Shown here: positions 1 through 64,000 of the stretch, in pieces
Position numbering within the stretch: position 1 is the stretch's first letter
Layout: each line of letters begins with the position of its first letter
DNA from: Paenibacillus sp. BIHB 4019
GTDB taxonomy: Bacteria > Bacillota > Bacilli > Paenibacillales > Paenibacillaceae
Reading direction: 5' to 3'
NCBI RefSeq assembly: GCF_002741035.1
Contig: NZ_CP016808.1
Span: 6,744,501-6,808,500 of the forward strand
DNA length: 64,000 nt
The notes under the pieces: model-generated
What the model was told of the DNA's origin: nothing
What the model saw: only the letters and a program-made list of their open reading frames with translations
The model's database searches: none
Position numbers and translations under genes: made by a program

Positions 1-1152
1 ATCCATAAACGTGAGGATTTGCTTCAGCTCCTCCTCGGTTTTAACGGACGATTTAGGGAAGGCCAGCAAGCCGGCAAAGCCGGACGTTGGCAGCGTATGA
101 ACCTGTCCATCCGTTCCTTTCACCCCGCCAAATACATCCATATAATGCACATCCGGCTGGTCCTTGCCCGCTGCCGCAAGCGCAGCATGAATTTTATCAT
201 CGGCCCGCGCCGCGCCGTCTACGACGTCCACAATGACGCCTGCCTGATTATTAACAAGCGGATCATTCCATTTCGCCGAATCCATAATGGCAAAATCCTG
301 ATTAATCAGCTTTTCATCGTACAGCTTTTTCATGAATTTAAGCGCTTCCAAATACTCGGGCGTTTCATAATCGACAACGAGCTTGCCGTCCCGCTCGCCC
401 CATTTGTTCGGTGACCCAAACCAAAGCTTGATCGTATCGAAGCCGCTTGCCCACTGCCCGGTCCACTTGACCATGACCATGCCGTACGTATCGTCCTTGC
501 CATTTTTGTCCGGGTCCTTCTCCTTGAACGCCTTCAGCATATTGTAGAAATCATCAATCGTTTGCGGTGTTTGAAGGCCGACGGCATCGAGCCAGTCCTT
601 GCGGTAAAATACGCCATTGCGACCAAGGGCGCGTCCGCGGTACAGACCGTAATTTTTGCCATCAACCGAGGAGTTGTTTAAAATGACCGGGTTCGCCTGG
701 CTCAAATTTTTGTAATCCTTCAAATAAGGCCCGATTTCCCAAAACGCGCCGGACTTCGCAGCATTAACGAAGCTCGGTGACTTCACATCCGGCACATACA
801 TAATATCCGGCAGCTTGCCCGAGGCGAGCGTAATATTAAATTTATCCGTATAAGAGGCGTTCGGCACCCACTCAAAATGAATGTCGGTATTTGTCCGTTT
901 CTCGATTTCCGCTGCTACCGGACTGTCATCCTTCGGGAAATTCGTTTTAAAAATCGGCAGCATAATATTGAGCTGCAGCGCCTTCTCGGCTGCCGGGCTC
1001 TCACCTGCTGCAGTCGGTGCGGCAGACGAACCTCCCGTACTGCCTTCCGTGTTGCCTCCCTGCTGCGAGCAGCCTGCCATTACGGCTCCCGCCATTGAAC
1101 CAACGAGCAGCATAGGCAGCAAACGCTTTCTCTTTCCTTCTTTCTTTCTCAT
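1..1152 (-). CDS. Extracellular sugar-binding lipoprotein of an LplA-type ABC transporter (partial)
   Basis: This is the binding protein of an oligosaccharide ABC transporter, expected to be anchored outside the membrane by a lipid. The start lies behind a good ribosome site (AGGGAGG). The N-terminus has a basic stretch (RKKEGKRKR), a hydrophobic segment and a lipobox ending VMAGC, followed by a Gly/Ser/Thr-rich linker. The mature part carries features of the family 1 binding proteins near LplA, such as ASGKLPDIMY and FYRKDWLDAVGL. The window holds 384 codons and the gene continues past base 1, so its C-terminus is missing. It is the third gene of an operon behind the two permeases at 2224-3183 and 1273-2157, the normal lplB-lplC-lplA order. 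The sugar cannot be read from the sequence; the divergent GH42 gene suggests beta-galactosides. Confidence 0.88.
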   Translation of the reverse strand, partial: MRKKEGKRKRLLPMLLVGSMAGAVMAGCSQQGGNTEGSTGGSSAAPTAAGESPAAEKALQLNIMLPIFKTNFPKDDSPVAAEIEKRTNTDIHFEWVPNASYTDKFNITLASGKLPDIMYVPDVKSPSFVNAAKSGAFWEIGPYLKDYKNLSQANPVILNNSSVDGKNYGLYRGRALGRNGVFYRKDWLDAVGLQTPQTIDDFYNMLKAFKEKDPDKNGKDDTYGMVMVKWTGQWASGFDTIKLWFGSPNKWGERDGKLVVDYETPEYLEALKFMKKLYDEKLINQDFAIMDSAKWNDPLVNNQAGVIVDVVDGAARADDKIHAALAAAGKDQPDVHYMDVFGGVKGTDGQVHTLPTSGFAGLLAFPKSSVKTEEELKQILTFMD

Positions 1153-1272
1153 CGCTGACGCCTCCCTTAATCATTTATCATATATGGTAAAATACCAAAC
1201 CGCCAGCTGCTTGCGCGCTAAATCGGCTTGTTTGTGTTGCCTCACGGAAACAGCTCTCAGATGCCTTCTCCA

Positions 1273-2157
1273 TTAGCCCTTGATGGAGCCAATCAGCACG
1301 CCTTTGGCAAAATGCTTTTGCAAAAACGGATACACGAGCAAAATCGGTACGGTGCCGACGACGATAACTGCCATCTTGATCGATTGGTCGGGCGGCTTGA
1401 CGAAGGACGGGTCCATCGCATTAATATCGCCTGCCGCTGCCTGAGACAGCAGTACAATTTGGCGGAGCAGCACTTGAAGCGGCCATTTTTGCGGGTCATT
1501 AATATACAGCAGCGCCGCGAAAAAATCATTCCAATGCCCCACCGCATAAAACAGCGTGAAGGTCGCTAGCACCGGCTTTGACAGCGGCAAAACGATGCGC
1601 CACAGCAGCCCCAGCTCCGTACAGCCGTCTATGCGGGCCGCTTCCTCCAGCCCCGGCGGCAGCTCTTGGAAAAAGTTTTTAATAATGATCAGGTTGAAGG
1701 CGCTAATCGCCCCCGGTATAATGAGTGCCCAATAGGAATCGAGCATCCCCAGCTCGCGAATGACCAAATAGGTTGGGATCATGCCCCCGCTGAACAGCAT
1801 CGAGAAAATAACGAGATTCAGCACGGCATTGCGGCCCATCAAATTGCGGCGTGCCAGCGGATAAGCCATCGTGACCGTAAAGAACAGGTTCACCAGCGTC
1901 CCGAATGATGCGATAAACAAGGAAACGCCAATGCTTTTCATAATCGTATTCGTGGAAAAAATAAATTCATACGCCGCCAGCGAAAATGTCCTCGGGATAA
2001 GAAACACCGTACGCTGGGTCAGCTCCGCATCGGTGGCAAATGAGCCCGATATGACGAAAATAAACGGCAGCACCGCCGCCAGCGCACAGACGCTGAGCAC
2101 GATATAGTTCGCAGTATCAAACACTCTGCTGGATACGGTATTGTAATGCTTAGCCAT
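1273..2157 (-). CDS. Carbohydrate ABC transporter permease, LplC/YtcP type
   Basis: This is an inner-membrane permease of the sugar ABC importer (MalG-like half). It shows about six hydrophobic segments and an EAA loop near EEAARIDGCTELGLLWRIVLP, which docks the ATPase. It ends with the KGVLIGSIKG tail typical of LplC/YtcP proteins. The first in-frame ATG is at 2181, but the ATG at 2157 is preferred: GAAGGGGG lies just upstream, and the resulting 294 residues match the usual family length of about 295. It lies between the partner permease and the binding protein. No ATPase gene is present in this cluster, as is usual for this subfamily, which uses a shared MsmX-like ATPase. Confidence 0.92.
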   Translation of the reverse strand: MAKHYNTVSSRVFDTANYIVLSVCALAAVLPFIFVISGSFATDAELTQRTVFLIPRTFSLAAYEFIFSTNTIMKSIGVSLFIASFGTLVNLFFTVTMAYPLARRNLMGRNAVLNLVIFSMLFSGGMIPTYLVIRELGMLDSYWALIIPGAISAFNLIIIKNFFQELPPGLEEAARIDGCTELGLLWRIVLPLSKPVLATFTLFYAVGHWNDFFAALLYINDPQKWPLQVLLRQIVLLSQAAAGDINAMDPSFVKPPDQSIKMAVIVVGTVPILLVYPFLQKHFAKGVLIGSIKG

Positions 2158-2223
2158 TTTTTCAAGGCCCCCTTCTTCCATACTGTTGAATTTTCCGCTA
2201 CTCCTTTTTCACCATGCTTTTAG

Positions 2224-3183
2224 CTAGTACAGCCCCGACTGACCAAAGCGCTTCGCCAAATAGTTCGCTCCGACGACAAGCACGACGCCGATAAGCGATT
2301 TGAACAGCCCAACTGCGGTACTGTAGCTGAATGCGCCTTGGGTAATTCCCATCATGTACACATACGTATCGAATACTTCTGCCGCCTGCCGGTTGAGCGG
2401 GTTCAGCATGAGATAAATTTGTTCAAAGCCATTTTCGAGAATGTTGCCCATGCGTAAAATAAGCAAAATCACAATCGTGCTGCGCACTGCCGGCAGCGTA
2501 ATATGCCAAATTTGACGCCAGCGATTCGCGCCATCCATCGTGGCGGCCTCGTATTGCTCCATATCTACACCTGCAAGCGCAGCGAGAAAAATAATCGTCC
2601 CCCAGCCGCATTCCTTCCAAATGGTTTGCATAATGATCAGCGGCTTGAACCATTCGGGTGTGGCGAGAAATTCGATTTTGTGCCCGGTATACTGCTCCAG
2701 CACTTCGTTGACAGGCCCTCCGGCCGTCGTCAAAAATACATACGTCATACTCGCCACAATAACCATGGAGATGAAATGCGGTACATAAATCATCGTCTGC
2801 ACCGTGCGTTTGAAGAGCGCGAAGCGTATTTCATTCATCAATATCGCCAGCACGATCGGTGCCGGGAAGAAAAATACTAAATTGTATAAGGAAAGCAGCA
2901 GCGTATTGCGCAGCAGCATAAAAAACTCGGGATTGGCAAAAAACAGCTTAAAATGCTCCACTCCCACCCACTCGCTTTTCAAAAATCCGGTAAACGGCTG
3001 GAAATTTTTGAATGCCAGCAGTACGCCCCACATGGGCACATATTTAAATACGATAAAATAAAGCAAGCCTGGCAGCAGCAATATGTACAGCCATTTGTCT
3101 TTCTTAAGCCGCCCCAGCACGCTTGGACGATAGTCCCGGGACGGCTGCTTGCCAGCTTCCGGCATAACCGCTATTTGTTTCAT
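2224..3183 (-). CDS. Carbohydrate ABC transporter permease, LplB type
   Basis: This is the first permease of the operon (MalF-like half), with six predicted membrane segments. Family features include YFIVFKYVPMWGVLLAFKNF near residue 45 and the EAA loop around DMEQYEAATMDGANRWRQIW. A strong GGAGGTGA site precedes the start. Its 319 residues equal the usual LplB size. It forms an operon with the LplC-type permease and binding protein downstream. The divergent gene at 3495 encodes a GH42 beta-galactosidase, so import of galactosides is a reasonable inference, not a proof. Confidence 0.92.
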   Translation of the reverse strand: MKQIAVMPEAGKQPSRDYRPSVLGRLKKDKWLYILLLPGLLYFIVFKYVPMWGVLLAFKNFQPFTGFLKSEWVGVEHFKLFFANPEFFMLLRNTLLLSLYNLVFFFPAPIVLAILMNEIRFALFKRTVQTMIYVPHFISMVIVASMTYVFLTTAGGPVNEVLEQYTGHKIEFLATPEWFKPLIIMQTIWKECGWGTIIFLAALAGVDMEQYEAATMDGANRWRQIWHITLPAVRSTIVILLILRMGNILENGFEQIYLMLNPLNRQAAEVFDTYVYMMGITQGAFSYSTAVGLFKSLIGVVLVVGANYLAKRFGQSGLY

Positions 3184-3427
3184 CCTCGCTCACCTCCAGC
3201 TTTCATTCGTTTACTTTTGTCCTGCCGCGTCGTTAGCCTCACTAATCACACTAGTCACGATCGGCCTCACTCACTTGCGGTGTAGCCTTAGTATGGGGGC
3301 AGCTCGCATTTTCCCGCAATTAGACATTCTTGAACCGCGCTGCTGCGGGGTTTATGGGCGTTTCGCCAAGAAAGTGCAAACCTGTGCAAAAGGTATTAAA
3401 CCCGAATATTAGCCCTGTTAAAAAGTC

Positions 3428-3447
3428 CGATTGCCAGTCGGCAATCG
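3428..3447. promoter_or_regulatory. Perfect 8-bp inverted repeat in divergent intergenic region
   Basis: Arms CGATTGCC and GGCAATCG are separated by AGTC. The repeat sits about 50 bp before the GH42 gene and about 245 bp from the permease gene, in the 311-bp gap 3184-3494. No T-run follows, so an operator or a 5' UTR hairpin is more likely than a terminator. I saw no clear sigma-A promoter or catabolite-response element in the rest of this gap. Confidence 0.4.
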
Positions 3448-3494
3448 CGCCTATTAAAGTACAAAGTAAGATTAACGGAAAGGCGTGAGTTTAA

Positions 3495-5534
3495 ATGAAA
3501 GGACCGCTGGAAGGAAAGCTGTATCATGGGGCGGCACTGTATCCTGAGCTTTGGAATGCCGATGTGCTTGCGGAGGATATGGCTTTAATGAAGCAGGCTG
3601 GCATTAATGTTGTGCGAATGGGCGAATTTATTTGGTCCAAGCTGGAGCCAGAGGAAAATCGGATTGACATTCGGTTTTTGGCTGAAATTATCCAGACGCT
3701 GCATGAAAATGAAATCGATACGATCATGTGCACACCGACAGCGACTCCACCGATTTGGCTATCGCATGGCCATCCGGAGCGGCTGTTCGTCAATGAGAAA
3801 GGCGAGGCGCTGGGACATGGGTCGCGGCAGCATGCGTGCACGAACAACGCCTACTTTCGCGGGCGCTCGGCAATCATTATTGAGCGGCTCGCTCAAGAGC
3901 TGGGCGGGCTGCCGGGCTTGATCGGCTGGCAGCTCGACAATGAGTTCAAGGCGCATGTAGCCGAATGCATGTGCGCAGCATGCTTGCAGCTGTGGCATAG
4001 CTGGCTGGAGCAGCGGTATGGAACGATTGAGCAGCTGAATGAAGCGTGGGGCACCCATATTTGGAGCGAATATTATAATCGCTTTGATCAAATTCCACAG
4101 CCGGGCGCAACGCCATTTCTGCATCATGCGTCGCTGCAAACGATGTATCGGCTGTTCTCGATGGAGAAGCTTGCGGAATTCGCCGAGGAGCAGATCGCTG
4201 TCATCCGGCGACACTCCGCGCTGCCGATTACTCACAACAGCAGCATCGCCTTCCATGTGGATATTGAACGGCTGTTCCAGCGGCTGGATTTCGGCGCCTA
4301 TGATACGTATGCGTCCAGCATCAATTGGCCTGCCTACTTGATCAACTGCGACCTATGGCGCAACGTCAAGCGCGGCAAGCCGTTCTGGGTTATGGAGACG
4401 AGCGCCAGCTACAGCGGCTCGCTTGAGAGCTATGCGACACCTCACCCGGATGGTTATGTGAAGGTGGAAGCAGTCGCCGCTTATGCACTGGGCGGGGGAG
4501 GCTTCTGTTATTGGCCTTGGCGGCAGCAGCGTGCAGGCAGCGAGCAGCCGCATGGCTCAGTCGTAAGCGCTTGGGGCAAAAAGACGATTGGCTACGCCAA
4601 TGTCGTGCAGGTTGAGCAGGCGCGGCGCGAGCTGGAGGACATTTTGCTTGCAACCTCGCCTATGCAGGCTGAGCTTGCGATGACGTATTCGGACCGCGCC
4701 AAAGCCTACTTGCGTACCGAGCCGCTGCGCAAGCTGAACCATCGCGGGCTCGTCACCGATTTTTATGCCCGGCTGGTCGCGCTCGGCATTCATCGCGACT
4801 TAATTATGGAGGGCAGCGAGCTCGGCGGCTACAAGCTACTGCTTACGCCATTCGTGCCCTACTTGCCGCCGGACTACATCGACCGGGCCCTCGCCTTCGT
4901 TCGGGAAGGCGGCATTTGGCTCGTGGGCCCGCTTACGGGCGGCCGGACGGAGCATCATACTTGGCATACCGATGCCGCTTTAGGGAAGCTGGAGGAGCTG
5001 GCTGGCGTGGAGGCTGCGTTCGTTTATCCGATGGACGGGACAGATGCCTACGGACAAGCATTCGGCCTCCGGGCCCCGCTTGGCATGTGGAGCTCGGTGT
5101 TTGAGCCACGGGGAGGCAGTGACCTCTCTGGCGCATCTGCATCTGACAACGATGGCCGGGCAACCGCAATCGGCTGCGTCCAGAGCGGACTAACACCCGG
5201 TGCCGCTTTTATTACCGAGCGCCGCATCGGTCAAGGCAAGCTTGTCATGCTCGGCTCCATGCCGCAGGGCGATGAAGGGGATGCCCTGCTGCGGCGCATG
5301 CTGCTGCATTACGCCGATGAAGCGGGTGTCACGCTTCGGTTTGAAGCAACCGAAGGCACCATTGTCGCCCCTAGGCAGGGAGATGGTTATGTCATCTGGG
5401 TCATTATTAATATGGACGGTGCTGGCGGTACGGTTACACTGCCGCGTGCAGGCGTAGATGCCTTGACTGAGGCTGCCATTGCCGCTGGTCGGCTTACGGT
5501 AGGACGATATGAATATAGGGCCGTTCGTTTTTAA
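3495..5534 (+). CDS. Beta-galactosidase, glycoside hydrolase family 42
   Basis: The protein is expected to hydrolyse terminal beta-D-galactosides in the cytoplasm; there is no signal peptide. It has the GH42 layout: a TIM barrel (about 1-390), a trimerisation domain (about 395-600) and a small C-terminal beta domain. The acid/base is Glu150 in WQLDNEF and the nucleophile is Glu301 in WVMETSASYSG. The zinc-site cysteines of the family are present (Cys115, then Cys158, Cys160 and Cys163 in CMCAAC). A length of 679 residues is normal. GGAAAGG lies about a dozen bases before the start. It is divergent from the LplABC-type transporter, which probably delivers its substrate. It is only a family-level relative of the second GH42 at 28183-30213, with different residues around both catalytic sites, so a different substrate is likely. 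Confidence 0.93.
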   Translation: MKGPLEGKLYHGAALYPELWNADVLAEDMALMKQAGINVVRMGEFIWSKLEPEENRIDIRFLAEIIQTLHENEIDTIMCTPTATPPIWLSHGHPERLFVNEKGEALGHGSRQHACTNNAYFRGRSAIIIERLAQELGGLPGLIGWQLDNEFKAHVAECMCAACLQLWHSWLEQRYGTIEQLNEAWGTHIWSEYYNRFDQIPQPGATPFLHHASLQTMYRLFSMEKLAEFAEEQIAVIRRHSALPITHNSSIAFHVDIERLFQRLDFGAYDTYASSINWPAYLINCDLWRNVKRGKPFWVMETSASYSGSLESYATPHPDGYVKVEAVAAYALGGGGFCYWPWRQQRAGSEQPHGSVVSAWGKKTIGYANVVQVEQARRELEDILLATSPMQAELAMTYSDRAKAYLRTEPLRKLNHRGLVTDFYARLVALGIHRDLIMEGSELGGYKLLLTPFVPYLPPDYIDRALAFVREGGIWLVGPLTGGRTEHHTWHTDAALGKLEELAGVEAAFVYPMDGTDAYGQAFGLRAPLGMWSSVFEPRGGSDLSGASASDNDGRATAIGCVQSGLTPGAAFITERRIGQGKLVMLGSMPQGDEGDALLRRMLLHYADEAGVTLRFEATEGTIVAPRQGDGYVIWVIINMDGAGGTVTLPRAGVDALTEAAIAAGRLTVGRYEYRAVRF

Positions 5535-5587
5535 TAAAATCAAGCTATCTCTAATAAATCTTCACAAAATAATTGATATAAATGCAC

Positions 5588-5637
5588 AAAAAACAGCAGC
5601 GGAGTAAGGCAGAAACTTGTGTCCTACTCTGCTGCTG
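5588..5637 (-). terminator. Intrinsic terminator read on the minus strand
   Basis: On the minus strand the arms CAGCAGCAGAGTAGG and CCTTACTCCGCTGCTG form a hairpin followed by TTTTTT. It lies 250 bp past the HAD gene, and it would also stop transcripts heading into the GH42 gene from the wrong side. Confidence 0.65.
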
Positions 5638-5685
5638 CAATTAAATAGGAGCCTCTACCGAAAGACAGCTTCTTGCATAGTCTTG

Positions 5686-5815
5686 GCGGACACAGCAGCC
5701 GCTATTTCAACCGAATTAAGGGTTATGGCAGGGGCTGCGGACTCAGGAGACGCTAATGCGCTGTAAATGATCATTTTGACGGGATAATGAGGGCTATAAC
5801 GGCTTTGCTGTCCGC
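5686..5815. repeat. Imperfect inverted repeat filling the GH42-HAD intergenic region
   Basis: This lies in the 350-bp gene-free stretch 5535-5884. The left arm is GCGGACACAGCAGCCGCTAT (5686-5705). The right arm, at 5794-5815, reads GCGGACAGCAAAGCCGTTAT on the other strand. A further related block, TAGCGGAACCTCAGTCCTC, follows at 5846-5866. The arms are degenerate, as in decayed miniature elements. No coding ORF is visible here. That it is a Paenibacillus-type intergenic repeat is an inference. Confidence 0.45.
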
Positions 5816-5884
5816 TTAAAGCCTCAAATCATCTCAAAAACCAGAATAGCGGAACCTCAGTCCTCTGAAAATCTGTCATTTGAT

Positions 5885-6601
5885 TTATCCATATACAATT
5901 GAAAGCAGCTCAGACAGCTGCTGAATTTCAAAATCCGGTTTAACCGCGGTCGTATTGCTCTTCTGGTGCGGATTAAACCAGCACGTAGCAATGCCACTGT
6001 TGATGCCTCCCTGCATATCGGAGGTCAAGGAATCGCCGATAATGATAATTTTGGACGGGTCAGTAGCACCCAGCTTCGCAAACGCATAGTCAAAAATGCC
6101 TTTATGCGGCTTCTGATACCCCGTCTCCTCCGATACGATAATATGCTCAAAAAAAGGATTCAGCCCCGCTTTGCCAATACGCGACAGCTGCACCTCAAGA
6201 ATGCCGTTCGTAATAACCGCCATTCGGCAATTCCCATGCAGACTGCTGCACAGCTCTACAGCACCTTCAATCAGAAAGCTGCCCTCGCCTAAATAGCCCA
6301 AATAGCAGGCGCTGAATTCATCTGGTGCGATGTGAGGATTATTTTCAGCAAAAAGCTGTCTAAAACGCTCCTGTTTCAGCCCCTCCAGCGTCACCTTGCC
6401 CTGCTCAAAATCCAGCCACAGCTGCTGGTTAATCATGCGATAGCGTTCTACGTAGTCGCTGCCTTCCAGAGTAATGGCATAGTCCCGGCAGGAGCTTGTG
6501 AAGGCATGGGCCTCCGCCTGCCCATAATCGAGCAGCGTATCGTCAATATCAAACAAAATAATGTCGTATTTCATATTCGCTTTGCTTATTTCCATCTGCA
6601 T
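5885..6601 (-). CDS. HAD-family nucleotidase, YjjG/YfnB type
   Basis: This is a haloacid-dehalogenase phosphatase, probably acting on nucleoside monophosphates and non-canonical pyrimidine nucleotides like E. coli YjjG. Motif I is FDIDDTLLDYG near the N-terminus (nucleophile and acid Asp pair), motif II is AVITNG, motif III is the Lys in GYQKPHKG, and motif IV is IIIGDSLTSDM. A helical cap domain lies between motifs I and II. A GTG at 6607 overlaps the ribosome site AAGGAG, so the ATG at 6601 is chosen; the ATG at 6595 is also possible. It is the last gene of an operon with phzF and the DUF2164 gene, 18 bp after the latter. The physiological substrate is not known from sequence. Confidence 0.88.
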   Translation of the reverse strand: MQMEISKANMKYDIILFDIDDTLLDYGQAEAHAFTSSCRDYAITLEGSDYVERYRMINQQLWLDFEQGKVTLEGLKQERFRQLFAENNPHIAPDEFSACYLGYLGEGSFLIEGAVELCSSLHGNCRMAVITNGILEVQLSRIGKAGLNPFFEHIIVSEETGYQKPHKGIFDYAFAKLGATDPSKIIIIGDSLTSDMQGGINSGIATCWFNPHQKSNTTAVKPDFEIQQLSELLSIVYG

Positions 6602-6619
6602 AAACACTCCTTCGGCTTG

Positions 6620-6886
6620 TTAGCGGGAGCCGCTGCGGGGAGCAGAAACATTTTTCTCCAGCGCATACAGCTCGTCTTCCATCGCTTGCATACGTTCGAC
6701 AACCGTCTTTCTCGCATCCTGAATCGCCTGATTATACACATGCGGACCGAGCAGCGCAACCATATGGTCAAGCAGCTGTTCCGCTGCTATAGTACCGATT
6801 TCCTCCGAACGCTCCAGCTCAAAATAGTGCTGTACCTGCTCAATCAGCTGCTGCTTCTGCTCTCTTGGCATTTTTAGCTTCATCAT
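6620..6886 (-). CDS. DUF2164 family protein
   Basis: This is a small soluble helical protein of 88 residues. The stretch LIEQVQHYFELERSEEIG followed by AAEQLLD and GPHVYNQAIQDA matches the DUF2164 pattern as I know it. Its function is unknown. The start sits behind GGAGGAG, which is formed by the last codons of the upstream phzF gene, only 3 bp away, so translation is probably coupled. No membrane segment or signal peptide is seen. Confidence 0.8.
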   Translation of the reverse strand: MMKLKMPREQKQQLIEQVQHYFELERSEEIGTIAAEQLLDHMVALLGPHVYNQAIQDARKTVVERMQAMEDELYALEKNVSAPRSGSR

Positions 6887-6889
6887 CGC

Positions 6890-7690
6890 TTATATCTCCT
6901 CCAGCTCGCCGCGCATCATTAGAACGGCTTGTCCGCTCAATTGAACGCGATCCATAGTATTTTTCACCTTTACAAAACCGCCGCGAGCCGACGCTTGATA
7001 ACCGACCAGCTCGTCCTTGCGCAGCCGCTTCGCCCAGTAAGGCGCCAGCGCGCAGTGCGCCGAACCTGTCACCGGGTCCTCCAGCACGCCCATATTCGGA
7101 TAAAAAGCCCGCGATACAAAGTCGTATGCTGCCTGGCCTTCAGCCCGAGCCGTCACCACAACACCACGCCCATCCAGCAGGCGAAGCTGTGAAAAATCAG
7201 GCTTCAGTGCGCGCACGGTCTGCTCGCTGTCCACTTCAACGACATAATCCATACGATTGCGTCCCGTATATCGCGGAATGAGCCCAAGCCCCTCAATGAG
7301 CGCCTCGGGCGCTTTGGCCGGAGCTGGCGGCTCTGAAGGGAAGTTCATCGTCATTTCCGCTCCATCTTCCCCTAGCTCTACAGTCAGCACGCCGCTTCTC
7401 GTCCAAAAGGCTGCTGCCTGATTCGGACTTAGCCGCTCCGCCTTCCACAATACGAAAGCGGCAGCGAGCGTAGCATGCCCGCATAAATCGACCTCGCTCG
7501 CAGGCGTAAACCATCGCAGCTCATAACCGCCCTCGCGCGGGGCCACAAAAGCAGTCTCGGACAAATTCATCTCCGCCGCCACTTGTTGCATCCACCGTTC
7601 ATCGCTCAGCGCCTCCAGCAAGCATACCGCTGCCGGATTGCCGCCAAATGCTTCGCTCGTAAACGCATCTACTATATAAATAGGCACCAT
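6890..7690 (-). CDS. PhzF-family isomerase/epimerase
   Basis: This is a cytoplasmic protein of the diaminopimelate-epimerase fold. Family marks are YIVDAFTSEAFGGNPAAV at the N-terminus, NLSETAFV with the conserved Glu that acts as general acid/base in PhzF, RWFTPASEVDLCGHATLA, and the C-terminal GVLEDPVTGSAHCALAPYW. Upstream in-frame codons reach 7780, but homology begins at MVPIYIVDAF, so the ATG at 7690 is used (266 residues). Its substrate is unknown: most PhzF paralogues outside phenazine clusters are uncharacterised, and no phenazine genes are nearby. It leads an operon with the DUF2164 and HAD genes. Confidence 0.88.
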   Translation of the reverse strand: MVPIYIVDAFTSEAFGGNPAAVCLLEALSDERWMQQVAAEMNLSETAFVAPREGGYELRWFTPASEVDLCGHATLAAAFVLWKAERLSPNQAAAFWTRSGVLTVELGEDGAEMTMNFPSEPPAPAKAPEALIEGLGLIPRYTGRNRMDYVVEVDSEQTVRALKPDFSQLRLLDGRGVVVTARAEGQAAYDFVSRAFYPNMGVLEDPVTGSAHCALAPYWAKRLRKDELVGYQASARGGFVKVKNTMDRVQLSGQAVLMMRGELEEI

Positions 7691-7731
7691 GTACGTCCCA
7701 GTCCCCTTCCTGCTCGTGTTAATCACCAAAT

Positions 7732-7761
7732 AAAAAGGAGGCGTCCCGCTGAGGACTCCTC
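7732..7761 (-). terminator. Intrinsic terminator after the GyrI-like gene
   Basis: On the minus strand GAGGAGTCC and GGGACGCCTC pair with one mismatch and are followed by TTTTT. It separates the GyrI-like gene from the phzF operon. Confidence 0.7.
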
Positions 7762-7801
7762 TCCTATTATAACGCATCAAATATGTGCGGCACAGCTTGT
7801 T

Positions 7802-8254
7802 CTAATCGGCAAGCGGAATAAGAAGCTCAACCGCTTCCTCCTCCAAATGCTGCTCCTGAATATAAAAAACTTCAAGCGCGACAGCGCTCTGATGCTTCTC
7901 AAGCTCCTGCTCGTTCATCCAGGCGAATAGCTGCTCGTAGGCTTCTCCAATTCTCTTGTTCGTTGATGCAACCATCGCATAACGATGGGTTGGGATGGTG
8001 AACTGCACCATGCCAACCGGCACGTCCTCTGACGGCGGCATTTCGTAGCAGGCCCAATAAGTGGCAAATACCTCGTTGCCAAAATACGGGCTGTACAGCA
8101 GCGGCGCCTTCGACGTGGTATTCAGCTCATGCTTGCGGGCTAGAAATTCGCTTTGCAGGCGAATCGCCTCATCTGGAAAAGTAGAATACGGACCACAATA
8201 ACTAATCCCTACTAAATGAAGCGTTGGCTTCGTAATAATTGAGCAGTTGTCCAC
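7802..8254 (-). CDS. GyrI-like / effector-binding domain protein
   Basis: This is a single-domain protein of 150 residues with the GyrI-like small-molecule-binding fold found at the C-terminus of AraC and MerR regulators. Evidence is the arrangement LVGISYCGPYSTF, a central tyrosine-rich strand, HRYAMVASTNKRIGEAYEQLFAWM, and a C-terminal acidic strand ending in a proline (ELLIPL). It has no DNA-binding domain, so it may bind or hydrolyse a small toxic compound or modulate another protein. The start is a GTG with AAGGGGG eight bases upstream. It is transcribed alone, between a terminator and the def operon. Confidence 0.72.
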   Translation of the reverse strand: MDNCSIITKPTLHLVGISYCGPYSTFPDEAIRLQSEFLARKHELNTTSKAPLLYSPYFGNEVFATYWACYEMPPSEDVPVGMVQFTIPTHRYAMVASTNKRIGEAYEQLFAWMNEQELEKHQSAVALEVFYIQEQHLEEEAVELLIPLAD

Positions 8255-8350
8255 GCGAATTCCCCCTTTTCATCGGTCAGAACAGTTGCGTTAGGATGAG
8301 CTTTCACCCGCCAATAGTGTAACATGATTGCCCTAGAGAGCGGTAGCCCT

Positions 8351-8875
8351 TTATCCCGAATGGTCAGCATGGCTCAGCTGCAGCACAGGCAGCAGCTCTA
8401 TCCGCTCATGGGTATGCTCGTGCACCAGCCATCGCTCCTTCATATGGTCGATGAACAGCACGCCGTCCAAATGGTCCATTTCATGCTGCATGCAGCGGGC
8501 GAGAAAGCCTTCACCGTGAAAAATAACAGTTTCGCCCGCTCGGTTTAAGCTGCGCACCGCCACCTTCTCTGCTCGGCTCACCCGCCCATAGTAGCCTGGA
8601 AATGACAAGCAGCTCTCCGCTCCCGTCTGCTCGCCCTCCATCGAAATCATTTCAGGATTAATGAGCTCGATTAGTCCGTCCCCGCAATCCATAACAACAA
8701 CTCTTCTTAAAATGCCGATCTGGGGAGCAGCTAATCCCGCCCGTCCTTCACTTTCATATAACGTATCTGCCATATCACCGAGCAGCTTTAGTATTCTCGC
8801 ATCTACCGCTTCAACAGGGCGCGCTTTTTTTCGCAATATCGGGTCACCGAACGGCAAAATAGCTTTAATGGTCAT
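8351..8875 (-). CDS. def: Peptide deformylase
   Basis: It removes the formyl group from the N-terminal methionine of new proteins, using a metal ion. All three motifs are present: GLAAPQIG (residues 47-54), ESCLSFPG with metal ligand Cys89, and QHEMDHLDG with His131, catalytic Glu132 and His135. The first motif reads GRAGLAAPQ instead of the usual GVGLAAPQ, and the second has Ser where Gly is usual, which hints at a secondary deformylase. The open frame extends to 8959, but the ATG at 8875 has a good AAAGGAG and family homology starts there (174 residues). It follows the HTH gene by 4 bp and is probably co-regulated with it. Confidence 0.93.
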   Translation of the reverse strand: MTIKAILPFGDPILRKKARPVEAVDARILKLLGDMADTLYESEGRAGLAAPQIGILRRVVVMDCGDGLIELINPEMISMEGEQTGAESCLSFPGYYGRVSRAEKVAVRSLNRAGETVIFHGEGFLARCMQHEMDHLDGVLFIDHMKERWLVHEHTHERIELLPVLQLSHADHSG

Positions 8876-8879
8876 TTGG

Positions 8880-9122
8880 TCAAGCTCCTTTCGTTTTGGC
8901 AGGCGGCGTATGCACCCATAGCACACTCGGCGAGCAATCCAGCGCCGTGCAAAGGGCATCCAGCGTATCCGCCTTCATTTGTTTGGGCTGCCCGGTGAGC
9001 AGCGCACTAATCGAAGGGGCGGACAGGCGATAGTCCGCTTTCTCCTCAAGCAGTCTCGCCAATGCCGCACCAGACCAAATGCCCCGCTCTGCCATGGCCT
9101 GCCGAAGCATCCACTCTAGCAT
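8880..9122 (-). CDS. Small XRE/Cro-type helix-turn-helix regulator
   Basis: This is an 80-residue protein made of one helix-turn-helix domain. Residues 17-70 follow the Cro/C1 pattern: ALARLLEEKADYRLSAPSIS (turn and recognition helix), then LLTGQPKQMKADTLDALCTALDCSPSVLW. It has a strong ribosome site (AAGGAGGAG). Its position directly before def in a two-gene operon, and the palindrome just upstream (9173-9189), suggest that it represses its own operon. The target is inferred, not shown. Confidence 0.85.
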   Translation of the reverse strand: MLEWMLRQAMAERGIWSGAALARLLEEKADYRLSAPSISALLTGQPKQMKADTLDALCTALDCSPSVLWVHTPPAKTKGA

Positions 9123-9172
9123 ATGATTCTCCTCCTTTTATAGGTATATAAATGTAGGCAACAGCTTATTTT

Positions 9173-9189
9173 ATTAGGTATTGCCTAAT
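9173..9189. promoter_or_regulatory. Candidate operator upstream of the HTH-def operon
   Basis: ATTAGG and CCTAAT are separated by TATTG. TAGGTAT occurs here (9175-9181) and again as a direct repeat at 9141-9147, near the ribosome site. The location between the HTH gene and its upstream neighbour fits autoregulation. Confidence 0.4.
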
Positions 9190-9296
9190 ATATCATAAAA
9201 GCAATCTGGCTGCAGCTGCTTTTTCATTTTCGTTTAAGCAAGCTAGTATATGATAGGCACGCTCCCCTACCTTCTATGAAAAGGCGTGTGAACCGC

Positions 9297-9869
9297 ATGG
9301 GCATCGACGATTTGTTTTCCTCTTTCCCTTTTCTACATACGAAACGATTAACGCTGCGCCAAATGGCTGTACAGGACGCCGAGGATTTGCATGCTTTTTA
9401 TTCTGATACGAAGGTGACACGGCATTTGGACTGGCTCGGGCCAGACTCCATCGAAGCCTCCAAAATGCTAATAGACTCCTGGAACGAAGCCTACGCAGAG
9501 CGCAAGCTCATTCCATGGGGCATTACGCTGCAAGACAGCTCCCCTATTTTGGGAACGGTAATGCTCATGCCGACAAGAGGGACGTTTGAGGAAGCTCCCC
9601 GTTATCCGCTCACACTAGGCTATGACCTGAATCCCGCTTATTGGAATCAGGGCATTATGTCCGAAGCGCTACAGGCTGTTATGCATTTCAATAATAAGCA
9701 TATTCACGCACGCCGCATTCAAGCCGAGGTCCATCCTGAAAATGCTGCTTCGCTGAACGTGTTGAAAAAGCTTGGCTTTCAGCAGGAGGGCGTGCTGCGG
9801 CAGTATTTAATGCATGAGGCTACTAAAAATTTTCTCGACGTCATTGTTCTGGCCATGCTGTTTAGTTAA
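9297..9869 (+). CDS. GNAT-family N-acetyltransferase, RimJ/RimL type
   Basis: This is an acetyl-CoA-dependent acetyltransferase of the RimJ/RimL branch, which modifies protein N-termini or small amines. It opens with FLHTKRLTLRQMAVQDAEDL. It has the acetyl-CoA loop region around NPAYWNQGIMSEALQAV and the C-terminal HPENAASLNVLKKLGFQQEG motif that is diagnostic for this branch. The ATG at 9297 is preferred to the one at 9276 because AAGGCG precedes it and 9276 has no ribosome site. The length is 190 residues. The gene converges on the nrd operon. The substrate is unknown. Confidence 0.85.
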   Translation: MGIDDLFSSFPFLHTKRLTLRQMAVQDAEDLHAFYSDTKVTRHLDWLGPDSIEASKMLIDSWNEAYAERKLIPWGITLQDSSPILGTVMLMPTRGTFEEAPRYPLTLGYDLNPAYWNQGIMSEALQAVMHFNNKHIHARRIQAEVHPENAASLNVLKKLGFQQEGVLRQYLMHEATKNFLDVIVLAMLFS

Positions 9870-9879
9870 TTTATCAATG

Positions 9880-9913
9880 AAAAAAAGCATTCGGTCGCAA
9901 TAACCGAATGCTT
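9880..9913 (-). terminator. Terminator of the nrdIEF operon
   Basis: AAGCATTCGG and CCGAATGCTT pair perfectly around a 9-base loop, followed on the minus strand by a run of seven T. Outer blocks TTTATCAA and TTGATAAA can also pair. It probably also helps stop the convergent GNAT transcript. Confidence 0.85.
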
Positions 9914-9933
9914 GATAAATGATAAGAATAGGT

Positions 9934-10890
9934 TTAGAAATTGAAAACAAAATCATCGTCATTGAGCTGCTCGACGTGAATCGTCCGTACGTAGCCATTG
10001 CCTTTTTTGGAGAAGAAATCATGCTGCTTCGTGTGTGTGCTAATGCCGTTGAATACGATTGGATTGACCGGCTCATCCGGGAACACGCCGTCAAAGCCAA
10101 GATTCATTAGCGCCTTATTCGCATTGTAACGCACATAAGTTTTTACTTCTTCCTCCAGGCCAAGCGGCGAATATAGCGAGTCGGTATAAATAACCTCGTT
10201 CTCGTACAGATCGTTAAGCAATTGATCCAGCTCAGCCTTAAGCGAAGTTTGCTCCTCTGGCGTAAAGGTGTTAAACAGCTCCTGTGCCAGCACGCCAACG
10301 TACAAGCCATGGATGCTCTCGTCACGCAAAATAAGGTCGATAATTTCGCCGCTGCTCGTCATTTTGCCTTGACCTGCCAAATAAAGCGGATAGAAGAAGC
10401 CGCTGTAGAACAAGTAGCTTTCCAAAAATACGGAAGCTGCCATTGCTTTATACAGTTCTTGCTTCGTGCTAATGCCTTCATACCACGAGGAAATAAGCTC
10501 CGCTTTGCGCTGTAGTTGCTCGTTATTCTCCACCCATTGGAAAATCTCGTCGATCTCCTCAGTAGACGCAAGCGTTGTGAAAATGCTGCTGTATGATTTC
10601 GCATGAATTTGCTCCATCATCGACATAAAAGACAGCACTGCTTTGCGCTGCAAGCCATCCACATGCTCCAAAATCTTCGGCATGCCAATACCGCCCTGAA
10701 TCGTATCCAGCAGCGTCAATCCGCCAAGCACGTTTTTATATAAGCTGCGCTCGGCATCGCTCATTTCCATCCAATCCATTTTATCGTCGGACAGAGGGAT
10801 TTCTTCGTCCGTCCAGAATTGCATTACGTTCTGCTGCCAGAACGTCAGCGTAAAATCATCATCCGGGCGGTTCCAGTTAACTGCCTTCAT
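9934..10890 (-). CDS. nrdF: Class Ib ribonucleotide reductase small subunit
   Basis: It houses the dimetal-tyrosyl radical that starts reduction of ribonucleoside diphosphates to deoxy forms. Features: N-terminal AVNWNRPDDDFTLTFWQQN; the first metal-ligand Asp/Glu region (around LSDDKMDWMEM); MMEQIHAKSYSSIF with Glu/His ligands and the radical Tyr; and LRDESIHGLYVG, the second ligand pair. The length of 318 residues is normal for NrdF. It is the last gene of nrdI-nrdE-nrdF and follows nrdE by about 90 bp. No nrdH glutaredoxin-like gene is present in the operon. Confidence 0.96.
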   Translation of the reverse strand: MKAVNWNRPDDDFTLTFWQQNVMQFWTDEEIPLSDDKMDWMEMSDAERSLYKNVLGGLTLLDTIQGGIGMPKILEHVDGLQRKAVLSFMSMMEQIHAKSYSSIFTTLASTEEIDEIFQWVENNEQLQRKAELISSWYEGISTKQELYKAMAASVFLESYLFYSGFFYPLYLAGQGKMTSSGEIIDLILRDESIHGLYVGVLAQELFNTFTPEEQTSLKAELDQLLNDLYENEVIYTDSLYSPLGLEEEVKTYVRYNANKALMNLGFDGVFPDEPVNPIVFNGISTHTKQHDFFSKKGNGYVRTIHVEQLNDDDFVFNF

Positions 10891-10982
10891 TATTTATTAG
10901 GCTCCTTTTTAAAAGGCTGCGTGACGGCACCTAGAGCGGCCGCCCCGCAACCTTATCTTTTTGCGCAAATCTATTTTCTTTG

Positions 10983-13067
10983 TTAAACCGCGCAGCTTGT
11001 GCACTCTTCTACGGATAGACGTTTCGTTCTTGTGTAATAGAGCGACTTCAATCCTTTATGCGCTGCATAAATGTAGAAGCGGGCAAGCTCACGAGTAGTC
11101 ACGTTGCTGTTGACATGCAGAACCGTCGAAATGCCTTGGTCCACATGCTGCTGAATTTCTGCAATCAGGTCAATAAGCTTGAACTGATCGATATTGTAAG
11201 CCGATTTGTAATAGAAGAAATTGTCCTGCGACAAAAACGGCATTGGATAATAAGTGGTCGAGTTCGCATACGTCCGCGTCTCGATATGCTCAACGATCGG
11301 CATAACGCTCGATGTCGCATTTTGAATGTACGAAATGCTTTGCGTTGGCGCGATAGCCAGACGGTAAGCGTGGTACAGGCCGTGCTGCTGTACTTTCGCC
11401 TTAAGGGCAGTCCAGTCCTCAGGGGATGGAATTTCCATGCCTTCGAACAAAGCTTTCACCGCAGCGCTGACCGGACGGAAATCCGTCTCTTCATAACGCG
11501 CGAAGTAAGTGCCCTTCGCATATTCGGAACGGTCAAAATCTTTGAACGTTTCGCCGCGTTCTTTGGCAATTTCCATACTTTGCTCCAGCGAATAGTAGTT
11601 CATCATCATGAAGAACGTGCTAGCGAACTCCTTCGCCTCATCGCTTTCGTAAGCAATGTGGTTTTTCGCCAAATAGCCGTTCAAGTTCATTGCGCCAAGG
11701 CCGACGGAATGAAGCTCTTCATTCGCTTTGCGCACGCCTGGAGCGTTGTCGATTTTCGAAAGGTCGCTGACTGTCGTAAGCGCCTCGATCCCCACATGAA
11801 CCGATTCCTTGATCTTCTTAAGCTCCATGACGTTTACGATGTTCAGCGATGCCAAGTTGCAGCTAATATCGCGCTGAATCAGGTCATCCGTGCCGTAGTC
11901 GTTAATAACCGAAGTCTCCTGCAGCTGGAAAATTTCCGTGCACAGGTTCGACATCTTAACGCCGCCTACATCTTTAAGCGCATGAACGCGGTTCGCATTC
12001 GATTTGTTCATAATGTACGGATAGCCGGATTCCAACTGGATCGAAGCGATCTTGGTCATCATGTCGCGTGCGTTCATGACGATTTTCTTTTTCACTAAAT
12101 CGTTCGCAAGCAGTTCCTCGTACATTTCATCCATGTCCATATCGTCCAAATATTTGCCATAAGCTTTGTGGACGGAATGTGGCCCGAAGACGTACAACGG
12201 CTTGTTTTGCGCAGCAAGCTCATAAAATTTGTTCGGTATAATGAGGCCGATCGACAGCGTTTTGATCCGCGTTTTCTCATCGGCGTTAATTTTTTTGCAA
12301 TCCAGAAACTCAATAACGTCCCAGCCAAAAATATTATAATAGCCTGCGCCAGAACCTTTGCGCTGTCCCATTTGATCAGCATAGGAGAATGCATCCTCCA
12401 TCAGCTTAAGGACAGGCATAATGCCTTTCGCCGCACCTTCGACGCCTTTGATTGGCTCGCCGCGTCCGCGCAGCTTCGAGAGGTTGACCGCTACGCCGCC
12501 GCCGATTTTGGACAGCTGCATGCACGTGCCAATAACATAGTTGATGGAATTGAGCGAATCGTCCATTTCCAGCAGGAAGCAGGATACCATCTCGCCGCGG
12601 CGGCTTTTGCCCGCATTAAGGAAGGTTGGCGTTGCCGGCTGCAGCCGCTGCTCAATCATCGCTTCAGCAATGCGCAGCGCTCTCGCTGCGTCGCCTTCGC
12701 CCAAATGAAGCGCAACAATCGCAACGCGGTCTGGATATTGCTCCAAATATTGCAGCTTGTCGTTCGTTTTCATGGCATAGTCTTTGTAGAATTTGGAAAT
12801 TGCCATATACGACTGAAACTGGAAGCTGCTGTTTGCCGTTAAATCAAATACAGCCTCAACTTGCTCATATGTATAATGGTCAAAAACGTTATCGTAGTAG
12901 TCATTGCCGATCAAGTAGTCAAGCTTCTCCTGGAGCGAGGCGAACTTCACGCTCTTCTGCTCAACTTCCTCCATAAATGCTGCTACTGCCTCTTTATCCT
13001 TGTCCAACTGGTAAAAGCCGTCAGCTCCGCGCTGCATCAGCTCATTATTCAACTCAATATGCTTCAA
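10983..13067 (-). CDS. nrdE: Class Ib ribonucleotide reductase large subunit
   Basis: This is the catalytic subunit for ribonucleoside-diphosphate reduction. Visible marks: TPTFLNAGKSRRGEMVSCF with an active-site Cys, SNLCTEIF with the catalytic Asn-Cys-Glu trio, the second redox Cys in ISCNLASLN, and the C-terminal ECTSCAV pair that re-reduces the active site. The loop reads APTQSISYIQ instead of APTGSISY, as in the Staphylococcus and B. cereus enzymes. The open frame runs to 13181, but family homology begins at KHIELNNEL. A TTG at 13067 with AAAGGG nine bases before it gives 694 residues, so translation starts inside nrdI with a 14-base overlap. Confidence 0.95.
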   Translation of the reverse strand: MKHIELNNELMQRGADGFYQLDKDKEAVAAFMEEVEQKSVKFASLQEKLDYLIGNDYYDNVFDHYTYEQVEAVFDLTANSSFQFQSYMAISKFYKDYAMKTNDKLQYLEQYPDRVAIVALHLGEGDAARALRIAEAMIEQRLQPATPTFLNAGKSRRGEMVSCFLLEMDDSLNSINYVIGTCMQLSKIGGGVAVNLSKLRGRGEPIKGVEGAAKGIMPVLKLMEDAFSYADQMGQRKGSGAGYYNIFGWDVIEFLDCKKINADEKTRIKTLSIGLIIPNKFYELAAQNKPLYVFGPHSVHKAYGKYLDDMDMDEMYEELLANDLVKKKIVMNARDMMTKIASIQLESGYPYIMNKSNANRVHALKDVGGVKMSNLCTEIFQLQETSVINDYGTDDLIQRDISCNLASLNIVNVMELKKIKESVHVGIEALTTVSDLSKIDNAPGVRKANEELHSVGLGAMNLNGYLAKNHIAYESDEAKEFASTFFMMMNYYSLEQSMEIAKERGETFKDFDRSEYAKGTYFARYEETDFRPVSAAVKALFEGMEIPSPEDWTALKAKVQQHGLYHAYRLAIAPTQSISYIQNATSSVMPIVEHIETRTYANSTTYYPMPFLSQDNFFYYKSAYNIDQFKLIDLIAEIQQHVDQGISTVLHVNSNVTTRELARFYIYAAHKGLKSLYYTRTKRLSVEECTSCAV

Positions 13068-13413
13068 TGGTTCGCACCCTTTCAACAAAGTTTTCCGTAT
13101 CGTATTTCGTTCCGGACAACTCAAATTTAGAAATAACAGGGACATTGTATAGCTCGGCAATCGTATCTGCGCTTTTGGCAAAGCCCGTTCCCCAATTGCG
13201 GTTGCCGCTGGCGGATACGCCGCGAAGATGTTTGCTGTTGCGCTTCAGGAACGACATGACCCGTTCTGGCACCTGTCCGAAACCTGTTGTATACGTGATG
13301 AGAACGAACGGCTCCTGGACCGCTTCCTGCTCTTCAATCGGCATAACGCGCATATTCAATTTGTTGATAAATCTTTTGACGTTGCCCGTCTTGGAATCAT
13401 AGACAACCAGCAT
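13054..13413 (-). CDS. nrdI: Flavodoxin-like NrdI, activator of class Ib RNR
   Basis: This is a small flavoprotein that supplies oxidant to assemble the Mn(III)2-tyrosyl radical in NrdF. It starts with the FMN-binding strand MLVVYDSKTGNVKRF, has YTTGFGQVP in the second flavin loop, and GNRNWGTGFAKSADTIA in the third. The length of 119 residues is normal. It heads the operon and overlaps nrdE by 14 bases, implying coupled translation. Two candidate NrdR boxes lie 100-150 bp upstream. Confidence 0.95.
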   Translation of the reverse strand: MLVVYDSKTGNVKRFINKLNMRVMPIEEQEAVQEPFVLITYTTGFGQVPERVMSFLKRNSKHLRGVSASGNRNWGTGFAKSADTIAELYNVPVISKFELSGTKYDTENFVERVRTIEAY

Positions 13414-13515
13414 ATATTTCTCTCTCCCCTACCGGATATCAGCAATAGAAAAGCGCTTCTGACCCTGAAAAAGCGTCAAATGCGCTAGTAGACTTAAAGT
13501 GTCGATTTCCGTGCT

Positions 13516-13531
13516 ACACAACAAGATGTAG
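13516..13531. promoter_or_regulatory. Candidate NrdR box 1
   Basis: On the minus strand this reads CTACATCTTGTTGTGT, matching 11 of 16 positions of the general NrdR box (ACACWATATVTTGTGT). It lies upstream of nrdI. Confidence 0.4.
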
Positions 13532-13561
13532 TTGCTGAATTTGATTCTACATCAATATATA
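13532..13561 (+). promoter_or_regulatory. Candidate sigma-A promoter for the small gene at 13680
   Basis: The -35 is TTGCTG (13532-13537) and the -10 is TATATA (13556-13561), with an 18-bp gap. It overlaps the second candidate NrdR box. It would transcribe the small unknown gene and a seven-codon upstream ORF. Confidence 0.4.
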
Positions 13562-13565
13562 GGTG
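13550..13565. promoter_or_regulatory. Candidate NrdR box 2
   Basis: The core CAATATAT followed by AG matches the centre of the NrdR box; the flanks do not. Its centre is 34 bp from that of box 1, about three helical turns, the usual arrangement for paired NrdR boxes. Confidence 0.3.
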
Positions 13566-13679
13566 GAGTCAAATGAAAAAATACGCCTATCTATGAGACC
13601 CGGTTTTAGGCCACTCGACTATTTTAACAGATACGGATATGATGTGGTAGAGTCATTTTTAATTGATACGGAGGTTAAT

Positions 13680-13901
13680 ATGAACGAAATTTTAACGCCT
13701 GAACAGCTCCGCGAGGCGGTGCATAAGCTATTTAAGGATGCCGGATATACGAATCCCGAACTGCTGGAAAGCATCGAATTATTAGCGGCAGAGAACGATC
13801 GCTTGAAGCAGGAAGTTAAAAAATGGCGGCTCGCTGCTGCACGTGGGACAGCCGCAGGCACTTCCATGAACAGCCGTTTGAAGGACGCGCTTCGAGAATG
13901 A
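13680..13901 (+). CDS. Small hypothetical protein (coiled-coil-like)
   Basis: I do not recognise this 73-residue protein. It starts behind a good CGGAGG site five bases before the ATG. Residues 5-40 look helical and acidic (LTPEQLREAVHKLFKDAG, then LESIELLAAENDRLKQEVKK), with a short heptad-like stretch; the C-terminus is basic and Ser/Ala-rich. It has no membrane segment. The frame stays open upstream to a GTG at 13563, giving 112 residues, but no ribosome site supports that start. A seven-codon ORF with its own GGTGGAG site lies at 13573-13596 in another frame. It is divergent from nrdI and shares the regulatory region with it. Confidence 0.6.
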   Translation: MNEILTPEQLREAVHKLFKDAGYTNPELLESIELLAAENDRLKQEVKKWRLAAARGTAAGTSMNSRLKDALRE

Positions 13902-13989
13902 TTTTTAATAAAGTAATTCAAAAAGAATACATTCTTCACATTGCATCGCAGGGTAATCCTGCTAAAATGATACAGGCACACATGGACTC

Positions 13990-14090
13990 AAGGTGAAACG
14001 GCTATCGCCGTCCTTTGGCCGCGCTGTGCGTTTCAATCCGAGAAATATAAGCCTATTGATAAGTGCAAAACTTATACATTCTTATATTTC
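13990..14090 (+). repeat. Dispersed two-hairpin intergenic repeat, copy A
   Basis: This is one of four copies in the window. Hairpin 1 has outer arms TGAAACG and CGTTTCA. Hairpin 2 has perfect arms GAAATATAAG and CTTATATTTC. The copy ends about 24 bases before the tdk start, in sense orientation. Its second stem differs from copies B and D on both sides, keeping the pairing. Confidence 0.8.
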
Positions 14091-14114
14091 AAGTGTAAGG
14101 GAGAAATAGGCCAT

Positions 14115-14747
14115 ATGGATAGAGGTTGGATTACGGTCATTATTGGCCCAATGTTCTCGGAAAAATCCGGCGAGCTCATACGGCGCTGTCATAAATTGCT
14201 GCAATATGGCCGCAAAAAAGTAAGAGCGTATAAGCCTGCGGAAGATAACCGGTTCGGCAGCGAGGAAATTGTAAGCCGCATTGGCTACCGGCTGCCAGCC
14301 TTCAACATTCCGAAGGAGCTTACGCCCGAGATGGCAGAGCGCATATTGCAGGATACGAAGCAGGCCGACGTCGTCGCTTTCGACGAGGTGCAGTTTTTCT
14401 CCAAAACGATCATCCCTCTTGTAGAGGAGCTTGCCTATAACGGCAAACAGGTCATTGTAGACGGCCTTAACATGGATTACCGCGGCAAAGCCTTCGGCTA
14501 TATCGGCGGGCTGCTGGCCATTGCAGACGAAATTGTAAAGCTGACTTCCTTCTGCGCAGTATGCGGCGATGCAAACGCAGCGTTCACGCAGCGCGTCATT
14601 AACGGCCAGCCAGCGACGCTGGGGCCGGTCATTTTAATCGGCGATACGGAGAGCTACGAGCCCCGCTGCCGCCATTGCTTCGTCCCTCCGCATAAAGCGG
14701 TGGAAGAAGCGAGCGAAGAGCATACAGACGCTGCTGCGAAGCTCTGA
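14115..14747 (+). CDS. tdk: Thymidine kinase (type II) with altered P-loop
   Basis: It phosphorylates thymidine with ATP for DNA precursor salvage. Family marks: the general-base motif FDEVQFF (Glu91), VDGLNMDYRGKAFG, the lasso region, and a zinc site from Cys147, Cys150, Cys185 and Cys188. The P-loop reads GPMFSEKSGELIRR: residue 16 is Glu where the Walker A glycine (GPMFSGKSEELIRR in relatives) is almost invariant, and residue 19 is Gly where Glu is usual. Whether it still binds ATP is open; it could be a specialised paralogue. Ribosome site AAGGGAG is present. It sits just downstream of repeat copy A and ends at a strong terminator. Confidence 0.85.
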   Translation: MDRGWITVIIGPMFSEKSGELIRRCHKLLQYGRKKVRAYKPAEDNRFGSEEIVSRIGYRLPAFNIPKELTPEMAERILQDTKQADVVAFDEVQFFSKTIIPLVEELAYNGKQVIVDGLNMDYRGKAFGYIGGLLAIADEIVKLTSFCAVCGDANAAFTQRVINGQPATLGPVILIGDTESYEPRCRHCFVPPHKAVEEASEEHTDAAAKL

Positions 14748-14812
14748 TTGCAGCGCAACATACTGTAGCGAAAATGCGACAGCAACTCCCAGGGAACTGT
14801 AATATGAGCACA

Positions 14813-14869
14813 AAAAGGCTTGCACGGCCGCTCTGCTCCTGTTGAGCATGACGGCCGCGCAAGCCTTTT
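14813..14869. terminator. Bidirectional terminator between tdk and yqeM
   Basis: AAAAGGCTTGC plus CGGCCG pair with CGGCCG plus GCAAGCCTTTT, with A-runs on the left and T-runs on the right, so it can stop both convergent transcripts. Confidence 0.9.
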
Positions 14870-14894
14870 GGCGTTCCAGCAGAACGCCGCAATA

Positions 14895-15659
14895 TCATTT
14901 TACCGCTGCAAAAAAAAGCCGCTCGGAGTGCTCGCCTTGGGGCTGCAGCTTGAAATCGGCAAAACGCTCGACCTTGCTGAATCCGGCTGCGTGCAATTGC
15001 TCCGCTATCCAGTCCGCCTCATAAGCCCGCTGCACATGCATTTCTTCAAAGCGGCGAAACCGCTCGCCGCCTTCATGCGCAAAAATCGTCAAATGATGCT
15101 CAATTTCGCAGCGCTCCTCATCCAGCTCGCATGTCCAAATGTAGGCCGCCCCGTCCTCGTCCAGCACGAATGGCTGCTCCTCCGCATAACGAATGAGCTG
15201 TGCTTTCGGATGCACATCGAACAGAAACACGCCGCCAAGGCGAAGCGCCGCATATACCGCCTCGAAAGCGGCGATTACATCCGCTTCCTCCGTCAAGTAA
15301 TTGACGCAGTCGCAGAACGATATAACCGCGTCCACAGGCGCGCCCAGCTCCAATTCCCTCATATCCTGCTGCAGCCAGGTTGCTGAGCCTGCACGTGCGC
15401 CTTGGACGGCAGATAGCGCCTCATCCCATTTGCTGCGTGCCACAGTCAGCATATCCTCAGATAAATCGATGCCGTACACTTGCATGCCGGCCAAAGCAAG
15501 CGGTATCGCAATAGAGCCTGTCCCACAGCCAAGATCGGCAATAACAGAAGGCTTGCCATAACGCTCCCAGCATTGTTCTGTGAACCACAGCCAATCCTCG
15601 TAAGGCATGTCGCTCATAAGCTCATCGTATACCGCAGCGAACTCGCCATATGACTCCAC
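14895..15659 (-). CDS. yqeM: Class I SAM-dependent methyltransferase YqeM
   Basis: This is a soluble methyltransferase with the Rossmann fold. Motif I is IADLGCGTGSIAIPLA, the acidic end of strand 2 is VYGIDLSEDML, and motif IV is AVISFCDCVNYL. The N-terminus AAVYDELMSDMPYEDW is typical of YqeM. The start is GTG with AAGGAGGG nine bases upstream. The length is 254 residues. It closes the yqeG-yqeM operon as in Bacillus subtilis, except that cvfB is inserted before it. The methylated substrate is unknown. Confidence 0.88.
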   Translation of the reverse strand: MESYGEFAAVYDELMSDMPYEDWLWFTEQCWERYGKPSVIADLGCGTGSIAIPLALAGMQVYGIDLSEDMLTVARSKWDEALSAVQGARAGSATWLQQDMRELELGAPVDAVISFCDCVNYLTEEADVIAAFEAVYAALRLGGVFLFDVHPKAQLIRYAEEQPFVLDEDGAAYIWTCELDEERCEIEHHLTIFAHEGGERFRRFEEMHVQRAYEADWIAEQLHAAGFSKVERFADFKLQPQGEHSERLFFAAVK

Positions 15660-15673
15660 CTAGAAAGCCCTCC

Positions 15674-16636
15674 TTAATCCTCTGATGAGCCTTCGGAAGC
15701 AGAAGCTTCGCCATCGTTCGACTTGGCAGCATCGCCCGCTGCGCCATTGTCTCCTGTCGCTTCCACTAGATAGGTCCAGTTGCCCTTCTGGGTAATCAGA
15801 CGCTCGCGCATCAACTTGCCGATTGCACGCTTAAATGCCGATTTGCTAATGCCGAATTTTTGCTTAATAATGCCTGCTTCCGTCTCATCGGAATAAGGCA
15901 TGCCGCCGCCCGGACGCTCCTTCAAAAAGGCAAGCAGGCGATCGGCGTCTTCAAGGCGGCCCACTTCCTTCTGCTGGCCCATCGACAAATTCACCCGTCC
16001 ATCCTCGCGGATAAAAGTAATCCGGGCCGAGACACGCTCGCCAAGCCGAAGCGGACGCAAGCGGTCCGGTGCCGGAATAAGACCGTAGGCGCCGAAGCCG
16101 ACAACACCGCCATCAATTAGGACAAACGACCCCATTTGCAGCGATTTCGTTACCCAGCCTTCGATCCACTGGTTGCGCCAGGAATCTGGTGCCGCAAATA
16201 CGAGCGGCCCAAGCTCATCCTCGCCCGCAAGCCGGGCAATAAGCCTGCCGCTTTTGTCATGGCCCAGCACAATGTGAACCTCATCGCCCGGCAGCGGGCG
16301 ATAATCGATATTTTCCGGCAGCTCCGAAAGCGGCAGCAGCAGCTGGCGGCCAAGACCGATTTCAAGGAAGCAGCCCAGCCGCGGATGGACATCGGCCACC
16401 TTAAGCCGGGCCATCTCGCCGAGCTTCACCAGCGGACGCTTCATCGTCGCCGCCAGCCGATCCTCGGTATCAAAAAATATGAATACTTCAACCTCATTGT
16501 TAACTTTAGGCTTGCTGCCGACCAGCTCCGTATAATGCATCAGCACCTCGGATTCGCCATCGGTCAAAAAATAGCCGTAGGGCGACACTTCGCGTGCCAC
16601 CCTTAGCGTTATTGTCGTACCGGCAATCAAGCTCAT
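15674..16636 (-). CDS. cvfB: S1-domain RNA-binding protein, CvfB/YitL family
   Basis: This protein has several S1-like OB folds followed by a winged helix, the architecture of S. aureus CvfB, a post-transcriptional virulence regulator, and B. subtilis YitL. The S1-like parts span about 1-60, 65-135 and 145-220 (for example VLIDGGVVGFGAYGLIP and ARITFIREDGRVNLSM). The winged helix is about 235-290 (MPYSDETEAGIIKQKFGISK, KRAIGKLMRERLI). The last 30 residues are acidic and low-complexity. The start overlaps the rsfS stop by ATGA. Its location inside the rsfS-yqeM operon is unlike B. subtilis. Confidence 0.88.
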   Translation of the reverse strand: MSLIAGTTITLRVAREVSPYGYFLTDGESEVLMHYTELVGSKPKVNNEVEVFIFFDTEDRLAATMKRPLVKLGEMARLKVADVHPRLGCFLEIGLGRQLLLPLSELPENIDYRPLPGDEVHIVLGHDKSGRLIARLAGEDELGPLVFAAPDSWRNQWIEGWVTKSLQMGSFVLIDGGVVGFGAYGLIPAPDRLRPLRLGERVSARITFIREDGRVNLSMGQQKEVGRLEDADRLLAFLKERPGGGMPYSDETEAGIIKQKFGISKSAFKRAIGKLMRERLITQKGNWTYLVEATGDNGAAGDAAKSNDGEASASEGSSED

Positions 16637-16980
16637 GCGAACTCCACAACTTTGGCGTCAGACCACAGCTTTTCAATGTTATAATACTCACGCTCATCGC
16701 GGTGGAATACGTGAACAACAACATCGCCAAGGTCAATCAGCACCCAGCGTGCGGAATCCATCCCTTCAATGCCGCGTACGCGAACGCCGCGCAGCTCAGC
16801 CGATTTGCGGATTTCCGTCACAATCGCCTGTACCTGTGTATCCGAATTACCCGAGCAGATTACGAAATAATCCGCTACCAGGGAAATTTCCTGCAAATTC
16901 AAAGCTACAATACGCATAGCCTTCTTATCTTCCGCTGCAGCAACCGTTGCTTGCAGAAGCTCCTCCGAATGTACCGTCAT
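16633..16980 (-). CDS. rsfS: Ribosome silencing factor RsfS
   Basis: It binds ribosomal protein L14 and blocks subunit joining when nutrients are scarce. The 115 residues contain the family marks DYFVICSGNSDTQVQAI and RWVLIDLGDVVVHVFHRDEREYYNIEKLW. Ribosome site CAGGAGG. It follows yqeK by 3 bp and overlaps cvfB by 4 bases, inside the yqeG operon. Confidence 0.95.
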   Translation of the reverse strand: MTVHSEELLQATVAAAEDKKAMRIVALNLQEISLVADYFVICSGNSDTQVQAIVTEIRKSAELRGVRVRGIEGMDSARWVLIDLGDVVVHVFHRDEREYYNIEKLWSDAKVVEFA

Positions 16981-16983
16981 AAC

Positions 16984-17556
16984 TCAGCCTCCTGTTTTTA
17001 ACTCTTCTATTAAACCATTACGTGCTTCTATTGTCAGTGGAAAAATGGCCTTGCCTTTTTTGAGCAGCAGCAGGATGGTCGAATCAAACCCCGCAAGCAG
17101 CGCTTGCTCCAAGCTATCCTTGCTCAGCCTGCGAATGTCGTCAACACCGGGAAAATCGCGCCCAGGCTCCATATAGTCCGCGAGGCATACGACCTTGTCC
17201 AGCCGCGTCATCGCAAGGCGTCCCGAAGTATGGAAGCGAATGGCATCCAGCACCAGCGTATCTGTCACGCCATATTCATGCTCCGCCACCCAGGCGCCCA
17301 CTTCGGCATGCCATAAATTTTTATCCTGGTCAAGCAATTCAGGCGCAAGCTGCTGATCGCGCAGCACCTTCTCCATGCGGTCGACCGGCCAATATTTCGC
17401 CACATCATGCAAAATCGCCGCCAGCTCAGCCTGTTCCGGGCTTTCCCCGAACCTTACCGCCAGCTGAACCGCCGTTGCCATCACGCCTTCGGTATGCTTC
17501 CAGCGTTTCTCGGGCATTTGCGCTTTCACCGACTCAATCATTTGATCGCGCTCCAT
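16984..17556 (-). CDS. yqeK: HD-domain diadenosine tetraphosphate hydrolase YqeK
   Basis: This is a symmetrical Ap4A hydrolase that uses a dinuclear metal centre. Metal ligands are visible in KHTEGV (first His), ILHDVAKYWP (His-Asp pair), WHAEVGAW and IRFHTSGR, with LADYMEPGRDFPGVDDIR near the end, typical of YqeK. The length is 190 residues. The ATG at 17556 with GGGGAGGGG lies inside nadD, giving a 23-base overlap, so the two proteins are probably co-translated. Confidence 0.93.
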   Translation of the reverse strand: MERDQMIESVKAQMPEKRWKHTEGVMATAVQLAVRFGESPEQAELAAILHDVAKYWPVDRMEKVLRDQQLAPELLDQDKNLWHAEVGAWVAEHEYGVTDTLVLDAIRFHTSGRLAMTRLDKVVCLADYMEPGRDFPGVDDIRRLSKDSLEQALLAGFDSTILLLLKKGKAIFPLTIEARNGLIEELKTGG

Positions 17557-18136
17557 AAAGGCCCCTCCCCGTAATAAAATGAAACACAGCTTCCGGTACG
17601 AGATAGCGGAAGCTGCCGCCAGCTTGAATCGCTTCGCGAATCGCCGTAGATGAAATGCCGATTGGCGGCATATTGATATATGTCAGCCGCTGCTGCAAGT
17701 AGTCCGGCAGCTCGCCGGCTTCCGATTCCGTGCCTTCCCGATTAAGCCCGATGAAAGCAACCCGCTCCGCCAGCTCCTCAATCCGGTGCCACCCGGACAA
17801 ATCATTGATCCGGTCCGTTCCAATAATATAGGAGAAGGAATCATGCGGATGCAGCTGCCTCAGCTCTAGAACCGTATCAATCGAATAGCTGAGCCCGCCT
17901 CTTGCAAGCTCTATATCCATTGCCCGAAAATGCGGATTGCCTTTAATAGCTTCCTGCACCATCTGCAGCCGCAGCTCGCTGTGCTCGCCAGGCTCATGGC
18001 TTTTAAGCGGAGGCAAAAACGAGGGAATAAACCACACCTCATCCAGCCCGCAGCTTGTGCGCGCTGTTTCTGCGGCAATGAGATGTCCGAGATGGATCGG
18101 GTCGAACGTTCCGCCCATAATGCCGATTTTACGCAT
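17534..18136 (-). CDS. nadD: Nicotinate-nucleotide adenylyltransferase
   Basis: It makes deamido-NAD from nicotinate mononucleotide and ATP, a step essential for NAD. The nucleotidyltransferase motif GGTFDPIHLGHL (His15, His18) lies at the N-terminus, and PPIGISSTAIREAI is the second ATP-binding motif near residue 160. The length of 200 residues is normal. Ribosome site AGGAGG. It lies between yhbY and yqeK in the conserved order. Confidence 0.96.
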   Translation of the reverse strand: MRKIGIMGGTFDPIHLGHLIAAETARTSCGLDEVWFIPSFLPPLKSHEPGEHSELRLQMVQEAIKGNPHFRAMDIELARGGLSYSIDTVLELRQLHPHDSFSYIIGTDRINDLSGWHRIEELAERVAFIGLNREGTESEAGELPDYLQQRLTYINMPPIGISSTAIREAIQAGGSFRYLVPEAVFHFITGRGLYGARSND

Positions 18137-18191
18137 AGCCGCAGTCCTCCTTATCTGTAAACTTCACAGGCACTCATTTCCTCGCAAGCCT

Positions 18192-18506
18192 TTAGCGTCC
18201 CGCTTTGACAGCTGGCAATTCGATTTTGCGGTTTTTCTCTTCCGATGCGCGTTTGTAAAGCACAATCGTTTTGCCGATAACCTGTACCAGCTCGGCTTTA
18301 GCTGCTGCTGCTACTTCAACTCCGATTTCCTTCGGATCATCCATGCAGTTGTTCAGCACAGACAGCTTGATCAGCTCGCGAAGCTCAATCGACTCATTAA
18401 TATGACGTACAAGATGGTCATTCGTTCCACCTTTGCCGACTTGAAAAATCGGCTGTAAATGATGCGCCATCGCGCGCAAATAACGTTTTTGTTTCCCTGT
18501 AAGCAT
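18192..18506 (-). CDS. yhbY: CRM-domain RNA-binding protein YhbY
   Basis: This is a one-domain protein associated with ribosome assembly. The 104 residues carry the CRM pattern LTGKQKRYLRAMAHHLQPIF, QVGKGG (the RNA-binding GxxG-type loop) and HINESIELRELIKLSVLNN. It is called yqeI in B. subtilis. It lies between aroE and nadD in the same operon. Confidence 0.94.
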   Translation of the reverse strand: MLTGKQKRYLRAMAHHLQPIFQVGKGGTNDHLVRHINESIELRELIKLSVLNNCMDDPKEIGVEVAAAAKAELVQVIGKTIVLYKRASEEKNRKIELPAVKAGR

Positions 18507-18549
18507 CGCTCTATGTTCCTTCTTTCAAATAGTAATAAGAAAAATGCTG

Positions 18550-19428
18550 CTAGCCCTGAAGAGCAGCGAGTACCGTCTCGCGCATCGCTTGAACAGGCGC
18601 AGGCTGCCCTGTCCAATATTCGAAAGCATATGCGCCTTGATAAATAAACATGCCCAGGCCGCCATGCGTCCGGCAGCCATGAAGCGCAGCTTCCTGCAAA
18701 AACTTCGTTTGCAGCGGATTGTATATTAAATCGCTGGCCACACAGCCCGCTTTCAGCCATGAAGCATCAAGCGGACTTTCGTCCACATTCGGATACATGC
18801 CTAGAGAGGTCGTATTGATTACGACATCCGCGTCCGCGCATACCGTGCGCAGCTCATCATTCGTGACAGCTGCAATGTCGGCACGGTGGCGCAGTGCTGC
18901 TGCAAGCTCCTCAGCCTTGCCGAGTGAGCGGTTAGCGATTGTGATGCGCTCCGGCTGCTCGCCTGTGAGCGCATAAACAATGCCGCGCGCAGCTCCGCCT
19001 GCTCCGATCACGACGATCTTCTTCCCGGCAAGCTCCGGCTCCGCCTCTTCCTTAAGGGAACGGACGTAGCCGATGCCGTCAGTATTGTAGCCAATCAGGC
19101 GACCGTTATCATTGACAATGGTATTCATCGCCCCTACCGCTCGCGCGCTTTCGTCGATTTCATCCATTTCCTTCATCATATCCAATTTATGAGGAATCGT
19201 CACATTCACTCCCCGAATGCCCATCGCCCGAACGCCGCTAACGAAAGAGGACAGCTCGCCTGCCGTAATGTGGAAAGCCAAATAAACGCCGTTAATGCCC
19301 GTTTCCTGAAAAGCGCGATTCAGCATAATGGGTGACTTGGAATGATGAATGGGGTCACCAATTACACCGTAAAGCACCGTATGGCTGTCTATGCGCTGCA
19401 TAGCTTTATGGATTTCTCCCGCACTCAT
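18550..19428 (-). CDS. aroE: Shikimate dehydrogenase
   Basis: It reduces 3-dehydroshikimate to shikimate with NADPH in aromatic amino acid synthesis. Shikimate-binding Ser residues are in DPIHHSKSPIM; the catalytic Lys is in NVTIPHKLDMM; NTDGIGY holds the catalytic Asp; VIGAGGAARG is the nucleotide-binding loop. A TTG at 19437 lies only three bases from GAGAGGGG, so the ATG at 19428 is preferred, giving 292 residues; the choice is not certain. It lies downstream of yqeH in the conserved cluster. Confidence 0.94.
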   Translation of the reverse strand: MSAGEIHKAMQRIDSHTVLYGVIGDPIHHSKSPIMLNRAFQETGINGVYLAFHITAGELSSFVSGVRAMGIRGVNVTIPHKLDMMKEMDEIDESARAVGAMNTIVNDNGRLIGYNTDGIGYVRSLKEEAEPELAGKKIVVIGAGGAARGIVYALTGEQPERITIANRSLGKAEELAAALRHRADIAAVTNDELRTVCADADVVINTTSLGMYPNVDESPLDASWLKAGCVASDLIYNPLQTKFLQEAALHGCRTHGGLGMFIYQGAYAFEYWTGQPAPVQAMRETVLAALQG

Positions 19429-19498
19429 TTCTGCCAATATCCCCTCTCAGCTGCTGTGAAGTGTAAAACGCAATGATGAGCTTTCCCCATCATGGCCG

Positions 19499-20626
19499 TT
19501 AAATCAATGAATCCCTAAGCAGCACCTTGATGCCTTTCGGAGCATATAGATCGAGCAAGGCGCCAGCCTCGCCGTTCACCTGAATCCAGCCTAGGCCAGA
19601 GATGAATACATCCTTCTTCGCTCCCCGAGGCACGCGCAGCGAGTGGCGCGTCCATGCCGGCATCTCCGCTAGCTCTTCGCGAGATGGCCCGCCGAGCAGC
19701 TCGCCCTGATGATCCTCATAAAGCGCATCCGCGCGCTCCATCTTCGTCCGGTGCACATTGAGGGCATTAGAAATGTACAGCGTAAACGATTGGCGCTCGC
19801 CCTCTACAAAATCAAACCGGACTAAGCTGCCGATAAACAGCGTCTGCTGGTCATTGAGCTGATACACAAGCGGCTTGATCGGCTTGTCCGGCAGCAGCGA
19901 CTGCAGAAATCCGCGCGGCACAATTTCCGTCATCCGCGTCGGATAGACGATGCCGGGCGTATCGATTATGAACTTGTCATCATCCAGCGGAATGTGAACC
20001 GCATCCAGCGTCGTTCCCGGATAGCGGGACGTCGTCAGCTCGCGCTCCAAATCGCTGTAATCTTTAATCAGGCGATTAATGAGTGTAGATTTGCCAACGT
20101 TGGTGGCGCCGACCACATACACATCGCGCCCTTTACGGTGACGATCAAGCGCCTCAATGACATGCTCGAAACCGATGTTGCGCTTCGCGCTGCACAGCAC
20201 GATATCCAGCGTCCGCAGCCCTTCGCTCTTCGCCTGCTGCTGCACCCAGTTGCGCAGCCGGTTCAGGTTCATTGATTTGGGCAGCAAATCGACTTTGTTG
20301 ACGACGAGCAGTACGGGATTGTTGCCTACAAAGCGCTGCAAGCCCGAAATCAAACTGCCCTCAAAATCATATAAATCGACAATATGCACAACGAGGCTGT
20401 CGGTTGTTGCCACACTGCTAAGCAGCTTCAGAAACTCATTTTGATCCACCGTCACCGACGATGCTTCATTGTAATTGCGAATACGGAAACAACGCTGGCA
20501 TATGGCCGGCTCCCTTACTACTGCCTGCTCTGGCACAAAGCCAGGAAGCTCTGCATTTTCCGTTTGCAGTTTTACGCCACAGCCCGCACAAGACTGTGCG
20601 GCCAGACTAAGCTGCTCTTCCTTCAC
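19499..20626 (-). CDS. yqeH: Ribosome biogenesis GTPase YqeH
   Basis: This is a circularly permuted GTPase needed for 30S subunit assembly. The order of motifs shows the permutation: N-terminal zinc finger (CAGCGVKL, CQRCFRIRNY), then G4 NKVDLLP, G5 CSAKRN, G1 GATNVGKSTLINRL, and G3 DTPG. A C-terminal treble-clef-like RNA-binding part follows. The length of 375 residues is near that of B. subtilis YqeH. The start is GTG and overlaps the yqeG stop by four bases, so translation is coupled. Confidence 0.96.
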   Translation of the reverse strand: MKEEQLSLAAQSCAGCGVKLQTENAELPGFVPEQAVVREPAICQRCFRIRNYNEASSVTVDQNEFLKLLSSVATTDSLVVHIVDLYDFEGSLISGLQRFVGNNPVLLVVNKVDLLPKSMNLNRLRNWVQQQAKSEGLRTLDIVLCSAKRNIGFEHVIEALDRHRKGRDVYVVGATNVGKSTLINRLIKDYSDLERELTTSRYPGTTLDAVHIPLDDDKFIIDTPGIVYPTRMTEIVPRGFLQSLLPDKPIKPLVYQLNDQQTLFIGSLVRFDFVEGERQSFTLYISNALNVHRTKMERADALYEDHQGELLGGPSREELAEMPAWTRHSLRVPRGAKKDVFISGLGWIQVNGEAGALLDLYAPKGIKVLLRDSLI

Positions 20627-21147
20627 TTCTTCTCCCCCTCATTCCACAACCCGCTTTTGCCAAGGCTCGATTTCGCGATACGCTCAATTCGGCGGTTGAC
20701 CCGGGTCATGATTCCTTCATCAGCAGGAGCAATTGGCGCTACAAGAATCGTATATAATCCCATTCGATTGCCGCCCAGCACATCCGTCAGCATCTGATCG
20801 CCAATGACTACCGTCTCTTCCGCTTTCAGCTCCAATACCTTTAGCCCTTTGCGAAACGACGTATTAGCCGGCTTGCGCGCAGCATGAATAAACGGAATGT
20901 TCAAAGGCATTGCAAATTTGGACACTCTGGTTACATTATTATTCGATACGATAACGACTTTAAAGCCGCGCTCACGGACATCGTCCAGCCATTTGACCAG
21001 TTCGGGCGTTGCAAGCGGCACCCGCGCTCCCACAAGCGTATTATCCAGATCCGTAATAATGCCGCGAATTCCCTTCTTATGCAGCTCATCTAATTGAATA
21101 TCATAAACCGTATCCACACGCATATGTGGCAACAGTTTCTTGAACAT
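20623..21147 (-). CDS. yqeG: YqeG-family HAD phosphatase
   Basis: This is a small HAD-type phosphatase, first gene of the nine-gene operon. Motif I is IITDLDNTLVG, motif II is VIVSNNN, the motif III Lys is in ARKPANTSFRKG, and motif IV is VVIGDQMLTDVLGGN. It has no cap domain and 174 residues. Related yeast and mitochondrial proteins act on phosphatidylglycerophosphate, but the bacterial substrate is not settled. A clear promoter lies 40-70 bp upstream. Confidence 0.93.
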   Translation of the reverse strand: MFKKLLPHMRVDTVYDIQLDELHKKGIRGIITDLDNTLVGARVPLATPELVKWLDDVRERGFKVVIVSNNNVTRVSKFAMPLNIPFIHAARKPANTSFRKGLKVLELKAEETVVIGDQMLTDVLGGNRMGLYTILVAPIAPADEGIMTRVNRRIERIAKSSLGKSGLWNEGEKK

Positions 21148-21188
21148 AAGCGTTAAACCCCTTTGCTTTTCTCCTGCTATCTTACGAA

Positions 21189-21218
21189 ACTATAACATAA
21201 AAAACGATTTTGTTGCAA
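21189..21218 (-). promoter_or_regulatory. Sigma-A promoter of the yqeG-yqeM operon
   Basis: On the minus strand the -35 is TTGCAA (21213-21218) and the -10 is TATAGT (21189-21194), with an 18-bp spacer and an extended TG before the -10. It is about 40 bp from the yqeG start. Confidence 0.65.
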
Positions 21219-21250
21219 AAAAATACCGCCGTCCATTGTTTGGACAGCGG
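21217..21250 (-). terminator. Terminator of the MoxR-DUF58-transglutaminase operon
   Basis: CCGCTGTCCA and TGGACGGCGG pair around a short loop, followed by a run of seven T on the minus strand. It lies directly upstream of the yqeG promoter and insulates it. Confidence 0.85.
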
Positions 21251-21296
21251 CAGGCTGATTTTTTCCTTCTATATATAGTCGGATAAAAGCTATTCA

Positions 21297-23540
21297 TTAT
21301 AATAGCGAAATAACATGCTTAACTTTGTTCACAAATTGCTCAGCCTCTTCTGGCGTCGCCTCGGCTCCACTATATTTGGCTCGTTCAAAATCGTTCAGCA
21401 CCTGAGTCAGCTCGCTGTGAATATCTGTGCGATGCTGGGCAAACCGCTGCACCGCTTCCCGCAGCGTCTCATGCTCTGAGCGCTTTAGCCCCTTTCTCCG
21501 GCACACTCGGAGCAGGCGCTCCGTTTCCCATACGATCCGCTCATTCGCTGTATAGGAGCGGAACCGGAAGCGAAGCCATGCCGCCTTCAGCTCTTGACGG
21601 CGTACAATCAAGCTAACCGCGAGCAATAATGCAAGCAGGGAAATGCCAACTATATAAAAGCCTTTGTACGAAACGTCGGTTTTCTCGGCAGCTGCCGCCT
21701 TCACTGCCTCGTCTGTGTCCTCTTCTACTTCCGGTGTAGGAGCCGCTGCATCCTCTCCGGCAATCGTATAAGGGAATGAAAATCCTGCTGTCGGCTCAAA
21801 GGAAACCCAGCCATAACCTTCAAAATAAATTTCCACCCAAGAGTGGGCATCGGAATTGCGCACGGTATACGTGCCTTCCCCTTGCAAGAACGTATCGATA
21901 TCAAAGCGATCCGCTGCATCAACACCGAGGGCAGGCAATGCGCCTGGCGCAAACCCCTTCACCCAGCGGGTAGGCAGGTCAACGGAACGGGCCAGCACCG
22001 CCATAGCTGTAGAAAAATAATCGCAATAGCCTTCCTGAATTTCAAACAGAAACTGGGCGACAAAATCATCGGACTCTCCCGTCAGCTTGCCCAGATCAGG
22101 CTCATTCGTATAAACAAAATTCAAACGCAAATACAATTCCAGCATTTTTGCCCGATCATAGTCATTGGTCGCAGTTTTGGTCAGTTCCTCAGCAAGCTGC
22201 TTGACCTCGCCTGGCAAATTATCGGGCAGCTGTGTATAATGGTCATTTTCATTCGAGCTGTACAAGCGCGCATGCGTACTGCGGAGCTTCGCTTCATCCA
22301 GCACGGGAACGGTGGACACGACGGAGTATGATTCCGGATAGGGCTGCCTTCCCCTTCCTTGCAAAGGAAAACGCAGCTCCTGGTCATCAGGTGCCCAGGT
22401 GAGCCGGTAGGATAAATTCGCTTCCGGGTCATTAATCCAGTGAATGCGATTAATCGGAGCGGCAGCAAATAAAACGGGATACTGGTCCTTCCGAATCATC
22501 GTCACCGTCTGCTCCACTTCAATCGTGTCTGCCAGCTTGCGATCATATGGCAGGGAAAGCTCCTGCTCCTTTTTCAGCTGATTGACGTTGTTCGGCTCCG
22601 TTCCTTCATCGAGCTCCAGCCAGCCGCTGCCGGTATAAAACGATTTCGTCTCCCCTCTCCAGTAGCTCCGATGGGAGCTTGCAACCGTCATGACTGGCGA
22701 ATAATCGAAGTTAAAGCCGCCGCCAAGCTGGTCGTCATCACGCCCATAGCCGGAGCTTGTGTCCAGCGTTACACCACCCGCGTCCGAGCCTTTTTCACCT
22801 AAAAAAACATTGACCTTCTCACCCTTCGATTCTTTCCAAATCGTATACGGGTCACGAAGCACAGGCGAAATCGATGGCATGAACAGGCCTGCCGCCATCA
22901 GCAGCGCAAGCACCGCCGCAATAGGCATAAATAATTGCAGAGGATAATGCAGCAGCTCCTTCCAGCTTCCTGGATGGTGACGCTGAAATTGGTGCAAATG
23001 CCCCGCTGCCAGCCATATGAGCCCTAGCAATACGACCCACGCCACATTGTCCCACAGCCAGATCGGCGTGAATGAATCGGCAACTGTCAAAATGAGCAAA
23101 TTCGCCCCAATAAATCCGAATAGCCGAACGCGCGACGTCGTCCAGGCACTGAACAGCAAATACGTGGCAAGCATAGCCAAGCTAAACCAAATATACGGGT
23201 TGAACTGGACCAGCATACTCCATATCATAGCGCCGAATTTCCGCAAGCCTTCCTCTGAGCCGGTTAAGCTGGGAGATGCGCCTACTACTAGCCATGTTGA
23301 AACTACGACAAGCAGCAATTGGAGCGGCAGCCGCAGCCTGCGCCTCATCCCAGGAAGCAAGACGTCAACTGCCCCCGCAAGCAGCAGCGCCATATAAATG
23401 GAGGTAAATGTAGCTTGCCACCAATAGTTTTCAAAAACCGCAATCGCATTAAGCAGCGAAAAAATAATAATGATACGCGATATTCGGCTGTACCACTCAA
23501 ACGCGGCATATTCTTTCAATCTTTTTAATGTGTTTTTCAT
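21297..23540 (-). CDS. Transglutaminase-like membrane protein, TgpA type
   Basis: This is a large membrane protein of 747 residues. The N-terminal 215 residues hold about six or seven membrane segments (DUF3488-like). An extracytoplasmic transglutaminase-like domain (about 445-600) has the catalytic Cys in EGYCDYFSTAMAVLAR and the His in SDAHSWVEIYFEGYGW. One more membrane helix (about 640) leads to a cytoplasmic DUF4129-like tail. It overlaps the DUF58 gene by ATGA and follows the MoxR ATPase. These three genes together occur widely and are thought to act in envelope or protein maturation; the target is unknown. Confidence 0.88.
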   Translation of the reverse strand: MKNTLKRLKEYAAFEWYSRISRIIIIFSLLNAIAVFENYWWQATFTSIYMALLLAGAVDVLLPGMRRRLRLPLQLLLVVVSTWLVVGASPSLTGSEEGLRKFGAMIWSMLVQFNPYIWFSLAMLATYLLFSAWTTSRVRLFGFIGANLLILTVADSFTPIWLWDNVAWVVLLGLIWLAAGHLHQFQRHHPGSWKELLHYPLQLFMPIAAVLALLMAAGLFMPSISPVLRDPYTIWKESKGEKVNVFLGEKGSDAGGVTLDTSSGYGRDDDQLGGGFNFDYSPVMTVASSHRSYWRGETKSFYTGSGWLELDEGTEPNNVNQLKKEQELSLPYDRKLADTIEVEQTVTMIRKDQYPVLFAAAPINRIHWINDPEANLSYRLTWAPDDQELRFPLQGRGRQPYPESYSVVSTVPVLDEAKLRSTHARLYSSNENDHYTQLPDNLPGEVKQLAEELTKTATNDYDRAKMLELYLRLNFVYTNEPDLGKLTGESDDFVAQFLFEIQEGYCDYFSTAMAVLARSVDLPTRWVKGFAPGALPALGVDAADRFDIDTFLQGEGTYTVRNSDAHSWVEIYFEGYGWVSFEPTAGFSFPYTIAGEDAAAPTPEVEEDTDEAVKAAAAEKTDVSYKGFYIVGISLLALLLAVSLIVRRQELKAAWLRFRFRSYTANERIVWETERLLRVCRRKGLKRSEHETLREAVQRFAQHRTDIHSELTQVLNDFERAKYSGAEATPEEAEQFVNKVKHVISLL

Positions 23541-24784
23541 GCTCCGCCGCCTCCTTCAAGCACAGCCGGCAGCTCAGGCAACTGCGTAAGCGTAAATACC
23601 GGCCAGCCCCGGGAGCGCAGCAGCTTCTGCCAGTCCTGATTCGTCGCGGCGGCCCGCCCGTCCACATTCGCAATATGGAGCAGGCAAGGCTGCAGCCCTT
23701 TGCGTGCGAGCCATTCCAGGCTGGCGCTCGCCTCCTTGCCCGAAGCTGTAGAAATAACTAGCGCGATTGAGCCCGAATCAAGCAGCGACTCCGATGCAAG
23801 CAGCGTCTGATATAAAGGCTGCTCCGCATCGGCATTTACCGCCGTTAAATGCTGCATAATCGCCCCCCGTTGCTCGGCCCCCGCCTTGGGAGGGAAGATG
23901 GCCCGCTGCGATCCGGCCGACAGCAGCCCCATAGCCGTCTCTCCTCGCCCGCTGCTCTCAATGAGCGAAGCGGCCGCTGATACCGCGAGTTCAAAGCGGT
24001 CTGCCTGCGCCCCGCTGTATGCCTTGGCATCGCGATCGATAATAATAAGCGTCCGGGGCAGCGACTCCCGTTCAAATTCCTTGGACTTCCAATGTCCCGT
24101 GCGCGCCGTCGCATGCCAGTGAATCCGCGACAAGCGGTCGCCAGGCACATATTCGCGCACGCCATTGATTTGCGTCGTCTCCTTCGCCGAGCGTGAAGCA
24201 ATAGCGTGCGAGTATGGCCCGCGCGCGCCAAGCTGCAAACCGCGCTGCTGGCGAAGGGGGACGATTTGAGGCATGACGCTGAACACCGACTCCTCGGTAA
24301 AGCTGCCCGAATGCTCAAACAGCCCAAACACATCATGGGAGGAGCAGGCGGTAGCCCCGAAGCGATATTCACCCCGCTGCAGCGGAGGTGTCGTATACAG
24401 CACTTCGCCGGAACGCTTCAAATTCGGCACAAAGGACGATTCGAATTGCAGCGCTTGTCCATTGTTGCGCAGCAATTGATCGCGGACAAGCACAAACGGG
24501 ATCGGATAATACCCGGGCACCTTCACCGAAAGCTTGACCGTTAGCGAGCTCCCGGCCGCCAGCGCATAATCGCCATCCGATTTGCGCAAGCTTCGGCTGC
24601 CGCTTACTTTGCTAATGCCGCTAAAGCGCCCCAGCAGCAAATAAAGCAGCAGCGCATTCATAATGACGAACAGCATGACGGCCGTTTTGCCGCCTTGAAA
24701 TAATAAATAAAGCAGCGCTCCTCCGTACAGAAACGCGCTAATGAGCAGTCGTCTGCCTTGCAAGCTGAGCGTCAGCATTTCCAT
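23537..24784 (-). CDS. DUF58 membrane-anchored protein
   Basis: This 415-residue protein has two N-terminal membrane helices (about 13-55) and a C-terminal von Willebrand-like domain. The DUF58 signature is YVPGDRLSRIHWHATARTG followed by WKSKEFERE. The metal-ion site DxSxS is replaced by DRDAKAYSG, as in some family members. The start is one base after the MoxR stop and the stop overlaps the transglutaminase gene. It is expected to be the partner of the MoxR ATPase. Confidence 0.88.
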   Translation of the reverse strand: MEMLTLSLQGRRLLISAFLYGGALLYLLFQGGKTAVMLFVIMNALLLYLLLGRFSGISKVSGSRSLRKSDGDYALAAGSSLTVKLSVKVPGYYPIPFVLVRDQLLRNNGQALQFESSFVPNLKRSGEVLYTTPPLQRGEYRFGATACSSHDVFGLFEHSGSFTEESVFSVMPQIVPLRQQRGLQLGARGPYSHAIASRSAKETTQINGVREYVPGDRLSRIHWHATARTGHWKSKEFERESLPRTLIIIDRDAKAYSGAQADRFELAVSAAASLIESSGRGETAMGLLSAGSQRAIFPPKAGAEQRGAIMQHLTAVNADAEQPLYQTLLASESLLDSGSIALVISTASGKEASASLEWLARKGLQPCLLHIANVDGRAAATNQDWQKLLRSRGWPVFTLTQLPELPAVLEGGGGA

Positions 24785-24785
24785 A

Positions 24786-25745
24786 TCAGCGCTCCAATCT
24801 CACCGGCACTCTTACCTGTTCCATGATTTGATCGACCAGTTCGCTCGCTTTGAGGCCGTTCATTCTGGCCTCCGTATGCAGGGAGAGCCGGTGAGACAAT
24901 ACATGCGAAGCAAGCTTCTTCACATCATCAGGCGTAACAAAGCTGCGCTGCTCCAAATAAGCGGCGGCTTTGGCCGCCCGGGCAAACGAAAGGGCCGCCC
25001 GCGGGCTGGCTCCAAGCTGGATACCGGGATGCTCTCGTGTAGCCCTGACGATGCTGACCAAATATTTGGCCACTGCCTCATCCATATGAACAGCCTGCAC
25101 CTGCTGCTGAATGCGGATAATATCGTCCACATCGGCGATTTGGGCAATTTGGCTCTCCGGCTGCAGCCGCGCTTCGCTGCCCATAATCATCTTCTGCTCA
25201 TCTTCCTCGCTAGGATAGCCGAGCGAAAGCTTCATCATAAAACGGTCAAGCTGCGCTTCCGGCAGCAAATAAGTACCTTCGAATTCGATTGGATTTTGCG
25301 TGGCAAGCAGCATAAACGGATGAGGCAGCGCGTAGGTGTCGCCATCTACCGTAACATGGCCTTCCTCCATCGCCTCCAGCAGCGCAGATTGGGTTTTGGT
25401 CGTCGCCCGATTAATCTCGTCAGCCAGCAGCAAATTGGTCATGACCGGACCCGGCCTGAACAAAAACTCCTCCTGCTTTGGATGATAAATGGACACGCCT
25501 GTTATATCAGTAGGCAGCAAATCCGGATTGCACTGAATGCGCCTGAATTGGCCGCCGATTGAACGGGCCAGCGCCTTTACGAGCTGCGTCTTTCCCGTGC
25601 CGGGAACGTCCTCTAGCAGTACATGCCCGCCGCCGATCACTGCAATCATCAGTCTTTCGATTTGCTCTTGTTTTCCCAAAATACTATGATTTAGATTAGT
25701 AAGAATAGATGCGCATAATTGCATGTCAACCTGTCGCGTTTCCAT
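24786..25745 (-). CDS. MoxR-type AAA ATPase
   Basis: This is a chaperone-like AAA protein. Walker A is EDVPGTGKTQLVKA, Walker B is LLLADEINRA, sensor 1 is ATQNPIE, and the lid carries GASPRAALSFARAAKA (sensor 2 Arg). The open frame runs to 25814, but the ATG at 25745 has GGGAGG eight bases before it, giving 319 residues, a normal MoxR size. It leads the MoxR-DUF58-transglutaminase operon. Confidence 0.93.
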   Translation of the reverse strand: METRQVDMQLCASILTNLNHSILGKQEQIERLMIAVIGGGHVLLEDVPGTGKTQLVKALARSIGGQFRRIQCNPDLLPTDITGVSIYHPKQEEFLFRPGPVMTNLLLADEINRATTKTQSALLEAMEEGHVTVDGDTYALPHPFMLLATQNPIEFEGTYLLPEAQLDRFMMKLSLGYPSEEDEQKMIMGSEARLQPESQIAQIADVDDIIRIQQQVQAVHMDEAVAKYLVSIVRATREHPGIQLGASPRAALSFARAAKAAAYLEQRSFVTPDDVKKLASHVLSHRLSLHTEARMNGLKASELVDQIMEQVRVPVRLER

Positions 25746-25838
25746 ATGAATAACCTCCCGCAGCGTATCAAGATGGATAAAGGCATATAGTTCCATTTTA
25801 CAGTAGTCCAGCAAGTAAGTACAAATGCATCAATTTCC

Positions 25839-25873
25839 AAAAAAAACTGGAGGATCCCACAGGACCCTCCAGT
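25839..25873 (-). terminator. Terminator of the spoVA operon
   Basis: ACTGGAGG and CCTCCAGT pair around a 12-base loop, followed on the minus strand by eight T. It lies 23 bases past the spoVAE stop. Confidence 0.88.
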
Positions 25874-25895
25874 TTTCCAATCTATTTCCCCTATA

Positions 25896-26246
25896 TTACC
25901 CCTTAGGCCGAATAACCAATGCCGCCAGGAACGAAAAGATGATCGCAGCCGAGATGCCGGAGCTCGTCACTTTAAAGATGCCGGAAATAACGCCAATCCA
26001 GCCTTGGTCATGCAGCTCGGTCAGAGCCCCGTGCACGAGCGCATTGCCGAAGCTCGTAATCGGGACCGTCGCTCCCGCTCCGGCGAAGGCAACGAGCGGC
26101 TCGTATAAGCCGATGCCATCCACCACGGCCCCGATAACGACCAGCGTCGCCATCGTATGCCCCGGGGTCAGCTTAAACACATCAAACATAATTTGCCCTA
26201 GGACGCAAATAGCGCCGCCGACTAGAAATGCCCATAAAAAAATCAT
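25896..26246 (-). CDS. spoVAE: Stage V sporulation protein AE (SpoVAEb type)
   Basis: This is a small polytopic membrane protein of the SpoVA channel that moves dipicolinic acid into the forespore and out during germination. The 116 residues contain three or four hydrophobic segments and family marks LVGGAICVLGQIMFD, GAGATVPITSFGNALVHGA and KVTSSGISAAI. The frame is open to 26288, but the ATG at 26246 with GGAAGGG gives the normal length. It is 4 bp after spoVAD. It resembles SpoVAC in the GQ and GAG..VPITxF motifs, as expected for paralogous channel subunits. Confidence 0.92.
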   Translation of the reverse strand: MIFLWAFLVGGAICVLGQIMFDVFKLTPGHTMATLVVIGAVVDGIGLYEPLVAFAGAGATVPITSFGNALVHGALTELHDQGWIGVISGIFKVTSSGISAAIIFSFLAALVIRPKG

Positions 26247-26250
26247 CGCC

Positions 26251-27264
26251 TTACCCTTCCTTTCCGCAAATCGCGACAGCATGCGCAATGCCGGGAATGC
26301 TCTCGCCCTGCTGGAATGACAGCGGCGACATCAGCGCTCCCGTCGCAACGACTAATATCCGCTTCAGCTCGCCCCTTGCGAGCCGCTTAAGCAAATGGCC
26401 ATAGGTGACAACTGCCGAGCAGCCGCAGCCGCTGCCGCCCGCCTGCACCTTCTGGCGGTTCACATCGTACACCATTAGGCCGCAATCGCCAAAAACCGTG
26501 TCATCCATCGGCACGCCATTTTGCAGCAGCAGCTCATTGGCAAGCGGATGCCCGACACCGGCAAGGTCGCCTGTTACGATTAAGTCATAATCTTTTGGGG
26601 AACGTCCTGTATCGTTAAAATGCGCTTGAATCGTATCGACAGCCGCAGGTGCCATCGCAGCGCCCATATTAAATGGGTCGGTGATGCCGAGATCGACGAT
26701 TTTCCCGATCGTCGCGCATTCGATGGTCGGACCGTCCCCCGATGCGGCAACGAGTCCGGCACCAGCGCCAGTAACGGTATATTGTGCCGTCGGCGGCTTC
26801 TGCGAGCCGTATTCGGTCGGGTATCTGAACTGCTTCTCCGCCGTGCAGTTATGGCTGCATGTGCCGGCCAGGACATAATCGGCAGAGCCGGAGTTGACGA
26901 GCATTGCGGCAATCGACAGCGACTCCATCGATGTGGAGCATGCGCCGAAGACGCCAAGATAAGGCACGCCAAGCGACCGCGCTGCAAAGCTGCTGCTTAT
27001 GATTTGGTTCATTAAATCGCCGCCCACAAAAAACTGCACCATTTCCTTGTCAATCCGGGCATGCTGAAGCGCGAAGTCCGCTGCCTGCTCCAGCAGCAGC
27101 CGCTCGGCCTTCTCCCAGCTTTTCTGCTGCATATCCAGCTCGGGATGCACCAGGTCAAAATCCTCGGCCAGCGGGCCGTCGCCTTCGTCTGGCCCTACAA
27201 CCGTTGCCGCGCCGATGATGACGGGGCGCTTCTCGAACCACCAGGTCTGTTTGCCGCGCAGCAT
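26251..27264 (-). CDS. spoVAD: Stage V sporulation protein AD
   Basis: This is the dipicolinic-acid-binding subunit of the SpoVA complex, with a thiolase-like fold. Marks are GKQTWWFEKRPVIIGAATVVG at the start (shared by family members), GACSTSMESLSIAAMLV with the thiolase-like Cys, and GSGCGCSAVVTYGHLL near the C-terminus. The open frame extends to 27495, but those extra residues are a reading of spoVAC in another frame. The ATG at 27264 behind GGAGGG gives 337 residues, the size of the B. subtilis protein. Expected in the inner membrane of the spore. Confidence 0.96.
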   Translation of the reverse strand: MLRGKQTWWFEKRPVIIGAATVVGPDEGDGPLAEDFDLVHPELDMQQKSWEKAERLLLEQAADFALQHARIDKEMVQFFVGGDLMNQIISSSFAARSLGVPYLGVFGACSTSMESLSIAAMLVNSGSADYVLAGTCSHNCTAEKQFRYPTEYGSQKPPTAQYTVTGAGAGLVAASGDGPTIECATIGKIVDLGITDPFNMGAAMAPAAVDTIQAHFNDTGRSPKDYDLIVTGDLAGVGHPLANELLLQNGVPMDDTVFGDCGLMVYDVNRQKVQAGGSGCGCSAVVTYGHLLKRLARGELKRILVVATGALMSPLSFQQGESIPGIAHAVAICGKEG

Positions 27265-27265
27265 A

Positions 27266-27757
27266 TTATTGCCCTCCTGTGCCGAGAATGAGATGGACGA
27301 TGCCGACGAAGAAGGCCGCCACGACGCCGAACACGATGACAGAGCCGGCCAGCTTGAACATATTGGCGCCAACGCCAAGGACCAGCCCTTCAGCACGGTG
27401 CTCCAGCGCCGCCGAGCACATCGAATTGGCGAAGCCTGTGACAGGCACGGCTGTGCCGGCTCCTGCCCACTGGGCGATTTTATCGTACACCCCAATGCTC
27501 GTCAAAATCACTGAAATAATAATGAGCACAGCAACCGTCGGATTGCTGGCATCCTCCGCTTTCATATGAAGCAAATGCATAAACAGCTCCTGAATCACTT
27601 GCCCAAATACACAAATTCCGCCGCCAATAATGAAGGCTTTCAAACAATTCGTTCCTATGGAGCGGGCAGGCTCCCGCGTTTTGGCAAAGTTCTGGTATTC
27701 CTTTGACGACATCGCCATCTTCTTATATTTCCCTTTGTCTGAGCTGCTTGCTGTCAT
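27266..27757 (-). CDS. spoVAC: Stage V sporulation protein AC
   Basis: This is a membrane channel subunit of SpoVA; the B. subtilis protein behaves as a mechanosensitive channel during germination. It has a basic cytoplasmic N-terminus and four or five hydrophobic segments. Family marks are AFIIGGGICVFGQVIQELF and GAGTAVPVTGFANSMCS. The start at 27757 has AAAGGGGGG (163 residues). Only C, D and E are present; spoVAA, AB and AF are absent from this cluster. The stop is one base before the spoVAD start. Confidence 0.94.
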   Translation of the reverse strand: MTASSSDKGKYKKMAMSSKEYQNFAKTREPARSIGTNCLKAFIIGGGICVFGQVIQELFMHLLHMKAEDASNPTVAVLIIISVILTSIGVYDKIAQWAGAGTAVPVTGFANSMCSAALEHRAEGLVLGVGANMFKLAGSVIVFGVVAAFFVGIVHLILGTGGQ

Positions 27758-27853
27758 AGCTTGCCCCCCTTTCCGTTATACGCTGCTGCAAAATGCTAAA
27801 CACGAGATGCGCGGACGCATCAGTTCTTGATCATTATTTGCCAACTAAGGGGC

Positions 27854-27884
27854 TATTATGTATGCAGCATATCGTTTTCCTTTC
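27854..27884 (-). promoter_or_regulatory. Possible sigma-G promoter of spoVAC-AD-AE
   Basis: On the minus strand the -10 is CATAATA (27854-27860), matching the sigma-G consensus. The -35 GAAAG (27880-27884) matches 4 of 5 positions with a 19-bp spacer, one longer than usual. Forespore expression is known for spoVA operons. Confidence 0.3.
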
Positions 27885-27900
27885 AAATGCTTATATTCGG

Positions 27901-27953
27901 AAAAAAAGAGCATTCGCCCGCTTTAGCCGCAGCCAAAACAGTCGAATGCCCTT
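27901..27953 (-). terminator. Terminator after the 35-residue hydrophobic gene
   Basis: GGGCATTCG and CGAATGCTC can pair around a long (26-base) loop, followed on the minus strand by seven T. It lies 38 bp past the small gene's stop. Confidence 0.6.
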
Positions 27954-27990
27954 TATATTCCTGGTCCGTGAGCCTGCACGGACACCCAGC

Positions 27991-28098
27991 TTAAAATAAT
28001 AGCAAAATCAACAGCAGAACGAGCAGCACATACAGCGCCAGCACGAGTAAAATCAGCTCCAATTGCTTGCGGCTGCTTAATGCATTGGCTTTCCTCAC
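27991..28098 (-). CDS. Small hydrophobic protein, 35 residues
   Basis: This gene is too short for most gene callers. A GTG start has AAGGGAGG seven bases upstream, and 35 codons end in TAA. The first 14 residues are polar and basic (RKANALSSRKQLE), then comes a 21-residue, nearly pure Leu/Ile/Val helix ending in Phe, with one Tyr in the middle. That is one membrane span with a positive, probably cytoplasmic, N-terminus. A terminator follows. It lies between the GH42 gene and spoVAC; many short one-helix proteins in sporeformers are sporulation products, but I do not recognise this one. Confidence 0.62.
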   Translation of the reverse strand: MRKANALSSRKQLELILLVLALYVLLVLLLILLLF

Positions 28099-28182
28099 AG
28101 GCGGCCCTCCCTTTAGCTATGCTTCTATACGTTCAGCATATGCGGGCAGGGGCAAATGCGGAGCTTGTCCGCAGCGGTTCTT

Positions 28183-30213
28183 CTAGCTTTCCAAAATCGC
28201 TACGCCTTTCGCTGCGATTGCAAGCGATCCGTCTACAGCTTCCCCGCTCAGCAGCTCTTTCGTGAACGTGCTAGGCAGCTCCGAAAGCTGCACCGCTTCC
28301 GCATTGTGATTCAAAATGAACGTAAAGGTGCTGCCGTTAATGGCCCGCTGCGACACTTCAACGCCGTCTGGAGTCGCAAGCAGCGGTTTAATGCCGGCAG
28401 AACAGCATAAATGGGCCATGAAGCCTTCGAGGAACGCTTTGTCGGGGCTGGTCGCCACATACCAGGCATTGCCTTCGCCAAACGAATTAACCGTTACCGC
28501 AGGCATGCCTTTATAGAAGTCAGAGCCATACTCGGCAACGACTTCAGCGCCCTCCGTATGAATCAGATCGCATAAAATGCTGCCGGAGTATGTCCCGCTA
28601 TCAAGCGCGCCGAGCGGTTTATTAAGGATAATATCATTTTGCTTGCCCGGCAGCAGGGCATCGATTTCCTCCGCCCAAATGCCCAGCACCTTGCGCAGCT
28701 TGCCCGGATATCCGCCCAGCGTTACAATATCATTTTCATTGACGATGCCGCTGAAAAACGTCGTGACGAAAGTGCCGCCGCGCGCAACGAAAGCTTCAAC
28801 CTTCTCCGCAAAGCCAGGCTTCACCATGTACATCACAGGAGCGATGACAAGATCGTAACGATCGAGCTGCTCCTCCACGCTGATCATATCCGTCTGCACG
28901 TTCATTTGGAACAAGGCATCATAATATTTATGAACCTCATCGAGATATTTAAGCGCGACAGTCGGACCGCTCGACAGCTCAACCGCCCAGCGGTTTTCCC
29001 AATCGTAGACGATCGCTACCTTAGACTCGACACGAGAATCGAGAATCCGGCCAGACAGCTGCTGCAGCTCAGCGCCCAGCTCGGCGCATTCGCGGAATAC
29101 GCGGGTATTTTCATGGCCGACATGCTCAATAACGGCGCCATGGTATTTTTCACAAGCACCAACAGAGCGGCGCAGCTGGAAAAACAGCACCGTATCCGCG
29201 CCGCGCGCCACCGCCTGATAGCTCCATAGCTTCATAACGCCAGGACGTTTAAGCGAGTTGTACGGCTGCCAGTTTTGCTGGCTTGGCGTTTGCTCCATCA
29301 GCATAAACGGCTGGCCGCTTTTGAGGCCGCGCATTAGATCATGCGTCATTGCTGTCAAGCTGAACGGCGTATCCATCGCAGGATAGTTGTCCCAAGAGAC
29401 GACATCCATATATTTTGCCCATTCAAAATAATCAAGCTCGGAGTAAGTACCCATTAAGTTCGTTGTCACTTGCAGATTCGGCGAATGCTGCTTAATCGCT
29501 TCATATTCCAGCTTATAGCAAGCAAGCATGCTTGCCGACTGAAAGCGGCGGTAGTCGATGGAAATGCCCTGGAAATTGGTCCGGTTGTGGCCCCACTCCT
29601 CGCTGAGGGCATTAGGAGCAACGATCTCATCCCAATCGTAAAAGGTATGGCCCCAAAATGCGGTATTCCACGCCTTGTTCAGCTTCTCAAGCGTGCCATA
29701 TCGCTGCTCCAGCCAAACGCGGAATGACGCCTCGCAGTTGTCACAGTAGCAATAGCCGCCGTATTCATTCGATACATGCCATACGAGTACAGCGGGGTGA
29801 TCTTTATAGCGCTGTGCAATCGTGCCAGCCAAGCGCTCGGACAGCTTGCGGTAAGCCGGGCTGTTCGGACAGGAATTGTGGCGTCCGCCGAATTTGCGCT
29901 TGCGTCCGTCGTAATCGACACGCAGCACGTCAGGGTGCTTTTTCGCCAGCCATGCCGGGTGTGCACCTGTGCTCGTCGCCAAACAGACGTAAATACCGTC
30001 CTTGTACAGACGGTTAATGATGCGGTCCAGCCATTCGAGATCATAAGTGTTCTCATCCGGCTGAATGCGCGCCCACGAAAAAACGTTGACGGTCGCTACA
30101 TCAATGCCCGCCAGCTTGAACATCCGAATATCCTCTTCCATAACAGACTCATCCCACTGCTCCGGATTATAGTCGCCACCGTACCAAATTTTCGGCAATT
30201 TTTCATTAATCAC
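28183..30213 (-). CDS. Beta-galactosidase, glycoside hydrolase family 42
   Basis: This is an intracellular exo-beta-galactosidase of 676 residues without signal peptide. The N-terminus WYGGDYNPEQW is typical of GH42. The acid/base is Glu150 (HVSNEYGG) and the nucleophile is Glu307 (FMLMEQTPS). Zinc-type cysteines are Cys115, Cys155, Cys157 and Cys160. The middle domain (about 395-605) is the trimerisation fold. The start is GTG with GAGGAG ten bases upstream. It follows the second LplABC transporter by 114 bp and is probably the last gene of that operon, so it should act on the imported sugar. Confidence 0.94.
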   Translation of the reverse strand: MINEKLPKIWYGGDYNPEQWDESVMEEDIRMFKLAGIDVATVNVFSWARIQPDENTYDLEWLDRIINRLYKDGIYVCLATSTGAHPAWLAKKHPDVLRVDYDGRKRKFGGRHNSCPNSPAYRKLSERLAGTIAQRYKDHPAVLVWHVSNEYGGYCYCDNCEASFRVWLEQRYGTLEKLNKAWNTAFWGHTFYDWDEIVAPNALSEEWGHNRTNFQGISIDYRRFQSASMLACYKLEYEAIKQHSPNLQVTTNLMGTYSELDYFEWAKYMDVVSWDNYPAMDTPFSLTAMTHDLMRGLKSGQPFMLMEQTPSQQNWQPYNSLKRPGVMKLWSYQAVARGADTVLFFQLRRSVGACEKYHGAVIEHVGHENTRVFRECAELGAELQQLSGRILDSRVESKVAIVYDWENRWAVELSSGPTVALKYLDEVHKYYDALFQMNVQTDMISVEEQLDRYDLVIAPVMYMVKPGFAEKVEAFVARGGTFVTTFFSGIVNENDIVTLGGYPGKLRKVLGIWAEEIDALLPGKQNDIILNKPLGALDSGTYSGSILCDLIHTEGAEVVAEYGSDFYKGMPAVTVNSFGEGNAWYVATSPDKAFLEGFMAHLCCSAGIKPLLATPDGVEVSQRAINGSTFTFILNHNAEAVQLSELPSTFTKELLSGEAVDGSLAIAAKGVAILES

Positions 30214-30327
30214 TGTAAAACAGCTCCTCTTCCATTTTGACTAATCTTTTATTACCATAACATGCCGATTGACAGAAATGAAGGAGAGAACTCAATTAAG
30301 AGTCCTCCCCTCCTCCATAGCAGTCCC

Positions 30328-32022
30328 TTACTTTTGCGACCAGAACTCCACGCGGTCTTTAACCATTTGCGTAAACTGTTCATTCAGCTTGCTAGCGCCT
30401 GCTTTGTCCAGATCCGCCATGAAGTCATCCCATATTTTATCGAAGTTTTCCGGCTTCGCCAAAATGGCTTCTGGTACACGTTTCTTCATAATATCTTGTG
30501 TTTTTTGGAAAATAACATCCGCTTCCGAGCCTGTTTCAAAATTCAAGTTCCATGCTGCGCCGTAAGGACGCTCAGGGAAAGCATCGTCTGCAGGCCAGAA
30601 TTCTTTGTACATTTCCACTTTGTAAGCCGCAAGCGTCTTTTTGTCCGCTTCCGAATATTCAGCTTTGAACTGCTCTGGGAATTTCGTCGTAAAATAGTTG
30701 CCTGTGGAATCTTTAACGCCATCGCCGTAGCGAGCCGATATCATGTAATTTTCAATACCTGTCGTTTTCTTGAATTTGTTGCCATCGTTTGTTTTGAGAT
30801 CTTGAATTTCTTGCTTGAATACGCGTTTGCCGTCCACAACCTCGTAATGCTTGCCTTCAATGCCCCAGTTAACGAGAATTTGACCTTCTTCAGAAGCCAG
30901 GTAATCCAGGAACTTAATCAGACGGACAGGATCTTTGGCCGATTTCGTAATCGCAATGCCATGTCCTGCCATATAGCCTGTGCCTTGGTAAGAATGATCT
31001 TGATAGTTTTCATCCAGTGTTACAGGGAAGCGCGCATATGTCGCACCGAATTTGCCTTCTGCTTTCAGCGAGTTTTCCGCTTGAACATAGTCCCACTTCT
31101 GGTCGATAATGCCGACTACGCGGCCTGTTGCGATTTTAGCTTTATATTGGTCATATTTTTGAACGAAGCTTTCTTTATCCAGAAGGCCGATGTCATTCAT
31201 ATGGTTCAGCCAGCGGAAATATTCTCTTTCTTCCTCACGTTGGTAGTGAAGCTTCGTTTCGAATGTTTTCTCGTCGATCGCGAACTCGCCATTATCCGGC
31301 AAGCCTGTTGCATAGAACGCCGGGTTTGTTACGGAAATCAGAATTTGCCATTCGCCGCCGTTAAGCGACAAACCGATTCTTTTTTGTCCATCTTCAGTCG
31401 TAGGATTTTTCTCAATGTACGATTTAATGGCATTTTCGTAATCTTTAACGGTTTTGATTTCAGGGTAGCCCAGCTCCTCAAGCGCCTGATGCTGAATTTC
31501 GAAGCCGCCTTCGGCATCAAAATAAGTTTGGCCTACACCGGAAGAAGGAAGCTCATAAATAGCTGGATCATCTTTGCTGTAACGAAGGCGGGTTAAATAA
31601 TCGCCATACACTTTTTTAATATTAGGAGCATGTTGTTCAATGAGATCCGTCAGGTCAAGAAGCGCGCCAGCGTCAACCAAGCTTTTTACGCTGCCCTTCG
31701 CCATAACCATATCTGGATACTCTCCGCTTGCTGCCATCAGAGCGAACATGTCGGTATCTGATCCGCCAACCGGGAACTCCTGCTGCATCGTAATGCCTGT
31801 TTTTTCTAGCAGGAATTTACCGATGTCGCTTTCCATATTGTCCCAATCCGGGTTGAGGTCGCCTGATACCAATCTTACCGTAATAGGCTCAACGGAATCT
31901 CCCTCCCCTATATTGCCTGTATTTCCAGTACCTGCTTCGTTATTGCTGCCAGAGCCGCATGCTGTGAAAGTCAAAGCCGTTGCAAGCAGCAAGCCCATTA
32001 GAGCGGTTTTCTTTTTCTTCAT
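30328..32022 (-). CDS. Extracellular sugar-binding lipoprotein, LplA type
   Basis: This is the substrate-binding protein of the second sugar importer. It has a signal peptide (MKKKKTALMG, hydrophobic core) with lipobox TFTAC and a Gly/Ser/Asn linker. The mature protein has the LplA-like order seen in large (about 550-residue) family 1 binding proteins: VSGDLNPDWDNM, SGEYPDMVMAKGSV, and many Trp/Tyr residues for sugar stacking. The length is 564 residues. Ribosome site AAGGGAGG. It is preceded by the two permease genes and followed by GH42. Confidence 0.92.
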   Translation of the reverse strand: MKKKKTALMGLLLATALTFTACGSGSNNEAGTGNTGNIGEGDSVEPITVRLVSGDLNPDWDNMESDIGKFLLEKTGITMQQEFPVGGSDTDMFALMAASGEYPDMVMAKGSVKSLVDAGALLDLTDLIEQHAPNIKKVYGDYLTRLRYSKDDPAIYELPSSGVGQTYFDAEGGFEIQHQALEELGYPEIKTVKDYENAIKSYIEKNPTTEDGQKRIGLSLNGGEWQILISVTNPAFYATGLPDNGEFAIDEKTFETKLHYQREEEREYFRWLNHMNDIGLLDKESFVQKYDQYKAKIATGRVVGIIDQKWDYVQAENSLKAEGKFGATYARFPVTLDENYQDHSYQGTGYMAGHGIAITKSAKDPVRLIKFLDYLASEEGQILVNWGIEGKHYEVVDGKRVFKQEIQDLKTNDGNKFKKTTGIENYMISARYGDGVKDSTGNYFTTKFPEQFKAEYSEADKKTLAAYKVEMYKEFWPADDAFPERPYGAAWNLNFETGSEADVIFQKTQDIMKKRVPEAILAKPENFDKIWDDFMADLDKAGASKLNEQFTQMVKDRVEFWSQK

Positions 32023-32123
32023 CTTCGTGTTGCCTCCCTTTTAATCGGTATTAAATATGAAGCGATAAACTTGTATATAACAGGGAACCTGCTATTACCA
32101 TATGGAAGCTAGAGGCTTGTCCA

Positions 32124-33014
32124 CTAGCTTTTGACGGAGCCGAGCGTCATCCCTTTGACAAAATATTTTTGCAGGAAAGGATAGACGACTAGAATAGGCA
32201 GTGTAACGACCATTGTAATGGCCATCCGGATCGACTCCGGCGATACTGCCGCAAGGTTCTGCTGCACACCAGCGTCACGATAATTGGTACCCGACTGCGT
32301 CGATTGCAGCACCTTCATCAGCTCATACTGCAGCGTTGTAAATTGGGCAGCCTGCTGGTTGTACAAATACGTATCAAACCAGGAATTCCAGTGCTGCACC
32401 GCAATGAACAGCGCGATTGTTGCCAGCACGGGCTGGCAAAGCGGCAGGATGACCCGCCAGAAAATCGTAAAGTCATTGGCGCCATCAATTTTTGCCGACT
32501 CCTGAAGGGCGTAAGGCAGTCCATCAATGTAGGAGCGAACGACGAAAATGTTCCAAACGCTCAAAATAAGCGGAATAATGTATACCCAGAAGCTGCTCAT
32601 CAAACCAAGATTTTTAATCAGCATATAGATCGGAATCATGCCGCCGGAGAAATACATCGTCATCGCGAAAAGCGGCGATAAAAGCTTGCGCGCCTGAAAT
32701 TCGCGGCGGCTAAGCACAAACGCCATCATCGAAGCCGACAGCACCCCGACAACCGTACCGATAATGGTACGCAGCACCGAGTTTTGGAAACCGGTCAGCA
32801 ATGTTTTATACTGAAAAATCGTAATATAGTTTTGCAAGGTGAATTTTCTAGGCAGCACCGTAATGCCGCCCTTCACCGTATCCATCGATTCATTGAATGA
32901 AATCGCGAGCACGTTCAAAAACGGGTATATCGTTATTAATCCAGCAAGCCCCATCACAATATATATGAGGACGTCTGTAATGATTTCTGATTTGGGTCTA
33001 ATCGTTCCCTGCAT
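32124..33014 (-). CDS. Carbohydrate ABC transporter permease, LplC/YtcP type
   Basis: This is the second permease of the importer, 296 residues, with six membrane segments. The EAA loop is at QESAKIDGANDFTIFWRVILP and the C-terminus KGMTLGSVKS matches its paralogue at 1273-2157 (KGVLIGSIKG). Ribosome site AGGAGGAG. It is 12 bp after the partner permease, so the two should be co-translated. Confidence 0.93.
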   Translation of the reverse strand: MQGTIRPKSEIITDVLIYIVMGLAGLITIYPFLNVLAISFNESMDTVKGGITVLPRKFTLQNYITIFQYKTLLTGFQNSVLRTIIGTVVGVLSASMMAFVLSRREFQARKLLSPLFAMTMYFSGGMIPIYMLIKNLGLMSSFWVYIIPLILSVWNIFVVRSYIDGLPYALQESAKIDGANDFTIFWRVILPLCQPVLATIALFIAVQHWNSWFDTYLYNQQAAQFTTLQYELMKVLQSTQSGTNYRDAGVQQNLAAVSPESIRMAITMVVTLPILVVYPFLQKYFVKGMTLGSVKS

Positions 33015-33026
33015 GCTTGTCTCCTC

Positions 33027-33989
33027 CTAAATAACCGATTCTTTCGTTATGCGTTTGTAGATGGCGTTGGCGCTAAACACGAGTATAATGCTGACGACGG
33101 AGTTGAATATGCCGATCGCCGTACCGTAAGAGAAGCGGCTCATTTGAATGCCATACTTCAGCGCATATAGATCGAGTACCTCGGAATAATCGACAACGAG
33201 CGGGTTGCCGAGGAGGAACTGCTTTTCAAAGCCGATGCTGATTAAATGCCCGATGGACAAAATAAACAATACCATAAAAGTGGTACGAATACCTGGTAAT
33301 GTAATATTCCACATTTTACGGAATCTTCCTGCTCCGTCAACGGTTGCTGCTTCGTATTGCTCGGGATCAATGCCCGCCATAGCTGCTAGGAATATAATCG
33401 AGTTCCAGCCCGTTTCCTTCCACATATCGGACATCGTTACAATGCCCCAGAACCAGCTGCCTTTTGCCATAAATTGAATCGGCTCGTCGATGATATTAAG
33501 CCACATCAGCAGGTCATTAATACCGCCGCCATCCGTGGACAACATTTTGCTGACTAGGCCAGCGACGACAACCCATGATACAAAGTGGGGCAAATACGAA
33601 ATCGTCTGGATAGAGCGTTTGAAAAATTGGCCCCTAATTTCATTGAGCAATAGGGCAAAAATAACGGGAACGGTAAACGAGACGATCAGTCCCATAATAC
33701 TCATGCCCAGCGTATTGCGCAGGACGAGATAAAAGCGTTCATCTCCAAACAACATAATGAAGTTGTCGAAGCCGACCCATTTTTGAGCAAAAAATCCTTT
33801 GGCCGGTTTATAGTTCTGGAATGCCATCAGCCAGCCCCAAAGCGGCACATAGCTGAATACGAAAACCCAGATGACGAACGGGACGGACATAAAATACAAG
33901 TATTTCTGCTGCTTCATTCGGTCCCAGAAACGATTGGCTTTGCTTTTGTTCACATTAAGCGGGTGTTCTACGGTTGGTAACGATTTCAT
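33027..33989 (-). CDS. Carbohydrate ABC transporter permease, LplB type
   Basis: This is the first permease of the second importer. It has six membrane segments, the N-terminal FSYVPLWGWLMAFQNYKPA and the EAA loop at DPEQYEAATVDGAGRFRKMW. The open frame begins at 34019, but the ATG at 33989 lies seven bases after AGGAGG and gives the normal 320 residues. It is the first gene of the transporter operon. The gap to the cyclase gene (33990-34299) holds the cyclase terminator and presumably this operon's promoter, though no clear -35/-10 pair stands out. Confidence 0.93.
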   Translation of the reverse strand: MKSLPTVEHPLNVNKSKANRFWDRMKQQKYLYFMSVPFVIWVFVFSYVPLWGWLMAFQNYKPAKGFFAQKWVGFDNFIMLFGDERFYLVLRNTLGMSIMGLIVSFTVPVIFALLLNEIRGQFFKRSIQTISYLPHFVSWVVVAGLVSKMLSTDGGGINDLLMWLNIIDEPIQFMAKGSWFWGIVTMSDMWKETGWNSIIFLAAMAGIDPEQYEAATVDGAGRFRKMWNITLPGIRTTFMVLFILSIGHLISIGFEKQFLLGNPLVVDYSEVLDLYALKYGIQMSRFSYGTAIGIFNSVVSIILVFSANAIYKRITKESVI

Positions 33990-34215
33990 CTCTGCTCCTC
34001 CTAAAAACTTCACTTTCACTCAACCTATCCGTGAATTTCTCTCTTTATTATGTTCCCATCATAACCGAAAGCATTTTCAGCTAGGCACCCGACAAATTCC
34101 ACCTAAAATCATATAAAAATACGTACAGGCTGCTATTTATGTGATTTTGATATGATTTTTCTGCAAAAAATGAGGGATTTCGGCCGGATCATTAGCTAAA
34201 AATGACGGATTTCGC

Positions 34216-34258
34216 AAAAAAATGCCCTCCGCTTGAAAACAAGCCGAGGGCATTTTTG
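34216..34258 (-). terminator. Terminator of the yesM-yesN-cyclase unit
   Basis: AATGCCCTC, GCTTG, CAAGC and GAGGGCAT form a near-perfect hairpin with an AAAA/TTTT loop, flanked by A-runs on one side and T-runs on the other. Confidence 0.9.
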
Positions 34259-34299
34259 GAAAATAAAATATGTAATTGGAAGTTTATATACCCGCTTCG

Positions 34300-34947
34300 T
34301 TATGATTCTACGATAGCAATTGCACGCGCCGGCGCGCCATCGGCATTCCGAAATTTGAGCGGCAAAGCGCAAAAGGTAAATACCTCGCCGCCTATTTGAT
34401 CCAAATGAATTAAATTTTCGACGATGACCATTTCGGATTGCGAAAAGATTTTTTTATGGATGGTCAAATTCGCATCCGAAATCGGGTCAACGCCAATAAC
34501 GTCGAGGCCAACGCCTTTTTTCCCGCTGTTGATCATATAGTCGGCTACTTCCTCCGTCATATAGGGATAATCTCCAAAATATGAATCCGTTCCCCAATGC
34601 TTCGACCAGCCTGTGTAAAAAAGCAGAAAATCAACCGAATCGGCAAGCGCGCGCACCCGCTCAATATAGTCCAGCGTAATTTGCTCGCCAGCCTGCAAAT
34701 CGCAGCATGAAATGACGAGCGCCGTCCCGATGAACTGCTGCGCTGGAATATGCTCCAGCGTCGTTCCGCCCGCAAATATATGCGCAGGCGCATCCATATG
34801 TGTGCCGGTGTGAGATGCAAGCGCCAGCAGCGTTTCTCTAAAGCCGTCCTTCTCATACGTGCTCAGCGTTTCCAGCGTTGGCTGCGGCGTGCCGGGATAA
34901 ACGGGCGTCTGTTCAAAAATGGTATGCGTCAAATCGATGACTTTCAA
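34300..34947 (-). CDS. Cyclase-family metal-dependent hydrolase
   Basis: This 215-residue protein belongs to the kynurenine-formamidase/cyclase fold. The signature HTGTHMDAPAHIF supplies metal ligands and catalytic residues. DLTHTIFEQTPVYPGTP is the typical N-terminus. The start is TTG with AAGGGGG eight bases before it. No other kynurenine pathway gene is nearby, so the substrate is unlikely to be formylkynurenine. It sits 44 bp after yesN and before a terminator, thus probably in the yesM-yesN transcript. Its link to sugar uptake is unexplained. Confidence 0.85.
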   Translation of the reverse strand: MKVIDLTHTIFEQTPVYPGTPQPTLETLSTYEKDGFRETLLALASHTGTHMDAPAHIFAGGTTLEHIPAQQFIGTALVISCCDLQAGEQITLDYIERVRALADSVDFLLFYTGWSKHWGTDSYFGDYPYMTEEVADYMINSGKKGVGLDVIGVDPISDANLTIHKKIFSQSEMVIVENLIHLDQIGGEVFTFCALPLKFRNADGAPARAIAIVES

Positions 34948-34991
34948 TCCACGTTCCCCCTTTCAATCTCGCTTTTGCTTTATCATTCGAT

Positions 34992-36560
34992 TTAAGACTC
35001 CTGCCGCTCGGCATCTGTCTTCACCATCCCTTTAAACGACGAAGGCGACATGCCCTTATATTTTTTAAATTTAGCGTGAAAATAATCGACGTTCGCATAG
35101 CCGACCAGCTCGGATACTTGATGGACCTTAAGCCCTTGCTGAAGCAGCTCTACCGCATGGCGCAGCCGCACCTGATCGAGATAGGTGTTAAAATGCTCGC
35201 CGGTGAAATTTTTAAACATTTTGCCCAAATAGCCGCTATTGTAATTAAACAGCTCTGCCAGCGTTTCCAGCTTTAAATTTTCCGCATAATGGCGCTCAAT
35301 AAAACCGGTAATTTGCTTAATGACCGATACATTGCTGGAATTTCCGAGACGGAACGCGAGCTGCGACAGGCGGTCCTCCAGCAGCGCCATCATCTCGTCA
35401 TAGTTCGTCTGTTTGTATAAATCCGTTACAATGCGCAGCTCGTCCTGAATTGCCAGCTGTACATGAACCGCCGTCAGCTTGTTCAGTACAATCGTCAGCA
35501 TTTGCGCAAAGCTGGTTTTAATGCGCTGCTCGGAAAGCCGGCTCGTGCTCGCCAGCTCACTCGCTTCCTGCAGCATCAGCCGTACGCCATCCTGGCTGCC
35601 GATGTCGAGCATATAATACAGCTTCTGGGCCAGCTCCTGGAGCCGTAATTGGAGCTGCTCCTCATCCGCCTCTGCATGCAGAGCCTGCTCCTCGCCGCTG
35701 ACGAGATGAAGCTCGCCGCTTGACAGCCGGAAGCTATGCTTAATCGCCTCAAGTATGGCTTCATAGCTGCTCGGAAGCTGTACAAGCGCCGGCACCGCCT
35801 CGCCTACGACAGCGATATAACGCTGCTCCTGCGCCGCCTGCTGAACCCACTGCCGAAGCAGCTCGCCCGTGCCTTCCTGCACGACATAATCTTTCAGCAG
35901 CACAGCGGTATATGCGCCCGAGCTAAACGTCCAGCCTGCCCGGTTGCTCTGTACCGCACTAGTCAATCTGCGCCTCGCCGCAATGCTTGCAGCAGACGTA
36001 TGCTCCTCCGTTCTTGACCACTCAATGAGCAGCAGCTGGAAGCTCTTCGCCGAATCGCCAGTAAGCTGCTCCAGCTCCTTCCATATTTCCGGATAACTCG
36101 CCGCGTCGCCCGATACAGCAAGCTGCAGCAGCTCCTCCCGGCGCAGCGTCTCCCTATGGCCAAGACTGGCCGCCTGCTCGGAACGCTTGTCCAAAACCCC
36201 CGCTATACGCACAACGTTCTCATAGAGCTCGTCATCGTCAACCGGCTTTAATATATATGCGTCAATGCCGAACTGGATCGCCCGCTGCGCATAGCTGAAA
36301 TCAGCATGCCCGCTCAAAACAAGAAAATGGCAGGAGGTGTCGATTTTGCGAATTTCCTCTATCACCTGCAAGCCATCCATTCTCGGCATGCGTATATCCA
36401 TTAAAATTAAATCAGGCGCCAGCTGGCCGTGCTTAATAAGGGCTTCTGGGCCGCTGGCCGCTTCCCCTACCCAAACAAACCCAAGACTTTCCCAATCAAT
36501 AATTGTGCGCAGACCTGCGCGAATCATCGGCTCATCATCAACGATAAGCAGCTTATGCAT
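34992..36560 (-). CDS. YesN-type response regulator with AraC DNA-binding domain
   Basis: This is the DNA-binding half of a two-component system. The receiver domain (1-125) has LLIVDDEPMIR, phosphorylation site Asp55 in LMDIRMPRMDG, and Lys in AYILKPVDDDE. A long middle region of about 270 residues is typical of YesN. The C-terminal AraC domain (about 420-515) has two helix-turn-helix motifs (TLAELFNYNSGYLGKMFK, VSELVGYANVDYFHAKFKKY). It overlaps yesM by 8 bases. It likely activates the LplB operon or the GH3/GH95 genes next to it when glycan is present. Confidence 0.93.
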   Translation of the reverse strand: MHKLLIVDDEPMIRAGLRTIIDWESLGFVWVGEAASGPEALIKHGQLAPDLILMDIRMPRMDGLQVIEEIRKIDTSCHFLVLSGHADFSYAQRAIQFGIDAYILKPVDDDELYENVVRIAGVLDKRSEQAASLGHRETLRREELLQLAVSGDAASYPEIWKELEQLTGDSAKSFQLLLIEWSRTEEHTSAASIAARRRLTSAVQSNRAGWTFSSGAYTAVLLKDYVVQEGTGELLRQWVQQAAQEQRYIAVVGEAVPALVQLPSSYEAILEAIKHSFRLSSGELHLVSGEEQALHAEADEEQLQLRLQELAQKLYYMLDIGSQDGVRLMLQEASELASTSRLSEQRIKTSFAQMLTIVLNKLTAVHVQLAIQDELRIVTDLYKQTNYDEMMALLEDRLSQLAFRLGNSSNVSVIKQITGFIERHYAENLKLETLAELFNYNSGYLGKMFKNFTGEHFNTYLDQVRLRHAVELLQQGLKVHQVSELVGYANVDYFHAKFKKYKGMSPSSFKGMVKTDAERQES

Positions 36561-38361
36561 CTTCTTGCCCTCCTTGCGCTTGCGGGATTTGAAACGTAAT
36601 GGTCGTTCCTCCGTCTTCCCCGCCGCTCATAATCTGCAATCCGGAAGCCTGTCCATAGAGCAGCACCAGTCGCTGATGGACATTGCGCAGTCCAATGCGA
36701 TATTCCTGCTCATCGTCCATATCCCCCAGCGCCAGCATAATTTCATCCATTCTAGCCTCGTCAATGCCAATGCCGTTATCCGACACTTTCACATGCAGCA
36801 CCCGATCCCGAAGCAGCGTCGTCACGGTCACGCAGCCGCCTTCATCAATGTTTTCCAAACCATGAATGACCGCATTTTCGATCAACGGCTGAATGATCAG
36901 TGGCGGAATATCCAATGACTGCGCATGCGGGTCCAGCTCCAAATTAAAGGTGAGGCGGTCATTGCCGTAGCGAAACTTCTGGATTTCCAAATAACAGCGG
37001 ACAATTTCCAGCTCATCCTTAAGTCTTATTTTACCAGCGCCAATTTCCAAATTGCGGCGAATGAGCTTGCCCAGCATATGGACAATCGAGGAAATTTCCG
37101 TCTCGCCGTTTATATGCGCTTTCATGCGAATGGACTCCAGCGCATTAAACAAAAAATGGGGATTGATTTGGCTCGCCATCATTTTAAGCTTAATATCCTT
37201 CTGCCTCAGCTCCAGCTGATCCTGCTGCCGCTGGGACTCGGAAACCTCGTCCATCAGCCCGCGAATGCTGACCACCATATTGTTGAACTGCCGCGAGAGC
37301 AGCCCAATCTCATCATTGCCGTCCACCGTAGCCACCGTCGTCAAATCGCCCATTGCTACTTTGTTGAGGTTTTTATGCAGCAGCAGCATGCGCGTCGCGA
37401 GCAGTCCCGAGAAAAAATAAATGAGCAAAAACGCAATCGCCAAACTAATGCCCATAATCGTCAGTCCCAAAATGCTAATACGATTCGCTTCACTGACGAT
37501 GCTGTCGATCGAAAAGACGGATACGATGCGCAAACCATTGCGGCTTGATTGCGGGATAAGCTCCTCCATGACAAGCCGCGAACGCTTGCCTTCATACAAA
37601 ATTTCAAAGGTGCCTGGCCCTTTCCCCGACAATTGGCTGGAAAAATCGAGATTGGATAAATTCAGCCCTACCTGCTTGGGGTTGCTGGCCGCCACAATAT
37701 AGCCGGAATCATCAAAGATCATCGTATCGAAAGGCTCCTGGCTAAGCAGCGCATTCAGCTTCCCTTGATTAATGCCAATGACCAGCACGCCGCTTGTCCG
37801 ATAAGTAGGAAACGGTATTTTTCGAACTAGGCTGAGATAATTTTTATTTTTCTTCGTCTCATCCTTGATGTACATCCAGTGGATGCCGACTTCCCCCATC
37901 GCACTTTTGTACCAGGATGCCTCTGCGGTGGCTTTGCTTGTTTTGATAAATTCCCAGTTATCGAGAATCGTTTCGTTCGTCGTATAAAAGCGGATATTAT
38001 TGATTTCCGAATACAGCTGCATATAGTCTTTAAACGCCCGAAATTCCCACAATGCGCTTACAGCCTCAAACGTAGATTCATAATTGGTGTTCACCGTGCT
38101 TCGCAGCGCATTGTCAAACAGCATTTTATCCGAAATTGTGATGGGCATCCGAATAATGTCATCCGTCTGCTTCTTGATTTTCTCTACGTTGTTCAGCGTC
38201 TGCTGCGTCGCCTGATTCAGCACATTTTGACGAAAAGCCGCCGTTAAAATAATGCCGACAAGCAGCACCGGAATGCAGACGACAAGCAAAAATGAAATCA
38301 CCAGCTTATGCTTAATGCGAACATCGTTCATCTTTCTGACGAAGGCAGATTGTTTCTTCAC
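36553..38361 (-). CDS. YesM-type sensor histidine kinase
   Basis: This is a membrane sensor kinase of the LytS/YesM class. One transmembrane helix near residues 20-42 leads to an extracytoplasmic Cache-like sensor (about 45-290). A second helix (about 300-325) precedes a HAMP domain, then the kinase domain with ASQINPHFLFNALESI (phospho-His402) and ATP-binding motifs IENAVIHGLE and VSDNGIGID. The frame opens at 38418, but a GTG at 38361 with AAGGGG ten bases upstream gives 602 residues and a better start. Partner of the overlapping YesN gene. Confidence 0.93.
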   Translation of the reverse strand: MKKQSAFVRKMNDVRIKHKLVISFLLVVCIPVLLVGIILTAAFRQNVLNQATQQTLNNVEKIKKQTDDIIRMPITISDKMLFDNALRSTVNTNYESTFEAVSALWEFRAFKDYMQLYSEINNIRFYTTNETILDNWEFIKTSKATAEASWYKSAMGEVGIHWMYIKDETKKNKNYLSLVRKIPFPTYRTSGVLVIGINQGKLNALLSQEPFDTMIFDDSGYIVAASNPKQVGLNLSNLDFSSQLSGKGPGTFEILYEGKRSRLVMEELIPQSSRNGLRIVSVFSIDSIVSEANRISILGLTIMGISLAIAFLLIYFFSGLLATRMLLLHKNLNKVAMGDLTTVATVDGNDEIGLLSRQFNNMVVSIRGLMDEVSESQRQQDQLELRQKDIKLKMMASQINPHFLFNALESIRMKAHINGETEISSIVHMLGKLIRRNLEIGAGKIRLKDELEIVRCYLEIQKFRYGNDRLTFNLELDPHAQSLDIPPLIIQPLIENAVIHGLENIDEGGCVTVTTLLRDRVLHVKVSDNGIGIDEARMDEIMLALGDMDDEQEYRIGLRNVHQRLVLLYGQASGLQIMSGGEDGGTTITFQIPQAQGGQEDA

Positions 38362-38425
38362 TCGGCAAATGCCCCTTCTTCTGTTACTTCTTATATTTGC
38401 AGCTTCAATTCGTGGCAAAAATGTA

Positions 38426-38439
38426 AGAAAGCGTTCTCG
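38426..38439. promoter_or_regulatory. Possible catabolite-response element upstream of yesM
   Basis: AGAAAGCGTTCTCG matches 11 of 14 positions of the consensus TGWAARCGYTWNCW. It lies 65 bp before yesM, where CcpA could repress. The rest of the 371-bp gap 38362-38732 holds repeat copy B and the GH3 terminator. Confidence 0.3.
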
Positions 38440-38580
38440 AAAGCCCAGCTTCTATTATAAAATGCAGCACCCCAGATGTATACCCTGCTCCTCCCGCTCC
38501 GGGAACGTGCCAAATAAGCCTGCCTGCCCGCCGGCAGCAAACTAAGGGTTTGGCTTGCGCATGCTTATGCCCAGACTGGC

Positions 38581-38677
38581 AAGGTGAAACGGCTTCCGCC
38601 GTCCTCTGGCGGCGCGGCGCGTTTCAGTCCGAGAAATATAGAGAAAGGATGGCGAAAGCAGATCCTTTCCTATATTT
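38581..38677 (+). repeat. Dispersed two-hairpin intergenic repeat, copy B
   Basis: Hairpin 1 has outer arms TGAAACG and CGTTTCA and inner arms CCGCC and GGCGG. Hairpin 2 pairs AAATATAG..AAAGGAT with ATCCTTTCCTATATTT. It lies between the GH3 terminator and the yesM promoter region. Confidence 0.8.
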
Positions 38678-38712
38678 AAAAAAGACCGCAAGTTCATAAA
38701 GAGCCTGCGGCC
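38678..38712 (-). terminator. Terminator of the GH95-GH3 operon
   Basis: On the minus strand GGCCGCAGG pairs with CTTGCGGTC (two mismatches), followed by TTTTTT. It is 20 bp past the GH3 stop and directly abuts repeat copy B. Confidence 0.75.
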
Positions 38713-38732
38713 TAACGATCCTTCATATGCTT

Positions 38733-41630
38733 TTAGGAAAAAATAAAGCTGCTCAACCGCACGCTGCCGCTCAGCGCAATATAAACGTCCGCCTGCGGGG
38801 AAATGCCCGCTGCAAGCGATGCCGAAACGCTCTGCCACTGCTGCTCGCCGCCAGCGGGCACCGTCAGAACGGCTGCTTGTTCAGCCTCAGCAGCGCCTAA
38901 GCGCACCGTCAGCGTGCCGCCAGCCGGTCCGCCGCTAACCCGCGCCTCGATGGCTGCTGGAGCAGCGCTCCATTGCACATCTGCAAGGCGTATCCAGCCA
39001 GCGTTTGATGCATCCTTCAGCCGCACGCAGGTGCCGCTTTCCTTGCTCTCATCAAGCAGCACGCCGGAGTAATCATCATAGTTTTCCGCGCGCGTCAGCT
39101 GCGTCAGCAATCTTGGCGGAATGCTCTCGCCTTCGATGGAAAGCTCGGCTGTCAAGCGGATGTCGCTTGACGAGCTGCCGGCCATCAGGCTGTAAACGCC
39201 TGACTCCAGACAGAAGCGGTCCCGCGTCACATCCCACATGGAAAGCTCAGCTGCGCTAATCGCGATCTGAACCGTAATGCTTTCCTGCGGCTGCAAGTAA
39301 ACGCGCTCGAACCCAACGAGCTGCTTCACCGGACGTTTAACTCGCGAGGCATTCGCGCGGGCATACAGCTGCACGACTTCGCCGGCCTCCACACTGCCCG
39401 TATTCGTTACTCGAATGCTGGCTGTCCAGCCTTCGCCCGTTTCAGCCGGGGAAATTTGCAGGCTGTCGAAGGAGAATGGCGCATACGTCAGCCCATGGCC
39501 GAATGGATATAGCGGCACATCCTCGAAATACATATAGGTACGTTTTCCTTTAATAATGTCATAATCCAAAATATCGGTTAGCTGCTGCTCCATTTGGCTG
39601 TACCAAGTCATATTCAGCTTGCCTGCCGGCGCAAAATCGCCAAACAGCACATCAGCGACCGCATTGCCAAGCTCTTGCCCGGCATGCGCCAAATAGACGA
39701 CCGCTGGAAGATGCTCCTGCGCCCAGTTAAGCTCAAACGGGTAGCTGCCGATGACGACGGCGATGACGTTCGGATTAACCGCGTATACCTCCCTCAGCAG
39801 CCGCTCTTGCGCTGCTGCAAGCGTAAAGCCCGGACGGTCTGTTTCTTCCTTGCCGTTAATAAGCGGGTTGTTGCCAACGAATACAATCGCCGTTTCTGCT
39901 TCGCGGGCTGCCGCTACTGCTGCGGCAATTCCGTCAACGGTAACGTCCAACCTAAAGGCACCTTTATGCTCTTTATCACCATTGCTGCCGCTTCCGCTGT
40001 TAGCTGCGCCGCCCGCGTTGTCTCCACCTGCTTCTGGCGTACGCTCTTCTTCGGTAACTTCCTCGGATATAGTCAGCAGCTGCTTGCCATCCTGCTCCTT
40101 CAGTACAACCGGTTTATCATCCCAGGTAACAATGTCCGTCGTGCCATCCGCTTTCTCATCCAGGCGCAGCACTTCCTTCACATACCAGCCGTAAGCTTCA
40201 TCCGCTGCAGCCGCAATGTGGACATCATCCGCGCTCGTCGCGAATTTGCCCGTCGATTGGCTTTGCAGCGTCAAGCTGTTCCAACCCCAATCGCACACCT
40301 CAAACGTCTCCGCAGCGCTGCCAGCGGCGACCTGCAGTACACCGTTGTCACCAAGCGAGACAGGTGCTCCATCTGCGGCAGATCTCAATTCCACCTGATT
40401 GCTGCCGCTCGTAAACGTTACCTTTTTGCCAGCCAGCTTCTGCTGGATGGCGGCAAACGGCGTAACCGTATAAGGGAAAGTGCCGGAGTACCAATCGCGA
40501 TATACGACATCGCCGAGCGGCCCGATGACCGCTACGCTGCCCAGCTTGCTGCTGCTCAGCGGAAGCGTGGCCTTTTCATTTTTGAGCAAAACGATCGACT
40601 CGCGGGCGGCCTGAAGCGACAGGTCGCCGTGAGCTGGAGCGCATAAGACGGAATCTGGCACATTCGCATACGGATTATCCGCATCAAATTCGCCAAGACG
40701 GAAGCGCACGCGGAACGTATTGGTCAGCGCTTGGTCAAGATCTGCTTCCGCAAGCAAGCCTTCGGACAATGCCTCGCGGATCGCCCCGCAGCTAATTTCC
40801 TTATCGTCGGTAATGCTGTCGATTCCCGCTTTAATCGAATGGGCTACCGCTTCCTTGTACGTATCATAATAATGATGATCCTTCACCAGGCCGATCAAAT
40901 CGCCAGCATCGCTGACGATAAACCCGTTCATGCCCCATTCGCCCTTAACGACCTTGTTCACATCCTCATGCAAAATCGTCGGGATGCCGTTTACCGAATT
41001 GTACGACGTCATCATCGATTGAGCGCCGCCCTTGACGAACGCAGGCTGAAAAGCACGCTGGTAATATTCCTTCATATTGCGCGGATCAATGCTCGCTGAG
41101 CAGCTGCCGCGATCAATTTCATTGTTGTTGGCGATAAAATGCTTCAGCGTCGCAACCGCTTTGAAAAATACCGGATCGTCGCCTTGTATGCCTTGCACGA
41201 GAGCCGTAGTAAGCTCGCCCGTCAGCTTCGGGTCTTCGCCATAAGCCTCCTCCGTCCGTCCCCAACGCGGATCGCGTTCCATATCGACGGTAGGCGCCCA
41301 CAGCGTGAGGCCGTTTACTTCAGGGTCGCGCTGATAATAGACGCGGGCTTCATCACCGATGACAGAACCAATAGCTTTCAGCAGCTCCGGGTTCCAGGTG
41401 CAGCCAAGACCGAGGGGCTGTGGGAACGAGGTCGCTTCGCCGAGCCAAGCCAGACCATGCGCCGCTTCCGTTCCATGCTTGTATGGTTTTACGCCGAGCC
41501 GCTCAACGGCAGGCTGATATTGCACCATTAGCTCTACTTTTTCCTCCAGCGTCAGCCGCGATACGAGATCGCGCACACGCTCCTCTATGTCCAGCTTGCC
41601 GTCTAAAAATGGATACTGCTGTTCTGTCAT
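38733..41630 (-). CDS. GH3 beta-glycosidase with inserted and C-terminal accessory domains
   Basis: This is a family 3 retaining glycosidase (beta-glucosidase or beta-xylosidase type), 965 residues, with no signal peptide. The N-terminal barrel (about 15-320) has the Lys163-His164 substrate ligands (TLKHF) and nucleophile Asp241 in IVSDAGDL. The alpha/beta sandwich begins near 335 (ARESIVLLKNE) and is interrupted at about 412-562 by a beta-rich, possibly trefoil-like insert with a Gly/Ser/Asn linker. It resumes at DVTVDGIAAAV. An Fn3-like domain (about 735-805) follows, then a CBM6-like domain (about 825-965, AENYDDYSGV). It follows GH95 by 55 bp, in the same operon. Confidence 0.92.
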   Translation of the reverse strand: MTEQQYPFLDGKLDIEERVRDLVSRLTLEEKVELMVQYQPAVERLGVKPYKHGTEAAHGLAWLGEATSFPQPLGLGCTWNPELLKAIGSVIGDEARVYYQRDPEVNGLTLWAPTVDMERDPRWGRTEEAYGEDPKLTGELTTALVQGIQGDDPVFFKAVATLKHFIANNNEIDRGSCSASIDPRNMKEYYQRAFQPAFVKGGAQSMMTSYNSVNGIPTILHEDVNKVVKGEWGMNGFIVSDAGDLIGLVKDHHYYDTYKEAVAHSIKAGIDSITDDKEISCGAIREALSEGLLAEADLDQALTNTFRVRFRLGEFDADNPYANVPDSVLCAPAHGDLSLQAARESIVLLKNEKATLPLSSSKLGSVAVIGPLGDVVYRDWYSGTFPYTVTPFAAIQQKLAGKKVTFTSGSNQVELRSAADGAPVSLGDNGVLQVAAGSAAETFEVCDWGWNSLTLQSQSTGKFATSADDVHIAAAADEAYGWYVKEVLRLDEKADGTTDIVTWDDKPVVLKEQDGKQLLTISEEVTEEERTPEAGGDNAGGAANSGSGSNGDKEHKGAFRLDVTVDGIAAAVAAAREAETAIVFVGNNPLINGKEETDRPGFTLAAAQERLLREVYAVNPNVIAVVIGSYPFELNWAQEHLPAVVYLAHAGQELGNAVADVLFGDFAPAGKLNMTWYSQMEQQLTDILDYDIIKGKRTYMYFEDVPLYPFGHGLTYAPFSFDSLQISPAETGEGWTASIRVTNTGSVEAGEVVQLYARANASRVKRPVKQLVGFERVYLQPQESITVQIAISAAELSMWDVTRDRFCLESGVYSLMAGSSSSDIRLTAELSIEGESIPPRLLTQLTRAENYDDYSGVLLDESKESGTCVRLKDASNAGWIRLADVQWSAAPAAIEARVSGGPAGGTLTVRLGAAEAEQAAVLTVPAGGEQQWQSVSASLAAGISPQADVYIALSGSVRLSSFIFS

Positions 41631-41685
41631 GGTTTTTCCACTTCTCCCTTATGCTATATCTTCTATATAGGTGTATGATTTAAGC

Positions 41686-44094
41686 TTACAGTGCTTCCTT
41701 CGGCCAGACGGTGTATACAGCGCCAGCCGACGTTTCAAACCTCTCTCCCTGCATTGCGACAAGCGTACCTTCGCCTTCCGTTTGTACGGACAGCTCCAGA
41801 TCGCCGCTGCGCAGCGTGCATGGCGAGCCTGCCAATGATTCGATGCGGGCAGACGCCAGACGTCCATTTTTCCATTCCATATCGATAATGAAGCCGCCGC
41901 GCGCCCGGAGCCCTTGTACGGAACCGTCCGGCCATGCTTGAGGCAGTGCAGGCAGCAGCGCAAGCTCCTGCGTATGGCTTTGAAGCAGCAGTTCAGCAAT
42001 GCCTGCTGTCCCGCCGAAATTGCCATCAATTTGGAACGGCGGATGATCGTCGAACAAATTCGGATGCGTCGAGCGGGAAAGCAGCGTCTCGATAAAGTGA
42101 TGCGCCTGCTCCGGCTCGCCCAGCCTTGCATATAAGTTAATCAGCCAAGCGCAGCTCCAGCCCGTATGGCCGCCGCCGCTCGCGATCCGCTGTCTCAGCG
42201 ATTCCCGGCCAGCCTCCAGCAGCTTTGGCTCCTTCTCTGCATTAATCAGAAAACCCGGGTACAGGCTAATTAAATGCGATACGTGGCGATGTCCCGGCTC
42301 ATGATCCTCATATTCCTCAATCCATTCCATCAGCCTGCCATCCGAACCAACCTGGAATGGGGGCAGCTTCACAAGCGCCTCCTGCCACTCGCTGCGCAGC
42401 GCTTCATCCTCGCCTAGCAAATCGGCTGCGTGCAAGCAAAGCGTGAATAGCTCTTTAATAAGCGAAATGTCCATAGTCGTTGCGAGAGATACGCTGCTTG
42501 TGCCGCCGCTGCCATCCGGCAGCTTGTACATATTTTCCGGCGAGGTTGCCGGAACCGTTACGAGTACGCCATCCTCTGTCTCCTGCAGCCAATCCAGACA
42601 AAACAGCGCAGCTTGCTTCATGACTGGATACGCACGTTCGCGCAAATAAGCCAGATCCGGATTAAACGCATAATGCTCCCAGAGATGCAGACAAAGCCAA
42701 ATGCCGCCGAATGGCCAGAAGGCCCAGCTTGGATGCCCGCCCGAAGGAGTCGAGGCCCGCCATAAATCCACATTGTGATGGGCGACCCAGCCGCGCGCAT
42801 TATAATGAATAGACGCCGTTCGGCTGCCGGTCTGGCTAAGCTCGCCAATCATATCAATCAGCGGCTCATGGCATTCGCCCAGCCCGCAAATTTCCGCATG
42901 CCAATAGTTCATTTGCGTATTGATGTTCGTCGTATAGTTGCTGTTCCATGGCGGCTGTACCCGGTCATTCCATATGCCCTGCAAGTTGGCTGGCTGCGTA
43001 CCGGGCCTTGAGCTCTGCATTAGCAAATACCGGCCATATTGAAAATATAAAGCCTCCAGCTGCGGATCGGTTTCGCCAAGCTTATAGCCTGCAAGCCGCT
43101 CATCGGTTGGAAGCAGCGCATTTGGGCTAGTACCGAGATCGATAGCTACCCGGCGAAAAAGCCGCTGATGCTCGGCAATATGCTGGCTGCGCAGCTCCTC
43201 ATAGCCGATCGACGCTGCAATCGCAAGTGGCTGCTCATTTTTAAGCGCCAATGCCGCGGAATCATTAACCGGCATCGCCTGATAGCCGGCAAAGTTGGAA
43301 GCAGCCGCAAGCAGCAGCGTAACCGTGCCGTGTCCGCTTACAGTAAGCGAGCTGCTGGCGCCATCTACCCCACCTATGATGTTAGTCGCGCCTGCACCCA
43401 GCAATTGCAGCCTTGCCTCGAAGGAAACTCCGCGGCCCTGCTCATAAAGCACCGACTTCGGATGATCCTGACGATAGTTGTCGGCAATATGGGATGGGCA
43501 TGTCCCGCTCAGCACGAGCGCGCCGCCGCTGCCTTCCGCCAGCTGTACCGGATGCGGCGACTCCAGCCCTGCCGTTAGAGAAATCTCCCCGCCGTCCAGC
43601 GCCTCATAGCGAATGCACATCACTTGATGGACGGAGCTTACGAATATTTCGTGGCGAAACGATCGGCCATCTACTGTATACGCAGACGAAGCAATTCCTG
43701 TATCAAGGTCAAGCTCACGGCGAAAAGCAGACGTTCCGCTATCGCTTCCTAGCTGGCGATGCTCCATATAAAGATCGCCCAGAGGCTGGTAAGCCTCCGT
43801 GTTCATGCCTAGCATTTTATCCTGCACAAGCGTCTCGGCCTCGCCGTATTGCCCAGCAAAAATAAGCTCGCGCGATTTTTTCAAATACCGCAATGCTTCA
43901 TAATTGTTGGTGTCGCGCGGAAATCCAGACCATAACGTATCCTCGTTAAGCTGCACTCTCTCCTTGCGCGCATCTCCAAATACCATGCCGCCCAATCGGC
44001 CATTGCCGATCGGCAGCGCTTCCTCCCAACGGCTTGCTGGCTGCTTGTACCATAGCTTCCATGGCTGAATATTTTGCTGTTGCTGCGTTGTCAC
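41686..44094 (-). CDS. GH95 alpha-L-fucosidase family protein
   Basis: This is an inverting glycosidase of family 95, which removes alpha-1,2-linked L-fucose (some members act on alpha-L-galactose). It has about 802 residues and no signal peptide. Family marks are the N-terminal [27 protein letters not shown] domain start, [29 protein letters not shown], and [21 protein letters not shown] near the C-terminus (catalytic Asp in this last block). The frame opens at a GTG at 44106 that touches the AAAGGAG site; the next GTG, at 44094, is better spaced. First gene of an operon with GH3. Confidence 0.93.
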
Positions 44095-44282
44095 TGCGAT
44101 GGTCACTCCTTTAGTTTTTATGGTTCGTCGCTCTTGCAGCGCCGTGGCTCAAATCCGTCGCCAAGCTTATATATTCATCATAAGCCAGACCTCTTCCTTT
44201 GCAGTACCCTCAATATTGCAGACAAAGTCATATATAAATTAGTACCTTTCCCGTCAAAAAACGCAAAAAAACGACAGCAAAC

Positions 44283-44324
44283 ACGCCAGTTTCCCGGCGC
44301 TTGCTGCCTGCCGGGCACTGGCGT
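44283..44324 (-). terminator. Terminator of the GH35 gene
   Basis: ACGCCAGT plus CCCGGC pair with GCCGGG plus ACTGGCGT. T-rich tracts follow 10-30 bases later on the minus strand, more distant than in a classic terminator. Confidence 0.6.
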
Positions 44325-44351
44325 ACCTGCTTATCCCCTTCAATTAGCGGC

Positions 44352-46673
44352 TTATTTGAACACTTGAGACAATGCCGTCACATAATGCGGCACCGCCTTG
44401 ATCTCGTGAAACGCTGCGATTTCCACACCTTCAAAGCGCTCCACGAACGCCTGATTTACAAACGTATGCGTCGTACCTTTTCGAATCGGAGTAATCGCGA
44501 GCTGAAGCTCATTATCCATTAGTACATTTTGGAAACCCTTTAGCCCAATCGGCCAAGCTTGGCCATAATGGATATGGTCCGTCAGCAGCTCATTATTCAA
44601 ATAAGCAGCCGCTACATCTCCATCATATTCAATATGAAGAAACAAGTCTGCTACCTGCTCTGGCCAAAAAGCATCGATTTGCACGGCCGCATGACGACTT
44701 GACGTCTTCTTGATGAGAAGCTGAGGTTCATAGTCCGCAACCTTCACCGTATACGTTTGGAGCAGGCCTCCCGCTGCAGGAGAAAGGCTGCCTTGGCTTG
44801 ATTTGAGCTCGGCTTCAGCTGCCGGATACATGGCAACTTGCCATTCCGCCTTGCCTGGCGAGGTGCAAATGAGCCGTCCGCCCGCTGCATAGAGATGGCT
44901 GTCGCTAATCAGCAGGCGTTCTTCTCCCCACACGCGGAGGCGATAGGTGTTCAGCGCTTCTTCTCTGGATAGGACGAGTATACGAACGACGTTTCCGTCT
45001 TTACGCTTCACTTCAGCGACATGCTGCTTGCCCACTGGAGGACGCACTATATAAACCCCGTCCTGCTGCTCCACAGCGCCGCCACCATCGCTAGTGATGC
45101 CCGCGACCGTATCCTCAGCTATAACAAGCTCTGGGCTCATTCCCTCATGCGCATAAAAGACAAGCAGCGGCTCCTCTAAATCCGCAAGCTTCGTCAATGG
45201 CTGAACCGTGGCGGAAACGATGCGGATGCCTGCTGCTTCCAAGTGGAACGGCAGCACCGCGCTAATTCCCTGCTTGAGCCGCAAGCTCCCGGCATGCGGA
45301 AATCTCGCCTGTCCTTTGGACGTACCCAGCGTCACCGACACCTCCTCCCGGTCTGGCATGTCCACATGGTCCTGAAAATTGTTCAGGAACAAGAAGCCCG
45401 AGCCGTCCTTCTGCCGCAGGCAATAGCGCAGCGCCTCCGTATTTTCAGGCAGCAGCTCCGCTTGTCCTTCCGGCAGCACCGTTCCCATCGGTGCCAAAAT
45501 CGCACCGTAAGCTTCCATAAACAAGCTAAGCGTACGGATACGGTCGTACGATTCGCCAATGCGTCCAAACTCGCCCAGCGGAGACTGGTAATCATACGTT
45601 ATTTTCGGCAAGCCGTATTCGTTGAGAAAACCATTTTCCCCGCGCGGATTCGAGCCGCCATGATACATATAATAGCCAAGCAGATTGCTGCCGCTAGCCA
45701 GCTTCACAAGCGTCATCGCTTCCACACTGTCCGGGCTCACATGCGGCCTTGCCGTATAGCTGACCTGCATGCCTCCTGCCATCTCGCAATATGCGACGGG
45801 ATAGTGTGCAGAGGGATAATTGACTTTCTCCATCGGTGTTACATGAAGATCGCGAAAAATATATTCGCCGCTTGGCGGCTGATTAGGTATCCAAGGCGTA
45901 TACGCATAGCCTGCAAGCATCGGGAGCGTGTCCGTTTCCGGCACCGCCGCTCCTCCCCATGCTGTTGCCGTAAAGAACAGCGGGCGAATGCCCGCTTCTG
46001 CCGCAATCGCTTTAAGCTTGTCCAAATGCGCATTGCCGCCCGTGCCCGAAGACATGAATATTCCGGTTTTGTAGCCCCATGAGTCCAGCGGAGCGCCGCA
46101 GTGCATAAATTCATTTTCGAGCTGAATTGCAATAACCGGGCCGCCTTCTTGAAACAGCGAGCCTTTCATCTGCCTTGCAATTTCGCGGTACAGGCGCGCT
46201 GCGTATTTCAAATACAGCTCATCATTCGAGCGAATGACGAGCGGCTTGTCGAACACCCAATCCGGAATGCCACCATTACGCACCTCGCCGTGGCAGAAAG
46301 GGCCGATTCGAAGCACGAGCGGCAGCTCCAGCTTGGCGCATAAATCTATAAAATGGCGGAGATTGCGGCTGCCATTCCAATTAAAGCGCCCTTCCTTCTC
46401 CTCGTGGTAATTCCAAAATATATAGGTAGCGATTACGTGCACCCCGCCTGCCTTCATCTTGAGCAGCTCTTCCTCCCAGTACAAATAAGAAAATCTGGAA
46501 AAATGAAACTCACCGACGACAGGAATAAAAGGCTCGCCATTGCGCGTCATGTAAAAATTCGTAAAACCGAAGCTTTCGCCTTTCGGATTGCTTCCTTTAT
46601 TGCCGGACAATGTGCCTGTCCTAATCTCCTTATTGCGCTCATTCAGTTTTACAGCTATATGGTGCTTACTCAT
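44352..46673 (-). CDS. GH35 beta-galactosidase family protein
   Basis: This is a retaining beta-galactosidase of family 35, with 773 residues and no signal peptide. The barrel has acid/base Glu188 in QLENEFM and nucleophile Glu297 in AYCEMAGG. GEFHFSR, RIGPFCHGEVRNGGIPDW and YYMYHGGSNPRG are typical. The ATG at 46673 lies ten bases after AAAGGAGG; the frame continues to 46703 but without support. A beta-rich C-terminal half follows. It is transcribed alone and is divergent from the AraC regulator at 46849, which probably controls it. Confidence 0.92.
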   Translation of the reverse strand: MSKHHIAVKLNERNKEIRTGTLSGNKGSNPKGESFGFTNFYMTRNGEPFIPVVGEFHFSRFSYLYWEEELLKMKAGGVHVIATYIFWNYHEEKEGRFNWNGSRNLRHFIDLCAKLELPLVLRIGPFCHGEVRNGGIPDWVFDKPLVIRSNDELYLKYAARLYREIARQMKGSLFQEGGPVIAIQLENEFMHCGAPLDSWGYKTGIFMSSGTGGNAHLDKLKAIAAEAGIRPLFFTATAWGGAAVPETDTLPMLAGYAYTPWIPNQPPSGEYIFRDLHVTPMEKVNYPSAHYPVAYCEMAGGMQVSYTARPHVSPDSVEAMTLVKLASGSNLLGYYMYHGGSNPRGENGFLNEYGLPKITYDYQSPLGEFGRIGESYDRIRTLSLFMEAYGAILAPMGTVLPEGQAELLPENTEALRYCLRQKDGSGFLFLNNFQDHVDMPDREEVSVTLGTSKGQARFPHAGSLRLKQGISAVLPFHLEAAGIRIVSATVQPLTKLADLEEPLLVFYAHEGMSPELVIAEDTVAGITSDGGGAVEQQDGVYIVRPPVGKQHVAEVKRKDGNVVRILVLSREEALNTYRLRVWGEERLLISDSHLYAAGGRLICTSPGKAEWQVAMYPAAEAELKSSQGSLSPAAGGLLQTYTVKVADYEPQLLIKKTSSRHAAVQIDAFWPEQVADLFLHIEYDGDVAAAYLNNELLTDHIHYGQAWPIGLKGFQNVLMDNELQLAITPIRKGTTHTFVNQAFVERFEGVEIAAFHEIKAVPHYVTALSQVFK

Positions 46674-46785
46674 AAAGCCATTACCTCCTTTATCTTCCTC
46701 CACTGTACCGCGCCTATGCCCGCTTTTCCATTGACAATCATCTGTTCCTAATGGAGCATATTCTGATTTTGCGCGAATGCATCAC

Positions 46786-46815
46786 TTGCGGCCGGAAGCT
46801 CCAACCGCTTACAAT
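46786..46815 (+). promoter_or_regulatory. Candidate promoter of the AraC-type regulator
   Basis: The -35 is TTGCGG (46786-46791) and the -10 is TACAAT (46810-46815), with an 18-bp spacer. It lies in the 175-bp divergent region between GH35 and araC. Confidence 0.45.
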
Positions 46816-46848
46816 ATAGCCATAAGAAATGAGGAGGCTTGCTTCGCC

Positions 46849-47733
46849 ATGCTCAACAAAAAAACACAAGGCTTCGAGACGGAGAAGCTCATTGTTTTGC
46901 CCTCCTACCAGCTTGAGGAGATGACCAGCCACCCGATTATTCGCCAAGCTTATGTAACGGATATTGGCTATTTTCACCGGGCCAAGCACCATTACCGGGA
47001 GCGGCCCAAAGGCTGCGATTCTTATATTTTCATCTATTGCACGAACGGGGAAGGCTGGATCAAGCTCGGCGGCGAGGAGACGATTCAAGTAACGGAAAAA
47101 ACCGTCTCCATCATTCCCGCCTTTACCCCTCATAGCTACGGGGCCAACACAGCGAATCCATGGAGCATCTACTGGTTTCACTTTCGGGGCGAGGAGCTGG
47201 TGCAGCTGCTGGAAAGCCTTGGCCTTGAGGCTGAGCTGCTCCACGTCTCCCTGCCGGAGGCGGAGAAAATCGTCGAGCTATTCAACCAATGCTACGAACT
47301 GCTTTCAGCCAAGTCCTATTCGGTCATTCATCAGCTGCATATTTCGCAAACGGTTCGTTATTTGCTCAGCTTCATTTCGCTCATTCCAAAGCGCAAGCAG
47401 GACGAGAAGATGCTCGCTTATATTGAACAGGCTATACAATTTATGAAGGAACAGCTGGAGGGCCATTTGACCTTGGACGATTTGGTTACGCGAACGCGCA
47501 TATCCAAGCAGCATCTTAATCATCTTTTTAAACAATCTACCGGCTACGCTCCCATTGACTATTATTTGCGGTTGAAAATGCAGCGCGCCGGACAGCTTTT
47601 TGACCTTACCGACCAAAGCGTGAAAGCGGTCAGCCTGTCGCTCGGCTTTAAGGACCCGTATTATTTTTCCCGGCTGTTCAAGAAGATTATCGGCGTGTCG
47701 CCCACGGATTATCGCAAGCAGCTGAAGGGCTAG
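46849..47733 (+). CDS. AraC-family transcriptional regulator
   Basis: This sugar-responsive activator has 294 residues. The N-terminal cupin-like sensor (about 15-150) has KGCDSYIFIYCTNGEGWI and IIPAFTPHSYG. The C-terminal DNA-binding domain (about 195-292) carries two helix-turn-helix motifs (LDDLVTRTRISKQHLNHLFK and VKAVSLSLGFKDPYYFSRLFKK). The open frame starts at 46777, but the ATG at 46849 follows GAGGAGG. It is divergent from GH35, the usual arrangement for an activator of its neighbour. Confidence 0.92.
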   Translation: MLNKKTQGFETEKLIVLPSYQLEEMTSHPIIRQAYVTDIGYFHRAKHHYRERPKGCDSYIFIYCTNGEGWIKLGGEETIQVTEKTVSIIPAFTPHSYGANTANPWSIYWFHFRGEELVQLLESLGLEAELLHVSLPEAEKIVELFNQCYELLSAKSYSVIHQLHISQTVRYLLSFISLIPKRKQDEKMLAYIEQAIQFMKEQLEGHLTLDDLVTRTRISKQHLNHLFKQSTGYAPIDYYLRLKMQRAGQLFDLTDQSVKAVSLSLGFKDPYYFSRLFKKIIGVSPTDYRKQLKG

Positions 47734-47859
47734 ATCGCTATAGTCCATTGTCCTTAACCGGTATATTCATCAACTTTCGACTGATAGATTAAGAGACTAG
47801 CACATCTCTCTGGCATTTTAATAGAATATATGAACCGAAGCAGAAGGGGGATTGCATTT

Positions 47860-47973
47860 ATGGAGCTTAACCGGGAGCTATTGCGAGCACGTGCCGCTGC
47901 TTTGCTCTCGCAGGCATCCAATCGGGCAAAAAAAGAGGTTATTGCGGGAACCAGGGCAAAACCGTTAGGCTGA
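47860..47973 (+). CDS. Small ORF, 37 residues
   Basis: An ATG follows AAGGGGG by nine bases and 37 codons end in TGA. The peptide is helical and basic (ELNRELLRARAAALLSQASN then RAKKEVIAGTRAKPLG), without membrane span. An in-frame ATG at 47830 would give 47 residues but has no ribosome site. A strong terminator follows 20 bp later, which supports a real transcript. I know no function; it could also be the remnant of a larger gene. Confidence 0.42.
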   Translation: MELNRELLRARAAALLSQASNRAKKEVIAGTRAKPLG

Positions 47974-47992
47974 ATGGGAGACAACCAGCGGG

Positions 47993-48032
47993 AAAAGCGC
48001 CTTGCCCTGCGTTATGCAGGCAAGGCGCTTTT
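47993..48032. terminator. Bidirectional terminator
   Basis: AAAAGCGCCTTG and CAAGGCGCTTTT pair, with the inner stem CCTGC/GCAGG. It ends the small ORF on one strand and blaR1 on the other. Confidence 0.9.
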
Positions 48033-48092
48033 GGTATGGCTATTTGCTAACGCTTCACTCCCTGTAACATTACGTTTAGATTAAAATTCCGT

Positions 48093-49661
48093 TCAAATTT
48101 CTATTTTTTCAAGCTTTTCAAAAACACCATCAACCCACACTTGGTCATCCCATCGTTTTGGATCATGAAGTTTTCTATCAGCGGGGTGTCCTGTTACAAT
48201 CGTATCTACACCATCTTTGTTTCCAAAGTAGAAATCAATGATTTTTAATGCCTTGTCTTCAGCTTGAACTAGCATCTTAACGTTCATTCCAGACCCTTGA
48301 TTCGAGAAAGGCAAACTTACGTAATAGAGATTTCCATCCATTTTCTTGAACTCTGCTTCTTGGAATTCATTTTCCAAACCGAAATGGACACGGATTGCTC
48401 CCTTTAATTCTTTTCTTTGTTCAAGCTCTAACATTGTATTTGTGTATTTGAGAAGATTCTCATTAGATATGTAATTTCTAAAGGATACTGTTTCTTGTTC
48501 TGCAACAGCACCGGTATACAAATTCACAAAAGCTTTTCCAAATGCGGCTACCGTTTCTTGATCGTCCTCACTAATGTGATTCCCATTAATTGAAAATCGT
48601 TGATTGGCGAGGTCTTTTAATAGTTCTGCTGCTGATTTCTCTGGTCGTGCCAACGAAACTTCTTCAGCTGATGGTATATTCTCTGAGCCAGTTATTTGTT
48701 CTAATGCATCTCTCCCCTTTATTACAGGATTTGCTATCAATCCAATCCCAACTGTTAGCATAATGATGATTGAGAAAACAAATAACCAGAATTTTGGCTT
48801 TCTATAATGTAATACGTTTTTAATCCTCCCCTTCACATTTCCCTCGCCAAAAGCAAGCGGATTTCCATTCATAATAGGTTTATCCGCAGCAAGTGATAAT
48901 AAGGATTTCGCGTAAGATTTTTTTATAGCCACATCAAAATCCATTTTTTTCAGTACACGCTCATCACAGGAAAACTCCATATCCCTACTCATTAATATGA
49001 ATGCTACCCATACTAGAGGATTAAACCAGTGCACGGATAATAGTAAGAAGGCTGCTGGCTTAATGATATGATCCAATCGTTTAATGTGAGTCTGTTCGTG
49101 CAGCACGATGTAGCTGCGCTCCGTGGCATGGAGTCCAACAGGCAAATAAATGTTGGGTCGTATAATGCCAAGTACAAAAGGTGTTTTCAAATTCGCAGCT
49201 TCGTAGATATTCCGCTCTACCCGTTGGGCATTTCTGAGCTGTTTTTTTAAGACGAATACAGATGCAAGACTATAAATAAGCAAAACCAGCATACATAAAA
49301 CCCAAATATATGATCCAAGCTGTATGTAAATCTGTAATGGATTCACGCTATCCTGGACAGCCATTGCTGGTATTGTTCCGCCTGCAATGGCATCGACCGC
49401 TTCGATCCCACTATTAATCTGCGAACTTTGCTGAGGCATACTAGCTTGAGGTATTGGATTTCGATCCCCGTTCCTTGGCAACAGACTAAATACACTCTCA
49501 AATGTGACTGGAACGACAAGCCGGAAAGCTGCCACTCCCCATAAAGCATAAGAGATGACCTTCGGGGCTTTTTTAAGCAGCAGCCTGATTAATATGACAA
49601 CAAGAATGACATAGCTCGCTGTAAGGCTCATGTTTAAAACAGACAGAAATAGCTCGCTCAT
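48093..49661 (-). CDS. BlaR1/MecR1-like membrane metallopeptidase sensor
   Basis: This 522-residue protein belongs to the M56 peptidase family. It has an N-terminal membrane part with helices near 10-30, 38-55 and 112-138. The zinc motif HEQTH (His188, Glu189, His192) and SCDE form the active site, followed by one more span near 293-313. The extracytoplasmic C-terminus (about 315-522) does not show the penicillin-binding SxxK fold of BlaR1, so the signal is probably not a beta-lactam. It overlaps the BlaI-type repressor gene by 4 bases and should cleave or inactivate that repressor. Base composition is A+T-richer than its neighbours. Confidence 0.85.
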   Translation of the reverse strand: MSELFLSVLNMSLTASYVILVVILIRLLLKKAPKVISYALWGVAAFRLVVPVTFESVFSLLPRNGDRNPIPQASMPQQSSQINSGIEAVDAIAGGTIPAMAVQDSVNPLQIYIQLGSYIWVLCMLVLLIYSLASVFVLKKQLRNAQRVERNIYEAANLKTPFVLGIIRPNIYLPVGLHATERSYIVLHEQTHIKRLDHIIKPAAFLLLSVHWFNPLVWVAFILMSRDMEFSCDERVLKKMDFDVAIKKSYAKSLLSLAADKPIMNGNPLAFGEGNVKGRIKNVLHYRKPKFWLFVFSIIIMLTVGIGLIANPVIKGRDALEQITGSENIPSAEEVSLARPEKSAAELLKDLANQRFSINGNHISEDDQETVAAFGKAFVNLYTGAVAEQETVSFRNYISNENLLKYTNTMLELEQRKELKGAIRVHFGLENEFQEAEFKKMDGNLYYVSLPFSNQGSGMNVKMLVQAEDKALKIIDFYFGNKDGVDTIVTGHPADRKLHDPKRWDDQVWVDGVFEKLEKIEI

Positions 49662-50026
49662 GATTCCCCCTCCTTGTGCTCATCAATCAGCTTTTTCAGC
49701 TCCTCTGCTTGGCGGTTATTTAATTTTTTGCCTCCCATAAAAGCTGTTAAAAATTTAGGCAATGACCCTCCATACGTATCTTCAACAAAACGCAGGCTTT
49801 GATTTGCATAATATTCATCCCTTGTAATCAAAGCAGAAACGACTGAATTTTCATTTTGCAATAAACCTTTTTCACACAATTTTTTCAGTACGGTATAGGT
49901 TGTGGACTTCTTCCAATTCATTTCCTCTTGACATCGCTTCACAAGATCACCAGAAGTTATAGGTTCGTTTTTCCAAATTAAATCGGTAAACTTAATTTCG
50001 CTTTCTGTAAGCTTGTAGCTTTTCAT
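49658..50026 (-). CDS. BlaI/MecI/CopY-type transcriptional repressor
   Basis: This is a winged-helix repressor of 122 residues. The N-terminus has LTESEIKFTDLIW, then EPITSGDLVKRCQEEMNWKKSTTYTVLKKLCEKGLL, the BlaI DNA-binding helices. A C-terminal dimerisation helix ends in EELKKLIDEHKEG. The frame extends to 50062 through the operator, but the ATG at 50026 lies seven bases after AAGGAG. Two palindromes over the promoter (50040-50058 and 50070-50086) are its likely operators. It is co-transcribed with the M56 sensor. Confidence 0.93.
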   Translation of the reverse strand: MKSYKLTESEIKFTDLIWKNEPITSGDLVKRCQEEMNWKKSTTYTVLKKLCEKGLLQNENSVVSALITRDEYYANQSLRFVEDTYGGSLPKFLTAFMGGKKLNNRQAEELKKLIDEHKEGES

Positions 50027-50039
50027 CTTCCCACTCCTT

Positions 50040-50058
50040 GGTCTATAAGTTATCGACC
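50040..50058. promoter_or_regulatory. BlaI-type operator O1
   Basis: GGTCTATAAGTTATCGACC is palindromic with one mismatch (T/C). It lies just before the ribosome site of the repressor gene. Confidence 0.7.
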
Positions 50059-50068
50059 CCATATCTGT

Positions 50069-50096
50069 AGTCTATAACTTATAGACCAAATGTCAA
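50069..50096 (-). promoter_or_regulatory. Promoter of the blaI-blaR1 pair
   Basis: On the minus strand the -35 is TTGACA (50091-50096, perfect) and the -10 is TAGACT (50069-50074), with a 16-bp spacer. Operator O2 fills the spacer and overlaps the -10. Confidence 0.6.
50070..50086. promoter_or_regulatory. BlaI-type operator O2
   Basis: GTCTATAACTTATAGAC is a perfect 17-bp palindrome, shared with O1 and about 29 bp from it centre to centre, roughly three helical turns. Confidence 0.75.
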
Positions 50097-50117
50097 TAGT
50101 AAGCTGACCTAAACAAC

Positions 50118-50158
50118 AAAAAAATACGCCAGACTGCCGCTGGCGAGCCAGGCGTCTG
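50118..50158 (-). terminator. Terminator of the efflux pump gene
   Basis: On the minus strand CAGACGCC and GGCAGTCTG pair around CTGGCTCGCCAG-type sequence, then GCGTA and seven T follow. Confidence 0.75.
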
Positions 50159-50185
50159 ACGTAAGCTTGATTAAATGGAATTAAA

Positions 50186-51694
50186 TTAATGCAGTCCTTC
50201 AAGCCCCAATTCCTGCTTGCCCTGCTGCTCTTCCGCTCCCGCCTGCACTTTGCCTCTGCGCAGAAACAAGCCGAGGAAAATGCCGACGATGGCAATAACG
50301 AGCATAATGCCGAACGTATAGCCAAATGCTTCTGGCGCTACCGCAAGCGTCGCTTTCTGCACTTCGGCAGGCGTCGTAAGCGGCAGCTGCTGATCCACAA
50401 TGAGCGTCTTCACTCGTGACGAGAGCACCGTAACTAAAGTAGCAACCGCGAAGGAGCTGACAACCTGCTGCAAAGCGCTTGTTAGCGACGTGACCCGGCT
50501 GACGAGCTCGCGCGGCGCTTTTTGCAGCAAATGCGAGTTGAGCGGCATCATCATGAGGCCGGAGCCCATGCCCGCCATAATGAGCGGAAGCAGCAGGTCG
50601 CTGCCTTCTGTCGTCAAATCGACCTGCGTATACTGAAAAATCGCACCGGATACAAGGCTGAGGCCAATAACGACAAGCCAGCGCACCCCGATTTTATCGA
50701 ACAAATAGCCGCCAATCGGCATCATAAACGCAGAAGCTAGCGCCTGCGGGAACAAGGTCAGCCCCGTATCAAAGGCGCCGTAGCCGCGAGCCTGCTGCAG
50801 AAATTGCGGAAGCAGGAAAATCGCGCCGAAAAGCGAAAATTGCAGCAGCCACTGCACAAAAATGCTGAATGAAAAGTCCACGGAGCGGAACACGCGAAGC
50901 TCCAGCAGCGGTGTTTTTGACCGCAGCTCTACGATAATAAATGCGATGAGCGCAATGCCGCCGATAACGAGCCCGCCAATCGTTTTATCCGACGACCAGC
51001 TTTCTGCGCCTTGCGTAACCCCGTAGGATAAGGCGGCAAATGCAAGCGGCCCTAAAATCATGCCCGGAATATCAATGCCGGCAACCTGCTTGCGCTCCGT
51101 CTTCGGCAGCTTCCAAAGGCCAAAAATAATGCTGAAAATGCCGACCGGAATGTTAATCAGGAAAATCCAGTGCCAGGAGTGATATTCTACGAGCCAGCCC
51201 GCCAAAATCGGGCCAACCGCAGGCGCGAGCAAAATCGGCACGCCCATCATCCCCATGACTTGCCCTACCTTATTCGGCGGGCTTAAACGAAACACATAAG
51301 CCATAGCGACCGGCATAACGAAACCGCCGCCCAAGCCTTGAATAATCCGAAATACGATGAGCCACTCGGCGCTGCTAGGCAATGCGCATAGCAATGATGC
51401 CAAGGTGAAGGCTACAACCGAGCCTAAAAATATATTTTTGGCTCCAAAGCGATCCGAAAGCCAGCCTGAAAGCGGAATAACCGCCGCCGTCGCCAGCATA
51501 TAGCCCGTTACCGTCCATTGAATCGTTGGCAAATCGGTTTTAAAATCAATGACGAGTCTAGACAACGCCACATTCATCGCTGTTGAATCCAAAATAACCA
51601 TAAATATGCCTGAAATAATGGCGATCATCGGTACGATAATGCTTGCCAAGCGGAATTCAGGCTCTGCGCCGCCTTTCGATGCTGCTTGCGACAT
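50186..51694 (-). CDS. DHA2-family (EmrB/QacA) drug:proton antiporter
   Basis: This is a major-facilitator efflux pump of 502 residues with about 14 membrane segments. Family marks are VILDSTAMNVALSRL (the first-helix motif of DHA2 pumps), GWLSDRFGAKNIF (motif A), RIIQGLGGGFVMP (motif B) and PILLAPAVGPILAGWLV (motif C). Ribosome site GGGGGAG. It has a consensus promoter with a palindromic operator at 51748-51759, yet no regulator gene sits beside it. The substrate spectrum cannot be inferred. Confidence 0.93.
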   Translation of the reverse strand: MSQAASKGGAEPEFRLASIIVPMIAIISGIFMVILDSTAMNVALSRLVIDFKTDLPTIQWTVTGYMLATAAVIPLSGWLSDRFGAKNIFLGSVVAFTLASLLCALPSSAEWLIVFRIIQGLGGGFVMPVAMAYVFRLSPPNKVGQVMGMMGVPILLAPAVGPILAGWLVEYHSWHWIFLINIPVGIFSIIFGLWKLPKTERKQVAGIDIPGMILGPLAFAALSYGVTQGAESWSSDKTIGGLVIGGIALIAFIIVELRSKTPLLELRVFRSVDFSFSIFVQWLLQFSLFGAIFLLPQFLQQARGYGAFDTGLTLFPQALASAFMMPIGGYLFDKIGVRWLVVIGLSLVSGAIFQYTQVDLTTEGSDLLLPLIMAGMGSGLMMMPLNSHLLQKAPRELVSRVTSLTSALQQVVSSFAVATLVTVLSSRVKTLIVDQQLPLTTPAEVQKATLAVAPEAFGYTFGIMLVIAIVGIFLGLFLRRGKVQAGAEEQQGKQELGLEGLH

Positions 51695-51747
51695 TTGTTC
51701 TCCCCCTGCCTATCTACACAAGATGACTTACTTGCCCATTTCCCAAT

Positions 51748-51759
51748 GGACAGCTGTCC
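51748..51759. promoter_or_regulatory. Palindromic operator candidate of the efflux pump
   Basis: GGACAGCTGTCC is a perfect 12-bp palindrome, placed 8 bp downstream of the -10 box, where a bound repressor would block transcription. Confidence 0.5.
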
Positions 51760-51767
51760 CATCACAT

Positions 51768-51796
51768 ATAATAAGGGCATTTTACCTTATTGTCAA
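51768..51796 (-). promoter_or_regulatory. Sigma-A promoter of the efflux pump gene
   Basis: On the minus strand the -35 is TTGACA (51791-51796) and the -10 is TATTAT (51768-51773), with a 17-bp spacer: 11 of 12 consensus bases. Confidence 0.75.
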
Positions 51797-51902
51797 ATAT
51801 TTTAGTTGTTAAGTATTTGTAGGTTAAGCATTTCAGTTTCATGACCTTATAAACCTTTTATAAACCCTATTTAAACCTATGCCAGCCGTTTCCTTGCAGC
51901 AC

Positions 51903-51942
51903 AAAAACCGCCATCCCGGCAGCAGCTGCATCCGGATGGCGG
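51903..51942 (-). terminator. Terminator of the deo operon
   Basis: CCGCCATCC and GGATGGCGG pair perfectly, with an additional CGG/CCG extension, followed by TTTTT on the minus strand. It lies 30 bp past the pdp stop. Confidence 0.85.
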
Positions 51943-51972
51943 CTTGTATTTTATACCCAATCGGCTTTTTTA

Positions 51973-53274
51973 CTACTCGGTTACCGTTCCGTAAATCAAG
52001 ACAGGAGCTTCGACTTTGTCGCCGATACGGATATTGTCATAAATTTTCGCGAGCACATCGTCCACATTTTCACGATTGGCATGAATCGTTACGAGCGATT
52101 CGCCGGCTTTGACGGTGTCGCCAACTTTTTTATTCAGCATCAAGCCTACAGCCAAATCGATTTCCGAGTCCTTCGTTGCGCGTCCTGCACCCAGCAGCAT
52201 CGCTGCTGTACCGATTTCGTCGGCAACAATCTCCGCTACAACACCGTCGGTTTTCGCTGGCACTTCAATTAAGTAAGCCGCTTGCGGCAGCTTCTCTGGA
52301 TGGTCAACAACCGATGGGTCTCCGCCCTGATTGGCAATAAACACTTTGAATTTCTCCAGTGCTTTGCCATTGCGAATGACTTCCTTCAGCATTTCCTCCG
52401 CCTCTTCCAGCGAGCTTGCTTTGTTCGCCAAATACACCATTTGACGCCCTAACGCCAGACAAAGCTCCTCCAAATCTTTTGGACCTTTCCCTTGCAGCGT
52501 ATCAATCGCTTCCTTCACTTCCAAGGCGTTGCCGATTGCAAAGCCCAGCGGCTGGCTCATGTCGGAAATGACAGCCATCGTTTTGCGACCCACGTTGTTG
52601 CCGATGCTCACCATCGCGTGCGCAAGCTCCTTCGCATCGTCCACCGTCTTCATGAAGGCGCCTGCGCCTGTTTTCACGTCAAGCACGATAGCGTCGGAGC
52701 CGGCAGCGATTTTTTTGCTCATAATCGAGCTTGCGATAAGCGGAATGGAGTTAACGGTAGCTGTAACATCGCGCAGCGCATACAGCTTCTTGTCAGCTGG
52801 CGTCAGGTTGCCGGATTGGCCGACGACCGCGATTTTATCCTTGTTCACGAGACGAACAAATTCTTCCTTCGCAAGCTCCACGTGGAAGCCAGCAATCGCC
52901 TCAAGCTTATCTGTCGTCCCGCCGGTGTGGCCGAGGCCTCGTCCCGACATTTTGGCAACCGGAATATCCAGCGCTGCAACGAGCGGGGCTAGAACGAGCG
53001 TCGTCGTGTCGCCAACACCGCCAGTGGAGTGTTTATCTACCTTCACGCCTTCAATGGCAGACAGATCGATCGTATCGCCGGAATTCACCATCGCCATCGT
53101 CAAATCAGCGCGCTCCTGCTCCGTCATATCCTTAAAGAAAATCGCCATTGCCATTGCGCTGGCTTGATAATCAGGAATTTCGCCCTTCGTATACCCTTGA
53201 ATGAAGAAGTTAATTTCTTCAGCGCTCAGCACTTCACCATCGCGTTTTTTCTCAATCAGGTCTACCATTCTCAT
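51973..53274 (-). CDS. pdp: Pyrimidine-nucleoside phosphorylase
   Basis: It splits thymidine, deoxyuridine and uridine with phosphate, releasing the base and (deoxy)ribose-1-phosphate. The family signature is [19 protein letters not shown] (about residues 108-126). The phosphate-binding [11 protein letters not shown] and the C-terminal barrel-sandwich ([17 protein letters not shown]) are present. The length is 433 residues. Ribosome site GAGGAG. Last gene of the nucleoside salvage operon, 54 bp after deoD. Confidence 0.96.
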
Positions 53275-53328
53275 GCTGCATTCTCCTCACGGTTTTAAAT
53301 AAATTTATAAGCTAGGCTACCTTGCCTA

Positions 53329-54036
53329 TTACAAGGAAGTTACCGTTTCCAGTGCTACTTCCATCATGTCATTGAATGTGCTTTGTCTTTCGGCAGAAGT
53401 CGTTTCCTCGCCGGTCAGCAGGTGGTCGCTTACGGTCAAAATCGTCAGGGCATTGACGCCATATTTAGCAGCGAGCGTATAAAGCGCCGTCGTTTCCATT
53501 TCAACGCCAAGCACATTGTGCTCCATCAGCTTCTCGACAATGGACTTATCATCCCGATAAAAGCTGTCCGAGCAAAAAATATTGCCGACATGCAGCTTGA
53601 GGCCTTTGGCTACGCCGCGCTCGTAAGCCGCCTTCAGCAGCTCGAAGCTGGCAATTGGCGAGAAGTCATAGCCGCCGAATACGTGGCGATTCATGCTGGA
53701 ATCTGTACAAGCCGCTTGCGCCAAAATAACCTCGCGCACGTTTACGCTTTTTTGCATCGCGCCGCATGTGCCGACACGAACGAGATTTTTCACTCCATAT
53801 TCGCGAATGAGTTCATTGACGTAAATGCTGATGGACGGTACGCCCATGCCTGTTCCCTGCACCGAAATACGCTTGCCTTGGTAAGTCCCTGTAAAGCCCA
53901 GCATACCGCGCACTTCGTTGTAGCACGTTACATTTTCCAAATACGTATCCGCAATGTATTTCGCTCTTAGCGGATCGCCCGGCAATAAAATCGTTTCGGC
54001 GATGTCGCCTTGCTTTGCATTAATATGAACACTCAT
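53329..54036 (-). CDS. deoD: Purine-nucleoside phosphorylase, DeoD type
   Basis: It splits purine (deoxy)nucleosides to base and sugar-1-phosphate; the family is hexameric. Marks are [13 protein letters not shown] (phosphate site), [27 protein letters not shown] and [11 protein letters not shown] with the catalytic Asp. The length is 235 residues. It follows deoB by 30 bp in the operon. Confidence 0.96.
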
Positions 54037-54066
54037 TGAAGGATCTCCTCTGCTTCTTTAATTTAG

Positions 54067-55272
54067 TTAGTTAGTTGATGCGTTCATTGGTTCGTTTAAT
54101 GATGGCATGAAGCTGGTTCCATGATCAGGCAGTGTAACGCCGAAATTATCGGCAATGGATGCTCCAACATCAGCGAAGGTGCTTCTCAGCGCGAGCTGCC
54201 TGCCGCCTTGCTTGAAACGCGGCGAATAGACGAGCAAAGGCACATATTCGCGGGTGTGATCCGTTCCTTCATAAGTCGGATCATTGCCATGATCAGCCGT
54301 AATGATGAGCAAATCCTGCTCCGTCAGCTTGGCGAATACTTCTGGCAGTCTGGCATCATATTGCTCTAAAGCCTGTCCATACCCTAGCGGATCGCGGCGG
54401 TGGCCGTACAGCGCATCAAAATCGACAAGGTTTAGAAAGCTGAGGCCCTTGAAAGGCTCATCCAGCACCTCAACAAGCTTATCCATGCCATCTTCATTCG
54501 AGATGGTGCGAACGGCCTTCGTAACCCCTTCTCCATCAAATATATCGGCAATTTTGCCAAGCGATATGACAGCTAGCCCCGCATCCCTCAGCGTATTCAT
54601 TACCGTTGGCTGAAAAGGCTTAAGCGCGTAATCATGGCGATTAGCGGTACGCTTGAAATGTCCGATTTCCCCTACAAACGGACGGGCAATAATCCGACCC
54701 AGCATATACGGGTCATCCAGCGTAATTTCCCGGCAGTATTCGCATATGTCGTACAGCTCTTTAAGCGGTACAATTTCTTCGTGCGCAGCAATTTGCAGCA
54801 CCGAATCCGCCGAGGTGTAAATAATGAGCGCGCCTGTCTTCACATGCTCTTCGCCCAGCTCTTCAATAATTTCCGTTCCACTAGCCGCTTTATTGCCGAT
54901 GACCTTGCGGCCTGTCTTCTTCTCAATACGGGCAATCAGCTCATCTGGAAAGCCATCTGCAAAGACGCGGAATGGCGTCTCGATATGAAGGCCCATCATC
55001 TCCCAGTGCCCTGTCATCGTATCCTTGCCGCTGGACGCCTCCTGCATTTTCGTATAAAAAGCAAGCGGATGATCCGCAGCCGGAACCCCGGCAACCGGTT
55101 CAATATTCGACAGTCCAAGCGCAGCCATATTCGGCATATGCAGTCCGCCCATCTCGCGGGCAATATGCGAGAGCGTATGGACGCCAAAGTCTCCGAACGC
55201 GGCAGCATCCGGCGCTTCGCCGATGCCTACCGAGTCCATTACAATTAAATGTATCCGTTCAAATGCTGCCAT
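54067..55272 (-). CDS. deoB: Phosphopentomutase
   Basis: It converts (deoxy)ribose-1-phosphate to the 5-phosphate, linking the phosphorylases to the aldolase. It has the alkaline-phosphatase-like core: [13 protein letters not shown] with a metal Asp, [13 protein letters not shown] with the phosphorylated Thr, and [11 protein letters not shown] with metal ligands. A GTG at 55281 abuts the GAGAGGCG site; the ATG at 55272, nine bases after it, gives 401 residues. Repeat copy C lies just upstream, between it and the transporter gene. Confidence 0.95.
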
Positions 55273-55292
55273 GCCTGGCACCGCCTCTCCTC

Positions 55293-55390
55293 AAGCGTAA
55301 ACGGCTTTCGCCATCCTCTGGCGGCAAAGCTGCCGTTTCGCGTTGCAATATAAAGAAAAGATAGAAAAATCATATCCTTTCTTATATTTT
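55293..55390 (+). repeat. Dispersed two-hairpin intergenic repeat, copy C
   Basis: Hairpin 1 has perfect arms AAACGGC and GCCGTTT, different from copies A, B and D but still paired. Hairpin 2 pairs AATATAAAGAAAAGAT with ATCCTTTCTTATATT, with one mismatch and one single-base bulge. It is placed inside the deo operon, between nupC and deoB, antisense to the transcript. Confidence 0.75.
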
Positions 55391-56570
55391 AAATGAAAAT
55401 TCCTGCAATCGTCGCCGACAGCACGCTGACCAGCGTTGCACCATACAGCAGCTTCATGCCGAAGCGTGCAACGGCATTGCCCTGCTTCTCATGCAAACCT
55501 TTGACCGCGCCTGCAATGATGCCAATGGAGGAGAAATTAGCGAAAGAGACGAGAAACACCGACACGACGCCGACTGCTTTAGCCGAAAGATCAGGATATT
55601 TGCTAATTTCCAGCATCGCTACAAATTCATTCGAAACCATTTTCGTGGCCATAATGCTTCCCGCATCAACGGCATCTTTCCACGGCACCCCCATAATAAA
55701 AGCGAAAGGAGCGAAAATAAATCCAAGTATTTGCTGAAAGGAAATGCCGAGAATGCCAAGAAACAATCCATTAATCATGCCGATGAGAGCAATAAAACCG
55801 ATCAGCATCGCCGCGACAATAATCGCAACCTTGAAGCCGTCCATAATATATTCGCCCAGCATTTCGAAAAAGGTCTGCTTCTCCCCTTCCTCCTGTACTT
55901 GCAGCACGTCTTCGCCTTCCTCCACCGTATACGGGTTAAGAATAGAAGCGATAATAAAGCCGCCGAACAGGTTGAGGACGAGCGCGGTCACCACATATTT
56001 CGGGTCTAAAATTTGCATATACGAGCCGACAATCGACATCGATACGGTGGACATCGCCGAGGCGCACAGCGTATACAGGCGATGCTTCGGCAGCAGGCCA
56101 ATTTGTTTTTTGACCGAAATGAATACTTCCGATTGGCCCAAAATGGCTGATGCGACCGCATTATACGACTCCAGCTTGCCCATGCCATTGACTTTGCTTA
56201 ACACATATCCGATGCCCTTAACGATAAAGGGAAGGATTTTCAAATATTGCAAAATGCCAATTAGCGCGGAAATGAAGACGATTGGCAGCAGAACCGACAG
56301 GAAAAAGGAAAATTGTCCTTCATTTAAAATGCCTCCAAATACAAAATTGATCCCTTCCTGCGCGTAGGAAAGCAGATGCTCGAACACGCCGGAAAAACCT
56401 TTAATCAAGGTCGCGCCCGCAAACGTATTTAATAGCACAAAGGCAAGAACCACCTGCAAAACGATCATGATGGCAATCGGCTTGAAACGAATATTTTTCT
56501 TATTGTTGCTGACGATATAGGACAATCCTAGCACAACAAGCAGGCCTAATAAAGCTACGATGTATTTCAT
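55389..56570 (-). CDS. nupC: Concentrative nucleoside transporter, NupC family
   Basis: This is a sodium- or proton-driven nucleoside importer of 393 residues with about ten membrane segments. Family marks are the hairpin region [36 protein letters not shown] and [17 protein letters not shown], which bind nucleoside. Ribosome site AGGAGG. It supplies the downstream phosphorylases. The stop sits at the edge of repeat copy C. Confidence 0.94.
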
Positions 56571-56666
56571 AGTTGCCGCCTCCTATTTTTTCATCATTAT
56601 GGAAGTTGATTGGCTGAATAGAGCGCTTACAAATCTATGCTGATGCCGCCGCTCTTTCGTTTATCG

Positions 56667-56700
56667 AGAAAAGCGGGCCGCTCCTTCGAAAAGGAGCCGC
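56667..56700 (-). terminator. Hairpin between deoC and nupC, possible attenuator
   Basis: GGCTCCTT and AAGGAGC pair around TTCG on the minus strand, followed by GGCCCGCTTTTC with a short T-run. It may terminate part of the transcripts and lower expression of downstream genes, or protect the deoC mRNA end. Confidence 0.45.
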
Positions 56701-56722
56701 ACCGTGTTCTATGGTTACTTCA

Positions 56723-57391
56723 TTAATAAGCGGCGCTGGATTGCTCGCCCTGCATGATTTTCACGCCGGAGCTTGCTCCGATGCGCGTTGCGCCTGCTTC
56801 GATCATTTTTTTCATATCATCAAGTCCCCGTACACCGCCCGATGCTTTCACTCCGAGCTTGTCGCCAACTGTTTTGCGCATGAGCGCTACGTCTTCAGCT
56901 GTTGCTCCGCCAGTAGAGAAACCCGTCGAGGTTTTTACAAAGTCAGCTCCGGCTTTCACTGCAAGCTCGCAAGCACGAACCTTTTCTTCATCGGTGAGCA
57001 GGCTTGTCTCAATAATGACCTTCACAATTGCTTTGCCTGCTGCCGCATCAACAACCGCTTTAATGTCCTGCTCCACGTAATCATCGTTGCCGTCTTTTAA
57101 AGCGCCAATGTTGATAACCATATCAATTTCGTCGGCACCATTTGCAATCGCATTGCCCGTTTCAAACGCTTTAACGGTGCTCGTCGATGCTCCTAATGGA
57201 AAGCCGATAACGGTGCAAACTTTGGACTTGCTTCCTGCCAGCTGCTCAGCGGCAAAAGCGACCCAAGTCGGATTTACACAAACCGAAGCAAATTCATATT
57301 GTTTCGCTTCCTCCGTCAGCTTAGCGATCTCTGCTTTCGTCGCGTCAGCACGCAGCAGCGTATGATCAATCATTCCAGACAAATTTAACAT
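56723..57391 (-). CDS. deoC: Deoxyribose-phosphate aldolase
   Basis: It cleaves deoxyribose-5-phosphate to acetaldehyde and glyceraldehyde-3-phosphate. The Schiff-base lysine is in [10 protein letters not shown] and the second lysine in [22 protein letters not shown] is the phosphate site. The length of 222 residues is normal. First gene of deoC-nupC-deoB-deoD-pdp, behind a promoter with repeated operator-like sequences. Confidence 0.96.
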
Positions 57392-57436
57392 GACCTGTTC
57401 CCCTTCCCCATATACGAGTTCCTCAAATACACACTC

Positions 57437-57465
57437 AGTTTAACACGCATTTGGTCATATGTAAA
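57437..57465 (-). promoter_or_regulatory. Promoter of the deo operon
   Basis: On the minus strand the -35 is TTTACA (57460-57465) and the -10 is TAAACT (57437-57442), with a 17-bp spacer and an extended TGT before the -10. It lies within a 350-bp gene-free region (57392-57741). Confidence 0.65.
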
Positions 57466-57466
57466 C
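57451..57466. promoter_or_regulatory. Candidate DeoR operator overlapping the -35
   Basis: TTGGTCATATGTAAAC is imperfectly palindromic around CATATG and shares the core CATATGTAAA with 57579-57595. Confidence 0.5.
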
Positions 57467-57478
57467 ATTAGCTTGGAC

Positions 57479-57490
57479 TTATGTTCACAA
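57479..57490. promoter_or_regulatory. Candidate DeoR half-site
   Basis: TTATGTTCACAA reads TTGTGAACATAA on the minus strand and shares TGAACATA with the distal site. It is just upstream of the -35. Confidence 0.35.
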
Positions 57491-57578
57491 AATAAAGCAT
57501 TAAAATGCTGATATTCCGTTTTACCGCCAATTCCTTTAATAAATTACCCATTTTCGCTGTCTATCACTCATCAAATAA

Positions 57579-57595
57579 TGAACATATGTAAAATT
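57579..57595. promoter_or_regulatory. Candidate distal DeoR operator
   Basis: TGAACATATGTAAAATT shares CATATGTAAA with the promoter site about 128 bp away, which would allow looping. B. subtilis DeoR also uses a TGAACA-containing operator. Confidence 0.45.
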
Positions 57596-57611
57596 TATTT
57601 TTTAACAAAAA

Positions 57612-57667
57612 GAAAAACGCCTCCGCAGCTTCGTTCCTGCTGAAGGAATCGAAGATTACGAAAGCGT
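57612..57667 (-). terminator. Terminator of the fructose PTS operon
   Basis: The core stem CTTCG-TTCCT pairs with AGGAA-CGAAG, the outer stem ACGC with GCGT, and TTTTTCTTTTT follows on the minus strand. It lies 75 bp past the ptsI stop. Confidence 0.7.
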
Positions 57668-57741
57668 CCTAAATGGCTTCTTACTGGTCAGTATGGGTAG
57701 AATGGGCGGCATCATGCCCAAACCTATTTGCCACACCTATG

Positions 57742-59484
57742 CTAATCACTAAATTTGGAAGCATGGAAAGCTTTAATGTGCTGCCGAACTTCCTCAGCTG
57801 TGTCAAGATCAAGCACAACGCTTAGCAACTTGGCGCTATCCTGCACATTTAGTCTAGACAGCGTAAACTTTTGCTTCGCCAGAGAAGCCGCATCCATACT
57901 CCATTCATCCAGCTCCATTCCGAGCAGCAGCGGTGCTGCGAGCGGATCGCCCGCCATTTTACCGCACATGCCAACCCATTTGCCTTCCTTGTGCGCCGCT
58001 AGTATCAAGCTGCGAATCGAGCGGATAACGGCCGGATGGAAATAATCATATAAGTGCGCGACCTTCTCGTTCATGCGGTCAACGGCAAGCGTATATTGCA
58101 CCAAATCGTTTGTGCCAATGCTGAAAAAGTCAACCTCTTTGGCGAAACGGTCCGCCAGCTGAATGACAGACGGAACCTCGGCCATTATACCGATTTCCAG
58201 TTTTTCATCAAAGGCGATGGCCTGCTCCTTCAGCTCGTCCATAATTTCAAGCGTCAACTGCTTGGCAGCGCGGAACTCCTGCATGGAGGATATCATCGGG
58301 AACATGATTTTAACGGTGCCGAAGGCGCTGGCACGAACAATCGCCCGAAGTTGGGTGCGGAACAGCTCCCGCTCATTCAGACAAAGGCGGATAGCGCGAT
58401 TGCCGAGAAATGGATTGTCCTCGTGCGGCAAATCCCAATAGGACAGCTCCTTGTCTCCGCCAATATCCAGCGTGCGGATAACGATAGGCTTGCCTTTCCA
58501 AGCTTCAGCAAGCTGTTTATATACAGCAAATTGTTTTTCTTCGTCCGGGAAGGAGTCAGCGTTCATGAACAGAAATTCCGTTCGGAACAAGCCGGTCCCA
58601 TGGGCCTCGTCCACTAGCCCTTCACGCATTTCCTCCGGCATGCCGACGTTGACAGCGAGCTCGATCAGCTTGCCATCCTCCGTCTGTGCTGGCAGCAGCC
58701 TGTATTTCTCAAGCTTCACTGCTGCGGATTGCTCCTCCTGCTGCCGGCCTTCATATTCCGAGCGGGTAGCCTGATCGGCATTCAGCACGATAACGCCCTC
58801 CGTACCGTCCAGAATCAGCTCCTCACCATGGCTCAGCTGCTCGAAAGCAGCACCAGTGCCCACAACTGCAGGAATGCCGAGCGAGCGGGACAAAATCGCT
58901 GTATGCGTCGTTTCTCCGCCAACCCGTGTCACAAAGCCAAGCACAATGCTGCGATCAAGCTGCACGGTAACGGAAGGCGTTAAATCTTCCGCTACTAAAA
59001 TAACAGGCTCTGTAATACTCGCCAGATCCGGATAAAAAACCTGCTGCAAATGGCTCATGAGCCGATCCGCAACGTCCTTCACATCATGAATGCGTTCCTT
59101 TACATATGCATTGTTCATCTTCTCAAACAGCGCGGAAAGCTGGGCCAGCACGGTTTGTACCGCTTGTTCAGCGGACGCCTGCTTGCGCTTAATTTGACCG
59201 CGAATATCGCCGTAAAAGGCGGGATCATCCAGAAAGCTCAGCTGTCCCTCGATAATTGCCGTTTTGTCCTTCCCTAGCTTCGCCTCGGTTTTGGCAATGA
59301 TCGCATTCAGCTCTGCTGCCGACTGGCGCTTCGCCTGCTCCAGGCGTTCAAGCTCCGCCTCCACCTGCTCCGGCTCAATCCGCTGAGGATAAGCCGCCTC
59401 TACAGCAGGCGCGCCATAGATGAATGCTTTCCCGAAGCGGATACCTTCCGAAACGCCGATGCCTTTGATGCGATGCTCGCTCAT
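57742..59484 (-). CDS. ptsI: PTS enzyme I
   Basis: It takes phosphate from phosphoenolpyruvate and passes it to HPr. The phospho-His is His194 in GGETTHTAILSRS, and PEP-binding motifs follow: LFRTEFLFMN, SIGTNDLVQYTL and the catalytic Cys in MCGKMAGDP. The length of 580 residues is normal. It overlaps the HPr gene by ATGA. A gene for enzyme I in a fructose operon, rather than beside ptsG, suggests either a second enzyme I or a rearranged general PTS. Confidence 0.95.
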   Translation of the reverse strand: MSEHRIKGIGVSEGIRFGKAFIYGAPAVEAAYPQRIEPEQVEAELERLEQAKRQSAAELNAIIAKTEAKLGKDKTAIIEGQLSFLDDPAFYGDIRGQIKRKQASAEQAVQTVLAQLSALFEKMNNAYVKERIHDVKDVADRLMSHLQQVFYPDLASITEPVILVAEDLTPSVTVQLDRSIVLGFVTRVGGETTHTAILSRSLGIPAVVGTGAAFEQLSHGEELILDGTEGVIVLNADQATRSEYEGRQQEEQSAAVKLEKYRLLPAQTEDGKLIELAVNVGMPEEMREGLVDEAHGTGLFRTEFLFMNADSFPDEEKQFAVYKQLAEAWKGKPIVIRTLDIGGDKELSYWDLPHEDNPFLGNRAIRLCLNERELFRTQLRAIVRASAFGTVKIMFPMISSMQEFRAAKQLTLEIMDELKEQAIAFDEKLEIGIMAEVPSVIQLADRFAKEVDFFSIGTNDLVQYTLAVDRMNEKVAHLYDYFHPAVIRSIRSLILAAHKEGKWVGMCGKMAGDPLAAPLLLGMELDEWSMDAASLAKQKFTLSRLNVQDSAKLLSVVLDLDTAEEVRQHIKAFHASKFSD

Positions 59485-59750
59485 TGCTCTCCGAAACCTT
59501 GCTCGAATAATTCAGCAAGCTTGGCGACAGCCTGCTCCTCATCTTCGCCGTCTGCCGACAGCTTGACTTCAGCCCCTTTTTCCAAACCAAGCGCAATGAT
59601 GCCAAGCACGCTTTTCGCATTTGCCTCCCCGCCGCCAACCACCTCTACGTAAATATCCGCTGTGAATTGTCCTGCTGCATTAGCTAGCACTTGGGCCGGG
59701 CGCAAATGCAGCCCTTCTACATTTATGATCGTTAATACACGTGTTTGCAT
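59481..59750 (-). CDS. ptsH: HPr-family phosphocarrier
   Basis: This is an 89-residue phosphocarrier. The phosphorylated His15 lies in GLHLRPAQ (most HPr proteins have GLHARPA), with Arg17 conserved. Ser47 in AKSVLGI corresponds to the regulatory Ser46 that HPr kinase modifies. Ribosome site AGGAGGAGA. It lies between the fructose IIA gene and enzyme I, so it may serve this sugar in particular. Confidence 0.92.
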   Translation of the reverse strand: MQTRVLTIINVEGLHLRPAQVLANAAGQFTADIYVEVVGGGEANAKSVLGIIALGLEKGAEVKLSADGEDEEQAVAKLAELFEQGFGEQ

Positions 59751-59781
59751 CTCTCTGTCTCCTCCTTTAATCCCGCTGTGC

Positions 59782-60237
59782 TTACAGGGCGCTTTCCAAT
59801 GTTTTCAAAATATCTGCTGCGTTTTGGCCATCCAGCAGCTCTTGACGGAAGCTTTCGTGTATCAGCTTGCGCGATACCGAAGCCAAAATCCGCAAATGCT
59901 CCTTGCCTGCATCCGATTCCGGAATGGCCAGCAAAATAATCGAAGTGACCGGCTTGCCATCAAGGGAGCCCCAGTCAATTGGCTGTGAAAGACGGGCAAA
60001 AGCTAAGCCCGGCTTGCTGACACCCGCGGATTTGCCATGCGGAATCGCAACCCCAAAGCCGATGCCTGTTGACGCATGCTGCTCACGCGCCTCAACCGAA
60101 GCTAGAAAAGCAGCCTCATCGTTCAAATAACCAGCCGATTGCAGCCGCTCAGCAAGCTCTTTAATAACGGCTTGACGGTCACCAGCGGATGAATCGAGAA
60201 TGATTGTTTCAATATTTAATAAGGTTTGGGATGACAT
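59782..60237 (-). CDS. PTS fructose-type EIIA protein
   Basis: This is a free-standing EIIA of the fructose/mannitol class, 151 residues, carrying phosphate from HPr to EIIB. The phospho-His is His67 in VAIPHGKS. Other marks are REQHASTGIGFG and KEHLRILASVSRKL. The reading frame opens at 60252, but only the third ATG, at 60237, has proper spacing (GGAGG, eight bases). It is fused to IIBC in many bacteria; here it is separate. Expected in the cytoplasm. Confidence 0.9.
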   Translation of the reverse strand: MSSQTLLNIETIILDSSAGDRQAVIKELAERLQSAGYLNDEAAFLASVEAREQHASTGIGFGVAIPHGKSAGVSKPGLAFARLSQPIDWGSLDGKPVTSIILLAIPESDAGKEHLRILASVSRKLIHESFRQELLDGQNAADILKTLESAL

Positions 60238-60262
60238 GTTCATTACCTCCATGGAGTGGGAT

Positions 60263-61642
60263 TTAAGCTGCTGCCAGCTTATTTTTTTTGAGCAAGGATA
60301 CCGTTACGGCTGTAACAACAGAACCGATGACAATAGCTGCGGCATAAGCGCCGAGATGCGTTACTGCATTTGGAATAGCGAGTACGAATGCCCCGCCATG
60401 CGGCGCTTGCAGCGTCGCCCCAAACACCATCGACAGCGCGCCCGCTACTGCGGAACCAAGCACCGTACCTGGGATGACACGAAGCGGATCAGCGGCTGCG
60501 AAAGGAATAGCTCCTTCGGTAATAAAGGCCAGCCCCATGACTCCTGCTACTTTTCCCGCATCGCGCTCTTCTTTGGAAAATTTGTTTTTGCGAATGACGG
60601 TCGCAAGCCACAAGCCAAGCGGCGGAGTCATTCCTGCTGCCATCACGGCAGCCATTGGGCCGTACACATGGCTTGCAAGCAAGCCGACAGCAAATGTATA
60701 CGCTGCCTTATTAAGCGGACCGCCCATATCGAACGCCATCATAGCCCCAAGCAGCAAGCCGAGCAAAATCGCATTCGTTGAATTCAGGCCTGTCAGCCAT
60801 GTCGTCAAAATATCCATCAATGTCTTCACTGGCGTTCCTACGACATAAATCATAATCAGCCCGACTATGAGCGTCGACAGCACGGGGATAATAAGAATCG
60901 GCTTAATGCCTTCCAGCGATTTCGGCAGCTTGATCGCATGACGCAGCCATTTTGCCACATAGCCGGCAAGAAAGCCTGAAATAATACCGCCGAGGAAGCC
61001 GGCTCCCAGCTGGCTGGCCAGCATTCCGCCTACAAGTCCGGGCGCAAGGCCGATCCGGTCTGCGATAGAGAAGGAAATAAAGCCGGATAAAATCGGAATC
61101 ATTAAAGCGAATGCCGCCCCGCTCCCAATGTTCATCAGCGCTGCTGGGAGCGTACCTTCCTCTTGGAACGCTTTTATACCGAAAATAAACGAAATCGCAA
61201 TAATGATTCCCCCGGCGACAACGAGCGGCAGCATATTCGACACACCAGTCATCAAGTGCTTGTAGGCACCCGTTCGCACAGAGCTGCCCTCTTTCTTCGT
61301 CTGCTCCTGTGCAGGTGCGGCCGCCCCAGCTTGAGCCGCTTCTTTCGCCAGCGCCTGCTCAATCAAGCCTGCCGGATTGCGGATGCCTTCGGCAACGCCA
61401 ACTTTAATAATCGGCTTGCCTGCAAATCGAGATTCCAATACATCGGTATCCGCTGCCAAAATAATCGCGTGCGCTTCGGCGATTTCCTCCGGCGTAAGCT
61501 CATCCTCTACGCCAAGCGCGCCGCGCTTTTCAACCTTCAGCGGAACACCTTTCTCCTCTGCCATTTTAAGCAATGATTCCGCGGCCATATACGTATGGGC
61601 AATGCCAGTCGGACAAGAAGTTACAGCCAGCAATTTCTTCAT
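60263..61642 (-). CDS. fruA: PTS fructose-specific EIIBC
   Basis: This is the membrane transporter that phosphorylates fructose on entry to fructose-1-phosphate. The EIIB domain (1-100) has phospho-Cys10 in TSCPTGIAHTYMA. An Ala/Glu/Lys-rich linker (about 105-120) leads to EIIC (about 125-455) with about nine membrane segments, including MLPLVVAGGIIIAISF and GGPLNKAAYTFAVG. The length is 459 residues. It has no EIIA domain, which is encoded next in the operon. Confidence 0.95.
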   Translation of the reverse strand: MKKLLAVTSCPTGIAHTYMAAESLLKMAEEKGVPLKVEKRGALGVEDELTPEEIAEAHAIILAADTDVLESRFAGKPIIKVGVAEGIRNPAGLIEQALAKEAAQAGAAAPAQEQTKKEGSSVRTGAYKHLMTGVSNMLPLVVAGGIIIAISFIFGIKAFQEEGTLPAALMNIGSGAAFALMIPILSGFISFSIADRIGLAPGLVGGMLASQLGAGFLGGIISGFLAGYVAKWLRHAIKLPKSLEGIKPILIIPVLSTLIVGLIMIYVVGTPVKTLMDILTTWLTGLNSTNAILLGLLLGAMMAFDMGGPLNKAAYTFAVGLLASHVYGPMAAVMAAGMTPPLGLWLATVIRKNKFSKEERDAGKVAGVMGLAFITEGAIPFAAADPLRVIPGTVLGSAVAGALSMVFGATLQAPHGGAFVLAIPNAVTHLGAYAAAIVIGSVVTAVTVSLLKKNKLAAA

Positions 61643-61684
61643 GTCAATTCCTCCCTTATGATGTCGCCAGTCTCTTCAATATAA

Positions 61685-62626
61685 TCACAATGCCTGAATA
61701 TTTATATCGCCCGCCCGGCTGCGAATTTCCTCAAACTCGCATACTTGGGTACCTGCTTTGGAAGCTGTTATCGTTCCAGCGGCCGTACTCCACCTTGCCA
61801 CATTTTCGAGGCTGCTATTTTGCAATAGCGCCTGTGCAAGTACGGCTACCATTGAATCTCCTGCGCCAACGGTGCTCAGCGCCTCAATGGGAAACGGCTT
61901 TGCCAAGTAGGCTTCGTTGCCGCTCATGACGATAGCCCCATCTGCGCCCATCGATATCATAACGAGCGTTATCCCCTGAGCAAGCAGCTGTCTTCCCGCC
62001 TGAACGATTTCCTCTTCCGAGTCCAGCTTGCGCTGAGCAAGCTGCTCCAGCTCATAAAGATTCGGCTTGACCGCGTAAGGAGTCGCTTTGATTCCAGAAA
62101 CCATCGCCTCGCCATCCGCATCCAGAATCGTACGTACGCCTAGCTTGCGCGCTTTCAAAATAAAATCATGATACAGCTGCGGCGGCGCCCCCTTCGGCAG
62201 ACTGCCTCCAAGGACGAGTACCGACGCTTTCGGCAGCAGCTCATCGAGCAGCTGATCCAGCTCGGCAAGCTGGCTTTCGCTGACCGCAAAGCCCGGCTCA
62301 TTCACCTCGGTCGTCGTTCGCTGCTTCTGATCTACAAGCTTCATATTCGTCCGCGTCTCGCCCGGTACTTCAACAAATGCCGTATGAATGCCTGAACGAT
62401 CCAGCTCATCTTTAATTCGTTTGCCTATGCCGCCAGCGATAAATCCTGCGGCGGTAACGCTGGCTCCAAAGGTGTGCACGATTCGCGCCACATTAATGCC
62501 TTTCCCGCCGGGATCAAGGCGGATGTCCTCCGCCCGGTTGAGCCCGCCCAGCTTCAGCTCCTGAAGCATAATCGTCTTGTCCATGGAAGGATTCAAAGTA
62601 AGTGTAATGACTTGCTGCTTGGACAT
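61685..62626 (-). CDS. fruK: 1-phosphofructokinase
   Basis: It phosphorylates fructose-1-phosphate to the 1,6-bisphosphate. PfkB-family marks: LTLNPSMDKTI at the N-terminus, DPGGKGINVARI (substrate site), and STVGAGDSMVAV with catalytic Asp. The frame runs on to 62734 inside fruR, but the ATG at 62626 lies nine bases after AGGAGG, giving 313 residues. It is 4 bp after fruR, so the two are co-translated. Confidence 0.95.
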   Translation of the reverse strand: MSKQQVITLTLNPSMDKTIMLQELKLGGLNRAEDIRLDPGGKGINVARIVHTFGASVTAAGFIAGGIGKRIKDELDRSGIHTAFVEVPGETRTNMKLVDQKQRTTTEVNEPGFAVSESQLAELDQLLDELLPKASVLVLGGSLPKGAPPQLYHDFILKARKLGVRTILDADGEAMVSGIKATPYAVKPNLYELEQLAQRKLDSEEEIVQAGRQLLAQGITLVMISMGADGAIVMSGNEAYLAKPFPIEALSTVGAGDSMVAVLAQALLQNSSLENVARWSTAAGTITASKAGTQVCEFEEIRSRAGDINIQAL

Positions 62627-62630
62627 GCTG

Positions 62631-63419
62631 TTACGCCTCCTTTCCTGCCGAGGTTCGATACACCTCGACGCCTCGCTCTTCCAGCTTCCGGGCAAATTCC
62701 TCCGGCATATCCGAATCGGTAATGCACACGTCAATATCGCTCCAATCAGCGAAGCGCGCGAAGCTGATCTGATTCACCTTGCTGCTGTCGCTGAGTAAAA
62801 TAATGCGGTCAGCGCGCTTGATCATTTTGCGCTTGATGTCTCCCTCGACCACGTTCGGCGTGCTAAGTCCTTCCTCCAAATCCATGCCGTTCGTCGCCAT
62901 AAACGCCTTGTCAACCTTAATGAAATCCAGGCTGCGCTCGGTAATCGGCCCGACCAGTGACAATACGCCAGGCCGGTAAGCCCCTCCTAGTACAATGACA
63001 TCAATGCCTGGCGGCAGCTCCAAATCCTGCGGAAGCATGAGCGAATTGGTCACAACCGTCAGCTTCGTAAACGCTGTCAATTGCTGCATCAAATAAAAAG
63101 TAGTTGTGCCGGAGTCCAGCAAAATCGTATCCCCATTGCTAATCCATTGAACCGCTTTAGCTGCAATCGCTTTCTTTTGCTCCGTTGATGTAATCTCCCG
63201 CTCGGAAAAGCTCGGTTCAAAGTTAACGCTGCGAATGGATATCGCTCCGCCATGCGTGCGCTTAAGCAGCCCGGCTTCCTCCATCTCCCGCAAATCCCGG
63301 CGAATCGTCGACTCTGATACTTGAAACTTTTCACATAGTGCCTGCAGGTCAACTCGCTTCTGCTCTTCTACTAAAGCTAAAATTAAATTTTTGCGTTCTT
63401 CACCAAAAATGTTCCTCAC
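62631..63419 (-). CDS. fruR: DeoR-family repressor of fructose genes
   Basis: This is a repressor that is expected to sense fructose-1-phosphate. The N-terminal helix-turn-helix (about 15-60) is VDLQALCEKFQVSESTIRRD, and the sugar-phosphate domain has GDTILLDSGTTTFYL and NSLMLPQ. The length is 262 residues. The start is GTG with only a weak AGGCG adjacent, so expression may be low. First gene of its own operon, behind a promoter covered by repeated sites, which implies autoregulation. Confidence 0.92.
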   Translation of the reverse strand: MRNIFGEERKNLILALVEEQKRVDLQALCEKFQVSESTIRRDLREMEEAGLLKRTHGGAISIRSVNFEPSFSEREITSTEQKKAIAAKAVQWISNGDTILLDSGTTTFYLMQQLTAFTKLTVVTNSLMLPQDLELPPGIDVIVLGGAYRPGVLSLVGPITERSLDFIKVDKAFMATNGMDLEEGLSTPNVVEGDIKRKMIKRADRIILLSDSSKVNQISFARFADWSDIDVCITDSDMPEEFARKLEERGVEVYRTSAGKEA

Positions 63420-63427
63420 CGCCTATT

Positions 63428-63440
63428 TGATCGTTTATGA
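63428..63440. promoter_or_regulatory. Candidate FruR site between promoter and fruR
   Basis: On the minus strand this reads TCATAAACGATCA, the same core as the sites at 63482 and 63542, in opposite orientation. It lies in the 5' untranslated region. Confidence 0.5.
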
Positions 63441-63481
63441 AATCATTCAGCCATTCAAATGAATGATTATGAACGTTTTAT

Positions 63482-63505
63482 TTATAAACCGATTATATTC
63501 AGTCA
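63482..63505. promoter_or_regulatory. Candidate FruR operator over the -10 box
   Basis: The core ATAAACCGATTATATTCAGTC repeats, with four differences, exactly 60 bp away at 63542. It overlaps the -10 box, where bound repressor would block RNA polymerase. Confidence 0.65.
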
Positions 63506-63520
63506 AAGACGTGATGTCAA
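63492..63520 (-). promoter_or_regulatory. Perfect-consensus sigma-A promoter of the fru operon
   Basis: On the minus strand the -35 is TTGACA (63515-63520) and the -10 is TATAAT (63492-63497), with a 17-bp spacer: all 12 consensus bases match. Confidence 0.85.
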
Positions 63521-63541
63521 TTGGTTTATTTAACTATTATT

Positions 63542-63565
63542 TTCATAAACGGTCATACTCAGTCA
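63542..63565. promoter_or_regulatory. Candidate upstream FruR operator
   Basis: The core ATAAACGGTCATACTCAGTC is the direct repeat of the operator over the -10 box, 60 bp apart. TTGGTTTATTTAA at 63521-63533 may be another half-site in opposite orientation. Confidence 0.6.
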
Positions 63566-63660
63566 TTCCCTGAACTTATTCAAGGCAAATGGTCTGCGCA
63601 TGCCCATGACCATTCACACATTGCTATTTAGAAGGTTAAGCCTATAAAATAGGATAAGAC

Positions 63661-63757
63661 AAGCGTAAACGGCTTTGCCGTTCTCTGGCGGCACAGCGCG
63701 TTTCAGTCCAAGAAATATAGAGAATGGATGGATAATCATATCCTTTCCTCTATTTCA
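63661..63757 (+). repeat. Dispersed two-hairpin intergenic repeat, copy D
   Basis: Hairpin 1 pairs AAACG with CGTTT. Hairpin 2 pairs GAAATAGAG-type arms around GGATGGATAATCATATCC. It ends about 30 bases before the GNAT gene at 63788, sense orientation. It occupies most of the gap between that gene and the fru control region. Confidence 0.8.
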
Positions 63758-63787
63758 AAAAAATCAATTATTGCGAGGTGTTTTCTT

Positions 63788-64000
63788 ATGCAGCCAACAC
63801 TAGAAACAGAACGATTGATTTTGAGAGCGTTTAACTTAGACGACGCAAGCAGAGTCCAGAAACTGGCCGGCAATATTGAAGTAGCAAGTACAACACTGTC
63901 TATTCCTTACCCCTATCCTGATGGGGCAGCCGAGGATTGGATTAGCAACAATACAATTAGAGCAAGCAATGGAGAGGGCTTCCCTTTCGCAGTGACCCGC
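63788..64000 (+). CDS. GNAT-family N-acetyltransferase (partial)
   Basis: This is the start of a RimJ/RimL-type acetyltransferase, cut by the window end after 71 codons. LETERLILRAFNLDDASRVQ is the typical N-terminus of this branch. A GCGAGGTG site lies seven bases upstream. The acetyl-CoA-binding part lies outside the window. Copy D of the repeat family sits just before it. Confidence 0.8.
   Translation, partial: MQPTLETERLILRAFNLDDASRVQKLAGNIEVASTTLSIPYPYPDGAAEDWISNNTIRASNGEGFPFAVTR

Follow-up and report, generated by a model that had tools for sequence, protein, structure and literature searches.

The window, a stretch of 64,000 nucleotides from Paenibacillus sp. BIHB 4019 (NZ_CP016808.1, positions 6,744,501 to 6,808,500), contains four copies (A to D) of a repeat unit of about 98 bases with two hairpins. 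Copy A lies upstream of tdk (14115-14747). Copy B is flanked by the genes for a sensor histidine kinase (36553-38418) and a GH3-type glycosidase (38733-41630), and copy C by deoB (54067-55281) and nupC (ORF 55389-56570, minus strand), the stop codon of which is located at copy C. Copy D lies upstream of the gene for a DeoR-family regulator (62631-63419). Strands listed here are those on which the T-tract comes first, termed the active strand; the plus strand, on which an earlier sequence-only reading was made, is its complement.

13989..14089, minus: copy A (boundaries of all four copies inferred here)
13992..14039, minus: right (GC-rich) hairpin of copy A (fold)
14042..14090, minus: left (AT-rich) hairpin of copy A, sub-type L2, one target base included (fold)
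14090..14093, minus: copy A target, active strand CTTG (sequence)
38580..38677, minus: copy B
38583..38630, minus: right hairpin of copy B, type R1 (fold)
38634..38677, minus: left hairpin of copy B, type L1, with a one-base bulge (fold)
38678..38683, minus: copy B target, T-tract, active strand TTTTTT (sequence)
55292..55389, minus: copy C
55295..55341, minus: right hairpin of copy C, type R2, end TTTACGCTTG (fold)
55347..55388, minus: left hairpin of copy C (fold)
63660..63755, minus: copy D
63663..63707, minus: right hairpin of copy D, hybrid in type: 5' arm R1, 3' arm R2 (fold; G010 comparison)
63712..63756, minus: left hairpin of copy D, one target base included (fold)
63756..63763, minus: copy D target, T-tract, active strand TTTTTTTG (sequence; also in the empty site)

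On the active strand, the left neighbour of copy A ends in ...TTACACTTG, which is the target CTTG. The sequence-only reading had described four copies of one layout and orientation, and all of them were present as described with a mean column identity of 73% in the alignment. The stems that it quoted were found again (GAAATATAAG/CTTATATTTC in copy A and AAACGGC/GCCGTTT in copy C). The common orientation is consistent with location inside a single replichore, and the neighbouring genes, as had been remarked, give no evidence of a single regulon.

Far from four chance copies, the repeat returned at least 152 matches (E<=1) in the 7.25-Mb genome when searched with the covariance model R1. This number is a lower bound as 150 of 3306 candidates were scored, the weakest of the 150 listed standing at 1.4e-7. 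The model was trained on 27 copies including A to D, so that its scores for these four are not independent evidence. With copy B as BLAST query, at least 68 genome matches were obtained at E<=1 (40 of 213 candidates scored), and 61 of them were nearly full length with E<1e-20.

Read on the active strand, the element runs from AAATATA to CTTG, and its 3' end is CTTG or CTTA almost without exception (unit analysis, with 14 of 184 units lacking full model coverage left out). Some copies stand in head-to-tail arrays with a period of 97-98 bp, and the tandem joints consist of CTTG followed directly by AAATATA. Left and right hairpin types occur in several combinations. Neighbouring array units fall into two groups: 14 of 49 pairs are 71-82% identical and resemble copies from different sites (mean 79%), and 35 of 49 are at least 87% identical. 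Bulges of the left hairpin were seen in the 3' arm only in 98 of 170 units, in both arms in 24 and in the 5' arm only in 12; the bulge of copy B, in the 5' arm on the plus strand, is in the 3' arm on the active strand. Imperfect hairpins of a similar pattern are found at IS608-type ends. The element has no terminal inverted repeats and thus lacks the combination of terminal inverted repeats and target duplication that characterises classical MITEs.

Copies C and D are missing from the orthologous sites of the close relative Paenibacillus algorifonticola (two loci compared, one species). Site D is filled in G010 and empty in P. algorifonticola, where the T-tract is present and no target duplication beyond three ambiguous bases was seen. 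The comparison with G010 also revealed that a hairpin arm had been exchanged in place at this site. At site C, a few bases deviate at the right joint. Precise loss, instead of insertion, is possible at both sites. At most non-tandem sites, a T-tract lies directly 5' of the element. TTTT was present at most 9 nt to the left in 67 of 98 flanks, compared with 4/98 for a control further left and 4/101 on the right; 9 of 170 rows without a recognisable boundary were dropped from this count. The base at position -1 is A in 54% and G in 30%, and the target, a T-tract plus A or G, is looser than a fixed tetranucleotide. The left hairpin begins right at the cut site with no space before it. Terminators were considered as the target and rejected, as a strong hairpin (-14 kcal/mol or better) accompanied only 29 of the 84 TTTT sites and was wanting at 55.

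Folding with DNA parameters gave z-scores between -3.2 and -6.4 on both strands for three copies (A, D and one in L002). The covariation suspected from the four copies was borne out with many copies aligned: both partners vary in 20 of 27 pairs, versus 9.0 in shuffles and 7-12 with partners slid (all 124 rows used, some low-scoring reverse-strand matches among them, in an alignment fitted to the model). A strong and covarying fold is what would be expected of a structured RNA or an mRNA 3'-end element (terminator or stabiliser) with its fold under selection, and terminators do adjoin some copies (TTTT plus strong hairpin at 29 of all 126 sites). Nevertheless, this explanation is improbable. 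A conserved RNA is not favoured because the tolerance of G-U pairs in the stems does not depend on the strand: departures from pairing were nearly equal with 64 G-T and 68 A-C (plus strand, target column left out; 12 of 124 low-scoring rows dropped and 110 distinct rows left). An excess of G-T in the left stem (73 to 35) was discarded as an RNA signature since the target column accounts for it (43 G-T, 2 A-C). Rfam yielded no gathering match in the window or at six further loci, where a single hit below the gathering score overlapped a copy (L290, E = 0.8). The T-tract strand is antisense to both neighbouring genes at 24 of 126 sites, and 23 sites lie between divergent genes. Also at odds with a selected RNA are the empty sites C and D and the spread from 0 to at least 102 matches per genome within the genus, of which those near E = 0.01 may be chance.

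The orientation of the copies follows replication. In this genome, 95 of 126 sites have the active strand as lagging-strand template and 31 are in the minority orientation (5.69 Mb was taken as the terminus, a value lying between a best fit of 5.62 and the 5.75 given by origin plus half the genome). The polarity was present between convergent or divergent genes (30/42), in lagging-strand pairs (6/6) and in leading-strand pairs (55/73), with genes called as greedy longest ORFs. Gene direction is thus ruled out as the cause, as the polarity persists where it cannot explain it. Arrays were in the favoured orientation in 30 of 35 cases and single sites in 65 of 91, which is not a significant excess (Fisher p = 0.11). 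The same polarity was seen in seven relatives with a located origin among the high-scoring sites listed (arrays collapsed by hand). It amounted to 40/48 in G010 and 22/24 in G011 (dnaA at base 1 in both), and to 12/15 in G132, 6/6 in G103, 4/4 in G160 and 1/1 in G067 (dnaA at record start; the last two counted by eye); the seventh is G174. G154, G126, G164, G025, G144 and G013, the records of which do not start with dnaA, were left out.

Taken on sequence evidence, the repeat is likely a non-autonomous element that is moved as single-stranded DNA of the lagging-strand template by an enzyme acting in trans. A structured RNA, a protein-binding element and a hairpin-dependent mobile element had been offered at the outset; the empty sites, the one-sided T-tract target and the replication-strand polarity speak for the last of these, and the first is not favoured.

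Group IIC introns target terminator T-tracts on the lagging-strand template, and an intron-like retro-insertion would share both the 5' T-tract flank and the polarity of the repeat. It is nonetheless a very remote prospect. Reverse transcriptase (PF00078) was absent from this genome, the one genome tested, while the profile was found in 3 of 14 control genomes, and the 55 of 84 TTTT sites without a strong hairpin do not fit a terminator target. Intron boundaries differ from the AAATATA...CTTG ends, which are therefore not intron-like. A 5' truncation as by reverse transcription was suggested by 13 of 14 partial matches that kept the CTTG side, but was rejected: among those inspected (7 of the 14 and others), several turned out to be complete with a different left hairpin or to carry internal deletions, so that the partial copies inspected are mixed deletions or other sub-types and not regular 5' truncations.

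Elements of the IS200/IS605 family are described as transposing on the lagging strand without target duplication and inserting 3' of a fixed short target (PMC6006769, PMC7290912). The repeat resembles these elements and PATEs in its hairpins near both ends, the lack of terminal inverted repeats, the one-sided short target, the absence of a visible target duplication (site D), the lagging-strand-template polarity and an asymmetrically bulged stem. Derivation from a standard IS200/IS605 element (PATE- or REP-type) with TnpA residing in other strains would obey the same rules, and Y1_Tnp genes (PF01797) occur in 8 of 51 genus genomes. This origin is rather unlikely. No Y1_Tnp was detected in this genome (the profile was found in 5 of 14 control genomes), and no parent element with these ends was found. 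Among copy-rich genomes, G000, G011, G016 and G022 are without Y1, while G010 and G003 have it. A scan of 28 Y1 loci revealed one nearby copy and none bounded by the repeat as its ends, and the ends inspected at seven of them (L172, L173, L174, L181, L182, L186 and L191) look unrelated to it. Furthermore, the target is a T-tract plus R instead of a strict tetranucleotide, and inspection of the hairpin feet showed no guide tetranucleotide: the right foot is usually preceded by TCTC, TCTA or CATC, which are not canonically complementary to CTTG.

REP/REPIN sequences with their RAYT (TnpA_REP) share the many hairpin copies, the clusters and the several sub-types per genome. They differ from the repeat, which is a head-to-tail two-hairpin unit of ~98 nt with no inverted doublets seen in arrays and no 5' GTAG guide at the hairpin foot (by inspection), in a genome with no Y1 and hence no RAYT gene. 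IS91 and rolling-circle Rep proteins (pC194, phiX174 type) have CTTG before the cut in common with it. Rolling-circle Rep nick sites are cut between CTTG and ATA, which the joint of CTTG with AAATATA recalls. However, Y2_Tnp and Rep_1 are absent from this genome, and 11 congener loci gave no significant repeat match. Y1, Y2 and Rep_1 were thus dismissed as partner enzymes, being absent here and with no examined congener locus carrying the element ends. A transposase was likewise not found in 9 of 11 intervals between close copies that were examined; two of the nine were without an ORF of 70 aa and the ORFs of the others were host-gene-like as judged by eye only. BOX, bcr and similar Firmicutes repeats are short, modular, intergenic and arranged in arrays like the repeat. 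Neither a replication polarity nor a one-sided T-tract target is a known feature of them.

With no candidate enzyme among the families and intervals searched, the repeat could also spread free of any enzyme by template switching at the fork and hairpin slippage into T-tracts. The near-identical local amplification (35 of 49 neighbouring pairs) and the hairpin arm exchanged in place at site D are in line with this. Ends that recur from one dispersed site to the next, and an empty site as precise as D, are hard to produce without a site-specific nuclease, and we consider an enzyme-free spread to be a poor candidate overall.

For movement of single strands by an enzyme in trans, a course of events can be proposed. 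During replication, the exposed lagging-strand template would fold into the two hairpins. A HUH-type or other single-strand nuclease would cut at two points, behind the YTTR target and behind the CTTG at the element's end, and the excised strand would be joined to the 3' side of a further T-tract (TTTTTTR or CTTG). With CTTG as its terminal sequence, each resident copy would itself serve as a target, giving arrays of unlike units, while arrays of near-identical units would grow via local slippage at the fork. Possibly this genome has lost the mobilising enzyme, or the enzyme belongs to an unrecognised family. More tentatively, and with the odds against it, the repeat might represent an undescribed class of transposable elements in Paenibacillus and related families. 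Its members would be twin-hairpin single-stranded DNA units set in motion by the replication fork itself or by an enzyme that belongs to none of the known families (Y1, Y2, Rep and reverse transcriptase), and they would register fork direction faithfully enough for their orientation to locate the replication origin. Behaviour typical of single-strand transposition without the expected transposase points to an unrecognised mobilising activity.

No description of the repeat was found in the literature searched. Of 149 genomes sampled from the order, 32 contained matches, and the genome of P. algorifonticola holds at least 150 copies. On plasmids, two weak records (P. cellulosilyticus) matched copy B and no match was obtained for two other sub-types. 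Phages gave no match for two queries, nor did viral contigs for two exact patterns.

Once gene direction is accounted for, the element provides a natural record of lagging-strand insertion, and its polarity can serve as a marker of replication direction that needs sequence only. In one genome, it indicated where dnaA lay. The record of G174 does not start with dnaA, and the switch in polarity placed the expected origin near 3.6 Mb, an expectation that was not recorded beforehand. The gene was found at ~3.688 Mb inside the region of 3.40-3.80 Mb (400 kb of 7.19 Mb examined), and 12 of 13 listed sites then fit the rule.

The four intergenic copies described by the sequence-only reading proved to be real when the sequences were read and aligned. 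They belong to a two-hairpin repeat of about 98 bases, which is described here on the strand opposite to the one used in that reading. This active strand carries the T-tract first (AAATATA...CTTG) and is the (-) strand for all four:

13989-14089 (-), copy A of the repeat
38580-38677 (-), copy B of the repeat
55292-55389 (-), copy C of the repeat
63660-63755 (-), copy D of the repeat

With copy B as BLAST query, at least 68 places were matched in the 7,246,671-base chromosome (40 of 213 candidates scored). A covariance model, R1, trained on 27 copies with A-D among them, gave at least 152 matches on the same chromosome and not four (150 of 3306 candidates scored). The 150 matches listed correspond to 114 sites, 18 of which are arrays of 2-5 units with a spacing of 97 or 98 bp in 33 of 36 cases. 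An oriented profile over 553,705 bases yielded 184 units at 126 sites. The repeat was also found in other Paenibacillus genomes, as 24 of 40 sampled relatives had matches at E<=0.01, 21 of them from the same genus (its own genome included in the 24). The order sample, filtered more strictly at E<=1e-4, gave 32 of 149 genomes in 9 of 38 genera and four families. With the queries tried, phages and viral contigs gave no match and plasmids only two weak records. These two are partial matches in NZ_CP054609.1 and NZ_CP054613.1, large replicons of P. cellulosilyticus listed as plasmids.

On the active strand, the element reads T-tract-AAATATAGGAAAGGAT...ATCCTTTC-T-CTATATTT-CTCGGACTGAAACGCG...CGTTTCACCTTG. 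The AT-rich left hairpin begins right at the 5' end, and the foot of the GC-rich right hairpin lies a few bases short of the 3' end. That end is CTTG in 87% and CTTA in 11% of 101 right ends scored. Left hairpins of the types AAATATAGG, AAATATAAG and AATTCTAAG occur in several pairings with right hairpins ending in CACCTTG, TTACGCTTG or TTTTTGCTTG. At the foot of the right stem the two arms change together (GG/CC, GCG/CGC, GCAAA/TTTGC), and 17 copies from other genera added further paired variants (GCAT/ATGC and GGTAAAC/GTTTATCC) with the layout unchanged. Among 170 units, the left stem was bulged in the 3' arm only (98), in both arms (24) or in the 5' arm only (12), had internal loops only (31) or was perfect (5). 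One locus (L297) has a longer variant with the left hairpin lengthened to some 20 bp of almost perfect stem, and two genomes of another genus (G124 and G140) have matches of 125-137 bp.

The covariation noted from the first copies stands with many copies aligned. Over 122 distinct rows, 20 of 27 pairs changed on both sides versus 9.0 in shuffles, 126 cells did so versus 33.5, and 90.6% of cells paired versus 86.0%; much of this signal tracks sub-types, in an alignment fitted to the model. None of 500 shuffles reached these values, and sliding the partners by 1-3 columns left 18-55 both-sided cells versus 126. A structured RNA had been one reading of this conservation. Departures from pairing in the right stem were 34 G-T and 35 A-C; in the left stem they were 73 and 35, of which the target-base column alone held 43 and 2, leaving 30 versus 33. 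Outside this column the departures are balanced, and therefore neither strand shows, in either hairpin, the tolerance of G-U pairs that selection on an RNA would predict. No copy searched matched Rfam at the gathering score. A c-di-AMP riboswitch above its own gathering score lies near one repeat copy (L002, 2118-2283, (-)).

At 98 non-tandem left ends, each position from -8 to -2 was T in 65-87% of cases; position -1 was A (54%) or G (30%). TTTT occurred within 9 nt to the left in 67 of 98, versus 4 of 98 farther out on that side and 4 of 101 right flanks, which showed no clear preference past the element's own last base. TTTT was found in the last 14 nt at 84 of 126 sites; a terminator-like hairpin accompanied it in 29 of these and was absent in 55, so the T-tract rather than a terminator appears to be the target. 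The typical tandem joint is CTTG followed directly by AAATATA. Of 49 neighbouring pairs, 14 were as dissimilar (71-82% alike) as copies from separate sites (mean 79%), in keeping with insertion next to a copy already there; the other 35 were at least 87% alike, in keeping with local amplification.

With dnaA at 2.130 Mb taken as origin, the active strand was the lagging-strand template at 85 of 114 sites when the terminus was set halfway round the genome, or at 95 of 126 when it was set at 5.69 Mb. This polarity was obeyed between leading-strand gene pairs (55/73), lagging-strand pairs (6/6) and convergent or divergent pairs (30/42, p = 0.008); the latter two pooled gave 36/48 (p = 0.0007). 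Gene direction does not account for the bias, which also holds at lagging-strand and neutral pairs. Considering only listed, high-scoring sites, relatives with dnaA at base 1 agreed at 40/48 (G010) and 22/24 (G011), and genomes of other genera whose records open with dnaA at 12/15 (G132), 6/6 (G103), 4/4 (G160) and 1/1 (G067), the last two counted by eye. G174, whose record start lacks dnaA, looked reversed. Its origin was placed at about 3.6 Mb from the polarity, dnaA was found at about 3.688 Mb when 3.40-3.80 Mb was read, and with this origin 12 of 13 listed sites agreed (p = 0.003). Besides G174, the relatives counted are genomes whose records start with dnaA; the records of G154, G126, G164, G025, G144 and G013 do not.

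Orthologous sites with and without a copy were found. P. algorifonticola XJ259, with 91-94% DNA identity across larger aligned blocks and at least 150 repeat matches of its own, lacks C and D. Its site D is precisely empty (...GATTTTTTTG joined to TCCTTGTC), and site C is empty at ...TTTTCATTTAA joined to TGAGAG, where a few right-joint bases differ. G010 carries D with an identical 3' arm of the right hairpin and a different 5' arm (R2-type, versus R1-type at 63660-63755 in the window; both are arm types), which suggests in-place exchange or conversion between dispersed copies. G010 lacks the region adjoining C and therefore says nothing on its occupancy; about 1.3 kb spanning deoB is missing there. 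The gene (54067-55281) is full length in the window, and two internal segments, of about 340 and 168 bp, are missing from the aligned P. algorifonticola region.

For IS200/IS605-type transposition, the sections of PMC6006769 and PMC7290912 drawn on here describe lagging-strand insertion, hairpin ends, guide sequences, no target duplication and ends-only derivatives. For the repeat, neither a transposase nor a parent element nor guides of this kind were found; the claim is therefore limited to the repeat working like single-strand transposition, and membership is not claimed. Family searches of its own genome found no Y1_Tnp (PF01797), Y2_Tnp (PF04986), Rep_1 (PF01446) or reverse transcriptase (PF00078). 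In 14 control genomes, PF01797 and PF00078 gave matches and PF04986 and PF01446 none; the latter two did match other genomes of the genus (8/51 and 1/51). A literature search limited to open-access papers found no description of the repeat. The ends of Y1 elements in congeners look unrelated to it. Such elements, IS608-like and IS605-like as named by eye, are present in G003, G010 and G041, in G010 with a TnpB-like ORF. G011 has seven IS91-like elements (Y2_Tnp, 427 aa) with identical scores, two copies of which are 99.9% identical across 1616 bp.
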